From Ulota crispa (taxonomy: Eukaryota; Streptophyta; Bryopsida; Orthotrichales; Orthotrichaceae): a DNA stretch of 64,000 nucleotides. The stretch is taken from assembly GCA_963920765.1 (NCBI GenBank), contig OY987248.1, positions 10,884,539-10,948,538 of the forward strand. The letters run 5' to 3'. This document shows positions 1 to 64,000 of this stretch, in pieces (within the stretch, counting starts at the first letter, position 1; each line of letters starts with the position of its first letter). A program made the position numbers and the translations under genes. Below the pieces are notes generated by a model that was not told where the DNA came from, ran no database searches, and saw only the letters and a list, made by a program, of their open reading frames with translations.

Positions 1-188
1 ATTAGGTCAAGCACCTGCGGAAGATTTTCCATGGCCATACTGAGGCGGAGGTTAACTTAGTAACAAAATCACCTCAACCGAAAAAAAAAAATGGTTGAAA
101 AAAATGGATTGAATAGTTAAGTCCCTCTTCAACAAACACCAAGGTTTGTCGAAATATGAAAGAATTGCACTAGTCTTGGTATATTTTA

Positions 189-668
189 GGGAAACTTTGA
201 AAAACCCCCCATATTTTAATGTGTTTTGAATGATACCCTTGTACTTTTCAAAATTTCAAAAGAATCCCGGCAGGGGTTTCACAATACCATGATGCAAATG
301 TATCGTGTACAAGAAAAAGTACCCGATGAGTGATGACCACCTTCCAACACGCAAATATGATAGAAAAGAACACCAAAATATCTCCCCTCAATTCACAACC
401 AAAGAAGCAACTTAGTGCTAAATATTTAAGCTAAAAACTTGATATATTTTTGCATCTTCATTTTCATAATTAAAAGAATTTCCTTCAATGAATAAAGTGT
501 TTGTAATATTGGGTGAGGTAACACTGCTTTAAACGTGCAGTCTCTCAATGTATCACTACAAAGTAGGTGCTTTGTAGAAACCCTACGAGGATATTTTTGC
601 AAATTTTAAAATTACATAAATATTTTTCAGAATACAACAAATTATAGGGATATTTTTCAAAAAATTCC
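189..668. mobile_element. Mutator-like MITE, diverged (family I variant)
   Basis: Left end GGGAAACTTTGAAAAA and right end TTTTTCAAAAAATTCC form an imperfect terminal inverted repeat. The flanks TATATTTTA (180-188) and TATATTTTT (669-677) match at 8 of 9 bases, as expected for the 9-bp target duplication of Mutator-like elements. The interior is AT-rich with no meaningful open frame. Its ends resemble those of the family I MITEs at 680, 32443, 34647 and 57227. Assignment to Mutator is inference from the duplication length. Confidence 0.45.
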
Positions 669-679
669 TATATTTTTTA

Positions 680-1001
680 GGGAAATTTTTACAGATATCC
701 ATGAACTTTGCCATAATTGTATTGATACTCTTGGTTTTTCAGAAATTACACAAATACCTTTGGGCCATATTTTTTAGGTGTTTGTTTCAATGTGCATGAC
801 ACTTCTTTCTCCCTTGTGGGCAGGCTACTTCTTTCCATTTTATTGCACTCCTTGCTTTAACATTGGTTATGAAGGAAGTTGTGTGCATAACAAATCAAAC
901 TCTTGAAAATTATGATCCAAAAAAATTTGTGCAATTTCTGAAAAAACCATAGACATCTATACAAATATGACAAACTTCAAGGATATCCATAAAAATTTCC
1001 C
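680..1001. mobile_element. Mutator-like MITE, family I
   Basis: Long terminal inverted repeats: GGGAAATTTTTACAGATATC on the left mirrors the right end at about 982-1001, and both arms carry a TTTTTCAGAAATTNCACAAA-type segment. The copy abuts the preceding element (189-668). I see no clean 9-bp duplication here, unlike the copies at 34647 and 57227. No coding capacity. Confidence 0.55.
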
Positions 1002-1926
1002 ACACATGGATGATTCTATCCATTAATTTGTTCCTTACCTTTAAAAAATTTCCTGACCAAAGCCTTGCATTGCAGAGGGTCAGACTCCAGGACCATAAGC
1101 TTACCCAAGCTTACCCCACATGTTACGGCAAATGTGGGTTCAGACTTCAGAGCTCTAACTTACACAACCTGCTTTCCCCCACAGTCTGAGCCTGAGAGCA
1201 AGAGAATATAGAGCCATCATCACCCCCTGTCAATAAATATTTCTGTCATAACCCCACCGTCACTCACCCAACCCTCCTTCTTTTTCTTCCCCCTCCTTTC
1301 CTTGCCAAAACTAACTGAAGACCTAGTGAGAAAGGAATTAAAGCCCTGGAGGTCCCAAAAATATCCTGGTATGAAAGAGAGGAAAATACTAAATAAAATG
1401 AAATAATTTTGATTTCCTGATGTGGCCCGGTGAGCAAGTGAATTGGATTAAGGTAGTACGCTCGAAAACCGCCCATCTAAGGCCTCATCCCTTTTTTTCA
1501 TGGTCTTCCGTGGATGGAAGGATTTTTATTTCATTTTTCAGACAAAGAGAAATAGATGTTAAATGCAACACAAGTAGTTTCATATTTTTTGAAGCATTTT
1601 TGAGTTATTTATGAATTCTCAAAGTGCATGTGTCATAGGTACCTATTATTAACCTTAAACCTTTCAAGAACCGTTCACTTGTAAGTTGTGAAAAGATTTG
1701 AGGAAGTAAGGAGAATGATTGGCTCTTGCAATTAAAAACAACTTTCTTTCCATGCATTCAATGAGTTGTAAGAGGCTAATGTAAGAACCACCAATGCACG
1801 ATTTCACAACAAGCTACTAGATGGTTCAAAATGAGCAAACGGTTTTTGAGCATACTACCTTAGGATGAACTTTGTGGAGTTTCATGAACCAGTGATAATA
1901 GATGAGGCTTAATAGATGAGGCTTTT
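1002..1926. other. Unassigned AT-rich intergenic DNA
   Basis: No gene or recognisable repeat was found. There is a C-rich, T-rich patch at about 1225-1310. Open frames here (for example 1264-1476 on the minus strand) are low-complexity with no recognisable domain. Confidence 0.4.
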
Positions 1927-1930
1927 TTTA

Positions 1931-2854
1931 CCCCTAAAGGACCAATTGTCCGTTCAACGAACAAATGGGATTTTGGGCATGTACCTATGGTTAAACTACT
2001 TTGCATGGTTTTTTGAAACTTTTATTGAAGATGGGGAATTCAAAGATCTGCGTGGGCATCTAATTTCTATTCCAATTGATGCCAAGGAGCAAAAGTTATG
2101 CCCAAATAAGCACAAATGTGGGGACTCCAGGCAGCAAAAAAAAAAATCTTATTAAAACTTGAAAAAAAAAAAAAAAAATCTTCTCTTAGATTATATCTTT
2201 GTCTACATCTAAAGCTTTGATTCATTCCATTTTGACTAATTACAAGAAAGTTATGGACAATCTTGTTTTTTGGGCAATTCAAGCATCTTTTTGAAAAAAT
2301 AACTTATAAACTTCATTTTTGAAAGCAATTTTAACTTTTTTTCAAAAAAAATTGTTGAAGAGGGTGAAGTTTTCTTTGTAGAACAATCTCACCATTGGAA
2401 TTATTGCGTTTCAATTCCATTGCAGGGTAATTAGTAATTTAAGGTTTTTGTTCAATCTATTACCTTCTTCTGCCTAATGTTTTTTTTAAAGAATGAAAAT
2501 TAATTATTTTTTGTTACTTTATTTTTCCCAAGATTACCAACTCAACTTCCCACCATGCAAAAATAGAATTCCAAACTCTGTGGTGCAAAAATTTTAAGTT
2601 AAAAAAGTTCAAAGTTATAATCTAGTCATGCAAGGTGCAAAAAAAGTTGTTTTTTACATTTTAAATGCAAATATCTTCCAATTTGTATGGTCAAAGTTTG
2701 CGAGTTTTGTATGACATATTCTTATAGTAGTCTAGTATAAGATCCTACGGTTAGATATGCAAAAAGACTGATTTTCAAACTTTTTTACTCTTTGCCATGG
2801 AGGTGGCAGTTTTGAGTGTCTTTTGACAAAATAAAGGCCATGGTCCTTTAGGGG
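1931..2854 (+). mobile_element. TTAA-type MITE, family TA, copy 1
   Basis: Left end CCCCTAAAGGACCAATTG; right end TGGTCCTTTAGGGG followed by TTAA (2855-2858). The left flank is TTTA, so the target site is one base off the ideal. The interior (GGGATTTTGGGCATGTACC, GCAAAAGTTATGCCCAAATA and AAAGTTATGGACAATCTTG motifs) is shared with the copies at 5784, 20014, 36967 and 41062. Length 924 bp; no transposase. The piggyBac-like reading rests on TTAA plus CCC/GGG ends. Confidence 0.8.
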
Positions 2855-2904
2855 TTAATCAACCCAAATATCTAAAAATAAATAATTCCCAATTCATCTC
2901 AATT

Positions 2905-3290
2905 ACTGCACCTCGCACTAATAATGCTAACTTGTATCAATTCAAGAAACATATGAATTTGTTAGGGGCACTAATAAAATAGTTCATATCACTTTAGGTT
3001 AGTTTGGTATATTATGAGCTATGTTAGTGTAAATATTATTTCCAATAGTGCCACTTGAGTGGTCAAGGTCTTGAGGAGGTTTGCCAAAAAAAAAATTGAT
3101 TCAGAAAATGTTTGAAGGATGCTACATTAGAGAAGTTGTGCCACCAAGTTGGTACATGAGCTGTTGCAAAATCCTACTTTAAAAACTAGGGTTAGAGGCA
3201 TGCGGCAATCTGACACTAATTAGATAGATCCAAATTATTGTGAGAGGATCTTGCACTATTAAAAGTCTTGCACTAATTAAAACGACTTAG
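2905..3290. repeat. Dispersed repeat, family V, copy 1
   Basis: Shares ordered segments with about 63450-63835: GCTAACTTGTATCAATTCAA, GCCACTTGAGTGGTCAAGG, GTGCCACCAAGTTG and CTTGCACTATT. Same orientation as the second copy. Ends not defined; class unknown. Confidence 0.5.
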
Positions 3291-3930
3291 CGACTTATCT
3301 TCTAAATGTGCTAATAGTTTGAACATAACAATGTGACATTTTCATGTTCTCTCTTTTCCTGCACAGCCTTGATACTTAAAAAGCCTATTTTAAGCCAACT
3401 TGGGTTGATGGATGATGTGAAACTTCTGTTATGTTTACTCACAATTCAAAGCATTGAAATTGTTTGGCAATGTAGTTGTTTGATGCACCAAAGTAACAAA
3501 CTAGTCACATCAAACACTATCAGAATGTGCACTTTGGTTGATTTATGAAAATAAAAGTGTGTGAAAAAACTACTTAGTTACCTTTCAGTTCTAAAATGTC
3601 CTAGACACTGGAATTTGGGGACTAAAATAAAAGGATTAAAAAAAATGAAAAAATCCATACAAAACAAATAATCACATTTAAAATTCGTTTCAACATATCT
3701 TTGCTCCAAAACGATCAGCTCTTTGTTTGTAACCTACTCTGTAGTTCATAAGAAAAAACTGGTTAATGGGTTTCAAATTTTAATTTAACTATGAGAGTTG
3801 TTATTAATAGATTGCTGTGTTTTTTAGTATCGGTAAATACGACCAGAGAGATACAAATACCCTTCATATATGTACAATTCTAAAGTCACATGTTAATTCC
3901 CAAAATGTCCATTTATAGTGCAAGTTAGGG
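3291..3930. other. Unassigned AT-rich intergenic DNA
   Basis: I see no gene and no repeat that matches elsewhere in the window. The plus-strand frame at 3333-3548 has no recognisable domain. Confidence 0.35.
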
Positions 3931-4100
3931 GACTTCACAAAAAGGGTAGAAAAATACAAGTAATTACAAAGAGGGGGCATACTTTGAAGGTACTTTGATA
4001 AAGGGGAAATTGATGTATACCCTTGAATATTGTGATATTTGTTTAAGTGTTCTTGATTTTTCAGAAATTGCACAAATATCCATGACATCTCAAAGGAGCA
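3930..4100. repeat. Fragments of family J and family I MITEs
   Basis: About 3930-4003 resembles the family J end at 14042 (GTAATTACAAA next to GGGGGCAT). About 4004-4092 resembles the left arm of family I (GGGGAAATTGATGTATACCC, then TTTTTCAGAAATTGCACAAA). Neither has both ends, so these are remnants. Confidence 0.45.
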
Positions 4101-4127
4101 TTTCAAGATAGTTTTACAATTAATTTT

Positions 4128-4520
4128 GGGAATTACTTCCGCAACATCCTAAATTGCTAACAAGACACCCCCTATGGGCATGAAACTTGATAATTTAGTG
4201 CTATTTTTAATTTATTCAAGTAGTTCATCATTCATTCAATCACAACATTATCACATCCTTGAAAGAAAACAGGACATATACAAATGTTTGTTGAAATATT
4301 ATTGCACCAATACTATTTTTTGATAGATTTTGCTTCAAGCAACTCAAAAGTTCTATATTTTTAGTTTCAAATTTAAGCATGCATTTTTTTAGTATAGCCT
4401 TAGAATGATAAAGGTGAAAAATATCTTTTAATCAAAATAAAAAAATTAGCATTACAAAGCACACATCATACTCACAAGGGTGTCTTGTTAGCAATTTAGG
4501 ATGTTGCGGTAGTAATTCCC
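4128..4520. mobile_element. hAT-like MITE, family G, complete copy
   Basis: Terminal inverted repeats of about 44 bp start GGGAATTACTTCCGCAACAT and mirror the right end, which finishes GGTAGTAATTCCC. An exact 8-bp target duplication TTAATTTT lies at 4120-4127 and 4521-4528. Length 393 bp with no coding capacity. The 8-bp duplication favours hAT; the GGG terminus is not the classic CAGGG, so the superfamily is tentative. A partial inverted relative lies at 39102. Confidence 0.75.
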
Positions 4521-4600
4521 TTAATTTTTTTAGACCTCTTGCTCAATCTTTGTGTGCTCCAATGTTTCAAACAATTTTCTCTATGATATGTACACATTAA

Positions 4601-5245
4601 CCCCTCAAGGCCCAAGGGGACCAAAATTGTCCCTCCTTGTTTGTAATTTGGGATGCTTAATTTTTTTTCATGATTAATTATAATGGTTTTTTTTTTTTAA
4701 AGTTCTTGTGAAGTCTTGTTTTAATATCAAAAGTCCGATTTTGAAAATGACTAAATATGATTTTTCTTTTTAAATTTTTTTGCAAGGGTGTCCATTGCAA
4801 ATCTTCACTTTCTAGTGTTGAGAGCTCTTGGAATTGAGCCTGAAGTACACTAGAACTTGGAGAAACAATCACATTAGAAACTTAACTTAAAAAGTTGTAG
4901 AGAAGATTTTAAGAAGCCGTAAATTGATTAGGGTTACACATGTTGTACATTACATACTTGTATTTTTTTGGTACCTTCAATTTTAAATTTGAGATGTGAA
5001 AAGAGGATTGAAAGACTTCAAATCACTTTCACAATTTTAACACCCTCTTGATCAAATGTTATAATCTTTCAATCCATAAGTGATGTTGTTGTGTTTTCTT
5101 TTCCTATGTGATCTCTAACATATCTAGTTTGAATTTGTACGGTTACAATTTTTAAAAAATTAATGCAACTTATCAAAATGTTAACATTTTGTTCATCCAA
5201 GAACAGATTCTCAGATACTTGGGAAAGTGCATGGGCCTTGAGGGG
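4601..5245 (+). mobile_element. TTAA-type MITE, family TB, copy 3
   Basis: TTAA at 4597-4600 and 5246-5249 flank perfect ends CCCCTCAAGGCCC and GGGCCTTGAGGGG. Length 645 bp. The interior (GGTGTCCATTGCAAATCTTC, TCTAGTGTTGAGAGCTCTTGG) matches copies at 12692, 22869, 36222 and the partial copy at 55900. No transposase. Confidence 0.85.
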
Positions 5246-5249
5246 TTAA

Positions 5250-5783
5250 GACTTTCATTACAAGATCTAGAAACAATGACCTTGAAAAAACAAAACCACA
5301 GTGTCAAGAGTATCTATCCAATCTCTGAAAAAAATTCAGGGGTATTCATCAGATTTTCCCTTGAAATAAAGTCATGCCTCTAATGTTGCTCCTGCCATGT
5401 TATTTTTGCATGCATGCCAAAGAAAACTAGCCTCCCAAGTTGCAGAAGTTCCAGTGCAAAAGATCAAGGGGTGCTACGCAAAACATGCATGGCGACAAAT
5501 ATCTTGAGATTTTGTGCCCTTATTTGTGAATTACTTACGCTTTATGACAGATCTTTATTGCAAATGTTCATATTTATAGATTCTATTTTCCTGTATTGTG
5601 TACCACTGTCCCTGCATTTGTGACACGTGTGAATGTGACTACTTCATAAGATGGAGAAATGCTGAGACTTGAGAGGGGCGCCCCAGCTGTCATCCCAAAC
5701 TTGACTTTCATAAATAGCTCAAGCAAGGGGTACTAAGCATTGAAATTATTTAATACACAAATTGTGTTTCCAATTTTTATTTT
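5250..5783. other. Unassigned intergenic DNA
   Basis: No gene recognised. Two small frames (5189-5383 and 5414-5623, plus) have no domain and the first starts inside the TB element. A short family-I-like remnant (CTGAAAAAAATTCAGGGGTA) sits at about 5325-5375. Confidence 0.35.
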
Positions 5784-6717
5784 TAGGTTTGGACCATTGT
5801 CCGTACGGGGGACAAATGGGATTTTGAGATTTTGGGCAAGTATCTATGGCCTCAATTTTTGTCTTAATTTTTTAAATTTTTTTTTGAAAATAGAAAAACA
5901 CATTAACTTTTGAGGAATAGAATATTTATTCCAATTGATGCTAGGGAGCAAAAGTTATGCTCAAATAAGCACAAATTTGGGGACTAGGGGCAGCAAAAAA
6001 AAATCTTATAAAAACTTGAAAAAAAAATTAATTTGTTTTTCTTATAAACTACATCTTTGTCTACATTTGAAGCTTTGATTCATTCCATTTGGACTAGTTA
6101 CAAGAAAGTTATGGACAATCTTGTTTTTCAAGCAACTCAAGCATCTTCTTGAAAAAATAACTTATAAACTTCAGTTTTGAATGCAGGTTTAACATTTTTT
6201 CAAAAAAAAACTGTTGGAGAGGGTGAAGTTTGCTTTCTAAAACAATCTCACCACTAGGGTTATTGCGTTTCAATTCCATTGCAGGGTTATTAGTAATTTA
6301 AGTTTTTGTTCAATTTCATACCTTCTTCCACCTAATAGTTTTTTAAAGAATGAAAATTAAGTTTTTTTTTTTTTTTTTTGAATTTTTTCCCAAGATTCCC
6401 AACTCAACTTCCCAACATGCAAAAATAGAATTCCAAACTCTGTGGTGCAAAAAATTTAAGTTAAAAACCTTCAGAGTTAAAAAATCTAGTCAAGCAAGGT
6501 GCAAAAAATATTTTTTATACACTTTCAATGCAAATATCTTCCAATCTGTGCGGTCAAAGTTGTTGAGTTTTGTATGACACATTCTTATAGTAGTCTAGCA
6601 CAAGATCCTACAATCAAATATGCAAAATGCTTAATTTTCAAACTTTTTTACTCTTTGCCATCGAGGTGTCAGTTTTGAGTGTCATTTGACAAAATAAAGG
6701 CCATGGTCCTTTAGGAG
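5784..6717 (+). mobile_element. TTAA-type MITE, family TA, copy 2
   Basis: The right end TGGTCCTTTAGGAG is followed by TTAA (6718-6721). The left end is eroded (TAGGTTTGGACCATTGTCC), and the TTAA on that side is not recognisable. The interior aligns along its whole length with copies at 1931, 20014 and 36967, including the subterminal hairpin TGTCCGTACGGGGGACA. Confidence 0.75.
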
Positions 6718-6721
6718 TTAA

Positions 6722-7030
6722 GCATCTAAAAGATCCTTTGCAGGCATTACAATCCAAAGTACTTTTCTTGTTTGGAATTGATCCACATATTTTTTTCATT
6801 TAAAATCAATCATGTTCTTGGAATATAGATCAATGAGGTTCTAGTGAGCTATTTGAGGTCCTAAATTAAAACATCTTGTTGATAGCAAATGCTAATTATG
6901 GCAATGTATCTACCAACCCCATGGAATACTTTAACCCTTCATTGCCTAAGGTCTAAATAGGCCTAAAAGTATCCTTGCTTTTCAAGTGTTGTAAGTCTAA
7001 ATGTTAGTAAAGTATGAAAATCTCAACCAT
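6722..7030. other. Unassigned DNA with a possible TTAA-element left end
   Basis: TTAA at 6931-6934 followed by CCCTTCATTGCCTAAGGTC looks like a left terminus of the TTAA superfamily, but no matching right end was found before the foldback element at 7031. Otherwise nothing recognised. Confidence 0.3.
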
Positions 7031-7567
7031 GTTGTACACTACCGGTTAGTAATGATAGGTAGAACTTGGTTTGGCATTTCAAAATAGTTTGTATAACAAA
7101 AAATGTAAAGGTCATTTTAATCTCATATTTTTGGCATGTGATTCTTGTGCAATTCCAGTGGATCATACCAAATCTTGGTTACTAAAAATAAAAATCCTAT
7201 TTTTGGTAAGCTGTTTTGTATCAAGATTGCAATTTACAAGAAAGATGATTCAAACACATTGGTGATGAATTTTTGAGATTTGATTGCATGGATGTCTCCT
7301 ACACATCCATGCAATCAAATCTCAAAAATTCATCACCGATGTGTTTGAATCATCTTTCTTGTAAAACCGCAATCTCGACACAAAATAGCTTACCAAAAAT
7401 AGGATTTTTATTTTTAGTAACCAAGATTTGGTATGGTCCACTGGAAATGAATGAGAATCACATGCCAAGAATATGAGATTAAAATGACCTTTACATTTTT
7501 TGTTATACAAACTTCTTTGAAATGCCAAAACAAGTTCTACCTATCATTACTAAGTGGTATTGTACAA
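7031..7567. mobile_element. Long foldback element, family K, copy 1
   Basis: Two arms of about 260 bp are near-perfect reverse complements around a loop at about 7296-7302, for example TTGATTGCATGGATGT against ACATCCATGCAATCAA. Outer ends are GTTGTACACTACC and GGTATTGTACAA. The mirrored open frames at 7071 (plus) and 7322 (minus) exist only because of the palindrome. A transcript would fold into a long double strand. Confidence 0.8.
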
Positions 7568-7809
7568 TCTTGTGGTGTGCATGCATGTTGTAAATGATGT
7601 GGATCAAAATTAGTCATTTGACCACATAGATTGGAAGATTGTAATGTTTTAGTGTTAAAAAAAGATGCTAAAACTTCCTAAAAACACATTTGGGGTGATA
7701 TTTGATTTCTAAACCTACTCAAATAAAAATTATTTAAAACATAATGTGATTCCAAACCAATATACCAACACATTGGTAAAAGAAAATATCATTCAATAGA
7801 TTCATGAGA

Positions 7810-8323
7810 GGGCTTCAAACATAAACTATGGTCAACGAGTTTCTCACCTCACAAGATCCCAGCTCACTAGTGAAATATTTTTGTTCACTTGCAAGCCTAA
7901 AGTTTGACACACTCGTGAGTTTGCAATTAGGGTTATGTGCACAAGTTAGGGGTTTGAGCGTGTGAGATACCCGTGAGGATGAACCACGCAAAAGTGAGTT
8001 TTTGAAGTTCACTCCTAACATGAATCACGTTAGTAGTGAATTCCACATGTGACTCACCTTGTTATTAAGGGTTTCATTTATCTCAAAAAAACAATGAACA
8101 AATGGTCGTGAACAAGTTTTCGTTCACTAGTGAATACGCTATGACGACTTCCGGGAGATTGTCATGGCTTGTTCACGGAGTGACTTGCTTACATCTTTCA
8201 TGAATTTGATTCAAGTGAGCGAAATTGCTTGTGAATGGCATATATGAAACCCTCTATTTACTAGTGAATTCACCAAGGTGAATTGCAATGTGAGTCACCT
8301 AAAAATTTGATGTTTGAAGCCCC
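7810..8323. mobile_element. Inverted-repeat element, unclassified (W)
   Basis: GGGCTTCAAACATAAACTA at the left mirrors ATGTTTGAAGCCC at the right, and GTGAGT/ACTCAC words recur inside in both orientations. I could not find a convincing target duplication, so the superfamily is unknown. No coding capacity. Confidence 0.45.
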
Positions 8324-8712
8324 TATTGTGTTTGCAAAATTATGCTGAAATGCCAAAATACACTGAAAAAAGTAGCAAAAAATTACATGTATGGCTAAAC
8401 TTGCCTCTACTAAAATGCTTCTCATTCACTCATAACTTCTTGGATTGATATGAAATTTTAACAATAATAACAAGACTAGTATGCATAACTTTTTCAATAA
8501 AAACTTATGTAAATTGACTTAGTAAGAAGAAGTTTTGAGCCACCTAAGTCAATTGTAATGCAAAAATGTTTGGATTTTGAACTTTGAGTTGCTCCCAAAC
8601 ATTAAAACAATTTGGACTTGACACTAAAAAATCACCACAAATTTTAAACTTTAAAGGAAACAAAAATTAACAAATATTATTGAAAAAAAACACTTGATGA
8701 AAAAAATACAAA
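8324..8712. other. Unassigned AT-rich intergenic DNA
   Basis: Nothing recognised; very A-rich, without long open frames. Confidence 0.35.
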
Positions 8713-8990
8713 AACCTCATATTCAATAAAATGGGAGTTTTCCATTGAAATGAGAGGTAATGTGGAGGAATTTTGACAAAAGGCTTTATGTCAATTCAAC
8801 TCTATTTGAGCTTAATTGACATAAAACCTTTCAGATTTTATTTAAAATTAGACGGTTTTATTGCAATTTAGGTCAACTCAACCTCTATTGCAATAAAACC
8901 TTTCAAAACTAACCTGAAATTGTAGAGTTTTAAGTCTGCTTTGGTTATTTTTGGAGGTGCCCAATCTCCCATTTTACTAAATATGAGGTT
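8713..8990. mobile_element. Inverted-repeat element, unclassified (X)
   Basis: The left end AACCTCATATTCAATAAAAT, then GGGAG, mirrors the right end CTCCC then ATTTTACTAAATATGAGGTT. Inside, TTGACATAAAACCTTTCA and TTGCAATAAAACCTTTCA are a diverged internal repeat. No target duplication identified. Confidence 0.5.
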
Positions 8991-9530
8991 CAAACCCCCA
9001 AACTTACAGCCATCACTATGTGATGTGTTGAAAGCAAATTGAATTTATAAACTTCAAATGATTTTCACAAACTCAATATGTCTTAAATTGATTTAAAAAA
9101 CTTACCATAAAATATGTATATAGATATTATATATTATATATCTGTATATCTATATCTATATCTCTATCTATATATAATCCTTTATAGAAGTTCTTCAATT
9201 TCAAAATATTGAACAATTGTAAACATATGCTATGCATGTGGATGTTTTGTTTTTCCATTTAAGATTTAACATTTCTTATACAAAAAGAAAATCCCTAAAA
9301 CGAACTTTCGAAGAGAACACGGTAAAAAAAACTTGACAAACCACCACCACAAAAACTATTTATTATCAACTTGAAGGGAAAAAGAAGGGGGGTGTTTGTG
9401 ACGGAAAATCAGTTATAACCCATAATTGACTGTAATAAGAACTTTGAATCAATTCTCTAATTTCAATGATAAGCATTGGTGAGGGCAATGATAAATTTGT
9501 TTATGTTGATATGGCTAAGAAGCCATTGAC
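8991..9530. other. AT-rich spacer with a TA-rich simple repeat
   Basis: A TATATA/TATCTA-rich low-complexity stretch lies at about 9114-9178. The remainder shows no gene or repeat that I can match. Confidence 0.4.
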
Positions 9531-9534
9531 TTAA

Positions 9535-10441
9535 CCCTTTATAGACCACCGAATCATATTTTAGTTCAGGAGAGTAGTTTTTGGCCCATATAGTAAAATC
9601 GCTTAATAATTTGGAAAATAATCTTGCAAAACACTTGTGATCACAAGAATTTTGCATCCAACCCAAAAAATAATAATAGAATTGGATATGGGAGTTGATA
9701 AATAATGGTGTTTATACATCATGGCCTCAAAATACGTATCCATATTTGGTCAAAGATGGATCAAAGCAACAATACAATACATCAAACATCTAAGAAGAAT
9801 GCCACATTTCAATTGTGCAATCTTAAAAAACTTCAAATTGCTTAAAGAATACACTTGTATTGTTTCTCTATATGGTAGTAGTACAATTGTACTATTTGAG
9901 AATCCATTGAAATGATGATATCAATTTATTGAAAAAAAAGCTCATCCTACATTTAAAATCAATTCTTGATTGCTTTCATCGATCAAATTTTTTGTAACAA
10001 TTACCAAATTTCTTGTAGTACAATTTTAGGGTAGCAAAGAAAATGGGAGTTTTGACCCTTTTTGTCCACTTAGCTACACCTTGTGATTGCTATTTTTGTC
10101 TATTTTGAGTGAAACTGGTCTTGTTGGAAAGATGGGAAACCTCGCTTTCTAGAAATGTAAGGCTCTTCTCAATCAAAGCTTGCATGAAGTGCTACCATTC
10201 AAAACCACACAAGAATGAAAAACCAGAGATATTCCATATGCGGCTCACTCAATTAATATAATATTTCACCTCCAACAGTAGATCTAGCTGAAATTTTGAT
10301 GCATTATGACAAACAAGGTGTCCTTTACATTTGTAGAGTTGGATTATTCAAATTGGGTCCATATTTGTTTCAAATGCACATCTTGTTCTATTGCCCCTAT
10401 TTCTAGTGGATTTTGAGAAAATGTGTGTGGTCTTTAAAAGG
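9535..10441. mobile_element. TTAA-type MITE, copy with CCCTTTATAGACCACC ends
   Basis: TTAA (9531-9534) precedes CCCTTTATAGACCACC; GTGGTCTTTAAAAGG precedes TTAA (10442-10445). The ends are inverted repeats of the same design as the other TTAA elements but the interior is diverged. Length 907 bp. Open frames inside are short and domainless. Confidence 0.65.
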
Positions 10442-10464
10442 TTAAACATTTATTTAACCCTTAA

Positions 10465-11625
10465 CCCCTAAAGGACCAAAGAGCCCAATTTGGGCTTTAC
10501 AAGAACTCAAGCAAGCTCTATTGACTTCATAATTTGGAAATGTTTCATGAATTTTTTAGGATGGATGCTACTCATCATAATCTACATGCGAAGCTTTATT
10601 TCATGTCATTCCGATAAGTAATGCAAAAGTTAGAAGGTTTTTCAATTTCAATGTCAAACCGAGTAGCAAAAAACATATTCTAATTTTTTATTTTTTTATT
10701 TATAGAATTGTATAGATTGATACCTACTCAAAAAAAAAAAAAAAAAAAAAAAAAAAATGAATTACCCAATTCCAAATAATGAGGTAAGAGTTCAAAGGAG
10801 TTTTATTTTGCGGGCAATGAAGGTAGGAAGAGGGTAGACTAAACATATAAAGTTATCTTTAACTCTTAATTTTGAAAATTTTCAAATGAAAATGAAAATT
10901 AAAGTTATTAATTGTCTGTTAGAGCATTCTCACCATTGGGATTAAGAATTTTCAAATTCTTCCAAAACTTATTAGCATATTAGTTATATCTTTCATTCAT
11001 CAAGACCTTTCACTTTACAATTTTTGTAAAAATGAATCCATTTTCTTTTTGGGTTTAGGGTTTTTATATATACTTTCAACCCATTTTCCAACATATTGCC
11101 AAAATTGCACAAGAAAGACAACATATGTGTCTTTCTCTAAAAAGTGTGAAAAACAAAACTTCACCTTCTAGAAGGACTAGAAAAGCCTACATTTTGAAGT
11201 TTAGGCACATTGATCTTGCAATTGGTGGGGATGTTCATTCTAAAATATTGGGATAATGTACTTGTGCAAGTCAACCAAAGGATCCTATGGTTGGATTTGT
11301 TAAAAAGTAAGTTTCAATGAAGATGTTGATCTTGCTTTGGGGATTGGTATTTTGAAGCAGTTTTGGGCCTCTAAACAAGAAAAAATTTTAGGGGTAAATG
11401 ACCAAGCTACCATAAAACATACTATGTACGCATGCTATATAACTGATATTTGCTACCAACAAAAAGTTTTAATTTTGGATCTTAACTACCTCACTAGAAC
11501 ATCATTGATCTATATTCTAACTTCTTTGTTGATCTCAAATGTAATAAATGTGTGGATGCACTCCAAACACAAGAAAAATATTCCATATTGTATTGGTTGC
11601 AAAGGGCTGCTTGGTCATTCAAGGG
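10465..11625 (+). mobile_element. TTAA-type MITE, long family TD member
   Basis: TTAA (10461-10464) then CCCCTAAAGGACCAAAGAGC; the right end GGTCATTCAAGGG is followed by TTAA (11626-11629). The right 230 bp (GCTACCAACAAAAAGTTTTA, GGTGTGGATGCACTCCAA-type words) is shared with 41988-42208 and 52740-52890. A run of about 28 A lies near 10728-10757. The 99-residue frame at 11337 lies inside the element and has no recognisable domain. Confidence 0.7.
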
Positions 11626-11629
11626 TTAA

Positions 11630-12522
11630 CCCGTAATCACCCAAACCCATTTTTTCTCAAAAAACATTTGAAATTGTCATTTTTAGTCATTTGATTTCAA
11701 GGACAATATTTTTTCCTTTTCTACAAATCTAACTATACGATCTTGCATCAGACTTATGCAAGGGGGCATGATGAAAGCTTCATGAGATTAGATCATATGG
11801 GTTGAGAGATGTTATCATTTGAAGTTGGTATAAAAATTCTTTTGACATCTGCATAAAATTTTCATGTCCCTTTGACCATGTGTGGTGAATATTTTTGCAC
11901 TACGGATGAGGGAGAGATTTGTATAACATGCACTAAATTGTGTTACACATTTTTTCACTAGCTTTCATGGCCAAAAATGACTTGAAACATTCCCTACATG
12001 GGCATGCATTGCAACATGTGCTTGAAATTCCACTACACTAAGATTTTTTGTAAACCAAATTTTTGAGGACTCATTTTGAAATATAGAAATCCAAGTAATA
12101 GATTGTAAGACTTACCTTTAATGATAGCACACAAAAAAAAAGTTGAAAAAAAACTATTACAATTCAAAAGCTTTTGTAGTTGTTTCATGTAACAATAAAC
12201 TTAAGTAGTACTCTATTGCTTAGGATATATTCCAATAAAGAGTTGTGTTTTCATTAGTTGCCCTTATGAGAAGTCAATGAAAAATTGTATGCCCATCCTT
12301 GCCCCTTGAACCAAAAAAACACTTATAACACCAATAACTTTTCAATCTTATATTTGTTTTCAAGATAAATTATATTTTTGCGTAGCCCTTGCAAAGCTCT
12401 ATTTAAGATTTTTTTTTGTTTGTTGAAGGAATTGATGAAAAATCCCAAGAAAACAAGCCTACCAAAAACCTATTATGTCCAAACCTATTATGTCCCTTGT
12501 AGGGACTACGGGCTTTTAGGGG
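11630..12522. mobile_element. TTAA-type MITE, family TC
   Basis: It begins CCCGTAATCACCC directly after the TTAA that closes the preceding element (11626-11629) and ends GGACTACGGGCTTTTAGGGG before TTAA (12523-12526). The terminal repeats match only partly. The interior is not clearly shared with other copies here. The two elements therefore sit end to end, sharing one TTAA. Confidence 0.55.
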
Positions 12523-12691
12523 TTAAAAATTACTGATTAATGATAATTCTAAAGTGTCATTTATGACACATCTTCACTAGTAATGAAATTCAAAGTACTC
12601 CTGGTTCTCAAGAGCCTAAAGTATGGAGACCAAGCCTTGCAAGTTTTGTTTCTTACCTAGTATGAAAAGTTCAATTTTTTCTACAACTTAA

Positions 12692-13334
12692 CCCCTAAAT
12701 GCCCAAGGCTCCAATTTGGGTGTTTGCAAACTTTGAAGTTGAATAAAACCTTATCAAGTCACTATTTTTGGTATTTTCTTTTGAACAGAAGTGTGTTTTG
12801 AAGTTTGTTTTCAACATCAAAAATCTGATTTTATAAATGAATATTAATGAATTTCAACTCAAGATTTTGTACAAGGGTGTCCAATGCAATCTTGAGTTTT
12901 CTAGTGTTGAAAGATCTTGAAAATGAGCCTCAGATACACTAGAGCTTGAAGAAAAATCCACATTAGAATTCCATTTAAAAAAAATACAAGAGTAGATTTT
13001 GTAAGCTATAAATTGACTAAAGTCAAGCATGTAACGACCTTAAACCTCATATTTTTTTGATGGCCAAAATTTTAAATTTGACATGTGAAACGAGGATTAG
13101 AAAACTTCAAGTTCACTTTTGCAATTTTAACACCCTCATGTTCAAACATTATAATCTTTCAAACTATAAGTGATATTGTTGTGTTTTCTTTTTCCATGTA
13201 ATCTCTAACATGTCAAGTTTAAATTTGTATGGTTACAATTGAAAAAAACTTGATGAGATTTATGAAAAGATTGGTTGATTTTTCACTTTCCTGAAAATGC
13301 CAAAAAGTTCAGAAAGGCCTTGGGCATTTAGGGG
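12692..13334 (+). mobile_element. TTAA-type MITE, family TB, copy 1
   Basis: TTAA at 12688-12691 and 13335-13338; ends CCCCTAAATGCCCAAGGC and GCCTTGGGCATTTAGGGG are a perfect inverted repeat. Length 643 bp. The interior matches 4601-5245 in the same orientation and 22869-23497 in the opposite one. Confidence 0.85.
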
Positions 13335-13338
13335 TTAA

Positions 13339-14041
13339 TAACTTTTTGCTACTGCTAGATCAATGTGCCAAGATCCAAACCTCATCTTAATATTTACTTT
13401 TCATTTGTGTTTGTTTTTTTTTTATTACAACTCAAAAAATGAATTGTCAAACAGACCTTCATTTTTGGTAAAATTTTGAGATTATCAAGACACAACTTGA
13501 AAGATTTCTCATTGTCAACAATTAGCAAAGATTAAACTATGCTATCGATTTTTGCAACCCTTCTACATACACAATCTTTCCCACTACAATAGAACTCTTG
13601 TAAGCTAATATCCTTCAAGCTAATATCCTTCTTAAACTAATGTATAACACAAATCTCAATGTCAAACAATACGTTAGTCATAAACCAAAACAATTAATTC
13701 AATAGTAGTAATGCTCCTTAGTGCTATCCGGGCACTAACCTTAAGGTAAGTAACTAATAACTTACTTAAACTAATCTAATTCTTAGAGTCCCAGCCATAT
13801 CAGTTTAGAGGAGTTCTACTGTAATTGGGTTGATTGAAAGATCCTTTAACACTTGTAAATCCTGTATTGAATATAATGATAAACAAAAAGTTGTCATGGA
13901 TTCAATTTCTCAAGATATAGAAGTTTGTAAATTAGAGCTACATTTCCTATGCCTAACAATAAGCATGACAAATGCTATGGTGAGCTAGAATCCTCGTTGG
14001 CCATGCAATGTACTGCCACCTCTTCAAACTAAATTATAAAA
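13339..14041. other. Unassigned AT-rich intergenic DNA
   Basis: No gene or repeat family recognised. A short local duplication, AAGCTAATATCCTTC, occurs twice in tandem at about 13602-13632. Confidence 0.35.
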
Positions 14042-14475
14042 GGGGAAATTACAAAAAGGGGCATGAAAATGTAAAATATTCCAGATACGGGCGTAGTTTG
14101 AAAGTAATTACAAATAGGGGCACAATTTCAAAATAAATTGTAATTTTTTGTATTTTTTGGTTTGGACATTGGTTGATTTTTATACATCACATTAAATGTT
14201 AGCTAACTTTCAAAAGAATTAAAAATCTTCAAAATTCGCCATCTACTTTACTAAAAATTTCTTTATTTAAGCTTGATTTGGAGAGACTTTAAGTTTTTTG
14301 GAAATGAGCTAACATTTAATGTGATGAGTCTAAATCAACCATTGTCCAAACAAAACAAAACAACTACAAAAAATTACATTTAAAAAAAAAATTGTGCCCC
14401 TATTTGTAATTATTTTCAAATTAAGCCCCTATCTATAATATTTTATGTTTTCATGCCCCTATTTGTAATTTCCCC
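14042..14475. mobile_element. Foldback MITE, family J
   Basis: GGGGAAATTACAAAAAGGGG at the left mirrors CCCCTATTTGTAATTTCCCC at the right. Further inside, TTAAATGTTAGCTAACTTTC is mirrored near 14300-14320. Flanks ATTATAAAA and TTTAAAAAA agree at 7 of 9 bases, which would fit a decayed 9-bp Mutator-type duplication. No coding capacity. Confidence 0.55.
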
Positions 14476-14479
14476 TTTA

Positions 14480-15188
14480 AAAAATGGCAAAGGATATAAC
14501 TCAAGCTTCTTGTGCAATGTTATTGCTTTTTCTATATAAATTGCAAACTAGCTTTATTAGCAAATTGATCCGTCCATGTGGCAAACATCATTCTTGTAAG
14601 ATCATAAACAAGTTGTTGGCAACCATGAGAGTTAAGTAAGTGGCAATGTACTTTCAATGCAAGCAATAGAAGCATCGTTACAGGGAGGAACCAAGGAGGA
14701 AAGCTCTTGATCTTGGGGTTGGGATTCATGATGAATAACTGGAGTTGCAACATGTTGAGGCAAAATAGAAAGAACGTCATATGAAGATAAAAAACAATCA
14801 AACAAGGTGTGAGGTGCAAGAGAGCTTGTATAGAGATGGAGGCAAGCAAATAAGATGTGACCTATTGTAGAACTTGAGTACTTGAGTAGAGATGAAAGTT
14901 GACCTATAAGGATGCTTGTCTGGAGATGGAAGCAGTCAAGCAAGACGTGGCGTGCATGGAAATTCATTTACAATGCCCTCCAACAAAATTTTCAAGCTTT
15001 TGAAATGCAGATACTAAAATGTCCAAGGAGATTTTGAGCATCTTTTATGAACATCCTATATTTTTCATTTTCAATGGTTATATTACTGCATGCACCAAAT
15101 ATTGCCTATATGTATATACTCTAACTATATACTTTTAAAACTTGGACAATTTACTTGATTAATTCAAAATTTAAATAGCTTCTTTGAA
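14480..15188. other. Unassigned intergenic DNA with minus-strand open frames
   Basis: Overlapping minus-strand frames of 105 and 111 residues (14532-14849, 14632-14967) are the longest in the window outside gap sequence. They show leucine-rich, low-information sequence, no recognisable domain and no upstream gene signals. The DNA contains loose repeats of GATGGAGGCAAG and GATGGAAGCAG. I do not call a gene. Confidence 0.4.
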
Positions 15189-15296
15189 ATTATATTCAGC
15201 ACTTTCTATTGCTCTACAAATCTCCCCAGTCATTGAATAGACATTATATTCAGCACTTTCTATTGCTTTACAAATCTCCCCAGTCATTGAATAGAC
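15189..15296. repeat. 54-bp tandem duplication
   Basis: Two copies of a 54-bp unit beginning ATTATATTCAGCACTTTC lie at 15189-15242 and 15243-15296. They differ at about one base (GCTCTAC against GCTTTAC), so the duplication is young. Confidence 0.9.
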
Positions 15297-15457
15297 AACC
15301 ATTCTTTTGACTTTAACGCTTTTCACGACCCCAGCCTTCTAATTCTAAGCAATTTTTCTATAAATATCAATTAACATTAGTTTATATTAACATTGGAGGT
15401 GGTCATGTTTGGCGATCTTGGGTTTGTCAACTCTATAACACACCAACACCATGAGAT

Positions 15458-15697
15458 TGGAGAATGCTATTTCATAAGCGGGGATCCGTGAGCCGTGAGC
15501 CTAGATTTTTTGTCAAAATGCTCAATTTTACATGTAACCATGTGCATAGGGTCCTATAATTTTGTATTTTAAACTTTTATCTTTTGAAAAATTACTTTTT
15601 TGAAATTTTTCATTGATTTTGAGATCAAAATTGAGTTTAGCTAACCAAATCTTGGCTCACCACTCACCATTTTTTGCTCACAAAATAGCGTTGTCCT
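15458..15697 (+). mobile_element. MITE, family Y, copy 1
   Basis: TGGAGAATGCTATTTCATAA mirrors the right end, which finishes AAAATAGCGTTGTCCT. GTGAGCC and GGCTCAC form an inner mirror. It is homologous, in inverse orientation, to 35342-35584, which has an 8-bp target duplication. No clear duplication is seen here. Confidence 0.6.
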
Positions 15698-15716
15698 AAT
15701 CAAGTATCCACTACTT

Positions 15717-16548
15717 ACAAATGGCTAATTTGAGTGAGTCAACTTTTTTTGTTAGAACATGGAGTATAATTGGCCCATTTTGGTAGAAAAATTATCATTG
15801 CATCCTTAGACAATCTCAATCAAGTCTACCAAAAGTTAAACTTCAAAGAAGCAAAACTTCATTTGTGATGGATTTTTAAAGTGAATTTTCCTAGTTTTAT
15901 ATGATATTTTATTTTAAAAAATGGTGATGAATTCTTTAGAATGATTAAGTAGATATGTAGAGAACGTCCATATGCACATCTTCTCTTCAACAAGCATCTC
16001 CAAAAAAGTTTCACAATTCTTTCTATAGAGCTTTTAATGTTAGAGAGATAATGCCCAAATTTTGTAAAAATTGACAATTCTTTATTATAACTATATTTTG
16101 GCATTTGCCCCTCACATGGTATCTAATTTTGGATATTTGAGCATTATGGTACAATTTTTTTGCCAAGGTCTAGTTGTGATAAAGAAATATCAATTTTTAC
16201 AAAATTTGGGCATTGTCCCTCTAACTCTAAAAGCTCTATAGAAAGAATTGTGAAACTTTTTTGGAGATGCTTGTTAAAGAGAAGATGTGCATATGGATGT
16301 TCTCTACATATCTCCTTAATCATTCTAAAGAATTCATCACCAATTTTTTTAATAAAATATCATATAAAACTAGGAAAATTCACTTTAAAAAATCCATCAC
16401 AAATGAAGTTTTGCTTCTTTGAAGTTTGACTTCTGGTAGACTTGATTGAGATTGTCTAAGGATGCAATGATAATTTTTCTACCAAAATGGAGCAATTATA
16501 CTTTATGTTCTAACAGAAAAAAGTTGACTCACTCATATTAGCCATTTA
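15717..16548. mobile_element. Long foldback element, family K, copy 2
   Basis: Arms of about 400 bp are mirrored with few mismatches: ATGGCTAATTTGAGTGAGTC at the left against GACTCACTC...TTAGCCAT at the right, and CCATATGCACATCTTCTCTT against AAGAGAAGATGTGCATATGG inside. The loop lies near 16110-16150. The frames at 15859 (minus) and 16160 (plus) encode the same peptide because of the palindrome. Confidence 0.85.
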
Positions 16549-16558
16549 TCAGCATATG

Positions 16559-18337
16559 GTACCCAACTACATAGTGGCCTACCAAAAAGATTGTTGCCCC
16601 TTTTTACCTTTCAACATGTTACAAAATAAAATTTCCATTATTTAGCACTTTAATACTTTGCAACCTTAAATTAAATTCTTACTAGCAATCCCAATCAAGC
16701 ATATCAAAATTTAACCCAAAAAAACCAAAATCCAATTTTGGTGATTTTCTTGTATAATGATCATGGTTTTACAAGAAAATTGATTGAAAAACATTGGTCA
16801 TGAACTTTTGAGATTTGATTGCATAGATATGTAGAAAAAATTATGATACACATCTTCCTTTTTAACAATATCTTCAAAAAAGCTTCATAATGGGTGAGAG
16901 TACATTAGAGGTATACCACTTTGGGGGTCACAATAAAAAATGGAGGTAATCATGATTTTGTATTTGAAATTGCTCAAAGTTTAAAGGGGTTTTTCAGGTT
17001 TCTTTTTTGTTTTTCTATTAACTATATGAGTTAAGCACATAGGATCATAATTAAGTTGTTAAAAAGGAAATTTAAGTTGTTAAAAAGGAAATTTAAGTTG
17101 TTTAATTTTTACTTTTGTGGACCATTACTAAAATGTCATAGTACTAGAAAATTATGGAAAAGTACAAAAAATTTGGACTTGGAGAAATCATAGTGTTCCC
17201 CCATTACTTAACAAAAGACATCTATGGCTCTTCTATCCAAATTTGCATTCAAATTCTAAATACATCACAATTTTTTCAAATATATACAAAAATAGTGTTG
17301 ATTGTTTTTTGACAAGGGATAATTTTTTGAACATTTATTTTTTCCTTAATTGCATCTAAATGATTGCGCCTAGTTTAGAATGGCTAAAAGTCTGATTTCC
17401 AAAATATTGTTTTTCACAAAAGTTATTCAATATTTTAGTGTTTTTGATGTGTTTTTTTATACACTAAAATTAGTAAAAATTGCCAAAAGTGGTACACCTC
17501 TAGTGTACTCTCACCCTAATACCTTTTATGGAGATTTTAATATTAGAGTGCTTGTGTCTAAACTTTGTAAAAAACGCATTTCTTTAAAATAATTAGATAT
17601 TGTTATTAACGTGCTACTCATTAAACTGTGAAAAAGCACTATCCTAAAATGCATTTTGGAAATACTAAATTTTACATTTGTGACGATATATTGGTGATTT
17701 AAAGTGAGTTTTTTGGTAGTTTCTATAAGGTATTTCATCATTGATATAAGGTTTTGAAGAAATCCTCACAACATTCATTCAAAATCACCTAAAAACTCTT
17801 AAAATTGAGAAATCCAAAAGTCTCAACATGTAAGCTTTTTCTCAATTTAATGAATAATGTGTTTATTTACTTATGAATTATCACTCTATTTGTACATTTG
17901 ATCACAATGATACATTTACTTTGCCAAAATTTAGCAAAAAAATAGAGATATTTATTTTACATTTTTGGTCATCACACCTCACATTAAACTTTCAATAGAA
18001 CACATTTTTGTTATTTAATGAGATTATTTTTAACATAAAAGATGTGTATGTGAACGTTTCTAACATATTTGAGCAATCAAATTTCAAAAGTTCATCACCA
18101 ATGTTTTTCAATAAATTTTCTTGTAAACCAAGGTTACGAAACAAAAAAAATCCACCAAAATTTGGGTTTTGATTGTTTGGGGTTTAATTTTGATATGCTT
18201 GATTGGAATTGCTGATAAGAATATAATATCAATGTTGCAAAATAATGAAATGCCAAATGATGACAATTTTATTTTATAACATGCTGAATGGTAGAAGGGG
18301 GCAACAATCTTTTTGGTAAGCCATTGTATAGTACCCT
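16559..18337. mobile_element. Long foldback element, family K, copy 3, interrupted
   Basis: Outer ends GGTACCCAACTACATAGTGG and GCCATTGTATAGTACCC are mirrored, as are AAAAGATTGTTGCCCC and GGGGCAACAATCTTTTT. The left arm is split by a separate element at 16892-17516. The loop (about 17600-17900) is longer than in the other copies and partly unlike them. No coding capacity. Confidence 0.75.
16892..17516. mobile_element. 4-bp-TSD element (family L) nested in a foldback element
   Basis: Ends GGGTGAGAGTACATTAGAGG and CCTCTAGTGTACTCTCACCC are a near-perfect inverted repeat continuing to about 30 bp. TAAT lies on both sides (16888-16891, 17517-17520). Removing the element and one TAAT restores the arm of the surrounding foldback element (CTTCA-TAAT-ACCTTTTATGGAG). 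Superfamily unknown; 4-bp duplications are unusual among plant MITEs. Confidence 0.8.
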
Positions 18338-19182
18338 AACAAAAGAGTGCGTAAGTCCCTCTTTTTGGATTCAAAGAAGTTTGTATAATAAACAATACAA
18401 TGGGCATTTTATTCTCACATTGTTGGTATGCAATCCTCATGTCTAATCAAGCATACGAAATTTCAATTAAAAATCAAAATCCTATTTTTGGTAAATTATT
18501 GTGTAAAAATTGTGGTATCACAAGAAAGTTGATTAAAAAACATCGATGACAAATTTTTGAGATCTGATTACATGGGTATGTAGGAGACATCCATAGGCAC
18601 ATCTTCCTTTCAAACAAACATTTCCAAAAAATTCAAAATTCCTTCTGTAGAGATTTTAATGTTAGAGTGATCATGCCCAAATTTAGTAAAATACATATTT
18701 CTTCAAGGAAATTAGTTTTAGGCAAAATAAACATACCATCAAGTTTTAAGGTACAAACTTAATCACAATGTATGAGCCAAATAACAAAAACTAATTTCCA
18801 TGAAGAAACGTGTATTTTACTAAATTTGGTCATGATCACCATAACATTAAAATCTCTACAGAAGGAATTTTGAAACTTTTTGGAAATATTTGTTTGCAAG
18901 AAAGATGTGCCTATGGATATCTCCTACATACCCATGTAACCAGATCTCAAAAATTCATCACCAATGTTTTTTAATCAACTTTCTTGTGATACCACAATTT
19001 TTACAAAATAATTTACCAAAAATAGGAGTTTGATTTTTAATTGAAATTTAGTATGCTTGATTAGACATGAAGATTGCATACCAGCAATGTGAGAATAAAA
19101 TGCCCATTTTATTATTCATTGTACATACTTCTTTGAATCCAATAAGAAGGACTTTTGTACTATTTCTTTAGGGTGTTGTACA
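18338..19182. mobile_element. Long foldback element, family K, copy 4
   Basis: Arms of about 400 bp mirror each other, for example CAATGGGCATTTTATTCTCA against AGAATAAAATGCCCATT, and CTACATACCCATGTAA against TTACATGGGTATGTAG. It abuts copy 3 with a shared border, so 15717-19182 is a run of three foldbacks. The right end is GGGTGTTGTAC. Confidence 0.8.
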
Positions 19183-19291
19183 AGAAAAGTGACAAATGTC
19201 AAGCAACATGCGCCACTAAAAGTTAGCAAATGCAGCTTTAATCCTAACTGTCTAAAATAGATTCATATAAACCCTTGAAAATATTTCCTTA

Positions 19292-19708
19292 GGGCATCCC
19301 AATCCAACCGGGAAATAGGCTCTTGAAAACTTGTGAGCTTGTGTCTGACGTCAGCTCTCTTACAGAGCAGGGCCATTTCCCAATCCACCACCTCCCAATG
19401 CACATACTTTATGACACTCACTAAACACAGTATTTTAGTTGTTCCTACCTTTTTTAAGTGCTTATGAGAAGAGATTAGTGTCAGAAATTTTTGAAATTAC
19501 TTGAAATGGAGTCTGAGTTAGAGCTAGAGTGATATGCATGACTTTCCAAATAGTGAAAATATGCAAGGGAGGGGCTCTTATGTAGGGAGCCCTAAAAAAT
19601 GCAATATAATTTAACTGCTGAATTGGAGTTCATGTTTTTGCTCAAGTCCGGTTTAAAGCACTGCACAAGCTTTTGCCTGCCTCTCTTACAGCTGCATTGG
19701 GGATGCCC
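19292..19708 (+). mobile_element. PIF/Harbinger-like MITE, family M, copy 1
   Basis: TTA at 19289-19291 and 19709-19711 flank GGGCATCCCAATCC and CATTGGGGATGCCC. Length 417 bp. The interior (AGCAGGGCCATT, CACTAAACACAGT, GGGGCTCTTATGTAGGGAGC) is shared with 31315-31740 and its inverted partner. The 3-bp TTA target with GRGCATC ends fits Tourist/Harbinger MITEs. Confidence 0.75.
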
Positions 19709-19713
19709 TTAGG

Positions 19714-20009
19714 TTCGACTTATGAGATAGAGACATATGAAGTACAAATATATATTTTTTCCAAATTTTACTAGATATTTTAACAAAAAGGGTCTATGAG
19801 CATGAGGGAATGATGTATGTTTTGTTTGTATTCAATGCAAAGTGCCGTACATATCGTATGTTACGTTTTACTGAGATTACATGACATGACATATGTAAGA
19901 CTTATTTCATTATTATTTTTACTATAATTGTTCCTATATTTGAAAAGATTTCTCTAAATTTTGTCATAAATCTCATAATATGTTGTAAAGATTTTGGTTA
20001 GTCCATTGG
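19714..20009. other. Unassigned AT-rich spacer
   Basis: Nothing recognised; short open frames only. Confidence 0.35.
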
Positions 20010-20013
20010 TTAA

Positions 20014-20911
20014 CCCCTAAAGGACCATTGTCCGTTTGGAGGACAAATGGGATTTTAGGCATGTATCTATGGCTAAACTACTTTGCATGATTTTTTGAAA
20101 CTTTTATTGAAAATGGAGAATTCAAAAATCTGGGTGGGTATCTAATTTTTATTCCAATTGATGCCAGGGAGCAAAAGTTATGCCCAAATAAGCACAAAAG
20201 TGTGGATTTCGGGCAGCAAAAAAAATTCTTATAAAAACTTGAAAAAAAAGAATTAATTTTTTTTCTCATAGATTATATCTTTGTCTACATTTGAAGCTTT
20301 GATTCATTCCATTTGGACTACTTATGAGAAAGTTATGGACAATCTTGTTTTTTGGGCAATTCAAGCATCTTTTTGAAAAAATAACTTATAAACTTCATTT
20401 TTGAATGCAATTTTAACATTTTTCAAAAAAAACTATTGGAGAGGGTGAAATTTTCTAGAACAATCTTGCTATTGGGATTATTGCATTTCAATTTATTGTA
20501 TGGTTATTAACAATTTAAGTTTTTGTTCAATTTCATACCTTCTTCCACCTAATGTTTTTTTTTTTTAAATGAAAAATAATTATTTTTTATTATTTTATTT
20601 TTCCCAAGATTACCAACTCAACTTCCTACCATGCAAAATTAGATTTCCAAACTTTGTGGAGCAAAAATTTTAAGTTAAAAAGTTCAAAGTCAAATAATCT
20701 AATTAGGCAAGGTGCAAAAAAAGTTGTTTTCAAATATCTTCCAATTTGTGTAGTCAAAGTTCTTGAGTTTTGTGTGACACATTCTTATAGTAGTACAAGA
20801 TCCTACGGTTAGATTTGTAAAAAGATTGATTTTCAAACTTTTTTACTCTTTGTCATAGAGGTGGTAGGTTTGAATGTCTTTTGACAAAATAAAGGCCATG
20901 GTCCTTAGGGG
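20014..20911 (+). mobile_element. TTAA-type MITE, family TA, copy 3
   Basis: TTAA at 20010-20013 and 20912-20915; ends CCCCTAAAGGACCATTG and CATGGTCCTTAGGGG (one base lost in the right end). The subterminal hairpin TGTCCGTTTGGAGGACA follows the left end. The interior matches copies 1, 2, 7 and 8. Length 898 bp. Confidence 0.85.
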
Positions 20912-21134
20912 TTAAATACGACATATGTTTAGAGCAATCGTTAGTTCTTTGAGACTTCTAATATCAATGTGATGAAGACAACTCCCTTGTTCAAAATTCT
21001 ACTTTAAAGTCTTTTTGTTTCTTTTTAAGAACCAACAAAGTAAGAACAAAAACTGCAAGAAGGTTCATTTGCACATCGTCTCACAATTATTATTATTTTT
21101 TGTCAAAATTCAATTGTCCAATACATAAATGATA

Positions 21135-21711
21135 CTCCCTCTGTCCCTTTAAAAGCATCCAAAAACCTTCCTTGCACAGGATTAACTCTGTTTTTAGTCT
21201 TTGTGCTAGTAACCCATGCATTCTAGAGTCAATATGTTATCTAGCAAATGTATGTAATTTTTTACTTTTGATGTATGCCGCTTAGGCATCCAAATTCCAT
21301 GCAAAAAGTACTATATTTGTACATAGTTTGTGAATGCTGCTAGCACCTCATTATTTATTCTTTGTGCTAGTGACACACGCATTCTAGAATCAATATGCCA
21401 TCTACCAAGTGTATGAAAAATCTTTAGCTTTGATGTTGCATTTGGGCTCCCAAATTCCATGCACAAAATATCATATATGTGCATGTTGCCAACTCCTTAT
21501 TGATGATTTAAAGATTAGTAGCAACAATGGTACACCATATGGGCAAGGCCAAACTTGCTAGGAGAGGAATGCTCCCTAGTCACTTAACTTGCCCTCATGA
21601 GATCATTGAACATGACAAATGCTTTCTTAGAGTATGAAATTAGCAAAAGGGAACTTTTTAGTGGTACAAGAAATGTGTTTGATTTGGACGTTTTTAGAGG
21701 GACAGATGGAG
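21135..21711 (+). mobile_element. Long Stowaway-like MITE, family H, copy 2
   Basis: TA (21133-21134 and 21712-21713) flanks CTCCCTCTGTCCCTTTAAAA and TTTTTAGAGGGACAGATGGAG. Length 577 bp, longer than typical Stowaway MITEs. The interior contains a repeated segment (CATGCATTCTAGA / CACGCATTCTAGA) and GGGCAAGGCCAA shared with the other H copies. Confidence 0.8.
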
Positions 21712-21713
21712 TA

Positions 21714-22864
21714 ATAGACAAAGTTAAACAAAGTTGTTGAAAAGAATTTGTGCAATAAAATGGTGATTTTCCCATTCAAAATTTCCACGATATACTTTCA
21801 TTCTTTGTGTAAAGATAAATGTGTGTTTACAAAGTACTTACCGTGCCCTACCAAAGGGAACTTTCTTCATTTCTTTATGAAAATTGAAAATTTTGGGGCT
21901 TCTTAATCCTAAAGGACTTGATCCATTTTGAAATGGTCAAACTTCATGTCTAAGCTCCATTTTGTCTTTTAAAGTGTGTTCAAACAATAATTTTATATTT
22001 TTATTACTTGAACCTGTGAAAGATACATCATTGCAAGAAATTTCAATTTTGTTTTATGAAAAATTGTAATTGATATCTTTCTTCTTTTTTTTTAAATGGA
22101 CAAAGATAAGAAAAAATAGCTAAAAAAATCTGAACAACTTGAATTTTTTTCAAGAGGTACAATCAGCATTAAAGAGTAGTGTGAAAAATTTTCAACTGGT
22201 TATTTTATTTTTTACACCCAAATCAACCACAACAAAGAATTTAAAATCAAATTTGACTATCAAACCAAGTTTATCCTTATACATAATTGATTAATAAAAA
22301 AATTGATATTTTTTGTTGGAAGACCCATTCATTTTTTGCTTACTTTATTTTTGTTGATTAATTTGATAGAAAATTTGAATTATTGTGATTTTTAAAGCTA
22401 AGTGTAGAAATAAAATCATATCAATGAGAATATATATTAAAGTAAGCTATAATTTCTACCATAAATGAATGGCAAAATGAGAAACATAGTTCTGTAGTGT
22501 AAATCTAAATTGTATTTAAAGAGTAGAAAATATGAACAAAAAACACACCATATTGTGTTATGTGGATTCTAACACTTGGAGCTTTCAATGGCAATAACTC
22601 TTTCAATTTTTGACAATTTTCAAAAAAATTAAATGGAATAGAAAGGAAACTAGTCAAGCTTCATTTTCTTCGTTTGAACCATGCACCAAAAATTAATGTT
22701 TTGAAAGTTAAAATGAGGGTTGACCAAGGGGCATCCACTTTTTGGATGCACAAACCCTTAAAGGTTACATAGCCCTTTACTTTTGAGAACATTTTATTCA
22801 TCTTGCAAATTATTTTGTGTAGAATTCTTGCAATAAGTTTGACAAGTTTGGATCAGAGCAACAC
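21714..22864. other. Unassigned AT-rich intergenic DNA
   Basis: More than 1 kb with no recognised gene or repeat. Mostly low-complexity AT-rich sequence, with no frame above about 60 residues. Confidence 0.4.
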
Positions 22865-22868
22865 TTAA

Positions 22869-23497
22869 CCCCTAAATGCCCAAGCCCTATGTGAGTTTCT
22901 TGGACTTTCCATGAAACTGGATAATCAATCAACCTTTTCACAAATTCCATCAAGTTTTTTTCAATTGTAACGGTACTAATTTAAGCTAAACATGTTGGAG
23001 ATTACATAGAAAAAGTAAACACAACATTATCACTTATAGTTTGAAAGATTATAATGTTTGAACATGAGGGTATTAAAATTGCAAAAGTGACAAAGTCTTC
23101 CAATTGTTGTTTCACATGTCAAATCCAAGAAGTTGGTCACCATAAAAATATGAGGTTTAAGGTCATTACATGTTTACAATTTTGAAAATTTACTCCTACA
23201 TTATTTTTAAATGGATTTCTAATGTGGATTTTTCTCCAAGCTCTAGTGTATTTGAGGCTCATTTTCAAGATCTTCCAACACTAAAAAACTCAAGATTGCA
23301 GTGGACACCCTTGTACAAAATCTCAAGTAGAAAAATCATCAACTTTTATTTTCAAAATCAGATTTTTGGTGTTGAATGTAGACTTCAAAACAAACTCATA
23401 ATGAAAAAAAAACACTGAAAATAATGATTTGATAAGGTTATATTCATCTTCAAAGTTTCCTTGCAACCCAAAATCTGATCGCTTGAGAATTTAAGGG
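22869..23497 (-). mobile_element. TTAA-type MITE, family TB, copy 2 (inverted)
   Basis: TTAA at 22865-22868 and 23498-23501; ends CCCCTAAATGCCCAAGCCC and GATCGCTTGAGAATTTAAGGG, the right one diverged. The interior is the reverse complement of 12692-13334. The plus-strand frame at 23170-23418 lies inside the element and has no domain. Confidence 0.8.
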
Positions 23498-23842
23498 TTA
23501 AGGATCAATGAAACTCTTCAAAAAAAAGAAATCAACTAGTGACAAGTTCTACACAAACCATTAAAATTTAATCTATGAAAATTTCAAGAATTCCTAAGAA
23601 TTGCAATAAAAGCACAAAAATAATCCTCAATTCCAACAACTACGAACATCAGGGTTTCGTTTCCTTGATTTGGATTTGCAATGCATTACCTACATGAATA
23701 TGCCATGGACCCAAACCCTAAATGTAAATTAGAGTACTCATTATCAAAAGAGTAGGAAATTCACTTGTGTCTTTATTGTTTATCCTCGGGAATACATAAA
23801 CAACGGTATTAAAAACAACCAATGTATGTAGTTTATACATAA

Positions 23843-24655
23843 CCCCTAAAGGACCAACTGTCCCGTATGGGAACAAGTGGTACTTTGGGCATGTATCTTT
23901 GGATAAGTTACTTTTTGTAATTTTTTAAAACTTTTATTGAAGTTAGGGAATTCAAAGATCTACATGGATATCTAATTTTTTCATTCCAACATTTGATAAA
24001 GAAGTTATGCATGAATTTTGAAATTTTGGGGAGAACCGCCCATCTAGGCAGCCCAAAAAACTTCTTTGAATTTTTTTAAAATAAAAATTGGAAATTGGTA
24101 ATTTAGATTTTTATATACTTGGGAAGCTTTGTATCATTCAATTTTAATCAACAAGATGAAAGGTATGAGGAGTTTTTGTTTGTGGGCAATTATGCATTCT
24201 ATACTCTAAAATAAAATTTGAAGTCCTTTATTTACTCAATTTTCAATATTTGGAAAAAAAAATTAAACCAAATGATGTAAATTTTTTATTACAACATGAC
24301 AACCTTTAGGATTTTCACTTTTCATTTCCATAATTAAATTCTTAACAATTTAGTGTTTTGACTCATTTTCTACTTCTTTTTAAGTTGAGCAATTTTTTTC
24401 ATGTAAAGGTGGTCAAAGGCTTTTGAAGTTTACATATTGCAAAAAAAAAGACTATTTTTTCTTACTTCACATGTAAATATCTCCCCTTTATTTGTCCAGA
24501 GTGACCTGATTTTTCCCCTAAGTACCCTTTCTAGTCTAAGGCAAGATCCTAAGGTTGGATTTCCAAAAAAAAAAAACATCTACCTTCTTACTCATGCACT
24601 AGAAGTGGCAATTTTTAGTGATTTTGGTAAAAAAAAGGGCTTGATCCTTTAGGGG
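23843..24655 (+). mobile_element. TTAA-type MITE, family TA/F, copy 4
   Basis: Left end CCCCTAAAGGACCAACTG after ATAA; right end TTGATCCTTTAGGGG before TTAA (24656-24659). The interior (GAAGCTTTGTATCATTCAA, GAAAGGTATGAGGAGTTTTT) is closest to the copies at 24783 and 61683. Length 813 bp; no transposase. Confidence 0.8.
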
Positions 24656-24782
24656 TTAATCCACATAGTCATGTCCATTTGGGCTAGATCCCCATTCTAT
24701 TGCCCTTCAAAGCCCATCACAATGTATAAACAATGACATGTTCATTAAAACAACAATCTTTCCTTTTCTCTTTTGTATTTAA

Positions 24783-26057
24783 CCCCTAAAGGACCAAATT
24801 GCGTTTTTTTTGGCAACATAACAATTTTAAGCACCTCACCACAAGTGGATTTTTTATTCCTTTTCTTTGAAATTTTCAGATATGATGTGCCCAAGGAGTA
24901 GCTTTAAGGCTCAACAATTTTTATAACATTTGACTATATGGTTCAAAAGTTATTCCATGATGAGTAGTTTTTTTTGTTTGTCTAGCAGCCTAGGCAGCTC
25001 GTTTTTAACCCCTAAATGTCGGCACAGACAAAAAACATCCATTGCCTCTGAAAAAAAAACTTTGTATCCCAAAAAAAGACCAATTTTGATTTGATTTTTT
25101 TTAGAAGTGATCATAAAAGCGTAGTGCATCATGGAAGGCAACAATTTACCTCTTGAGATACATTCATTTTATTTTGTAACCCAAATTGTGATACATGGTG
25201 TTAGCTCCCGAGTTGTCCTTCTTGCAAATTTCAGGAGGGCACCATGCAATGTTGACTTTTCCAACTTTTTGAAGCAATGCTACTGGTGCCCATGTGCAAA
25301 ATATTGTAGAATGCTACAGGCAAGGCAAGCCACGATGATCCATCCGTCCTTTAAGGGTTAAAAAACATTATTTACATTTTGAAAACCTTGAAATTGGTTC
25401 TTTAGATCTATGTAAATGTGGGAAGCTTTGAATCATTCCATTTTTATCAATGAGATGAAAGTTATGAGAAGTTTTTGTTTGCGGGTAGTTATGGATTCTT
25501 TGCACTAAAATAAACTTTAAAATCCATTATTTTACTCATTTTTCATTATTTTGGAAAAAAAATAGAAGGATGTGGATTGTTTATTGCAACGTTACAACCA
25601 TTGAGATTGACATTTTTCTTTTCCATAATTAAATTCTTAACAATTTGATGTTTTGAATCATTCTCTATTACTTTTTACTTACTTTTTTTTTCCCATGTGT
25701 TGCACAATTCCAAATGATTTGAATTTTTTCAAATATGTGACCAACTTGTATTAAAGAATGAATCCAAAGAGTTTCAACCATTTTAGAATTATTATCATGC
25801 AAATGTGACCTTGTGAAGTGCAACTCCCATATTTTTGCAAGGATAAAAAATGGCTTTTTGTCAATTCAAACTCAAATATCTAACAAACTACATGGTGGAA
25901 ATTTCTGATATTTTTCACATCTTCTAAAACTAGTGCACTAGAATATCTTATAGTTACATGTGTACAAAAATAATTTTTTTCTAAAATTTGACACTTGTAG
26001 TAGAAATGGCACTTTTGTAGCAATTTTGGTAAAAATGTAATCAAAAACCTTTAGAAG
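24783..26057 (+). mobile_element. TTAA-type MITE, family TA, copy 5, interrupted
   Basis: TTAA (24779-24782) then CCCCTAAAGGACCAAATTGC; decayed right end AAAACCTTTAGAAG before TTAA (26058-26061). The middle is split by another TTAA element at 25019-25357, and the right half (GGGAAGCTTTGAATCATTCC) resumes the homology to copy 4. Without the insert it is about 0.93 kb, the normal family length. Confidence 0.75.
25019..25357. mobile_element. Short TTAA-type MITE nested in copy 5
   Basis: TTAA at 25015-25018 and 25358-25361; ends CCCCTAAATGTCGG and CCGTCCTTTAAGGG. Length 339 bp. It lies inside another TTAA element. The interior is not shared with other copies in the window. Small frames on both strands have no domain. 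Confidence 0.7.
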
Positions 26058-26117
26058 TTAATCCCTTTACTCATCTATACTTGTTCAATTATTTGCCTTG
26101 TAAAAGAGCTTCCCTTA

Positions 26118-26526
26118 GAGCATCTCCACTTACCCTTCATGATAAAGACATGAAAATAGTCTTGAAATACTACTAATAAATATATGGACTAGAATTGAAG
26201 ACAACATCCGCACTTGTCTTGCCCTTTATGTTCCACGCTTCAGCAACAAGCACATCAATATTTGTTTTTATCTCTCTACAAAGCACCCCTCTACAGAACA
26301 CACCCTAAATACAAGAAATAATACATACAAAAAAAACAAATGATGCTAGCTTGGAGACAACCACAACAAACCAAAACAAAACATCAAGCAATAAAAGCGG
26401 AACCTTGTTTTTGTGGAAAAGTTGGGTTTGATATAACACAAGTGGGGCTCAAAATGCAACCCAAAATACAAGAAATCAGCAAAGCCTTGTCCCAATCCTT
26501 TGTTTAAAGGTTGAGTGGAGATGCTC
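26118..26526. mobile_element. PIF/Harbinger-like MITE, family N
   Basis: TTA at 26115-26117 and 26527-26529 flank GAGCATCTCCACTTACCC and GGTTGAGTGGAGATGCTC. Length 409 bp. TTA target and GAGCATC end match the Harbinger/Tourist design. No coding capacity. Confidence 0.75.
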
Positions 26527-26529
26527 TTA

Positions 26530-26852
26530 CTTGTCAAACTTCACTCGTTATAAGTTTACATCTATTTAAAGAAAGCCCTCAAAAAATTTGTTTCCCGCTA
26601 TGTTGATTGTGTCCATATAAAGAGTCATTCAATCAATCACCATTCAAAATTTAGAATATAAATCACCAAATTTAGGATGAATGATATTTTTAAGGGCCAT
26701 TGAATGACATGTTAGGATTGAGTGCCATGAGATTATTTTGAGAGGCACATAGCACTTATCATCCTAGTATGCTAAATGTTAGAATCTTAGAGCACAAGAG
26801 TGGAGATGCTCTAGCACAATCCTTCAAGGAGGCTTGTATTTGTGCTCTTTTT
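26530..26852. other. Spacer with a solo Harbinger-like end
   Basis: AAGAGTGGAGATGCTC at about 26796-26811 repeats the right terminus of the MITE at 26118. No partner end was found, so it is a remnant. The rest is unassigned. Confidence 0.45.
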
Positions 26853-27727
26853 ATACTATGGCCTACAAGCTAGTTTCATTCACCCTGTTTTACCCTTCAA
26901 AAAATTTGGTATTTTACAAAATAAAATTAGCATTTTAGAATCTTGTACCATTATTTTTTTATTCTTACTCAATCCCAATCAAGCAAACCAAATGTTGAGT
27001 TCAAAAAACCAAAATCCTATTTTTGGTGAATTGTTTTACATAATATTCATGGTTTTACATGATAAACAATTTTAAAAAATTGGTAATGAATTTTTGAGGT
27101 TTGATTGTATGGATGCATAGGGAACATCCACACACACATCTTTTCTTCTAACAAGCATCTCCAAAAAATTTATAATTCCTTCTATGTAGATTTTATTGAT
27201 GGAGGAGTCATGATCAAATTTTGTGAAATAGAGATTTATACATTTTTATCTAGTTTTTGGCAAAATAACCATATCATTATGCTCAAAGATTCAAACCTAA
27301 CTATATTGTATAAGTCAAACAAAAAAATCTGATTACCAGGAAGAAATATCTAATTTACAAGATTTGGTTGTAATCACTTCATCAATAAAATCTATATAGA
27401 AGGAATTATAAATTTTTTGGAGATGCTTGTTAGAAGAAAAGATGTGTGTGTGGATGTTCCCTATGCATCCATACAATCAAACCTCAAAAATTCATTACTA
27501 ATTTTTTAAAATCATTTATCATGTAAAACCATGAATATTATGTAGAACAATTCTCCAAAAACAGGATTTTGGTTTATTGAACTCAACATTTGGTATGCTT
27601 GATTGGGGTTGAGTAAGAATCAAAAAGTAATGGTACAAGATTCTAAAATGCTAATTTTATTTTGTAAAATACCAAATTTTTTGAAGGGTAAAACAGGGTG
27701 AACGAAACTAGCTTGGAGGCCATAGTA
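26853..27727. mobile_element. Long foldback element, family K, copy 5
   Basis: TACTATGGCCTACAAGCTAG at the left mirrors CTAGCTTGGAGGCCATAGTA at the right. Arms of about 430 bp include CACCCTGTTTTACCCTTCAA against its complement. The loop lies near 27290. The small frame at 27105-27332 spans arm and loop and has no domain. Confidence 0.85.
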
Positions 27728-27748
27728 CAATATAGTGGGGTACAACAA

Positions 27749-28763
27749 GTATACAAACACCATGTTGTGTCATTCAAAAAACTTTGCATATTATAGAATA
27801 TAATTGGTAACTTTGTTATCTTCCATCATTGATATTGGATTCTTGTGCAACCCTAATCAAGCATACCAAATTTCAGTTCCTCAAAACTAAAACCCCATTT
27901 CTTGTGATTTATTTTATATAAAATTCATGGTTTTACATGATAATTGATTGAAAAATATTGGTGATTAAATTTTGAGATTTGATTTCATGGGTATGTAGGA
28001 AAAATCCATATGCAAATCTTTCATGCTATAGTGGTGCCTCAATAAGATGAAGGTATCCGGACAGCATATTCATTTCGTGTAAGGAAAGTATTCATTGTAA
28101 CCAAACACATCTTTGGAGCTCCCCAACCACCAAGGACAGTCATCTCCTTCATCTTAGCTAAGCATTTTTTCTTATAAAGGTTCATCTTAAAGAGGCACTA
28201 CTGTATAAGAAATCCCTTTAAGCACCAAAATTTTGATCTACAAAATACTCAATGTGACCTATGATATCCATAATTTTGTAAAATACACATTTTTATTTTT
28301 TAACTACTTTTTCACCAAGTAAACATAGCATCATGTTCAAAGATATAAACTTAGTCCTAATATTTGAGTCAAACAACAAAACCCAATTATTATAGAGAAA
28401 TGCCTATTTTACAAAATTTGGGCACATCACATGTTAAACAAAATATTTTGTAGATCAAATTTTGGTGCTTATGGGATTTTCTTTAGCATGAAAGATGTGC
28501 GTTTGGATTTTTTTTCCTACATATCCATGAAATTAAATCTCAAAAATTTATCACCAATTTTTCAGTTATTTATCATGTAAAACCATGAATTTGAAATTTA
28601 AAAAATCACACAAAATGGGGTTTTGGTTTTTAGGAACTAAAATTTGGTATGCTTGATTGAAATTGCATAAGAACCCAATTTCAATGATGCAAGATAACAA
28701 AACTATCGATTATATTCTATATTATGCAAAGCTTTTTGAATGACATAATAGGATTTTTGTATA
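27749..28763. mobile_element. Long foldback element, family K, copy 6, interrupted
   Basis: Arms mirror each other: TGTCATTCAAAAAACTTTGC at the left against GCAAAGCTTTTTGAATGACA at the right. The left arm is interrupted at about 28029-28203 by a separate MITE, which the right arm (TTTAGCATGAAAGATGTGC) lacks. It begins about 20 bp after copy 5. Confidence 0.8.
28029..28203. mobile_element. Emigrant/pogo-like MITE nested in foldback copy 6
   Basis: Ends TAGTGGTGCCTCAATAAGAT and ATCTTAAAGAGGCACTACTG are inverted repeats, flanked by TA. Read inward, the right end is CAGTAGTGCCTCTTTAAGAT, which has the same layout as the Arabidopsis Emigrant terminus (CAGTAAAACCTCTATAAAT). About 175 bp. Assignment to Tc1/mariner-pogo is from terminus and TA target. 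Confidence 0.65.
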
Positions 28764-29192
28764 AGGAAGACACACCCATACCCAACTATTTAAGGGTTTG
28801 GGGTATCTCAAGGTTTTAGAAAATTTAGGAAAAATATCTGAAGGGTTAGTTTTTCAATAAGCTATCATGGAACAAAAATTTTGTGGAAAAAAGTATTGTA
28901 GATTGTTTTATATTAAAGGGCAAAGTTGCAACTCATAGGGTCCCTAGTAGTGACCCTAGACTAACCTTGAAATTGCTTGGATGTGTTCCTATAATGGCAC
29001 TTGATGGCCCCAATCCCAACCATCTCAAAGCAGCTTAGCAATTGACATGTGACAAGATTTGCTTGTGCAAGGAGTGTCAAGTGCTCCAGTATGGGTTCAA
29101 GAGTGTGTAGTGAAAGCATCAAAAATAGAGTGCGGGATTGGGAAGCAATCAGAATTGGGGAGCAATCAGGAATGGGTGTGTCTACCTTACTT
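28764..29192. other. Unassigned spacer
   Basis: No gene recognised. Overlapping small frames on both strands at 28961-29283 have no recognisable domain. Confidence 0.35.
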
Positions 29193-30138
29193 GTTGTACA
29201 CCACTTTACTATACCCCAAAAGATACATATGTATTGCCATGTTTTGGCAGTCAAAGAACTTGCCTAAAACTTACATAATATAAAGTATAATTGACATTTT
29301 GTTGTTGTGTATCACAATTTTGTAATTCTTATGCAATCCCAAACAAGCATACCAAATTTCAATTTTAGAAAACCTAAACTCCATTTTTAATGAATTTTTT
29401 TGTATCAAATTCTCGGTTTGTACATGATAATTGATTGAAAAACATTGGTGATGAATTTTTGAGATTTGATTGCATGGGTGTATAGGTAACATCCATACAA
29501 ACATACTCCACGCTAAAAATAAACCCCTTAAGCAACAAAAATGTGATCTTCAAAGGATTTAGTCCATTTTAGTGTGACTTGTGATATGTCACAAATTTTG
29601 TAAAGCAAATATTTTTGTATGATAATCAAATTTTGCTATTTGACTCATACATTGTGTGACTAAGTTAGTAGTTTTGAACATGATATTATGTTTACTTCAT
29701 GAAAAAAATGTTAAAATATAAAAATAGCTATTTTACAAAATTTTGGACATATCACAAGTCACACTAAAATTGACTAAATCCTTCAAAGATCACATTTTTG
29801 TTGCTTAAGGGGTTCATTTTTAGCATGGAGTATGTGCGTATGGATGTTACCTATACACCCATGCAATCAAATCTCAAAAATTCATCACCAATGTTTTTCA
29901 ATCAATTATCATGTACAAACCACGAATTTGATACAAAAAAATTCATTAAAAATGGAGTTTAGGTTTTCTAAAACTGAAATTTGATATGCTTGTTTGGGAT
30001 TACATAAGAAGTACAAAATTGTGATGCACAACAAAAAAATGTCAATTATACTTTATATTATGTAAGTTTTACGCAAGTTCTTTGACTACCAAAACATGAC
30101 AATACGTATGTATCCTTTGGGTTACTGTACTATACAAC
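29193..30138. mobile_element. Long foldback element, family K, copy 7
   Basis: Outer ends GTTGTACACCACTTTAC and GTACTGTACTATACAAC-like sequence mirror each other. Arms of about 430 bp include ATGGATGTTACCTATACACC against GGTGTATAGGTAACATCCAT. The loop lies near 29650. Shares the internal GAATTTTTGAGATTTGATTG segment with the other K copies. Confidence 0.8.
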
Positions 30139-30660
30139 TGTTCTGTTAGGATTCCTGGGGGGTAGGACAGGAATTGCAGCTACTCAAGTGGGTGCAAGCG
30201 GAGATGATGGTGCGCCAAGCACACAGCTAGGCAGTGGCGGAGGCGGGGCCAGGGACAGGGGCATGCAGTGAAGGATCATACCTTCAGGAATTATTATAAA
30301 AAGCCCTTGCGGGGAAAAAACCGGGCCGTCGGGGGACATCGGAATATATAAAATCAAGTGTGAATACAGGAGAGTGAAGAAATCCCATCACTAGGGAAAA
30401 TTCCGGAAACCCTAGGTTGGAAAAAAACCGGAGGTATCTAAGGAGGGATAGGCTTCAGGAATTATTATACTATAGCTTAGCAGCCTCGCAGTCTCTTGCT
30501 TCTGCTGCTGTTCAGCTCCGGTTGGCTCCCCTTGGCTCCTTACCCACGATATGTGATCCTCTCTGGCAATGCACGGGCACCTGCCTTTCTGCACCCAGCC
30601 CCAATGAGACTATGAGAGGGGATATCTGCAAAAACAACAATAGAAAGTTAGCCAAATGAA
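30139..30660. other. GC-richer patch, possible gene or transposon fragment
   Basis: Distinctly richer in G and C than its surroundings (GGCAGTGGCGGAGGCGGGGC). CTTCAGGAATTATTATA occurs twice in direct orientation (30282-30298, 30453-30469). A TATA-like ATATATAAAA lies near 30346. Its end (CCCAATGAGAC, AACAATAGAAAGTTAGCC) resembles 38568-38612. Two opposed small frames (30412-30594 minus, 30417-30659 plus) have no recognised domain. It could be an old captured gene piece; I cannot assign it. Confidence 0.4.
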
Positions 30661-30701
30661 ATGTGAAAAAAAAAATGGTTGGAACTTGAGCTATCTCGAT
30701 A

Positions 30702-30770
30702 AAAACTGCTTTAGATTTTTAAGAAAACTACTAAATATAATGAAAACTGCTTTAGATTTTTAAGAAAACT
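30702..30770. repeat. 41-bp tandem duplication
   Basis: AAAACTGCTTTAGATTTTTA followed by AGAAAACTA appears twice, 41 bp apart, next to the GC-richer patch. Confidence 0.85.
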
Positions 30771-31291
30771 AATGTTAGTATATAGGTAGTATTTGGTACA
30801 AACATTAATAAAAATCCGTTCAAAATTACAAATGTAGGAATGGTACCGTGGAAGCTCTAGACATTGCCCAGCCTACCACAGTTATTTAGCAACTTCATCA
30901 TTCTCAAACTAAGGAAGCGTGCTGAAATTGCGACCCTCTCACATAAAGCATCCCTATAATCAACTCAAGAATGTACAAAGTGGTTCTTAAATGGACCATA
31001 TTTAGCCTTTGAGTGGACAAAACAAAAGGTGTGTTTTATTGCAAAAGCCAATCAGATTCCTTGATTTCACTCCATCTTTTTACAAATTGCAAGGGGACGG
31101 ATTTTGGAGCTCTATATGTCATAAATTGGTGTTTCTTACAATTTTTTTTAAAATTGATCAACAATCAAATAATACCTCAAAAAATATGAAAATGATTGCA
31201 TTACACTTGACACCTATTTCTCTTTATCTGAAAACTACACAAAAAAAACTTCTAGTCTTGAAAGGCCCATGAAAAAGCAGAGCAGCCCTTA
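30771..31291. other. Unassigned intergenic DNA
   Basis: No gene or repeat family recognised. The plus frame at 31009-31272 (87 residues) has no recognisable domain. Confidence 0.35.
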
Positions 31292-31311
31292 AGAGCATCC
31301 CCAATGTAAGC
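31292..31311. repeat. Solo Harbinger-like terminus
   Basis: TTA (31289-31291) then AGAGCATCCCCAATGTAAGC is a family M-type end immediately before the full M element; no partner was found. Confidence 0.45.
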
Positions 31312-31314
31312 TTA

Positions 31315-31740
31315 GAGCATGGCCAATGTAGTCGGAACACTAGCACAGGAAACCCTGTCAAACCGTCTCTAACTGCAATTCACTTACACAGCAGGGCCAT
31401 TGTCCAACCTCCCAACTCTCAATGTAAACAAGTTATGACATTCACTAAACACGGTTTTTTAAATTTGTATGCCCTTTTCAAGTGTTTATGTGAGGAGATT
31501 CATGTCAAAAATATCTGAAATTGCCTAAAATTGCGTCAGAGTCAGATAATCAAACATTCTAAAGTGGTATGCATATTCCCCAAATAGTGCAAATATGCAG
31601 GGGAGGGGCTCTTGCATGGGGAGTCCTGAAAAATATAATTGCAAGTACCTACTGCATTGGAGCCTTGATTTTCACTCAACCTGGGCATAACAATCTATAA
31701 AAAAAATTAGTGCCTTGTTACGTCTACGTTGGGGATGCTC
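31315..31740 (+). mobile_element. PIF/Harbinger-like MITE, family M, copy 2
   Basis: TTA at 31312-31314 and 31741-31743; ends GAGCATGGCCAATGTAG and CTACGTTGGGGATGCTC. The interior matches 19292-19708 (AGCAGGGCCATT, CACTAAACACGG, GGAGGGGCTCTTGCATGGGG). Length 426 bp. Confidence 0.8.
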
Positions 31741-31743
31741 TTA

Positions 31744-32151
31744 GTTGTAGTAAGGCATGGGAAAGTTTGTACACAATATTAAACCGGATTTGAGTGAAAA
31801 TTAAGGCTCCAATGCAACAGTTATTTGCAACTCTATTTTTTAGGGCTCCCCTCACAAGAGCCCCTCCTTGGCATATTTGCACTTTTTGGAAAGTCTTGAA
31901 AACCACTCCACAATGTTTGATTCTTTAATTGTGACGCAATTTCAGATATTTTTGACATAAATCTCCTCACACAAGCACTTGAAAAAGACATAAACAATTA
32001 AAAAGCTATATATAGTGAGTGACTAAATGTCATAACTTGTTTACATTGGGAACTAAGGGTTGAAAAATGCCCTTGCCCTGTAAGTGAGTCTCAGTCACAA
32101 ACAGTCTCACATGGTTTTCTGTGCCTGTGTTCCGGCTACATTAGGATGCTC
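31744..32151 (-). mobile_element. PIF/Harbinger-like MITE, family M, copy 3 (inverted)
   Basis: Reverse complement of copy 2, lying tail to tail with it. CCTGTGTTCCGGCTACATTA near 32124-32143 mirrors the start of copy 2, and GGATGCTC is followed by TAA (32152-32154). Its left few bases are missing at the junction. Together the pair forms an inverted repeat of about 840 bp. Confidence 0.75.
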
Positions 32152-32154
32152 TAA

Positions 32155-32433
32155 GATAAACTAGCAACCTTTTTCTAGTTCTCGACAAGATCCAATCAAA
32201 ATAAGTTATGTAGAGATTTATTGTAACTCAAATTCTTATTCATAGGGCACAATCACGGGTCATCAATTATATAATGTGATTTTTTGGAATTAATTTCTTG
32301 ATTTTTAAGATGATATAACAAGCATTCATTAGCACGTACTCAAGTTTGGTTTGGGCTCTCGTTTACCTAGAGGATAGTATCATTTACTTTGATTGACCTC
32401 CAATTGCTTTTGAAACTTGTGGGGATTAAAGCT
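32155..32433. other. Unassigned spacer
   Basis: Nothing recognised. Confidence 0.35.
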
Positions 32434-32442
32434 TTGATTTTA

Positions 32443-32755
32443 GGGAAAATTTCATGGATACCCCTGAAGGCTGCTTACATAGATACCTCTTTTTTTCAGA
32501 AATTCCACAAATACTCTTGGATTTTAGGCATTTATCTGTTGTGCTTGTACGTACTTTCTTCATGACCAATGTTGAAGAAGGGAATGTAATAAAACAAAAC
32601 AAAAGCAATGTACGCACAAACGAAGAAGGGAAATGGTATGCACAACAAAACAAATGCTTGAAAATTTTGATCCAAAGGTATTTGTGTAATTTCTGAAAAA
32701 GCAAGGATATCTATCTAACTATTGCAAACTTAAGGGGTATCTATGGAATTTTTTC
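32443..32755. mobile_element. Mutator-like MITE, family I, copy 3
   Basis: Arms GGGAAAATTTCATGGATACC and GGTATCTATGGAATTTTTTC are mirrored. Flanks TTGATTTTA (32434-32442) and TTGGTTTTA (32756-32764) agree at 8 of 9 bases, fitting a 9-bp Mutator-type duplication. The opposed frames at 32426 and 32454 are mirrored by the palindrome. Confidence 0.7.
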
Positions 32756-32764
32756 TTGGTTTTA

Positions 32765-34637
32765 AATACTTAACAATAGTCTAAATTGTTAAATTTATGA
32801 ATCGCTTTTCTTTTTTCTTGAAGCTGATGGGAGTGCAATTATTGTTCATTTAAGAATCTACTCTAAGCTCAACTAAAATGTATCAACAATACTATGAATT
32901 AGTGGTTTGATTCTTTTTTCCTGTTTAGACAGTTAATACCCAAAATACATGAATAGTCAAAATTGTACCTAGAGATTAATACAAAGCAATGTATAAGGCT
33001 CCTAAGTCCTAGGAGTTGACTAAGATAACCTTGATTTTTTATACTACCACCCTTACATCACAATAAGCTCCAATTCCGAGAAGCTTAATATTTTTGACAG
33101 TTTCAAACATTAAACATGCTGAGAAACATGTTCAAAACACAATCAAGTATAGCCATATAGTATTGACAACAACACAATACACGGTAGTACAAAAAGGTTG
33201 AACTAGCACAATATTTGAGGCTTTATTAAGAACTTGTAAAGCTAATTTTTCTTCTTAAAGATTAGACACGATGTCTTTATGAACAACTCCATACAAGAAT
33301 TATTGAATCTTGTGAACCTTTGGGGATTTTTTACTTAAATTTTGGGGGGATTCTATAGAAGTTTTTGGTTTCTAAATTCAATCAACAACATCAAATTAAA
33401 TATTCAAAGTCAAAAAACAAAAGACTATAATTACCTTCATTAAATTTATAAATGAAGAAATAAAATTTTATAAATAAAAGTGGCATTTTCTCTGTTTGAT
33501 TACTCTTAATGCTCAGCATTCTAATTATATTTCCTTATTTTTTTAATTATTAGTTTGCTCTACTTGTCATTATATTGAGATATTAAACAATCAAGTTTTT
33601 CATGTTAACATTGAGTCAAGTATTGGTACCATTTGCATAAACTTCCTCTGATTAAAATTATTGACCAAAAGTTACTTGCCATTGCTTAATTGGTTTTTAA
33701 CAAATTTCAAATAAAAAAGTAAAAAAGTGTTGTTCCAGTAGTGGGTAATAAGCATTTTCCAATGTTGACATTTCTTTTGCAATTCTAAAAATTGTGCTAA
33801 TCTTGCATTGTTTTAATATGGGACAATATTTCTAGGAAAAGAGAGTGTAGGGAATTGTTTAAACCATCAAAGTGATTTATAAATTGATACTTTAAACTTG
33901 AGTTTTAGAAACCCAAACTTCAATACTTATTTCGTTAACAACAACTCCCACGAATTTAGTTTTGACAATTTTTGTCTTAGATTCACTTTAAATTCCTTAC
34001 AAAAACATGTTTTTGTTTCACATCGTTTTATGTATCACAAACTCTAGAGAACAAATGTGTTCTATTCAATGAAAATTGCATTTTTCAAAAGCCATGGATA
34101 GTTTACATGTAAATGTGAAAATTTGTTATTCGTTAGTTACACTTATGTAATCTGAATATACAACTAACAAATATTCAAACACCATTAATATGAAAATTCC
34201 ACGTATTAGAAATTTGGTTGTTTCTTCTAGTAGAAAATATTGAGTTTGGAGCAAGTTTTTAACCATAAAAAAAATAAAAAATAAAAGATAAACATTTAAT
34301 ATCTTCCATGTAGCTGTCAAATTTCTTTTAGGCAAGAGTGTACAATTTTTTTGAGATGCCATAATTAATTCCTTTAGGATTATGAGCACTAACTTTAGAC
34401 TCTAAAAAGGTGTTAATATGTATATAAAGTATATTCTGAAAAAATACTTAAGAAATGGCTTTCAAATAAAATTTTAAACCATGATCAATAGAACATAGGC
34501 ATATAGTTGGATCTACATTTGTTATCAGTAATTTTTAGCAAATAAGCTCAAAATAGTGAAAGTAGATACTTGAAACATTGAGGGCATTTTTCTGTAATGG
34601 TGCACACTTGGGTTATTTAGGATTTCTCCAAAAATAT
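32765..34637. other. Unassigned AT-rich intergenic DNA
   Basis: About 1.9 kb without a recognised gene or a repeat matched elsewhere. The minus frame at 34126-34389 (87 residues) is hydrophobic and AT-driven; no domain is recognised. Confidence 0.4.
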
Positions 34638-34646
34638 TTAAATATA

Positions 34647-34946
34647 GGGAAACATGGATACCCCTGAAGTTTGCAATATTTTCATAGATACCCCGGCTTT
34701 TTCAAAAATGTCACAAATATTCTTGAACCAAAAATATTAGGTAGTAATTTTGTTACGCATGTCACTTCTTTCTCCCTTTGTGCACACTTTCTTGTTATGT
34801 ATGCATACAAAGGAAGAAGGGAAGTGACATGCACAACAAAACAAACACCTAATATTTTTTATCCAAGAATATTTGTGATATTTCTGAAAAAATAGAGGTA
34901 TCTGTGAAAATATTGCAAAATACAGGGTTATCCATGAAATTTTCCC
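34647..34946. mobile_element. Mutator-like MITE, family I, copy 4
   Basis: Exact 9-bp duplication TTAAATATA at 34638-34646 and 34947-34955 flanks GGGAAACATGGATACCCCTG and GGGTTATCCATGAAATTTTCCC-type ends. Inside, CACTTCTTTCTCCCTTTGTG is mirrored by GGAAGAAGGGAAGTG. Length 300 bp. The intact duplication is the best evidence for the class of family I. Confidence 0.85.
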
Positions 34947-34955
34947 TTAAATATA

Positions 34956-35333
34956 ACGTGATAGTATAATTGTGTTCATAGGTATTAAAATAGACAATTC
35001 TCAGCACACCTTCATTCTAAAACCAACCTTCAATATCAAAATACATACTAGCTAGTTTTCATAGTAGTCACAATGAACAAAACACTTATAGACCCGAAGT
35101 TTCTTCAACTTCTAAATTTTATAACCCAATTCTTAAGGGGTTCAACAAATAGGAATCTAAATAGATCATATGCAATATCAATCTTTTTTCAAAGGGAATG
35201 ATTGAAAAACATCTCAAAATATGTAACGCTTTCAAAAAGTCCAAGAACACTTTTAGCAACTCCTACCCAACTTGAAAAATGAGAGTATATCTACTACAAA
35301 CACTCAAGCCAACCTTGACTATAATTATGTATG
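34956..35333. other. Unassigned spacer
   Basis: Nothing recognised. Confidence 0.3.
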
Positions 35334-35341
35334 GAAAATGC

Positions 35342-35584
35342 TATTTTGAGAGCGTAAAATAGTGAGCCCATGAGAAATAAGTTAAGATTTTGTGAGAGGG
35401 AACCAATTTTGAGTTCAAAGTTAATCCTTTTTATTGAAAAAACAGCAATTTTCTTAAGAGATTAACATTTATAAGACACAATTATAAGACTGTCTACACA
35501 CATTTGTAGCTAAAATATTTAACAAAAAATCTAAGTTTAGGGCTCACAACTCATGGATCCCTGCTCTTGATTTAGCATTAGCCA
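35342..35584 (-). mobile_element. hAT-like MITE, family Y, copy 2
   Basis: TGGAAAATGCTATTTTGAGA mirrors TCTTGATTTAGCATTAGCCA. Flanks ATTATGTA (35334-35341) and ATTATGTG (35585-35592) agree at 7 of 8 bases, consistent with a hAT 8-bp duplication. Inverse orientation relative to 15458-15697, sharing GGGATCC next to the GTGAGCC/GGCTCAC mirror. Confidence 0.65.
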
Positions 35585-35700
35585 ATTATGTGACTCATAC
35601 TATTGGCTCTCCAACCAGCACATTCTTTTTGTCTTTCCTGTACTCTAGTGTACATGGGACCTTCTTACTATCCACCCAAAAAAATTCCCTGCCATAGTAA

Positions 35701-35924
35701 GGTAGCAGGTTCTAAAACCAATGAGGCTCTAAAACCAATCAGCTATAAGGACCCTTGACATTGTAGAAGAAATATCTATTACTCTCATTGATGAGTTAGG
35801 TAGGCTTAGCAATATGCTAAGCCTACCTAACTCATCAATGAGAGTAATAGATATTTCTTCTAAAATGTCATGGGTTCTTAGAGCTCATTTGTTTTAGAGC
35901 TTGATTGATTTTAGAACTTGCTTC
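35701..35924. repeat. Long hairpin with a 47-bp perfect stem
   Basis: 35765-35811 is the exact reverse complement of 35815-35861, with a 3-base loop (ATA). Pairing continues outward with mismatches to about 35701 and 35924 (GGTTCTAAAACCAATGAGGC against TTTTAGAGC...TTTTAGAACTTGC). It could be a young MITE or an expressed small-RNA hairpin; the sequence alone does not decide. No second copy was seen in the window. Confidence 0.85.
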
Positions 35925-36221
35925 CTTAGACAAACCAACTAATTTGAGGTACAAGAGTGTTGCATGTCAAATTTTGATGACACCATGTTTTTGAAAAATA
36001 TCTCACAAGGATTGTCTTCCTCTTTTTGAACTTCATACATGAATGTTCTTTATATAGAAATTAAAAACAAAGATGGGTAAGAGAGTGATCAAGATGACTC
36101 CACTTGAATTCATGGATACTTTGAGGATGATTGAATAAATGAAGGATCAATGAGATGAAGTCCTTCATCACCACCCAAAACAATTTCCCACCAATGTTGA
36201 GGAGATTTTGGTCTTCCTCAA

Positions 36222-36849
36222 CCCCTAAATGCAAGAGGCCTTTTTTGAGCTTCTAGGAATTTGCTCTAAACTGAATAAAAAGCCAACATTTTAATGAGTT
36301 GTATAAAAAAAAATGTATAATTGTACAAATTCAAATTAGATATGTTTAAGAGCATATCAGAAAAGAAAACACAACAATATCACTAATGGACTGAAAGATT
36401 ATAATGTTTGATCATGAGGGTGTTAAATTTGCAAAAATTATTTGAAGTTTTTCAATCCTCTTTGCACATGTTGAATCTAAAAAAATTGCCACCAAAAAAA
36501 TACAAGGTTAAAGAACAAAACATACATAACTCCAGTCACTTTACAACTTTTCAAAATCTCTTCTACATGTTTTTTAAATGAATTTATAGTGTAGATTTTT
36601 CTCCAAGATCTTGTGCATTTGAGGCTCATTTCCAAGAGCTCCCAACACTATGGAAAGTCAAGACCCTTACACAAAACTTTGAATAAAAAAATCATAATCA
36701 ATCTTTATCAAAATCAAAACTTCAATGCTAAAACTAGACTTTAAAAAGAATAGTTCAAAAATGTAAACTACTAAATAAAATCTTTGTTAAGTTTATTTAA
36801 CTTCAAAGTATTGTTGACACCAAAATTTGGTGCCTCAAGCAATTAGGGA
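36222..36849 (-). mobile_element. TTAA-type MITE, family TB, copy 4 (inverted)
   Basis: Left end CCCCTAAATGCAAGAGGCC after TCAA; decayed right end GCCTCAAGCAATTAGGGA before TTAA (36850-36853). The interior is the reverse complement of 4601-5245 (CATTTGAGGCTCATTTCCAA, CACTATGGAAAGTCAAG). Confidence 0.7.
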
Positions 36850-36966
36850 TTAATAAATGTCGGACATTTCTTTTTTTCAATTGCTCTTTCTACTGTATGT
36901 ATTGGATATTGCACATGTAAATGACATGATGGAAGCATTTCCTAAAGCGGAAAGAAAAGTAGTTAA

Positions 36967-37887
36967 CCCTAAAGGATTGTTGTCCCTATGGGGGACAAAT
37001 GGGATTTTGGGCAAGTACCTACGGTCTCAATTTTTGTCCTAATTTCTTGAAACATTTTTTGAAGCTAGAAACACACATTGGCTTTTGGGGAATATAGTAT
37101 TTATTCCAATTGATGCTAGGGAACAAAAGTTATGCCCAAATAAGCACAAATTTGGGGACTAGGGGCAGCAAAAAAAAATCTTATAAAAACTTGAAAAAAA
37201 ATATTAATTTTCTTTCTTATAGACTATATCTTTGTTTACATTTGAAGCTTTGATTCATTCCATTTGGACTAGTTACAAGAAAGTTATGGACAATCTTGTT
37301 TTTCAAGCAACTCAAGCATCTTCTTGAAAAAATAACTTATAAACTTCAGTTTTGAATGCAGGTTTAGCATTTTTTCAAAAGAAATTGTTGAAGAGGGTGA
37401 AGTTTGCTTTCTAGAACAATCTCACCATTGGGATTATTGCGTTTCAATTCCATCGCAGGGTTATTAGCAATTTAAGTTTTTGTTCAATTTCATACCTTCT
37501 TCTGCCTAATGTTTTTTTTAAAGAATGAAAATTCATTATTTTTTGTTATTTTATTTTTCCCAAGATTACCAACTCAACTTCCCACCATGCAAAAATAAAA
37601 TTCCAAACTCTGTGGTGCAAAAGTTCTAAGTTAAAAATGTTCAAAGTTAAAAAATCTAGTTAAGCAAGGTGCAAAAAAAGTAGTTTTTTACATTTTAAAT
37701 GCAAATATCTTTCAATTTGTGCGGTCAAAGTTGTTGAGTTTTGTATAATACATTCTTATAGTAATTTAGCACAAGATCCTACAGTCATGTATACAAAATG
37801 CCCAATTTTCAAACTTTTCACTCTTTGCCATGGAGGTAACAGTTTTAAGTGTCTTTTGACAAAATAAAGGCCACGATCCTTTAGGGG
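36967..37887 (+). mobile_element. TTAA-type MITE, family TA, copy 7
   Basis: TTAA at 36963-36966 and 37888-37891; ends CCCTAAAGGATTGTTG and CACGATCCTTTAGGGG. Subterminal hairpin TTGTCCCTATGGGGGACAA. The interior is closest to 5784-6717. Length 921 bp. Confidence 0.85.
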
Positions 37888-37891
37888 TTAA

Positions 37892-39101
37892 ATCGTAAAA
37901 GCATCTCAAGGGACCCCTTATGATGCTAGAAGTACCAAACTTTATACGTCATAAGGCAGATCAATGCATACTTACAGTCTTTGGTGTACATGAGGCAAGC
38001 CCTTCCTATGGTGTAATGACAATGTGGGGGTTCATCACAATGCCCATGATTCAATCATTCATAAACGTGGATGCTAATAAAATGGCAATTAATTTGCAAT
38101 TAATCTGCCTATCTACGGGTGATGTCCATTGGCCCAAAATTTGCCCCAAAATCTCACATGGGTGGTAGGGTACCCATGTCCTTGCCAAAAGGCGAAAAAA
38201 CATAGATGTTCAAGTGAGACATGTCCAAGCTGAAGTACCAACTCTAGGCATAGGCATTACTCGGGAACGCAATTGGGGAACGTGAGTTGACCGGATGCCG
38301 GAGGGGAAACCGTGGAACCCAATGATGGTGGAGTCATCGAAGGGGGTCACAGTGGGGAACGGGGAACGCGAAGTGGCCGGAATGATGTGTGTTTTTGTAC
38401 TTGGGCACCATGTTCCCATCATCAGTGCTTCATGTGCCAAGCAAATGACAAGGTGTTCCAATCTCAGGACGAATCTGGAATACTATGCCCCTGCCTGCAG
38501 TACCCCCATCCAAGTATCCAACTCTCCCCTTTTTCTTTCCATCTTTTTCATGTTTTGGAGAGTGCTACCCAATGAGCGGGGAGATCCAAAAAATAATAGA
38601 AAATCAGCCAAACAAGATGACACAACTATTTGAATTTATTGGATAAAAATCAGACATACAGGTAGCTTGAACAATCTTTTTCATTTATGGTTGCCCTTAT
38701 ACTTGTGAACATAACAACCAAAATTGTGGAATGATGTCATGTTGCATAATGTCAATCCTGCCAACAAAAAGGGAACATGGTATTATTTTCTTCAAGCATT
38801 GTTTTTACATGTTAAAGGCCTCAAGCGCATGGAATCTCATGTTTGGGCCACTAGCTACTTGCAATTGGGCTCCATCCTTGTTCTCAATTGCCTTCTATAG
38901 TAGCACTACAGTGGTGAGGCCAACACATTGCAATATTACAAGTTTAGGTATTTGTTGTACTAGCAAAGGTAACAACTTGACTCAAAGTAAAACCTCAATG
39001 TAAACCACTCTAAGCTATACTCCTCTCTTGTTGGTTGGTTGTTGGAAGTTACACCACAGCTTCACAAAAATCCTAAGTTGGAGGGATTATATATATATAT
39101 A
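37892..39101. other. Intergenic DNA with a second GC-richer patch
   Basis: About 38220-38612 is GC-richer (GGATGCCGGAGGGGAAACCG) and its end (CCCAATGAGCGGGGAGATCC, then AATAATAGAAAATCAGCC) resembles the end of the patch at 30139-30660. Overlapping frames of 80-112 residues on both strands (38210-38633) give no recognised domain. I do not call a gene. Confidence 0.4.
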
Positions 39102-39306
39102 TAGGGAATTACTATAGCGACACCCTAAATTGCTAACAGGACACCCCCTCTGAGCATGAAAATGTGATTTTTAATACTGATTTTGCTAATTTTTTTATTT
39201 GGATCAAAAGATTTCTTTCACCTTTATCATTCTAAAGCTATACTTTAAAAAAAATAGGTGTGCTTGAATTTCAAACTAAAAATATAGGACTTTTGATTTA
39301 CTTAAA
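39102..39306 (-). mobile_element. hAT-like MITE, family G, truncated
   Basis: Begins GGGAATTACTATAGCGACAC, then CTAAATTGCTAACAGGACAC, the family G terminus. Its interior (TCACCTTTATCATTCTAAAG) is the reverse complement of the right half of 4128-4520. The other end is lost where the TA array begins. Confidence 0.7.
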
Positions 39307-39307
39307 G

Positions 39308-39407
39308 CTATATATATATATATATAGCTTTATATATATATATATATATATATATAGCTTTATATATATATATATATATATATATAAAGCTATATATATA
39401 TATATAG

Positions 39408-39440
<33 letters not shown>
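39308..39440. repeat. TA microsatellite interleaved with AGCTTTA
   Basis: Alternating TA runs broken at intervals by AGCTTTA or TAAAGCT, which makes nested palindromes. The frame at 39260 is an artefact of the TA run. Confidence 0.95.
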
Positions 39441-39441
<1 letters not shown>

Positions 39442-39637
39442 CATGAGACCTAACATCCTGTTTGTGAGTCTTCTCACAATTTGGGTTACTTAAAAATATG
39501 ATTACATTTAATGAGATTGTTTTCTGCCTTCCATGATCAACTTTTGTAAAATAATACGATAAAAAGTGCCTATTTCTCATCCTATAGCGCATCTTTTCAT
39601 GCGTACAACAAAATCCGTCCCCTTTGGCATTTAGGGG
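39441..39637. mobile_element. Possible right-hand fragment of a TTAA-type element
   Basis: The segment ends TTTGGCATTTAGGGG at 39637, a right terminus of the TTAA superfamily, but is followed by TTTA and has no matching left end. Confidence 0.35.
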
Positions 39638-39715
39638 TTTAACATGAAAACACCTTTGTGTGAGGCCCTTACCCTATACCAAAAAAATCCAAAAGTAATT
39701 GACTACTCCCTCTGT

Positions 39716-40125
39716 CCCATTATACAGCTCCAAAAAACTTCTCCATGAGGAATTAACTGTATTTTTAGTCATTATACTAGTGACAAATGCATTCTAGATT
39801 CAATATACCATCTACCAATTATCTATAAAAGTTCAAGTTTTTATGTTGCCATTTAGACACCCGAATTCTATGCAAAAAGTACCATATTTGTGCATGTTGC
39901 TAGCTCCTCATTATTGATGATTTAGAGATTAATAGCAACAATGGTACGTCATATGGGCAAGGCCAAGCTTGTTAGGAAAGGAATGCTCTCTAATTGCTTA
40001 ACTTGCCCCCATGAGATCATTGGATATGACAAACACTTTTTCAGCAATTGAAATTAGCAAAAGGGAGTTTTTTAGTGGGACAAGAACTATGCCTATTTTG
40101 GAGCTTTATATTGGGAGAGAGGGAG
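39716..40125 (+). mobile_element. Long Stowaway-like MITE, family H, copy 1
   Basis: TA (39714-39715, 40126-40127) flanks CTCCCTCTGTCCCATTATAC and TATTGGGAGAGAGGGAG, with CAGCTCCAAAA/TTTTGGAGCTT just inside. Length 410 bp. The interior GGGCAAGGCCAAGCTTG is shared with copies 2 and 3. Confidence 0.8.
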
Positions 40126-40127
40126 TA

Positions 40128-41057
40128 TAATACAAAGACACACGCAATATTTTGTGCATGCATTCAAAATTTGGTTGAAAATGAGAAATTTCAGATTTTT
40201 TTATAGAGCTCAAAATTTCTTCAAACACTGGCAACAAATCAAATATTATATTGAAGTCCCACAATTGCAAATTTTGTATGTATTGGATTAAAATAATTAA
40301 TTCATTTATGAATCAAGCTAATTTATTCCAAATAAAATGTTTTCATCCATTGTTTTATAAAATAAGAGTTCACTGGAAACTTCAATTCTAGTTTATAACT
40401 GGGTTTTTTGAAACTTGTTTGTATTAAATTGGTACTATTTTTGGTGGAAAAAATGTATATGCTCCCGTTGCGTTGTGTACAAAGCGCTATCTATCTATAT
40501 AATAGAATTTGAATCACCTTTTGGTAATCCTTTTACTTTATGGGTAAATAACTCATGGGAAAAAAAAATTGTTGCATGGACAATCTTCTATATATATAAC
40601 AAATTTTGATTCACCTGTTGACGATCCATTTACTCTATGATAAAAACCTTATGGGTAAAAATAAAAAGTATTTTGTTACGTAGGCAAATTGGACTGTGTA
40701 TGTAAAAACAAACAAAATTACTTTGTGGGTAAATTGTATTGTATTGGTAAAAACAAAAAAAACGGATCCTAATTTCATCGCATGGGTAAAAAAACACTGG
40801 ATCCTTCTATTGCATGAATAAAAATCAATTTTTTTACTATGGTCAAAGAACAAATTACATTTTATTGCAAAGCAAAAGATGTTATATTGAGAAACACTTT
40901 GTGGAATTGAGCATGAAATTCTTTTGCCACTCGTTGGTCCCATGGGTACCTACACTAGTACTTGATTCTTTCATTGCACCAAACACCTTAAGTAGATGAA
41001 GATATAAATTATCAGCCAACTATTAGATCCTTCATATTTTCTTGAATGTTTTAACCC
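40128..41057. other. AT-rich intergenic DNA with a loose tandem repeat
   Basis: About 40490-40830 has a loose repeat: TTTGAATCACCTTTTGGTAA and TTTTGATTCACCTGTTGACG start two units about 96 bp apart, followed by several ATGGGTAAA words. No gene recognised; frames at 40415, 40635 and 40814 have no domain. Confidence 0.4.
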
Positions 41058-41061
41058 TTAA

Positions 41062-41983
41062 CCCCTAAATCTTTGAGTGTCCCCTCGGGGAAGAAATGAG
41101 ATTTTGGGCAGGTACCTACGGCCTCAATTTTTGTCTTGATTTTTTGAAACTTTTTTGGAAGATAGGAAATACATTAGCTATTAGGGAACATAAATTTTAT
41201 TCCAATCTATGCCCGGGAGCAAAAGTTATGCCCATATAAGCAAAATTTTATGGAGATTGGGCAGCAAACAAAATTTCACAAAAACTTGATTTTATTTATT
41301 TATTTATTATTTTCTCATAGGTTATAGTTTCATTTACATCTGTAGCTTTGATTCATTTCATTTGGACTACTTATGAGAAAGTTATGGACAATCTTGTTTT
41401 TTGGGCACTTCAAGCATCATCTTGAAAAAATAACCTATAAAGTTCATTTTTGAATGCGATTTTAACATTTTTTCAAATAAAATTGTTGGAGGGGGTGAAG
41501 TTTGCTTTCTAGAACAATCTCACCATTGGGATTATAGTGTTTCAATTCCATTGCAAGGTTATTAACAATTTAAGTTTTTGTACAATCTCATACCTTCTTC
41601 CACCTAATGTTTTTTTTAAGAATGAAAATTAAGTATTTTTTATTTTGATTTTTTTGCAAAGATTCTCAACTCAATTCTCCACCATAGAAAAATAAACCTT
41701 GAAACTCTATGGTGCAAAAAGTTTAAGTTGAAAAAGTTCAAAGTCAATTAATCTAGTCATGCAAGGTGCAAAAAAATTACTTTTACACTTCAACTGCAAA
41801 TGTCTTGCAATTTGTATAGTAAAAATTTTTGAATTTTTATTTCCACATTCTTATGCTAGTCTAGTACAAGATCCTATGGTTAGATATGCAAAAGGACCAA
41901 TTGTCAAACTTTCTTGCTTTTTGCCATAGAAGTGACAGTTTTGAGTGTCTTTTGACAAAATAAAGGCCTCATGGATTTAGGGC
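41062..41983 (+). mobile_element. TTAA-type MITE, family TA, copy 8
   Basis: TTAA (41058-41061) then CCCCTAAATCTTTGAG; decayed right end CTCATGGATTTAGGGC before TTAA (41984-41987). The interior (GGGCAGGTACCTACGGCC, GCAAAAGTTATGCCCATATA) aligns with the other TA copies. Length 922 bp. Confidence 0.8.
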
Positions 41984-41987
41984 TTAA

Positions 41988-42208
41988 AGGATGGAGCTAC
42001 TATAATACATACTATGTAGGTTGCTATACAACTAACATTTGCTACCAACAAAAAGTTTTACTAAAAAATCTTAACTACCTCACTAGAACAACATTGATCT
42101 ATATTTCTTTCTTGATTTCAAATATAATAAAGGTGTGGATGCACTCCAAATACAAAAAAAATACCCCGTATTGTACTGGTCGCAAAGGGCTACCTCGTCT
42201 TTTAGGAG
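41988..42208 (+). mobile_element. TTAA-type MITE, family TD, right-end fragment
   Basis: It starts directly after the TTAA closing the previous element and ends CTCGTCTTTTAGGAG before TTAA (42209-42212). It matches the right 220 bp of 10465-11625 (GCTACCAACAAAAAGTTTTA, ATGCACTCCAAATACAA). The usual left terminus is absent. Confidence 0.65.
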
Positions 42209-42212
42209 TTAA

Positions 42213-42849
42213 AGTAGGATGACTCTATAGATTTAATTGAAGCTATCCAATTTGATGAGCTTCACATACCATTTTTATTTTTTCGGTAGAAAGTGTTAAT
42301 ATTTGGTGCTGATAGAAAAAAGCATTTGTTGTAATGTGATTAAACGGTTTCATTTTTTCCTTGATTTTATCTAAATCAAAATTTTAATTATGATGAAGTT
42401 TGGCAACATTTCGATATGAAAATTGGATTTGTATCACTATCCTAACCTTGTCCTTGGTAACTAAGAAAATAAAAAACTCTAAGAAATGGTTGTCTGAGGC
42501 AAAGTAACATCATTTTGATAATTTTGAGTCTGTGAAAACTGTCAATGCTAGATTGATACAACTCTCAATACAAAAAATTATATGATTTACTTATAAATGA
42601 TAATATGTTTCTAGCATTCATTGTGTGTCGTGTTGATAACCTCATTATTTAAACATATAATTTCATAATTCAGATACAAATATAGATACACACATGCACA
42701 CACTAGAGTTAAATGGTTTTAAAGTACTCTAAAAAGAAATCATTGTTGGATTTTTTTCTTTCAACTTTGACCAAAAATACTAAAATATGTACATTGATAT
42801 CATCTCTTTCATGTATTCACACACTGAATATTACATATATAAACACACA

Positions 42850-42851
<2 letters not shown>
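42213..42851. other. Unassigned AT-rich intergenic DNA
   Basis: Nothing recognised before the AT microsatellite. Confidence 0.35.

Positions 42852-42911
<60 letters not shown>
42852..42911. repeat. (AT)n microsatellite
   Basis: About 30 uninterrupted AT units, preceded by CA-rich ACACACACGCAT. The frame at 42713 is extended by this run. Confidence 0.97.
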
Positions 42912-42915
<4 letters not shown>

Positions 42916-43225
42916 AAACATCATTTAAAGCCCTTTAGCATCTACTAATTAAGCTAATACTCTAGCCACACAAAATACTTTCTTTTTAGGATAATAGGGA
43001 TTGTAGGACATGAAATTGGGTTTCTTTTTAGAAACTAATTAAAAGAGGCACCTATTTATTTTGTATATTTTTGGTTTTAAATTTTTGATAAATTCTTTGA
43101 ATTTTTTTTTGCTGTTGATTTTTTAAGAAGGCTATGACCATTCTACTATTGTATATGTATATCCTCAAAATTACATATTTAATTAGTAAGAAAAAATTAT
43201 ATATTAACAAGTGTGCCTTGCTAGG

Positions 43226-43425
43226 NNNNNNNNNNNNNNNNNNNNNNNNNNNNNNNNNNNNNNNNNNNNNNNNNNNNNNNNNNNNNNNNNNNNNNNNNNN
43301 NNNNNNNNNNNNNNNNNNNNNNNNNNNNNNNNNNNNNNNNNNNNNNNNNNNNNNNNNNNNNNNNNNNNNNNNNNNNNNNNNNNNNNNNNNNNNNNNNNNN
43401 NNNNNNNNNNNNNNNNNNNNNNNNN
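43226..43425. other. Assembly gap of 200 N
   Basis: Exactly 200 N, a round number that suggests a placeholder of unknown true size. Confidence 0.99.
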
Positions 43426-44374
43426 TGTGACACCTAGTGCTATAGAGACTTATAATTTAATGACCTTTCGTAGTTTAAAAATTGGAATTGCATCATTATT
43501 TTTTTAAATAGAGTAAATTTAATGACTTTTCACAATTAGAAATGACTCTTTAAAAATTCCAATAACTTTCATATTTCTTGATTTTCCACCCTCACATTTG
43601 AGTGCCCTTTCCTCTCCCTTAGTGATGTTTCACCCTTTGATTGCCTTTTTCTCTCCTTTTTCCCCTCTCTAATAGAACTTGTGGTGATAATAGATAACTC
43701 ATGGTACGACATATCATTATATCATGAAACACAAACACCAACCTTTGTAATATAGATGACAAGTCATGTAAACCCATTTACCAAGGTAAGTGAAGGCTTG
43801 AGCATATCTTTTGTCCCATCCAAACTATTATTATTTTTCTTGTATACCCGGGAACACACATTTTTTACAAAATTTTAGCAGAGTTGTAAAGCTTTGTTTT
43901 CTTGAACAAAATCTCAATTTTTTTGTTATCTTTTGTTTGATAGTTCTAAATTCAAATAGTTTTGAATTAAATAAAAACAAATAATTTAGAAAATTTGAAT
44001 GATTTTTGAATTGAATATAGTAAAATAAATGTATATGCCATTAATAAAATAGGTAGAAAAAAAGATATAAGATAATTGAAACCAAAATTTAAAAAATAAC
44101 CAATAGCAATCATTCAATTTTTTGAATTCAAATCAATTTGCCTCTTCATCTCCTTTTTGTATGTGACTTTCAAATCCAAGTTAAAAAAACATTCAATGGG
44201 TTCCACCAAAGATGTCTTTTCACACCTAACCTCTGTGTCATGGCCCTTTCACTTTGCCCCTTGGCCCCTAGCCAATCACAATTAATGTTTATCAAGTGAC
44301 ACCGGTCAAAATAGACCAAACATTTTTTTTGTTTTGTTAATGTGATGTTAATGTTCAAGTGACCAATCACAATA

Positions 44375-45112
44375 GGGTGATTGCAAGAAACACTAGTATT
44401 ATTTTATGTCTCCTTGCTCTCTTGGGGGTGCTTTTTGGCTTGTAACTTTTGCTCAGCAAGTTCTTTTGAGTTGAAATTTCAAAAAAAGGTACATGTCATA
44501 GTTATTGACCTTCTATAATTTTTGCGGTTTATTAAAAATTATTTTATTATTTTTAAATAATCCCCAAATAGGTGTCTACCTTGGCCATTTTGGGGGTTTT
44601 TAGTACTATTTTGGGTCCAAAAAAGCAAATCTCATGCCACAAATTAGGGAAGTTGTTCATTGTAGAGCATTACATGGATACATAGAACAATTTTAGGAAA
44701 TTGTGAATTCTCTACCTTCCACATGCTCTCAAAGTGGGCATCCTTTGGTCAAGCATTGGAGAAAGAGAACAAACTTCCCAAAAAAGCAATTTCATGAGTT
44801 CAAGTGTCTCATATAGAACAAAAATGGCTTATTTTTATTTTATTTTTTAAATTTTTTACTATTTTCTAAAAAGCAAAAAAGCAATTGCTATTTTATTGGT
44901 AATTTCTGTCCCTCTCTTTTTGTGCATAACTTTTAGAATAAAAATTTTCTAAGTTTGAATTTTCACAAGTGTGCTACATTAAGTATTTTACAAATTTTCC
45001 ATATTTTATTTTATTTTAAAAATATATATTTCAAAAGCTCATAGTACTACCTCGTATTACCTATACTATATTTGTTTGCAACAAAACTGGCTGGTCTTTC
45101 TTGCAACTACCC
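44375..45112 (+). mobile_element. 4-bp-TSD element, family P, copy 1
   Basis: GGGTGATTGCAAGAAACACT and GGTCTTTCTTGCAACTACCC are inverted ends, flanked by AATA on both sides (44371-44374, 45113-45116). Length 738 bp. Homologous in inverse orientation to 49676-50411 throughout (GGTAATTTCTGTCCCTC, CTACCTTCCACATGCTCTCA). No transposase; superfamily unknown. Confidence 0.85.
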
Positions 45113-45143
45113 AATAGACCAAATGGACAGATTGCGCCTTTCT

Positions 45144-45195
45144 TTTTAATGTTAGACAAGTCTTGATCCCATTTTGCAGTAGCAAAATGGTCTCA
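45144..45195. repeat. Array-associated hairpin
   Basis: AGACAAGTCTTGATCCCATT mirrors AATGGTCTCATGACCTGTCT across a short loop. Equivalent hairpins occur at about 46846-46898 and 47757-47810, so the motif belongs to the family O unit. Confidence 0.7.
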
Positions 45196-45545
45196 TGACC
45201 TGTCTACTAGGATGGAACCGTGTTAAATTTGTATTTGAGAAATAGAAAGGGAGGAAAATATATTAGAAAAAGAGGTACTCCCATTTAGCTTAGCAAAGGT
45301 AAATGTGGTGATTCCATTTAGCATAAGTAGATGAGTTGATTTGTATTTTTTAGTAGAAACTTCAATTTTCAAAAAGATTGGTACTAAATTAAATTGAAAA
45401 TAAATAAACTAAATTTAATATTTCTAATATATTTTTTCTAATAACTTGAGCAAATTGTGATGATAATTTGAATTTCATTTAGTAAAAAGAAACATATGCC
45501 ATTCATAAAAAGAGTATAAAGAAATTCAATGTTTTTTTAAATTAA

Positions 45546-46452
45546 CCCCTAAAGAACCAGATCCCCTTTTTTAGAAACATAGCGATTTTTAGCAGGTACC
45601 TATAATTGGAGTTTTTCACATTTTAGGTTAAAATTTTAATCGAATGTGGGGACAAGGTTTATCTATGCACTAAATTTCATGACATTTGGAATTATGACTA
45701 AAAAGTTATGGCCTAATCTGTTGTTTTTTACGTTTGGCGGGCAACCTGGGCAAATCTTTAATAATCACTTTTTTCAAAAACATTAAATTTAAATGGCCTT
45801 AGGAGATTTATGTGAATGTAGGAAACTTTTAATCATATCATTTGCATCAACAAGATGAAAGTTGTGAGGATTTTTTGTTTGCTGGCATTTATGGATTCTC
45901 CACTCCAAAATAAACTTTGAAGTTCTTTATTTTACTCAATTTTCAACATTTTGGAAAAAAAACAAAACCAAAGGATGGAGATTGTTTATTACAACATTAC
46001 AATCATTGGAATTGGCATTTTTCATTTCCATAACTATATTCTTGACAATTTTGTGTTTTTGATCATTCTCTACTTCTTTTTACTTACTAATTTTTTTCCA
46101 TATGTTATACAACTCCAAATGATTTGAAACTTTTTTGACAAGTACTTTATTGAGGTGGAGTAAGGGATTTAGAGAAGCAACACCCACATGGCCTTTTTTC
46201 CTTAGGAATTTCACCTTTTGAAGGGTAGCTGCCCGGTTTTTCACAAGACATTTTTGAATATTCAAACCATTCTAACTTCCAATCCACATGGTGGAAAGCT
46301 TTGAATTTTTTTCCACATCTTCTATAACCATTCTTTTACAAGATCCTATGGTCATATATGCATAAAAATGTTTATGTTTTCAAATTTGGTCAATGCTCCA
46401 AAAATGGCAGTTTTGAAGAGTTTTGGTGAAAACTTTGCTTGGTCCTTTAGGG
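45546..46452 (+). mobile_element. TTAA-type MITE, sub-family E, copy 1
   Basis: TTAA (45542-45545) then CCCCTAAAGAACCAG; right end TTGGTCCTTTAGGG followed by TAAA, two bases short of the expected GTTAA. Almost identical to 60576-61482, with about 15-20 differences by eye over 907 bp. The 61-residue minus-strand frame (46080-46265) is identical in both copies but looks like chance. Confidence 0.85.
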
Positions 46453-46459
46453 TAAAAAA

Positions 46460-46974
46460 TATCCAATGAGGCACAATTACAAATAACATCCAATGAGACA
46501 CAATTAAATCTAAACAAATACAAACATGCACTTTCATTTACCTCTTATTGTTTGAATTTGAATTTCTAAATTTGAATTTCAAATCAATTTGCCTCTTCAT
46601 CTCCATTCTTACTCCTTTTATTTGAATTTCAAAGTTTAAAGTAGGAAGTGTTCAATGGTGTCCACAAAAGATGTCCTTTCACATCCAACACCCATTTCAC
46701 TGTCCTTTCACATCCAACACCCATTTCATTGTCCTTTCACCTTATCCTTTGGCCCTCGGCCAATCACTAATTATCAAACCAACACACAAACACACACACA
46801 CACAAAAAATACAAAGAAAAAATGGGCATTTTTTTATAAGGATAAACATGTCTTGATCCCATTTTGCTACCTCAAAATAGTCTCAAGACTTGTCTATCAT
46901 GATGGTGTGGGATTCAAGTTGGGGGACATTAGGAAAAATATATGGCTCCAATAAAGCCTTGAGTTTGGGGGGAT
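46460..46974. repeat. Family O unit 2 with an internal tandem duplication
   Basis: GTCCTTTCACATCCAACACC, then CATTTCA, is duplicated in tandem at about 46673-46733. A (CA)n run follows at about 46783-46804. Confidence 0.75.
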
Positions 46975-47319
46975 CCCTAGCCATGGGAACCCGGTTCCCA
47001 ATAAAATCATGCGCGGGCTGAGTGATGCCACCTCAGCTTTTTCAAATTTTTAAATTTAAAATAAAGATAAAAAAAGTTTCTTATTTTTTTCTAAGATCTT
47101 TTTTATTTTATTTTTTGGATTTTTTTAATTATTTTTTTTTGACCTTTTGCAAGGGCTGATTCTCCACATTGGGAAAAAAACATAAGGAGGACCATATTTG
47201 TTTATAAAGGCCTTATGGACCTCCATATTTTTCCTAATGTTTTGAAAAACAAAAAAGAGGAAAGGGGGTAGCCCCATTTAGCATATGTAGATGAAAAGGC
47301 AACCCATTTAGCATGATCA

Positions 47320-49030
47320 TTTGAGTAAAAAGAAATATATGTCATTCATAAAAAGAGCACAAAGAAGTTCAATTTTATTTTAAATAAATTAAAAATATCC
47401 AATGGGGCACTTTCATATTTAAATAAATAAAATTGAACTAAAAAAATGCTCCTCACCATTTCAAGAATATTGAATTTCAATTCCAATATTAATAAAATCT
47501 CCAAAGTGGTTCAATCCATTCCTTAAATTCAAATCAATTTGCCTCTCTCCCCACCCCTTTGTAGTTGAATTTTAAATCCGAGTTGGAAAATGAATTAATA
47601 GGTTTCATCAAAAGGTGTCATTTCACACCCAATACCCATGTCATTGTCCTTTCACCTTGCCCCTTGGCCCTTGGCCAATCACTAATTATTAAACTGGACA
47701 CACACACAAACTAACAAAAAATACAAAGGCAGAGTGGGAATTCTTTTATAAGGATAGACGAGTCTTAATTCCATTTTGCTACTACAAAATGATCTCATGA
47801 CTCGTCTATCGTGGTGGTGTGGGATTTGAATTGGGGGACTTTGAAAAAAAAAGGAATTTTTTTATTAAAGAAGGAGGTAGCCCCATTTAGCATAGCAAAG
47901 GTAAATGTGATGTTTCCATTTAGCACAAGTACTTGAGTTTGCAACCCCATGTAGCAATTTTTTGGAGAAATTCAATTTGGAATTTTTAGTAGAAATTTCA
48001 TTTGAAAGAAAAGATTGGTATTAATCAATCTAAATAACTGAAATTAAATAATTCTAATATAGATTTTCTAATAATCTGAGCAAATTACAATGTTTATTTG
48101 AAGTTAATTTAGTTAAAAGAAATATATGCCATTCCTAAAAAGAGTTCAAAGAAATTCGATATTTTCTAAAATTAAATTAAAAAATACCCAATGAGGCACA
48201 ATTAAATTTAAACAATTACAAACATGCCCTTTCATTTACCTCTTCATTGTTTGAATTTGAATTTCAAATCAATTTGTCTCTTCATCTTTCAATCCCCACC
48301 CCTTTGTAGTTGAATTTCAATTCCAAGTTGGAAAAAGGTCCAATGGGTTCCACAAAGGATGCCCTTCCACACCCAACACCCATGTCATTGTCCTTTCACT
48401 TTGCCCCTTGGCCCTTGGCCAATCACTAATTATCAAACCGGACACACAAACACACACACACAAAATACAAAGGAAAAGTAGGCATTTTTTTATATAGATA
48501 GACAAGTCCTACATACCATTTAGCAAAGCTAAATGAATAGTGGTGAGATTTTAGGTTGTGGGATTTATAGTGGGAATCAAGATTAGAGATGGGGAGGGAG
48601 AAAATCTAACAAAGAGGAGGGGGGGAGGGGGCTAGCTCCATTTAGCATAGCTAAATTGTTTGAAGAATATTGAATTTTAATTTGGAAAATTTAATAAAAT
48701 CTCCAATGTGGTTCAATCCATTTCTTAAATTCAAATCTATTTGCCTCTTCATCTCTCCCTCCCCCCCTTTGTAGTTGAAACCAAATTGGGTAAAGATCTA
48801 ATGGGTTTCACCAAAAGATGTCCTTTCACATACAACATCCATGTCATTGTCCTTCCACCTTGTCCCTTGGCCCTCACCCAATCACTAACTATTAAACAAA
48901 CACACAAACACACACAAATACAAAATACATTACACAAAGTGGGCATTCTTTTATAAATGTTAGACAAGTCTTGTAAATCCATTTATCAAGGTAAATGAAT
49001 GCCTTAGCACATTCTCTTTATCTTTTGTTT
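47320..49030. repeat. Family O units 3-5
   Basis: Three further units in the same orientation, each with TCAATTTGCCTC or a close variant, a GTAGTTGAA word, the CCAATCAC landmark and a CA-rich run. Spacings of about 745 and 460 bp show internal deletions. Small frames at 48317, 48741 and 48749 recur because the unit recurs. Confidence 0.75.
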
Positions 49031-49675
49031 GACGTTTCTAATTCAAAATAGTTACACTTCCAACTTACAAAGGAAATATCTATAGTGGTGTAGGGCCGAC
49101 AACCCTAAGTTTGTTACCTTTTAGGTTGTTGTTTGATGACACAAAAGAGCAACAATCTTGCTCTTTTGCCGTGATGGAACCTCACCATTGAGCATTCATT
49201 AATGCTACAAAGTAATGGATTCAAAGATCCAAAACCTCACCGGCAAGTACAAAGAAAGTGAAAGATCTACAACCTAACCACCTAACATTGGTTACAAACT
49301 ATTTTTTGACAACAGGTAAAACAGTTAGTAGCGACTGAATGAACAAGTTGCAACGTGAGTTTTTTATATTAATTGTACAAGTCTTGTAAACCCATTTACC
49401 AAGGTAAATGAATAGTGGTGAGATTTTAACATGCCTTTTAATTTACCTCATTATTTTATGAATTTGAATTTCAAGTTCAACTCAAGAATTATCCAATGGG
49501 GCTCATTAATTAAATATGTCTTTTGATGTCAATCTATACCTCTTCTAGTTTTAAATTTTAGATTTAAATTTGAAAAATATTCAAAGAGGTTCATTTCAAT
49601 TATCTTTTTGTCTCCCTCTCCACCCCTCTGTATTCAATTTAAAATACAAATTAAGAGCTATCTAACAAGGTTCAT

Positions 49676-50411
49676 GGGTAGTTGCAAGAAACACTTCATG
49701 GTTTTGTCTCAAACACCCTTAAAATTGGTAGTACTAGGTAGTACTCTAAGCTTTTGAATTTAAAATAAATAAATAAAATATGGAAAATTTGTAAAGCACT
49801 TAAAATAGCATACTCATGAAAAATCAGACCTAGAAAAAATTTATTGTAAAAGTTATGCACAAAAATGGAGGGACAGAAATTACCAACAAAATGACAATTT
49901 CCTTTTTGCTTTTTAGAAAACAGTATAAAAATTCAAAAAAATAAAAATAAAAATGACCATTTTTTGTCTCTTTGAGTAGCTTCACCTAATGCAAGTGGTT
50001 TTTGGAGGATTTTCTTTATTTTATTTCACCAATGTAGGGAGAATGGATGCCTACTCTGAGAGCATGTGGAAGGTAGAGAAATCACAATTTCCTAGAACCC
50101 TTCTATTCATCCATGTAATGCCCTATGATGAACAACTTCCTTGATTTGTGGCATGAGATTTGCTTTTTTGGACCCAAATTGTACTAAAACCCCCAAAATA
50201 GCCAAAGTTGACACATATTTGGTGGCTATTTAAAAATAGTAAATTAATGTAAATAACAAAAAATAAATCACGGAATGTTTATAACTTTGAAGTGAACATT
50301 ACTCAAAAATTCCAGGTCAAAATGACTTGGTACACAAAAGATAAGAGCCAAAATCCACCTGCAAGAGGTGAAGGGGACAAAAAATAGTACAAGTGTTTCT
50401 TGCAATCACCC
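49676..50411 (-). mobile_element. 4-bp-TSD element, family P, copy 2 (inverted)
   Basis: GGGTAGTTGCAAGAAACACT and AGTGTTTCTTGCAATCACCC are inverted ends, flanked by TCAT (49672-49675, 50412-50415). Length 736 bp. Different 4-bp duplications in the two P copies show true, sequence-variable target duplication. Confidence 0.85.
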
Positions 50412-50540
50412 TCATTGAGAATGTTCTTTTATCTTCCAAATATCAAGTAAATGGTCACAAACAACTAAACAGACAAATTGCCAACGTGAGTTTAATTGTT
50501 TAATTGTAGACGAGTCATGTAAACCCATTTATTAAGGTAA

Positions 50541-50700
50541 ATCCCATCCCATCCCCACATCCCCATTGTGTCCCAATTGTGTCCCCATTGCGTCCCCTAT
50601 CCATCCCCATCCCGTCTCCTATCCACCCCCGTCCCCTATCCACCCCATCCCCATCCATCCCCCTCTTACTTGCTAATCCGGTTGTAATTACCCAACGGAC
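50541..50700. repeat. CCCCATCC-type low-complexity stretch
   Basis: C-rich irregular repeats of CCCCATCC and GTCCCC follow the family O motif AAACCCATTTATTAAGGTAA. The minus-strand frame at 50515 (GMDGDGVDRGRG) is a product of this repeat. Confidence 0.85.
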
Positions 50701-52559
50701 AAGTAAGGGGGAGCATTTTTTTATGTGTAAGATATAATGTATAATGACATATCCAATGTTGTACAAATACAAATTGTAATTGATGTTGCTTTTCCTTACA
50801 ATATGCCTTCAAGACCCATAGCATTTTTAATCATTAAGTTTGGTTTAGTTAGTGCAAGGTGTACAATTGTTTGATGTTACATTTTTCTTTGAAAATAGCT
50901 TTTGCTACTAAAAAATGAATGTCTTTTGTGCTCTTTTATTGATCTGACTTACTTACTTTATTATTTTTACTATTTTGTATCTTGTATAAATTTGCATTGT
51001 ATTGTTACTTATAGTTTGGCAATTTCTGCCAATTTTACATTGATTTTCAATTTTATTACCGTGTGTGGCTCAATCCAATTAGAACATGGTATGTGTAATT
51101 CTTTGATGCCAAGCGTGTTCAATCAATAAACTTTAATCAAATGATAAGATATATGTAGCCTGTTTTTTCACAAAATTCAAATTAATTTCAAGCATGTATT
51201 CGTCAATTGAGAATCCAATTGGGTCTTCCATCAAAATGTATGTACATTCATCGCCAACCTAACAATGGCAACTTACAATTGCACATTGTATGCCATTTTT
51301 TTTAAAATTTTGACAACCCAAAGTCAAGAACTAAGAACATTTTTTTTTTAAGATACATGCAAAATATCTTGAGACTTCTCAATGTTATGCTTAGTCCTAA
51401 ATTAAATAAAATATCTAAATATTTCAAATTAAACAAATAATCTAGATTTAGATAAACATGGTGTATGTATTCTTTTCTCAAAGGAAAATTCTTTGGCTAA
51501 TGCACATTTTTGTTTGTAAAAACACTTAGTGGTGCGATTCTCATATAGAAAAGCTATTTCAAAGTATGATAAAAATATATATAAAATTAGTATCATCACC
51601 ATTATGTCTTTGTTTTTGTATGTTATAGCATAGTTCGATAACAATTCAAGTTGTACAAATTTGTTATGAATGACATTGATAAGCTAATCACATACTTTAA
51701 TTGGTAAATTGGAATGATGCTAAAGAGGTACATAGCAATGATAGCATTGTTCACCAAATGTAAGAAGGTTCCTTATATGCCAAAACTTTGAGAACACCAT
51801 AAGAATACAAGAGTTTGAAAACCTATACTTTACCTTAGGGACAAGATTGGTCAATCCTTATTGTATACATATACATCTTCTTATATTTAAACAATTTTTT
51901 AGATGAATGCCAAACCCAATAAGATAATTTTGTTCTCCATCCAAGAGAAAGAGTAAAAGGAATAATAACAATGAGATAAAATAAAACAAAACAAAACCCC
52001 CAAAATCTAGCATCTACTTCTTAGAATTATTTTCCATAAACCGTGGGTTTAGATCACAACAATATTAATTGCAAATGCCAGATCCGCATATCCTAGATAA
52101 AGAAATTCTTTATTTTCTATCCCAAATAACATGTTTTCTATTCCTTAGTTTTCTATTTCCTATGTGATTTAAGGACGTTCTATGTTTTCTATTACAACCT
52201 CAATACCAATGTTTGGAAATAACTGGCACTTACCGTATTGTTACCCAATAAAAATGCAATAAGACATTTAAACTTCAAAATTGCTGGATATAAATGAGGG
52301 GGATTTAATTTTTATTAAAGTAAAATTAGAGGCAACATCCAAAATATGGCACGTGGGAAAAGGGTCGAAGGAAAATGAAGGTTAGTAACTAGGCAAAGTA
52401 CATGTATGAAGGAAGGCTTGCTATGAGATAGCCCTATCATGGTCTCTATTCAAGGACACATGCCAATGATGCAGGATTCCTTTCTAAGACGTAGAAAAAA
52501 CTAACTATCTAATAAATTATTTTTTGAGTTTCCTCCTTGTTGTAATGTCATAAATCATC
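50701..52559. other. Unassigned AT-rich intergenic DNA
   Basis: About 1.9 kb with no recognised gene or repeat. Small frames at 50902 and 51429 have no domain. Confidence 0.4.
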
Positions 52560-52563
52560 TTAA

Positions 52564-52896
52564 CTCCTGAGCGCTCGGAGTTGTTTTAGGGTTTAGGAAA
52601 AAATGGGGAGTTTAATGGCCATTAGAGTATGGAAAATTACATTCAAAAAAAGTAACCGTAGGATTTGAAAAAGGACTACCTTCTTTGCTGATGGGGACTA
52701 GCAACAACTATTTTCATCGTACAAATTAAGAGAAAAAGCAAGTTTTGGGATCTTAAATAGCTCACTAGAGCCACGTTGACCTATATTGCAACTACTTTGT
52801 TAAACTCAAATGTAGTAAAGGTGTGGATCCATTCCAAATACAAGAAAAATACCTTGTATCGTGTTGGTCACAAAGGCACTTCCAACTGTTTGGGGG
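52564..52896 (+). mobile_element. TTAA-type MITE, family TD, internally deleted
   Basis: TTAA (52560-52563) then CTCCTGAGCGCTCGGAG; right end CCAACTGTTTGGGGG before TTAC. The left half matches 58977-59140 (GTGGCC-like GGCCATTAGAG, CCGTAGGATTTGAAAAAG); the right half matches the right end of 10465-11625 (GTGTGGATCCATTCCAAATA). Length 333 bp. Confidence 0.65.
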
Positions 52897-54906
52897 TTAC
52901 AAAACAAGAGTTTCATAACTACAAGTATGTACTTGACATATTTAATGCTAATGTAAGTAATAAAGGCAGCCACAATGGACGCGCCATGCAAGTGCAAAAA
53001 TTGTAAGATGGAGGTGAACAAGTAAATAAGGAACCCAATGGGGATGTTGAAGAGTGCTATTGATTGAGGTGCATGCCAAGTGAGAGCATTGAAGCAATAT
53101 TTTGTAGCTTGTTCTTGCACACAATTGGTTATGCAAGACATATGGTCAACAACATTGTGGGAACAAGTGGGATCTAGTTCTCATTATTTTTAGAGATACT
53201 GCACTATCACCTACTTAAACTAGTAACACATGTCTCCTTTTTAGCAAGTTTACCATTGGGTCCCTCCACCTAAGATCTTGCACTTCAAACATAGGAGCCC
53301 AAAATTCCAATGCTATTTCTCTTATCGAGTGCTCACATACTGCACAACCATTGAGGTTGCATTGAAAAAAAATGATTCAAATCATTGCACCTTCTAAAGA
53401 AAGGCATAGCTGATAAGGCTCCAAAAGCCTCAAAAACCATTGGGACACAAGCATCTCTAGAGTTGGAGGCTAGTAGACTATGTTATGTACAAAGGCAAGA
53501 TGGGGCGCCATGTATGTAAGTTCTTTTTATTCTGGCAAAAATTTGCCTAAATCTTACCTCAATTCTTCAGTAACAATTGTAACAGTACAAAAAGTTGATG
53601 GAGAAGTGGATAAAATCACCACTTCCCTCCCTAAGCAAGCACTGAAATCATTAAATTTTGGATAAAATTTACTAATATTAGTACAATTTATGGATGAATG
53701 TGCACTTGTCACTAAAACTATCCAATTCTGTCCATTTTTTCCTTACCTGCTTATATTGCTGGGTACCGGTCGGTCTACCAACGAAAAAAAAAAAAAAACC
53801 CTGCATGTATGTAGGTGAGATTTGCTCTAAAGGGAATCTGGTTGTCACTGGTTCCTCTAGGCCAGCAGTTATGAGCACTTTTCTATGCGTACACTCCGGA
53901 GTACTTAGTGTTTATGTCATTCATATCGTGTTGTCCTCTGTTTGGTGTTTCCACCTCCACCTCCATGGCTCCATCTTGCAACGACCCTAATGGTAATTAC
54001 GCCATCCCATTGGAACAAACTAAGGTGGAAGCATCCATACCCAATAACTTAAGCAATTCTGCAACAAATTAGAAAGAGTTTGAGGCCACAAATATTTATC
54101 CCATGTAAGGACATAAGAAATATTTGGATTGCAAATTTTTCATAGTCTTATTTATAAAACTGAAATTATGATGAATTTTGGGCGTCAAAAAGTGCATTGA
54201 ACCCATTGCCAACCTTGAAACTCATGTAATTCCAATAATAGCCAAACTACTCTCCACTCATTACTTCCTACTCCACTTTGGGACACATGGCGTGACTTAA
54301 GTGGTTCCAACCTAGTGGTCCTAATCTTGAAAAGGACAAAATAATGTGTTCCAATACACATGTCCCTATTGATATTGAAAAAAACGCACCCTACTAGTTG
54401 GGTATGGGATGTTGTTGGCTATGGGTGCTTCCACCTTATAAGGTGGTATTTACAAAGACATAGTGAAGATTGGGCTGAGGATGGATGACATGCCTTTCTA
54501 TGGGATTGGGGTAGATAATTTCAAAATTTTTACATGTCAAAACATGTGAAAATTTAAATATTTACCATGAGAAGATTAAATTTGAGAATCTTAAACTTAA
54601 ATTTGAATTTAGAGATCTTGATTTCCTCCAAAACTCTGGAAGAAGATTCCATTGAGCAACATCAAAATAGGGGAAAATTATTATTCTTACAATGGTTTAA
54701 ACAAACAATGAGATTTTACCACTCCAATTCCCCATACGGCATGTCATCTAACCCCGGCAGTGAAGTGTGCACCAATGTTTAGGGAGAACCTGCATTTAGT
54801 GTGTATTGAGTTGGTTGAAATTGCAAAAATGTGGATAGATATTTGATACTATTGGCTATAAAACTAATCAACTTTTACAAAAAAAAAAAAAAACAATAAT
54901 AATATA
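52897..54906. other. Unassigned intergenic DNA with scattered small frames
   Basis: About 2 kb. The minus frame at 52806-53141 (111 residues) starts in this stretch and runs into the TTAA element, so it is unlikely to be a gene. The frame at 53694-53990 contains a poly-A-encoded lysine run. No domain recognised in any. Confidence 0.35.
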
Positions 54907-55348
54907 GGGAATTGATATGTGCACACCCCGGGTTTGATACATGCACACCTAGGGAGGGGGGGTTACTTTCATTTTCTAACATCACCAAGTAGAACTTGAA
55001 AGTTTTGAATTCAGATTTGGATTTAGATACCTTTACTCAGTTTAGAGTTACAAATGAAACTACAATTGAACAATGCCTAGTGGAAAATTTTAGTGTTTTT
55101 ACAAACAAGGGTAAAAGTAATAATTTTGTCCTCTAGCTAATTTTTTCCACTAAGCATTGTTCAATTGTAACCTCCTTTGTAGTCCTAAACAAAATCAAGG
55201 TTTCTAAGTTCAAATTTGAATTCAAAATTTTCAAATTCCACTTGTTGATAGTTGGAAATGAAAGTAACCCCACGCCACCCCCAAGTGTGCACATATCAAA
55301 TCCCAAGTGTGCACATATCAAACCCCAAGTGTGCACATATCAATTCCC
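54907..55348. mobile_element. Inverted-repeat element S with a triplicated end
   Basis: GGGAATTGATATGTGCACAC at the left mirrors GTGTGCACATATCAATTCCC at the right. The right end carries three tandem copies of AAGTGTGCACATATCAANYC at about 55281-55349. Inside, AACAATGCCTAGTGGAAAAT is mirrored near 55140-55160. No clear target duplication; class unknown. Confidence 0.65.
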
Positions 55349-55350
55349 AT

Positions 55351-55482
55351 CGTAACAAGAAAACAGTGTCCAAATTAACGTGTCCAAATTGACTAAACTT
55401 GTCCAAATTGACAAAAAAGTGTTAGAATTGACACAGCCGAATCTACAAAAAATGATTGAGTTGACATCATTTTCTTGTAGTG
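55351..55482. mobile_element. CACTA-like mini-element, copy 3
   Basis: Right end TTTTCTTGTAGTG matches the CACTACAAGAAAA terminus known from plant CACTA elements; the left end CGTAACAAGAAAACAG is a mutated version. CAT lies on both sides (55348-55350, 55483-55485), a 3-bp target duplication. It abuts element S. Confidence 0.6.
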
Positions 55483-55899
55483 CATAATATATTATAGTAT
55501 AATAAGTGTAGAAATATTTAATGCAATCTAATGAAAAACCGGTTGAAAATGGAAATCCCTCATAGTAGCCGGTGATACCAAAATTTCTCCCTGAATGCTA
55601 GCTTGCACTCTCAGGCCTCAGCCTTTGCTTGGCCTTTGGGATGGTTTTTTTTATTATTATTATGGGTCATTTCTTCTCAAGGATGTGGATGTGCACGTTG
55701 CAACTTACCCATTTGGAAAACGTACCAATGCCAGAGCTTGATCCAAATCAGTGGAATCAGGTGTTATGTGTCCTAGGACGATCACTCTGATAAGGGTCCC
55801 CTCCTTCAAGCCACCGGTGGAGGGGAAGCCAATTTGGAGGTCAAGATTGAAGAAGGTCACAAACCTTGGTTGTTATAATTGGTTGAATTTCTGAAATGA

Positions 55900-56282
55900 A
55901 ACATTAGAAATTTAATTTAACAAGTTGTAGAGCAGATTTTAAGAAGTTGTAAATTGATTAGGGTTATACATGTTGTACTTTACATATTCATATTTTTTTG
56001 GCATTCTCAATTTTAAATTTGAGATGTGAAAAGAGGATTGAAAAACTTCAAATCACTTTCATAGTTTTAATACCCTCTTGATCAAATGTTATAATCTTTC
56101 AATCCATAAGTGATATTGTTGTGTTTTCTTTTCCTATGTGATCTTTAACATATCTAATTTGAATTTGTATGGTTACAATTTTTTTAATTAATAAAACTTA
56201 TCAAAATGTTGCCATTCTATTCATCCAAGAGTAGATTATGAGATACTCAAGAACGTCCGTGGGCGTCAAGGGCGTCGAGGGG
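55900..56282 (+). mobile_element. TTAA-type MITE, family TB, truncated copy 5
   Basis: Matches the right half of 4601-5245 (TTGATTAGGGTTA, GATGTGAAAAGAGGATTGAA) and ends GGGCGTCGAGGGG before TTAA (56283-56286). The left half is absent. GGGCGTCAAGGGCGTCGAGG shows a small duplication within the terminus. Confidence 0.75.
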
Positions 56283-56286
56283 TTAA

Positions 56287-56730
56287 AAGAAAAAAATGTC
56301 CACGTGAATTAGGTTCACAAAAAAGTGGAAGGTCAACTTGTTGCGTTGAGGCCGTTGTCAATTATCATTAAACAGCAGCTATTTTGATTTAAGAAAATAA
56401 TACTTTTTGAAATATCAGTATGGAAGGATGGAATTAAAATCTCAAGCAATTTCGCTTGGTCCCTTCCTTCATTTCCTCCCTATTAAGTATTGTAGTGTTT
56501 GCCTCAACTTTATAGGCTCCATGCTTTTAGATAGAGGAGACAAGGTGCAATTCTACTTGTAATATAATGAGTGCGTGAGGCCATTCTTGAAACCCTATGG
56601 GCTAAATTTTTGATTCAAATGGCCCTAAGTATTGATGATGCAAAATTCCTAGTGCAAATTGGCCCTTACAAGCGTTATCATCTCCTTTTTCTGTGACATA
56701 AATCTTGAGATCTGATTATTATTATTTTTG
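56287..56730. other. Unassigned intergenic DNA
   Basis: No gene or repeat recognised. Confidence 0.35.
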
Positions 56731-56737
56731 TTATATA

Positions 56738-56862
56738 ACAAGGAAATCATGGTCAAATTTACAAGAAGTTGACAAAGATTGTGACCTAATCTATAGTATA
56801 CTGTAGAATAGGTCACAATATTTGTCAACTTTTTGTAGATTTGACCACGATTTCCTTGTAGT
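56738..56862. mobile_element. CACTA-like mini-hairpin, copy 2
   Basis: CAAGGAAATCATGGTCAAAT mirrors ATTTGACC...GATTTCCTTG, and TTGTGACCTA mirrors TAGGTCACAA around a short loop. The right side continues TTGTAGTAGG, a decayed CACTA end. The core is shared with 58346-58441. Confidence 0.6.
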
Positions 56863-57217
56863 AGGAAAACATACCAGACATCATATGGGCTGAGATGAGT
56901 TAAATATTTTTGAAAAGAAAGCCCAGGCAGAAGAAACCCAGGCAGGTAGGTAAGGAGGCATCCCTATGGAGTTTGGACCTTGCAGCAACCATACAAACAA
57001 ACAAACATCTTTCCTGCAGCTCTGCAAAATATCATGACACTCTTTCAACCCCTAGATTTATTTCATTTTATTTTAATCGAGTTTCAAGCGAACAATGTTC
57101 AAATACCACACGTTCAATCTAGAGAGCATGCCATAATTCCAGGACTTTTGAAAATTATGCGGAGACTTCTTTCAAATCTCTCCATTCTCAAGTTGGGTAA
57201 CTTTTCAAGTGGAACAA
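56863..57217. other. Unassigned spacer
   Basis: Frames at 56910 and 56980 overlap in different phases and show no domain. Nothing else recognised. Confidence 0.3.
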
Positions 57218-57226
57218 ATAAAAGTA

Positions 57227-57535
57227 GGGAAAATTTCATGGATACCCTGAAGTTTGCCATATCTTCATAGGTATCCCTGCCTTTTCAGAAATTTCAGAAA
57301 TACTCTTGGGCCAAAATTTTCAGGTGTTTGTTTTGTTGTGCATGTCACATCCCTTCTTCCTTTGTGCGTACACATAACAAAAGGAAATTGTGTGCGCACA
57401 AAGGGAGAAGGAAGCAACATGCACAACACTACAAACGTCTAAATTTTTTGGTCCGAGAGTATTTGTGAATTTCTGAAAAAGCAGTTGTACTTATGAAAAT
57501 ATGGCAAACTTCAAGGGTATTCATGAAATTTTCCT
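57227..57535. mobile_element. Mutator-like MITE, family I, copy 5
   Basis: Exact 9-bp duplication ATAAAAGTA at 57218-57226 and 57536-57544. Ends GGGAAAATTTCATGGATACC and GGTATTCATGAAATTTTCCT. The interior CACATCCCTTCTTCCTTTGT is mirrored by ACAAAGGGAGAAGGAAG. Length 309 bp. Confidence 0.85.
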
Positions 57536-57656
57536 ATAAAAGTATCCTACACAATCTAAAAAAGCATTGTTTTGTGGAGATGGCTCTCACTTTCGTAGCT
57601 TTTCTTTTGAGGAAGAATATCCTTATTTTCTAACTATGGTATGTAGCGGAGTATAA

Positions 57657-58264
57657 GGGCTACTTCACACTATGGCCAAATGTCAAGAGGCCATTGATTT
57701 TCATCAATTAGATTGCAAGAAATCAAGGGTTTGGCCTCTCAACCCTTCGCACTAAAGACTAAAATTCAAAAATTGTCATCTTTCAATTTGTTTACATGGC
57801 AACACTTTTCATTCAAAGTAATGGCCTCTCAAAGGAGTTTGGGTCAAGCAAAAATGGAGACGTAAACTTTGGTTGAGAGGCTATCAATTTTTTTTCTCCT
57901 TAAAATAAAAAAAAATTGACAAGATCTTGGTTGTTAATTGGAAGGTTGAATAAATGTTATGGGTTTGAACTTTGGGCTTGGTCTTTAGAGGCTTCACACT
58001 ATGGTTCTTCAAGTTGGGTGGTTGTGAAAATTCATTGCCAAGAGTTTGGATTTTGGACTTGGCTTTTAGACTAGGCCCTTGGACTTGGTTTTTAGACTTG
58101 GCCCTTGGACTTGGCCTTTGGGGGCTTCAGACTAAGACTAGCCAAAAGTTTCTAAAACAATATGTTATTGCCTATTTTCAACCCGTTTCTTTGGCCTTTT
58201 AACAAAGTTTGGGCTCTCAATCCCACAACCTCTTCACTCGATCTGCCATAGTCTGAAGTTGCCC
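57657..58264. mobile_element. PIF/Harbinger-like element Q
   Basis: TAA at 57654-57656 and 58265-58267 flank GGGCTACTTCACACTATGG and CCATAGTCTGAAGTTGCCC. Length 608 bp. The interior has an irregular repeat around GGACTTGG...TTTAGACT at about 58045-58135 and GGCTTCACACTATGG words. The frame at 57972-58202 is the repeat translated, not a recognisable protein. Confidence 0.75.
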
Positions 58265-58345
58265 TAAGTCAAGCAAGTTGAACTCATGGCTCTATCACCA
58301 CATCCAACAATATCTACATTAAAACCATCGTAAGTTCCATTGTTG

Positions 58346-58441
58346 CACTACAAAAAAATCTTGATTGAATTTACAAAAAGTTAACAAAAATTGTGACCTA
58401 ATTTAAATTAGGTCACATTTTTTGTTAACTTTCTTGTAGTG
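58346..58441. mobile_element. CACTA-like mini-hairpin, copy 1
   Basis: Only 96 bp: CACTACAAAAAAAT at the left, TTTCTTGTAGTG at the right, and a palindromic core TTGTGACCTAATTTAAATTA followed by GGTCACA. TTG on both sides (58343-58345, 58442-58444) is the 3-bp duplication typical of CACTA elements. Confidence 0.8.
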
Positions 58442-58444
58442 TTG

Positions 58445-58972
58445 CAAAGGCAACCTGAATAGGGAGGATTGACTAACTTGCCATAATCATAAGTTAAAGT
58501 AATTTTGTCTGCAATTATAACTCAACATGACCTCATTCTTTGTCAATCTTTGCAAATGTGTGCCTATTACTCGGTTTATAATTTAGTGATTTTATGATAG
58601 ACAATTATGTCATGGTTATGGTTTTGTTGTCTTTGAAGGCGCCAATGGACTCTGCAATGTTCTTTACATTTGCTCTTTTAAATTTTTGGTGACAATGTTG
58701 CTACTTTCAAGGATTCTTAGAGTTTTATAGGTAGCACATGGATATTAAATTCCATGTGCAAAAAACATATGTATGCAAAATTTGATTGCTTTTTTGTTCA
58801 TTAGAAACCTCCTTCTATAGCCAAGTTTCACCAAGTTTTTGTTTCTTCAAAGTGTAAGCAAGAACTCTGAAGGATTTGCCCATCACTTCTTCTGAATAAA
58901 ATTAGGATGCCATGAAGATGAAGGCTTGAGTAGGCATACAGGGGTCACGTCCTCAAACTGGTCGTAGGCAGT
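58445..58972. other. Unassigned intergenic DNA
   Basis: No gene or repeat recognised. Confidence 0.35.
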
Positions 58973-58976
58973 TTAA

Positions 58977-59203
58977 CCCCTGAGCGCCCAGAGTTATTTT
59001 AAGATTAAGCAGAAAATAGGGGGTTTAATGGCCACCATAGCTTGGAAAATCACATCCAAAAAAAGTGACCGTAGGATTTGAAAAAGAACTAACTTCTTTG
59101 CTGATGGGGACTAGCCTCAATTGTTTTCATTGTACCAATTGGGAGAAAAAATGAGATAAAGTTGTGGGTCCCAACGACATCCTATTGCTATGGCGCTTAA
59201 GGG
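58977..59203 (+). mobile_element. Short TTAA-type MITE, family TD
   Basis: TTAA at 58973-58976 and 59204-59207; ends CCCCTGAGCGCCCAGAG and CTATGGCGCTTAAGGG. Length 227 bp, the shortest apparently complete TTAA element here. The left part is shared with 52564-52740. Confidence 0.8.
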
Positions 59204-59357
59204 TTAATAAATGAAGTGCGTAAAAAATGAAGAAGGGATGTAGGGATACACTCCACTTCTCATGGTACAAAAAAGAGATGATATATGCCATGAGTAGCAT
59301 TACAATGATGAGACACTTTTTAGAACATTTATTAATGCTAGTTTGCAATGATCACCT

Positions 59358-59363
<6 letters not shown>

Positions 59364-59427
<64 letters not shown>
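59364..59427. repeat. (AT)n microsatellite
   Basis: About 32 AT units, continuing into TATTATATATTATATAGT. The frame at 59227 is extended by it. Confidence 0.95.
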
Positions 59428-59433
<6 letters not shown>

Positions 59434-59459
59434 TATATAGTATATAGTATGGTATAGTA

Positions 59460-60300
59460 TACAGCACACGCTTTGCGTGAGTTGGACATGTATGGGTAAT
59501 GCGACATTTTGTTTTACAAAAAATCAATATCTCACAATTGGTTTAGAATCAAAGCTTGAAGCACCATCATTTTGGTTCTTTTTGGAAACCAAAAGTAGTA
59601 GTTGTCCTCATCACAATGCTACTCCTTTCTATCTTGCTAGGGGGCGTTTGGCATTTTGTTGGTTTTATAACACATGGTTGGACCGTTGGAGTGTGTTTGG
59701 TGTTCTACATTTGAGGCATCCTTTATTGTTTCAACTTCCACCAAAAAGTTCTAGAAGATTTTGATAAAGAACATGGTTGGAGGGTGCTTGGTTTTCTGTA
59801 TTTAGGGCATTTTTTATTACTTCAACTTCCACCAAAAATTTCTAGAAGGTTCTAGAAAAGGGCACGGAGTCAATAAGGGTTAGGCTCCCACTTAGTGTAT
59901 ACTAGTATATAGGCACATGCTTTGCATGAATTGGACATGTATGGGTCATTGCAACATCAAATTTTACAAAAATTTAACATCTCACAAATCAATTGATCTA
60001 GAGTCTGATCCTACTGTATTTTACAAAAAGTCCATATCTCACAATTGGTTTAGAATCTAAGCTTGAAGCACCATCATTTTGGTTCTTTTTGGAAACCAAA
60101 AGTAGTAATTGCCCTCATCACAATGCTCTTATTTTATACTTGCTAGGGGGCGTTTGGTGTTTAGTTGTTTTTTTAGCACATGGTTGGAGGGTGTTAGATG
60201 TTCCATTTTTGAGGTATCTTTTATGTTTCAACTTCCACCAAAAAGTTCTAGAAGCTTCTAAAAAAAAGCACAGAATCAATAAGGATAAGGCTCACACTTA
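59460..60300. repeat. Two diverged copies of a 0.43-kb repeat in direct tandem
   Basis: CACACGCTTTGCGTGAGTTG near 59465 and CACATGCTTTGCATGAATTG near 59919 start two copies that share TCTCACAATTGGTTTAGAAT, CTTGAAGCACCATCATTTTG and CTAGGGGGCGTTTGG. Each start contains a small hairpin (CACGC-TTT-GCGTG), and TA-rich simple repeats flank the pair. The Helitron-like look of the hairpin is only suggestive. Frames at 59477 and 60089 are homologous to each other but have no known domain. Confidence 0.65.
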
Positions 60301-60301
60301 A

Positions 60302-60332
60302 TATATGTATTATATATATATATATATATATA
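60302..60332. repeat. TA-rich microsatellite
   Basis: ATATATGTATTATATATATA and onward, bordering the tandem repeat above. Confidence 0.85.
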
Positions 60333-60575
60333 TTCAAACCTATGAAAATCTAGATTCTAAATTAATTTAGAACCAAGTTACTAATATTAGTATCTTTTGT
60401 GCTATATTGATAAAAATTTAGACAATAGAAATCACGTGATCCATTAGTTTATTACTACATTTGAAAGGACCAAAACTTGCCAAGCTTGTAAGCTCCGGCT
60501 CATAATTAGGGATATCACCATGCAAGGAAAGAGAGCCATTAACTTCCACGCAAAGACAAAACCCACGTTTCTTAA

Positions 60576-61482
60576 GCCCTAGAGGACCATACCCCTTTTT
60601 AAGAAACATAGCGATTTTTAGCAGGTACCTGTGATTGGAGTTTTTCATATTTTAGGTTAAAATTTAATTGAATGTGGGGACAAGGTTTATCTATGCACTA
60701 AATTTCATGACATTTGGAATTATGACTAAAAAGTTATGGCCTAATCTGTTGTTTTTTACGTTTGGCGGGCAACTTGGGCAAATCTTTAATAATCACTTTT
60801 TTCAAAAACATTAAATTTAAATGGCCTTAGGAGATTTATGTGAATGTAGGAAACTTTTAATCATATCATTTGCATCAACAAGATGAAAGTTGTGAGGATT
60901 TTTTGTTTGCTGGCATTTATGGACTCTCCACTCCAAAATAAACTTTGAAGTTCTTTATTTTACTCAATTTTCAACATTTTGGAAAAAAAACAAAACCAAA
61001 GGATGGAGATTGTTTATTACAACATTACAATCATTGGAATTGGCATTTTTCATTTCCATAACTATATTCTTGACAATTTTGTGTTTTTGATCATTCTCTA
61101 CTTCTTTTTACTTACTAATTTTTTTCCATATATTATACAACTCCAAATGATTTGAAACTTTTTTGACAAGTACTTTATTGAGGTGGAGTAAGGGATTTAG
61201 AGAAGCAACACCCACATGGCCTTTTTTCCTTAGGAATTTCACCTTTTGAAGGGTAGCTGCCCGGTTTTTCACAAGACATTTTTGAATATTCAAACCATTC
61301 TAACTTCCAATCCACATGGTGGAAAGCTTTGAATTTTTTTCCACATCTTCTATAACCATTCTTTTACAAGATCCTATGGTCATATATGCATAAAAATGTT
61401 TATGTTTTCAAATTTGGTCGATGCTCCAAAAATGGCAGTTTTGAAGAGTTTTTGGTGAAAACCGTGCTTGGTTCTTTAGGGG
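60576..61482 (+). mobile_element. TTAA-type MITE, sub-family E, copy 2
   Basis: TTAA at 60572-60575 and 61483-61486; ends GCCCTAGAGGACCAT and TTGGTTCTTTAGGGG. The body is nearly identical to 45546-46452, while the flanking DNA is unrelated, so the two are separate insertions rather than one duplicated segment. Confidence 0.9.
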
Positions 61483-61682
61483 TTAAATAATAAATTTAAC
61501 TTTTTATTGGTGCAATCCGATAGTTAACATATATTTCTAGAACGAGGTAGATAGAATCCGTATCAATTGCAAAGAACGTTTGAGACGATTTGGAAACGCT
61601 GTCATTAACAGGAGTATATTATAATGTAGGACATCACGGTGTAAATGAAAAAAACTGTGTCATTCTAAATTAAATGAATTAA

Positions 61683-62584
61683 CCCCTCAAGGACCAAAGT
61701 CCCTCTGGGACAAATGGGATTTTGGGCATGTACCTATGGCTAATTTACTTTTTGTGATTTTCTGAAACTTTTATTGAAGGTGGGGAATTCAAAAATCTAC
61801 ATGGGCATCTAATTTTTTCTTCATTCCGACATTTGATGAAGAAGTTATGCATGAATATATGAAAAATGGTGTTCAAGGGCAGCCAAATGTTTCTTTAAAA
61901 AATTCATTTTTTTCAAATAAAAATTTAAAATAGGTTCTTTAGACTTCTATAGACGTGGGGAGCTTTGAATCATTCAATTTTGATAAATGATATGAAAGTT
62001 ATGAGGAATTTTTGTTTGCGGGCAGTTCTAGATTCTCCACTCTAAAATAAACTTTGAAGTCCTTTATTTTACTCAATTTTCAATATTTTGGAAAAATAAC
62101 AAAACCAAAAAATGTAGATTGTTTATGACAACATTATAACCATTGGAAGTTGCACTTTTCATTTTTATAATTAAATTCTTAACAATTTAGTGTTTTGACT
62201 CATTCTCTACTTCTTTTTACTTACTATTTTTTCCCATGTGTTGTATAGTTCCAGTTGATTTGAAAATTCTCCCACACATACCTACCTTGTTCTCCTACAT
62301 GGGAAAAATAAACCTCAATTTTGTGTAGAGTAATTTTTTTGAGCTAAGAGTGGTGAAAGTCTTTTGAAATTTCTGGGCAGTAGCAAAAAAACTCATTTCC
62401 GCAATTCAAATGTAAATATCTCACTCATTTTTGTATAGATTGAGCTGAATTTCTTACCACGTGTACCTCTTGTAGTATATTGTAAGATCTTATGATTGAA
62501 TTCTTGTAATTTTTTTTTTCTTACCATTGTACTTGCTTCCCCAAAAGTGGCAGTTTTCAGAAAAAATGGCTTGGTCTTTAGGGG
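61683..62584 (+). mobile_element. TTAA-type MITE, sub-family F
   Basis: TTAA at 61679-61682 and 62585-62588; ends CCCCTCAAGGACCAAAG and TGGTCTTTAGGGG. Subterminal hairpin GTCCCTCTGGGAC. The interior is closest to 23843-24655 (GCATGAAT, GGGGAGCTTTGAATCATTCA). Length 902 bp. Confidence 0.85.
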
Positions 62585-62764
62585 TTAAATAACATGGTTA
62601 CTGGGTGATCAAGTTGTAATTAATACTCATGTTTACAAATCTTCCAAAACTTTTAAGTAGAGTTGAAACCCAATTCGGATGTTCTTTTTCTTGATTTTGT
62701 TACAAAACAAGAAAAGCCATTTTGAATTTGAAAATTAAGTTTTGAGAGTAGAAAATCAAAAGTA

Positions 62765-63341
62765 CAAAATGTCCCTCTAAAAGCGTCCAAAAAGCTTCCT
62801 TACAAAGGATTAACCGTCTTTATAGTCTTTGTGCTAGTGACACATGCATTCTAGAATCAATACATCATCTATCAAGTGTATGTAAAATCTTCAATTTTGA
62901 TGTTGCCATTCAAGTATCCAAATTTCATGCAAAAAGTATCATATTTGTATATAGTTTGTGAATGCTCCCAGCTCCTCATTATTTTAGTCTTTGTGCTACT
63001 GACACATGCACTATAGAATTATTATACTATCTACCAAATCTATGCAAAATCTCTAGCTTTGATGTTGCGTTTGGGCTCCCAAATTCCATGCACAAAGTAC
63101 CATATTTGTGCATGTTGCCAACTCCTTATTATTGACTATTTATATTAGTAGCAAATATGGTACACCATATGGGCAAGGCCAAGCTTGCTAGGAGAGGAAT
63201 GCTCCCTAATTGCTTAACTTGCCCTCATGAGATCATTGAACATGACAAATGCTTTCTTAGCATTTGAAATTAGCAAATGGAAGTTTTTTATTGGTACAAG
63301 AAATGTGTCTGATTTGGAATTTTTTAGAGGGACAAAGGGAG
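62765..63341 (+). mobile_element. Long Stowaway-like MITE, family H, copy 3
   Basis: Right end TTTTTAGAGGGACAAAGGGAG before TA (63342-63343); the left end is mutated (CAAAATGTCCCTCTAAAAGC after TA). The interior follows copy 2 closely, including the duplicated CATGCATTCTAGA-type segment. Confidence 0.75.
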
Positions 63342-63449
63342 TACTACTTATTGTTTTCACACTCCATGTACAAGTAGAAACAACTAGAGTCACTTGAATT
63401 CAATTCAATGATGTAGATATATCACATGAGCCTTTAGTTATTCCACCCA

Positions 63450-63835
63450 ACACTAACTTGCACTAATTCAAGAAATAGGTGAATTTGTAAGGTACATTGA
63501 CAAAGTAATTCACATTAATTTAGGTTAATTCAATATAGTGTGTGCTACAATATTTATACCATCTCAAACGGTGTGACTCAAGTGGCCAAAATTCCAAGGA
63601 ATTTTAGCTAGCACATAAGTGTCAAAGAGAGTGTGTGAATTATGTTACATTAATGAAACCTTGCCACCAAGTTGCTATTTGAGGGAAGGCAAAAAACTAT
63701 AACCAAAAACCTATTTGAAAAAACAAGGACAAGATGCTTGCCACTCCTTCACACTAATTTGACATATTTCACCCAAGTTAGTGTGAAAAAATCTCACACT
63801 AATCAAGCTCTTGCACTATTTGCAAAACTTGTGTA
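63450..63835. repeat. Dispersed repeat, family V, copy 2
   Basis: Ordered similarity to 2905-3290: CTAACTTGCACTAATTCAAG, GACTCAAGTGGCCAAAATTC, TGCCACCAAGTTG and CTTGCACTATTTG. Ends undefined; class unknown. Confidence 0.5.
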
Positions 63836-63838
63836 CTA

Positions 63839-64000
63839 CTCCCTCTGTCCCATTATAAAGCTCCAAAAAGCTTCTCCATGAGGGATTAATTGTATTTTTA
63901 ATCATTATGCTAGTGACAAATGCATTCTAGAATCAATATACCACCTACCAAATATCTGCAAAGTCTCAAGTTTTTATGTTGTCATTTAGATACTCAAATT
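63839..64000 (+). mobile_element. Stowaway-like MITE, family H, copy 4, cut by window end
   Basis: TA (63837-63838) then CTCCCTCTGTCCCATTATAA and AGCTCCAAAAAGCTTCTCCA, matching the left part of 39716-40125. The right end lies outside the window. Confidence 0.8.

Follow-up and report, generated by a model that had tools for sequence, protein, structure and literature searches.

The window analysed here, a stretch of 64,000 bp, is densely populated by short elements with CCC ends and TTAA flanks, which raises the question of what superfamily of transposons produced them and whether they belong to the plant genome in which they lie. We conclude, with high confidence, that they are MITEs of the piggyBac superfamily residing in a land-plant nuclear genome, and that they were derived from longer piggyBac elements.

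MITE families of the window

The end motif TTAACCCCTAAAGG occurs at 28 sites in the window when up to two mismatches are allowed, against 0.68 expected, and TTAACCCCT is present in 21 copies against 0.79 expected, a number reached in none of 100 shuffles. Homology to a set of 18 elements covers 13,454 of the 64,000 bases (21.0%) in 19 merged intervals, a figure that is partly self-match because 11 of the 18 come from the window itself. The first-pass annotation, which had counted about 21 elements or fragments over roughly a quarter of the window, is upheld by these values. In the genome (275 Mb) the exact 14-mer TTAACCCCTAAAGG has 15,411 copies, and its reversed control has one. The window elements (Table 1) are short, TIR-bounded, present in high copy number and non-coding; the last property was judged from the ORF list, which holds six ORFs of at least 110 aa for the window, and from the PF13843 matches listed, among which there is none in the window.

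At least two families can be distinguished: the first (CCCCTAAAGGACCA) spans about 810–950 bp, with one copy of 1,444 bp (L001), and the second (CCCCTAAATGCCCAAG and relatives) about 630–645 bp. The matching terminal stretches are short (~10–18 bp) and begin with CCC, the exceptions being single substitutions such as CTC in L087 and GCC at 60576. Of 22 curated two-ended elements, 11 from the window and 11 from other parts of the genome, 20 are flanked by exact TTAA on both sides and all have it on the right, as the earlier claim that most elements are TTAA-flanked had it; the elements were retrieved with a TTAA-bearing query, which biases these counts toward intact TTAA. Beyond the TTAA, no element of this set has a direct repeat of 2, 3 or 5–8 bp, and a 4-bp repeat occurs in a single one. 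When the flanks of the nested element at 25005-25361 are joined, the resulting sequence matches 45567-45961 and 60700-60989 in alignments that cross the junction, and the element at 58973-59207 is similar to the right ends (CCCCTAAGCGCC) of a different piggyBac lineage.

Table 1. Elements, fragments and isolated ends located in the window
Positions	Strand	Feature	Basis
1927..2858	.	MITE, CCCCTAAAGGACCA family, 924 bp, flanks TTTA/TTAA	curated flanks; 86% identity to 20014-20911
4597..5249	.	MITE, 645 bp, TIR CCCCTCAAGGCCCA, TTAA both sides	curated ends; interior homologous to 12692-13334
5791..6721	.	MITE, 924-bp family, left end degenerate, right TTAA	83% to 1931-2854; right end is a TTAACCCCTAAAGG-type site
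10461..11398	.	MITE, ~930 bp, left TTAA, right TAAA	86% to L008 element, full length
12513..12526	-	lone end with TTAA, unpaired	TTAACCCCTAAAGG-type site search
12688..13338	.	MITE, 643 bp, TIR CCCCTAAATGCCCAAG, TTAA both sides	curated ends
20010..20915	.	MITE, 898 bp, TTAA both sides	curated ends and homology
22865..23501	.	MITE, 629 bp, second family, TTAA both sides	curated ends and homology
23839..24659	.	MITE, 813 bp, flanks ATAA/TTAA	curated ends
24779..26061	.	MITE containing a nested TTAA-flanked element (25005-25361, 349 bp)	outer ends are TTAACCCCTAAAGG-type sites
36218..36853	.	MITE, ~627 bp, second family, flanks TCAA/TTAA	matching ends and homology
36967..37891	.	MITE, 921 bp, first family	TTAACCCCTAAAGG-type ends and homology
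39474..39641	.	fragment: 64 bp resembling 25009-25357, plus an end with TAAA	homology and end-site search
41058..41987	.	MITE, 922 bp, TTAA both sides	curated ends and homology
45542..46452	.	MITE, 906 bp, 98% identity to 60576-61482	homology
52566..52737	.	fragment, 84% to 58977-59203	homology
55901..56286	.	second-family fragment, right end with TTAA	TTAACCCCT search and homology
58973..59207	.	227-bp element, ends CCCCTGAGCGCCCA / CCCTTAAGCGCCAT, TTAA both sides	curated ends
60572..61486	.	MITE, 907 bp, TTAA both sides	curated ends
61679..62588	.	MITE, 902 bp, TTAA both sides	curated ends

Parent elements and their transposases

Genome-wide, the piggyBac transposase domain (PF13843) has at least 120 matches, the best at 1.3e-73. 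Complete piggyBac elements of 5.1–8.4 kb were recovered in four of seven wide stretches examined (L042:34-8280, rc(L086):4620-9766, L087:1687-9701 and rc(L088):1366-9791); each is flanked by TTAA on both sides, is bounded by MITE-type TIRs with MITE homology immediately internal to them at both ends, and encodes a piggyBac transposase (DDE_Tnp_1_7, PF13843) in between. L042 has its left end ~5.5 kb upstream of the domain and its right end 1.6 kb downstream. The ends of the MITE at 61679-62588 align to both ends of every one of the four. These shared ends, the homology of the end regions and the identity of the transposase directly support derivation of the MITEs from such parents. The first-pass annotation had guessed at piggyBac from TTAA and CCC ends and proposed looking for longer, same-ended elements with a DDD/DDE transposase; such elements exist and support the guess. 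More generally, 28 of 40 loci have a GGGTTAA oriented as a right end 1.4–2.65 kb beyond the domain (33 sites in all), versus seven sites in seven of the 40 for the wrong-orientation control.

The PDB sequences matching at E-values up to 1 are those of piggyBac (6x67, 1.8e-17) and piggyBat (9c0f, 1.2e-11) alone. In a 35-row alignment that includes two references, the three catalytic aspartates of the DDD triad are retained in 32, 27 and 30 rows, and 13 of the 16 exceptions have N. A single clade with support 100/100 unites eight of the nine transposases labelled with a MITE-type right end, which is again direct support; L031, so labelled and yet outside the clade, counts against the derivation proposed here. 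In 25 of 28 pairs within this clade third codon positions differ by 0.53–0.65 and second positions by 0.18–0.28; as second-position differences are far below those at third positions, these lineages diverged mainly as selected proteins. In-frame stops within the transposase domain of all eight members also count against the proposed derivation; the parents are mostly broken, and their present activity is conjectural. The uninterrupted part of L039 is confined to the C-terminal 363 aa, and its ORF has a visible Cys-rich tail that no Pfam model matched. Stop-free pieces of related transposases are present in the genome, considered as coding pieces alone, ends aside. In five copies a conserved coding stretch lies ~0.5–4 kb upstream of the domain stretch, making it likely, on sequence grounds, that the parents carry a split, intron-bearing transposase gene.

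The middle of the first-family MITEs (e.g. ~200–570 of 61683-62584) finds no match in any of the four parents, indicating that the direct progenitor is not among them, and the TIR is the sole feature that the 640-bp family has in common with its presumed parents. Kolobok and Sola3 also target TTAA, and these superfamilies are inseparable by target and length alone; an origin from one of the two, with the piggyBac ends mere look-alikes, is nevertheless very improbable, as four elements that code for piggyBac transposase match the MITE end regions at either end and MITE-type ends follow one transposase clade in eight of nine labelled rows.

Host genome, target site and proposed mode of derivation

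The assembly contains a plastid genome (contig C157), the gene order rbcL-trnR(CCG)-accD, plastid DNA within a chromosome (C2), 39 WRKY matches at ~22 places and 14 dirigent matches; a search for EF-Tu on C157 gave no match. We read this combination of markers as consistent with a land plant that does not flower, and perhaps with a bryophyte. In L040 a caleosin gene lies ~2.5 kb from the piggyBac ORF. The host is thus a land plant, though probably not a flowering one, and the plastid, WRKY, dirigent and caleosin sequences confirm the initial description of the DNA as plant-like. Since the assembly includes a bacterial-plastid chimeric contig (C97), one might suppose that the piggyBac sequence comes from an animal or fungal contaminant and is absent from the plant itself. 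The listed piggyBac domains, however, lie on C1–C11, chromosome-scale contigs that also carry WRKY and dirigent genes and plastid DNA (C2), one of them beside the caleosin gene; the MITE ends among the first 100 places of the 15,411 are on C1, and the window is on C7. We consider contamination even less probable than a Kolobok or Sola3 origin.

Seven paralogous unoccupied sites bear on the nature of the TTAA. In five, the sequence continues across the junction with a single 4-bp unit, where the filled site has two TTAA, a direct indication that TTAA behaves as a duplicated target, in line with its presence on both sides of most curated elements. The claim of a target duplication is therefore sustained at paralogous sites. 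The unit in these five is TTGA, TCAA (three times) or TAGA; none carries TTAA itself, and hence we infer the pre-insertion target. The right flanks of the unoccupied paralogs align weakly by themselves (scores 31–44); of the other two, L089 aligns only as far as the junction, and L090 shows a gap of 8 bp there. A search for empty sites with the flanks of two window MITEs returned matches, none reaching the junction. That the elements are instead PIF/Harbinger or Tc1/mariner MITEs, the mainstream sources of MITEs in plants, with TAA or TA duplications falling by chance within TTAA, is scarcely credible, given that 20 of 22 elements are flanked on both sides by exact TTAA, that filled and unoccupied sites differ by one 4-bp unit in five of seven cases rather than by the 3-bp TWA duplication of PIF/Harbinger, and that the parents encode a piggyBac transposase.

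The derivation of the MITEs from piggyBac parents may be pictured as follows. Longer elements (5.1–8.4 kb in the four) sharing the terminal repeat with the MITEs would supply a DDD transposase that, by analogy with the established piggyBac mechanism, binds the ends, cuts exactly there and inserts into TTAA by cut-and-paste chemistry, duplicating it. In the order of events that we favour, internally deleted derivatives that kept ~150–250 bp of the left end and ~350–565 bp of the right end would then have been mobilised in trans and risen to thousands of copies.

piggyBac in a land plant

To our knowledge piggyBac has rarely been described from plants and is best known from insects and other animals. 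The plant parents resemble piggyBac (IFP2) of Trichoplusia ni (PDB 6x67) in their PF13843-type transposase, aligned DDD triad and TTAA duplication, and differ in their size, likely intron (the upstream coding stretch in five copies) and plant host. IFP2, like the plant elements, has a short TIR starting with CCC. In the excerpts of the papers cited in this section, IFP2 is 2,472 bp long (PMC10140906), beetle and bee piggyBac elements mostly have TTAA duplications and short TIRs, and CCCT is the commonest end motif in beetles (PMC12732532, PMC10140906). Intact beetle and bee elements measure 2.07–3.5 kb, those of beetles with a single ORF (PMC12732532, PMC10140906), whereas the plant parents, at 5.1–8.4 kb, depart from this layout, which is typical of insects but not defining (a single ORF of 500–725 aa in an element of 2–3.5 kb). 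Among photosynthetic hosts, the haptophyte Tisochrysis lutea, which is not a green plant, has PiggyBac families amounting to 0.26% of its genome (PMC5963040). For a land plant, the fern Ceratopteris, an excerpted repeat table has a category line with 1,230 PiggyBac pieces at 0.00% of the assembly, giving neither transposase nor element structure (PMC6890710).

An excerpt of PMC10140906 makes the broad statement that piggyBac has been found in plants, and a 2024 review (PMC10794571) lists it with other superfamilies when speaking of plants; elements are displayed in neither. The literature searched, chiefly open-access journal articles in listings and excerpts, yielded no account of piggyBac elements accompanied by MITEs from a land plant. 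Novelty lies in the host and in the scale; the transposon is of a known kind. piggyBac has probably been present in this land-plant nuclear genome for a long time and in diversified form, with transposases of many deep lineages and CCC ends that vary. In at least one of these lineages, parents with an unusual split-gene layout of 8 kb would have generated a MITE population numbering thousands.

If this long-term residence is true, the common opinion that piggyBac is essentially absent from land plants would fail for at least one lineage without flowers. The moth element has already been used in rice for scar-free excision, according to an excerpt of PMC5505980, and the present elements are a possible source of plant-derived ends and transposases for the same purpose. 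Given a plant genome in which piggyBac MITEs number thousands and parents can still be recognised, it can be asked how piggyBac entered land plants, whether by inheritance or transfer, and how it is silenced.

MITE population of the window and its host

The first-pass annotation described a large population of TTAA-flanked, CCC-ended MITEs in the window, and the counts bear this out: the end motif TTAACCCCT occurs 21 times versus 0.79 expected, and TTAACCCCTAAAGG, with up to two mismatches, 28 times versus 0.68. Many of these sites pair into elements of ~630–950 bp, with inverted ends of ~10–18 bp and TTAA outside. With 18 elements as queries, 11 of them taken from the window itself, element homology covers 13,454 of the 64,000 bases (21%) in 19 intervals. 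Across the assembly (275 Mb, 157 contigs) the 14-mer end motif is present in 7,719 + 7,692 copies, versus one for the reversed control. The window contains six ORFs of at least 110 aa (stop to stop), and none of the piggyBac domain matches listed genome-wide falls inside it. Five fold-back repeats (see table), with arms of 137–419 bp that are 90–94% complementary, show no overlap with the MITE intervals.

Divergence between window copies is mostly 12–31%. The sole pair of homology intervals exceeding 90% identity comprises the MITEs at 45542-46452 (aligned from 45547) and 60572-61486 (aligned 60576-61482), which are 98% identical. This pattern fits long-lasting activity that includes some recent copying, although the 98% pair could equally have arisen by gene conversion or duplication.

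The gene and plastid markers of the assembly are those of what we take to be a land plant, probably a non-flowering one. They include a plastid contig with rbcL, tRNA-Arg(CCG) and accD, plastid DNA pieces on contig C2 (96–99% identity), 39 WRKY matches at ~22 places (in several cases one gene gives two matches), 14 dirigent matches, a caleosin gene close to one of the piggyBac ORFs, and a bacterial-type EF-Tu gene on C8, with no EF-Tu match on the plastid contig C157. On contig C97 (locus L044) bacterial-looking coding DNA is fused to plastid rbcL in one reading frame, a junction that is probably an assembly chimera.

Full-length piggyBac parents

At least 120 matches to the piggyBac transposase profile PF13843 are listed in the genome, a lower bound because 116 of 528 candidates were scored; in a few cases a single copy accounts for two of the matches. 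In several loci the DNA adjoining the domain matched MITE sequence. A search for longer elements with the same ends, as proposed in the first-pass annotation, recovered four complete ones encoding a piggyBac transposase, among seven wider stretches of 9.0–10.0 kb fetched around the domain. In all four the domain sits between two MITE-homologous ends, with homology reaching up to ~200–250 bp at the left and ~440–565 bp at the right. Two further loci have a MITE-type right end: L041 shows no left end within the fetched stretch, and that of L039 is degenerate at best. Five of the seven loci are not a random sample, because L041 and L042 were picked via blast hits and L086-L088 via right ends that were already MITE-like.

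Coordinates of complete parents, fold-back repeats and the assembly gap
Feature	Location	Length	Description
Complete parent	L042:34-8280	8,247 bp	TTAA both sides, MITE-type ends, transposase domain
Complete parent	rc(L086):4620-9766	5,147 bp	TTAA both sides, MITE-type ends, transposase domain
Complete parent	L087:1687-9701	8,015 bp	TTAA both sides, MITE-type ends, transposase domain
Complete parent	rc(L088):1366-9791	8,426 bp	TTAA both sides, MITE-type ends, transposase domain
Long fold-back repeat	window 7032-7567		
Long fold-back repeat	window 15744-16521		
Long fold-back repeat	window 18324-19183		
Long fold-back repeat	window 26851-27730		
Long fold-back repeat	window 29207-30129		
Assembly gap	window 43226-43425	200 N	

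At 40 domain matches, a stretch of 1.25 kb (1.34 kb in one case) that begins 1.4 kb past the domain was screened for right ends. GGGTTAA occurred in right-end orientation at 33 sites in 28 of the 40 loci, versus seven sites in seven loci in the wrong orientation; these latter matches show that some screened ends are surely unrelated nearby MITEs. The sequences differ between loci (CCCCTAAAGGACC, CCCCTAAGCGCC, CCCTTTAACGACC, CCCTTCACCGCC and others), a variety expected with many piggyBac lineages. The end of a second, 630–645 bp MITE family, CCCCTAAATGCCCAAG, was found downstream of the piggyBac copies L055, L047 and L071, exact or with one to two changes, 2.27–2.47 kb past the domain. Two of these (tree rows L012 and L022) form their own clade beside the first-family parents, with weak support (86/55). 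Internal homology was not found, and parentage by this type is therefore a lead.

TTAA as the duplicated target

The parent L087 is inserted in a dispersed repeat, the left flank having 13 further matches in the genome. Seven of these paralogous places (L089-L095) were fetched. At five of them (L091-L095) the alignment crosses the junction with no gap at that point and extends 35–196 bases into the right flank, which alone scores low (31–44). L090 has an 8-bp gap at the junction, and the L089 alignment stops there. The five places carry a single 4-bp unit (TTGA, TCAA in three, TAGA) versus TTAA-element-TTAA in the filled site; as none of them is TTAA, the exact target at L087 is inferred. Within the window, the element at 25005-25361 is nested in another MITE. 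With the element taken out, its two flanks join into a sequence that matches 45567-45961 and 60700-60989 through the insertion point (70–72% identity), with small gaps beside it. No direct repeat outside TTAA was consistent among the curated elements. Together these observations mark TTAA, as the earlier annotation had proposed, as target rather than element sequence.

Transposase relationships and decay

A 363-aa stretch of L039 matched two PDB sequences at E<=1, piggyBac 6x67 (1.8e-17) and piggyBat 9c0f (1.2e-11), with its catalytic aspartates lining up with both. Between this transposase and the right end lies a long tandem repeat (L039:5361-6048), read as (YIHT)n / (VCMY)n. In an alignment of 35 rows (33 plant copies and the two references) the three catalytic sites keep D in 32, 27 and 30 rows; 13 of the 16 non-D residues in the plant rows (L009-L038, L086-L088) are N, a bias that would be consistent with G-to-A mutation arising at methylated cytosines of the opposite strand. 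MITE-type ends label nine tree rows, with 12 of the 33 plant rows having no assigned end, and eight of the nine fall in a single clade (support 100/100). The ninth, L031, is placed elsewhere, and its 'right end' is perhaps a neighbouring MITE. Because second codon positions differ less (0.14–0.28) than third positions (0.30–0.65) in the 28 within-clade pairs, the clade's copies diverged mainly under protein-level constraint. Each of the eight members has in-frame stops in the domain; related pieces without stops are present elsewhere in the genome. A second coding stretch is conserved ~0.5 to 4 kb ahead of the domain stretch in L039, L041, L042, L087 and L088, with no counterpart found in L086, a shorter element. 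This arrangement suggests that the parents' transposase gene is split.

A separate piggyBac-like ORF (L040:3811-4980, minus strand; 389 aa) has a stop-free domain and keeps the DDD triad. No TTAA-CCC ends were found in the 9-kb stretch around it, nor a MITE-type end at either side, and a caleosin gene lies ~2.5 kb away. It is a candidate domesticated piggyBac gene.

The superfamily is already known and the mechanism is ordinary for piggyBac. Two papers state the presence of piggyBac in plants in general terms (PMC10140906, PMC10794571), and a search of open-access text found no description of such a piggyBac/MITE population in a land plant. The surprise lies in the host, the copy number, the many lineages and the long parents with a probably split gene.
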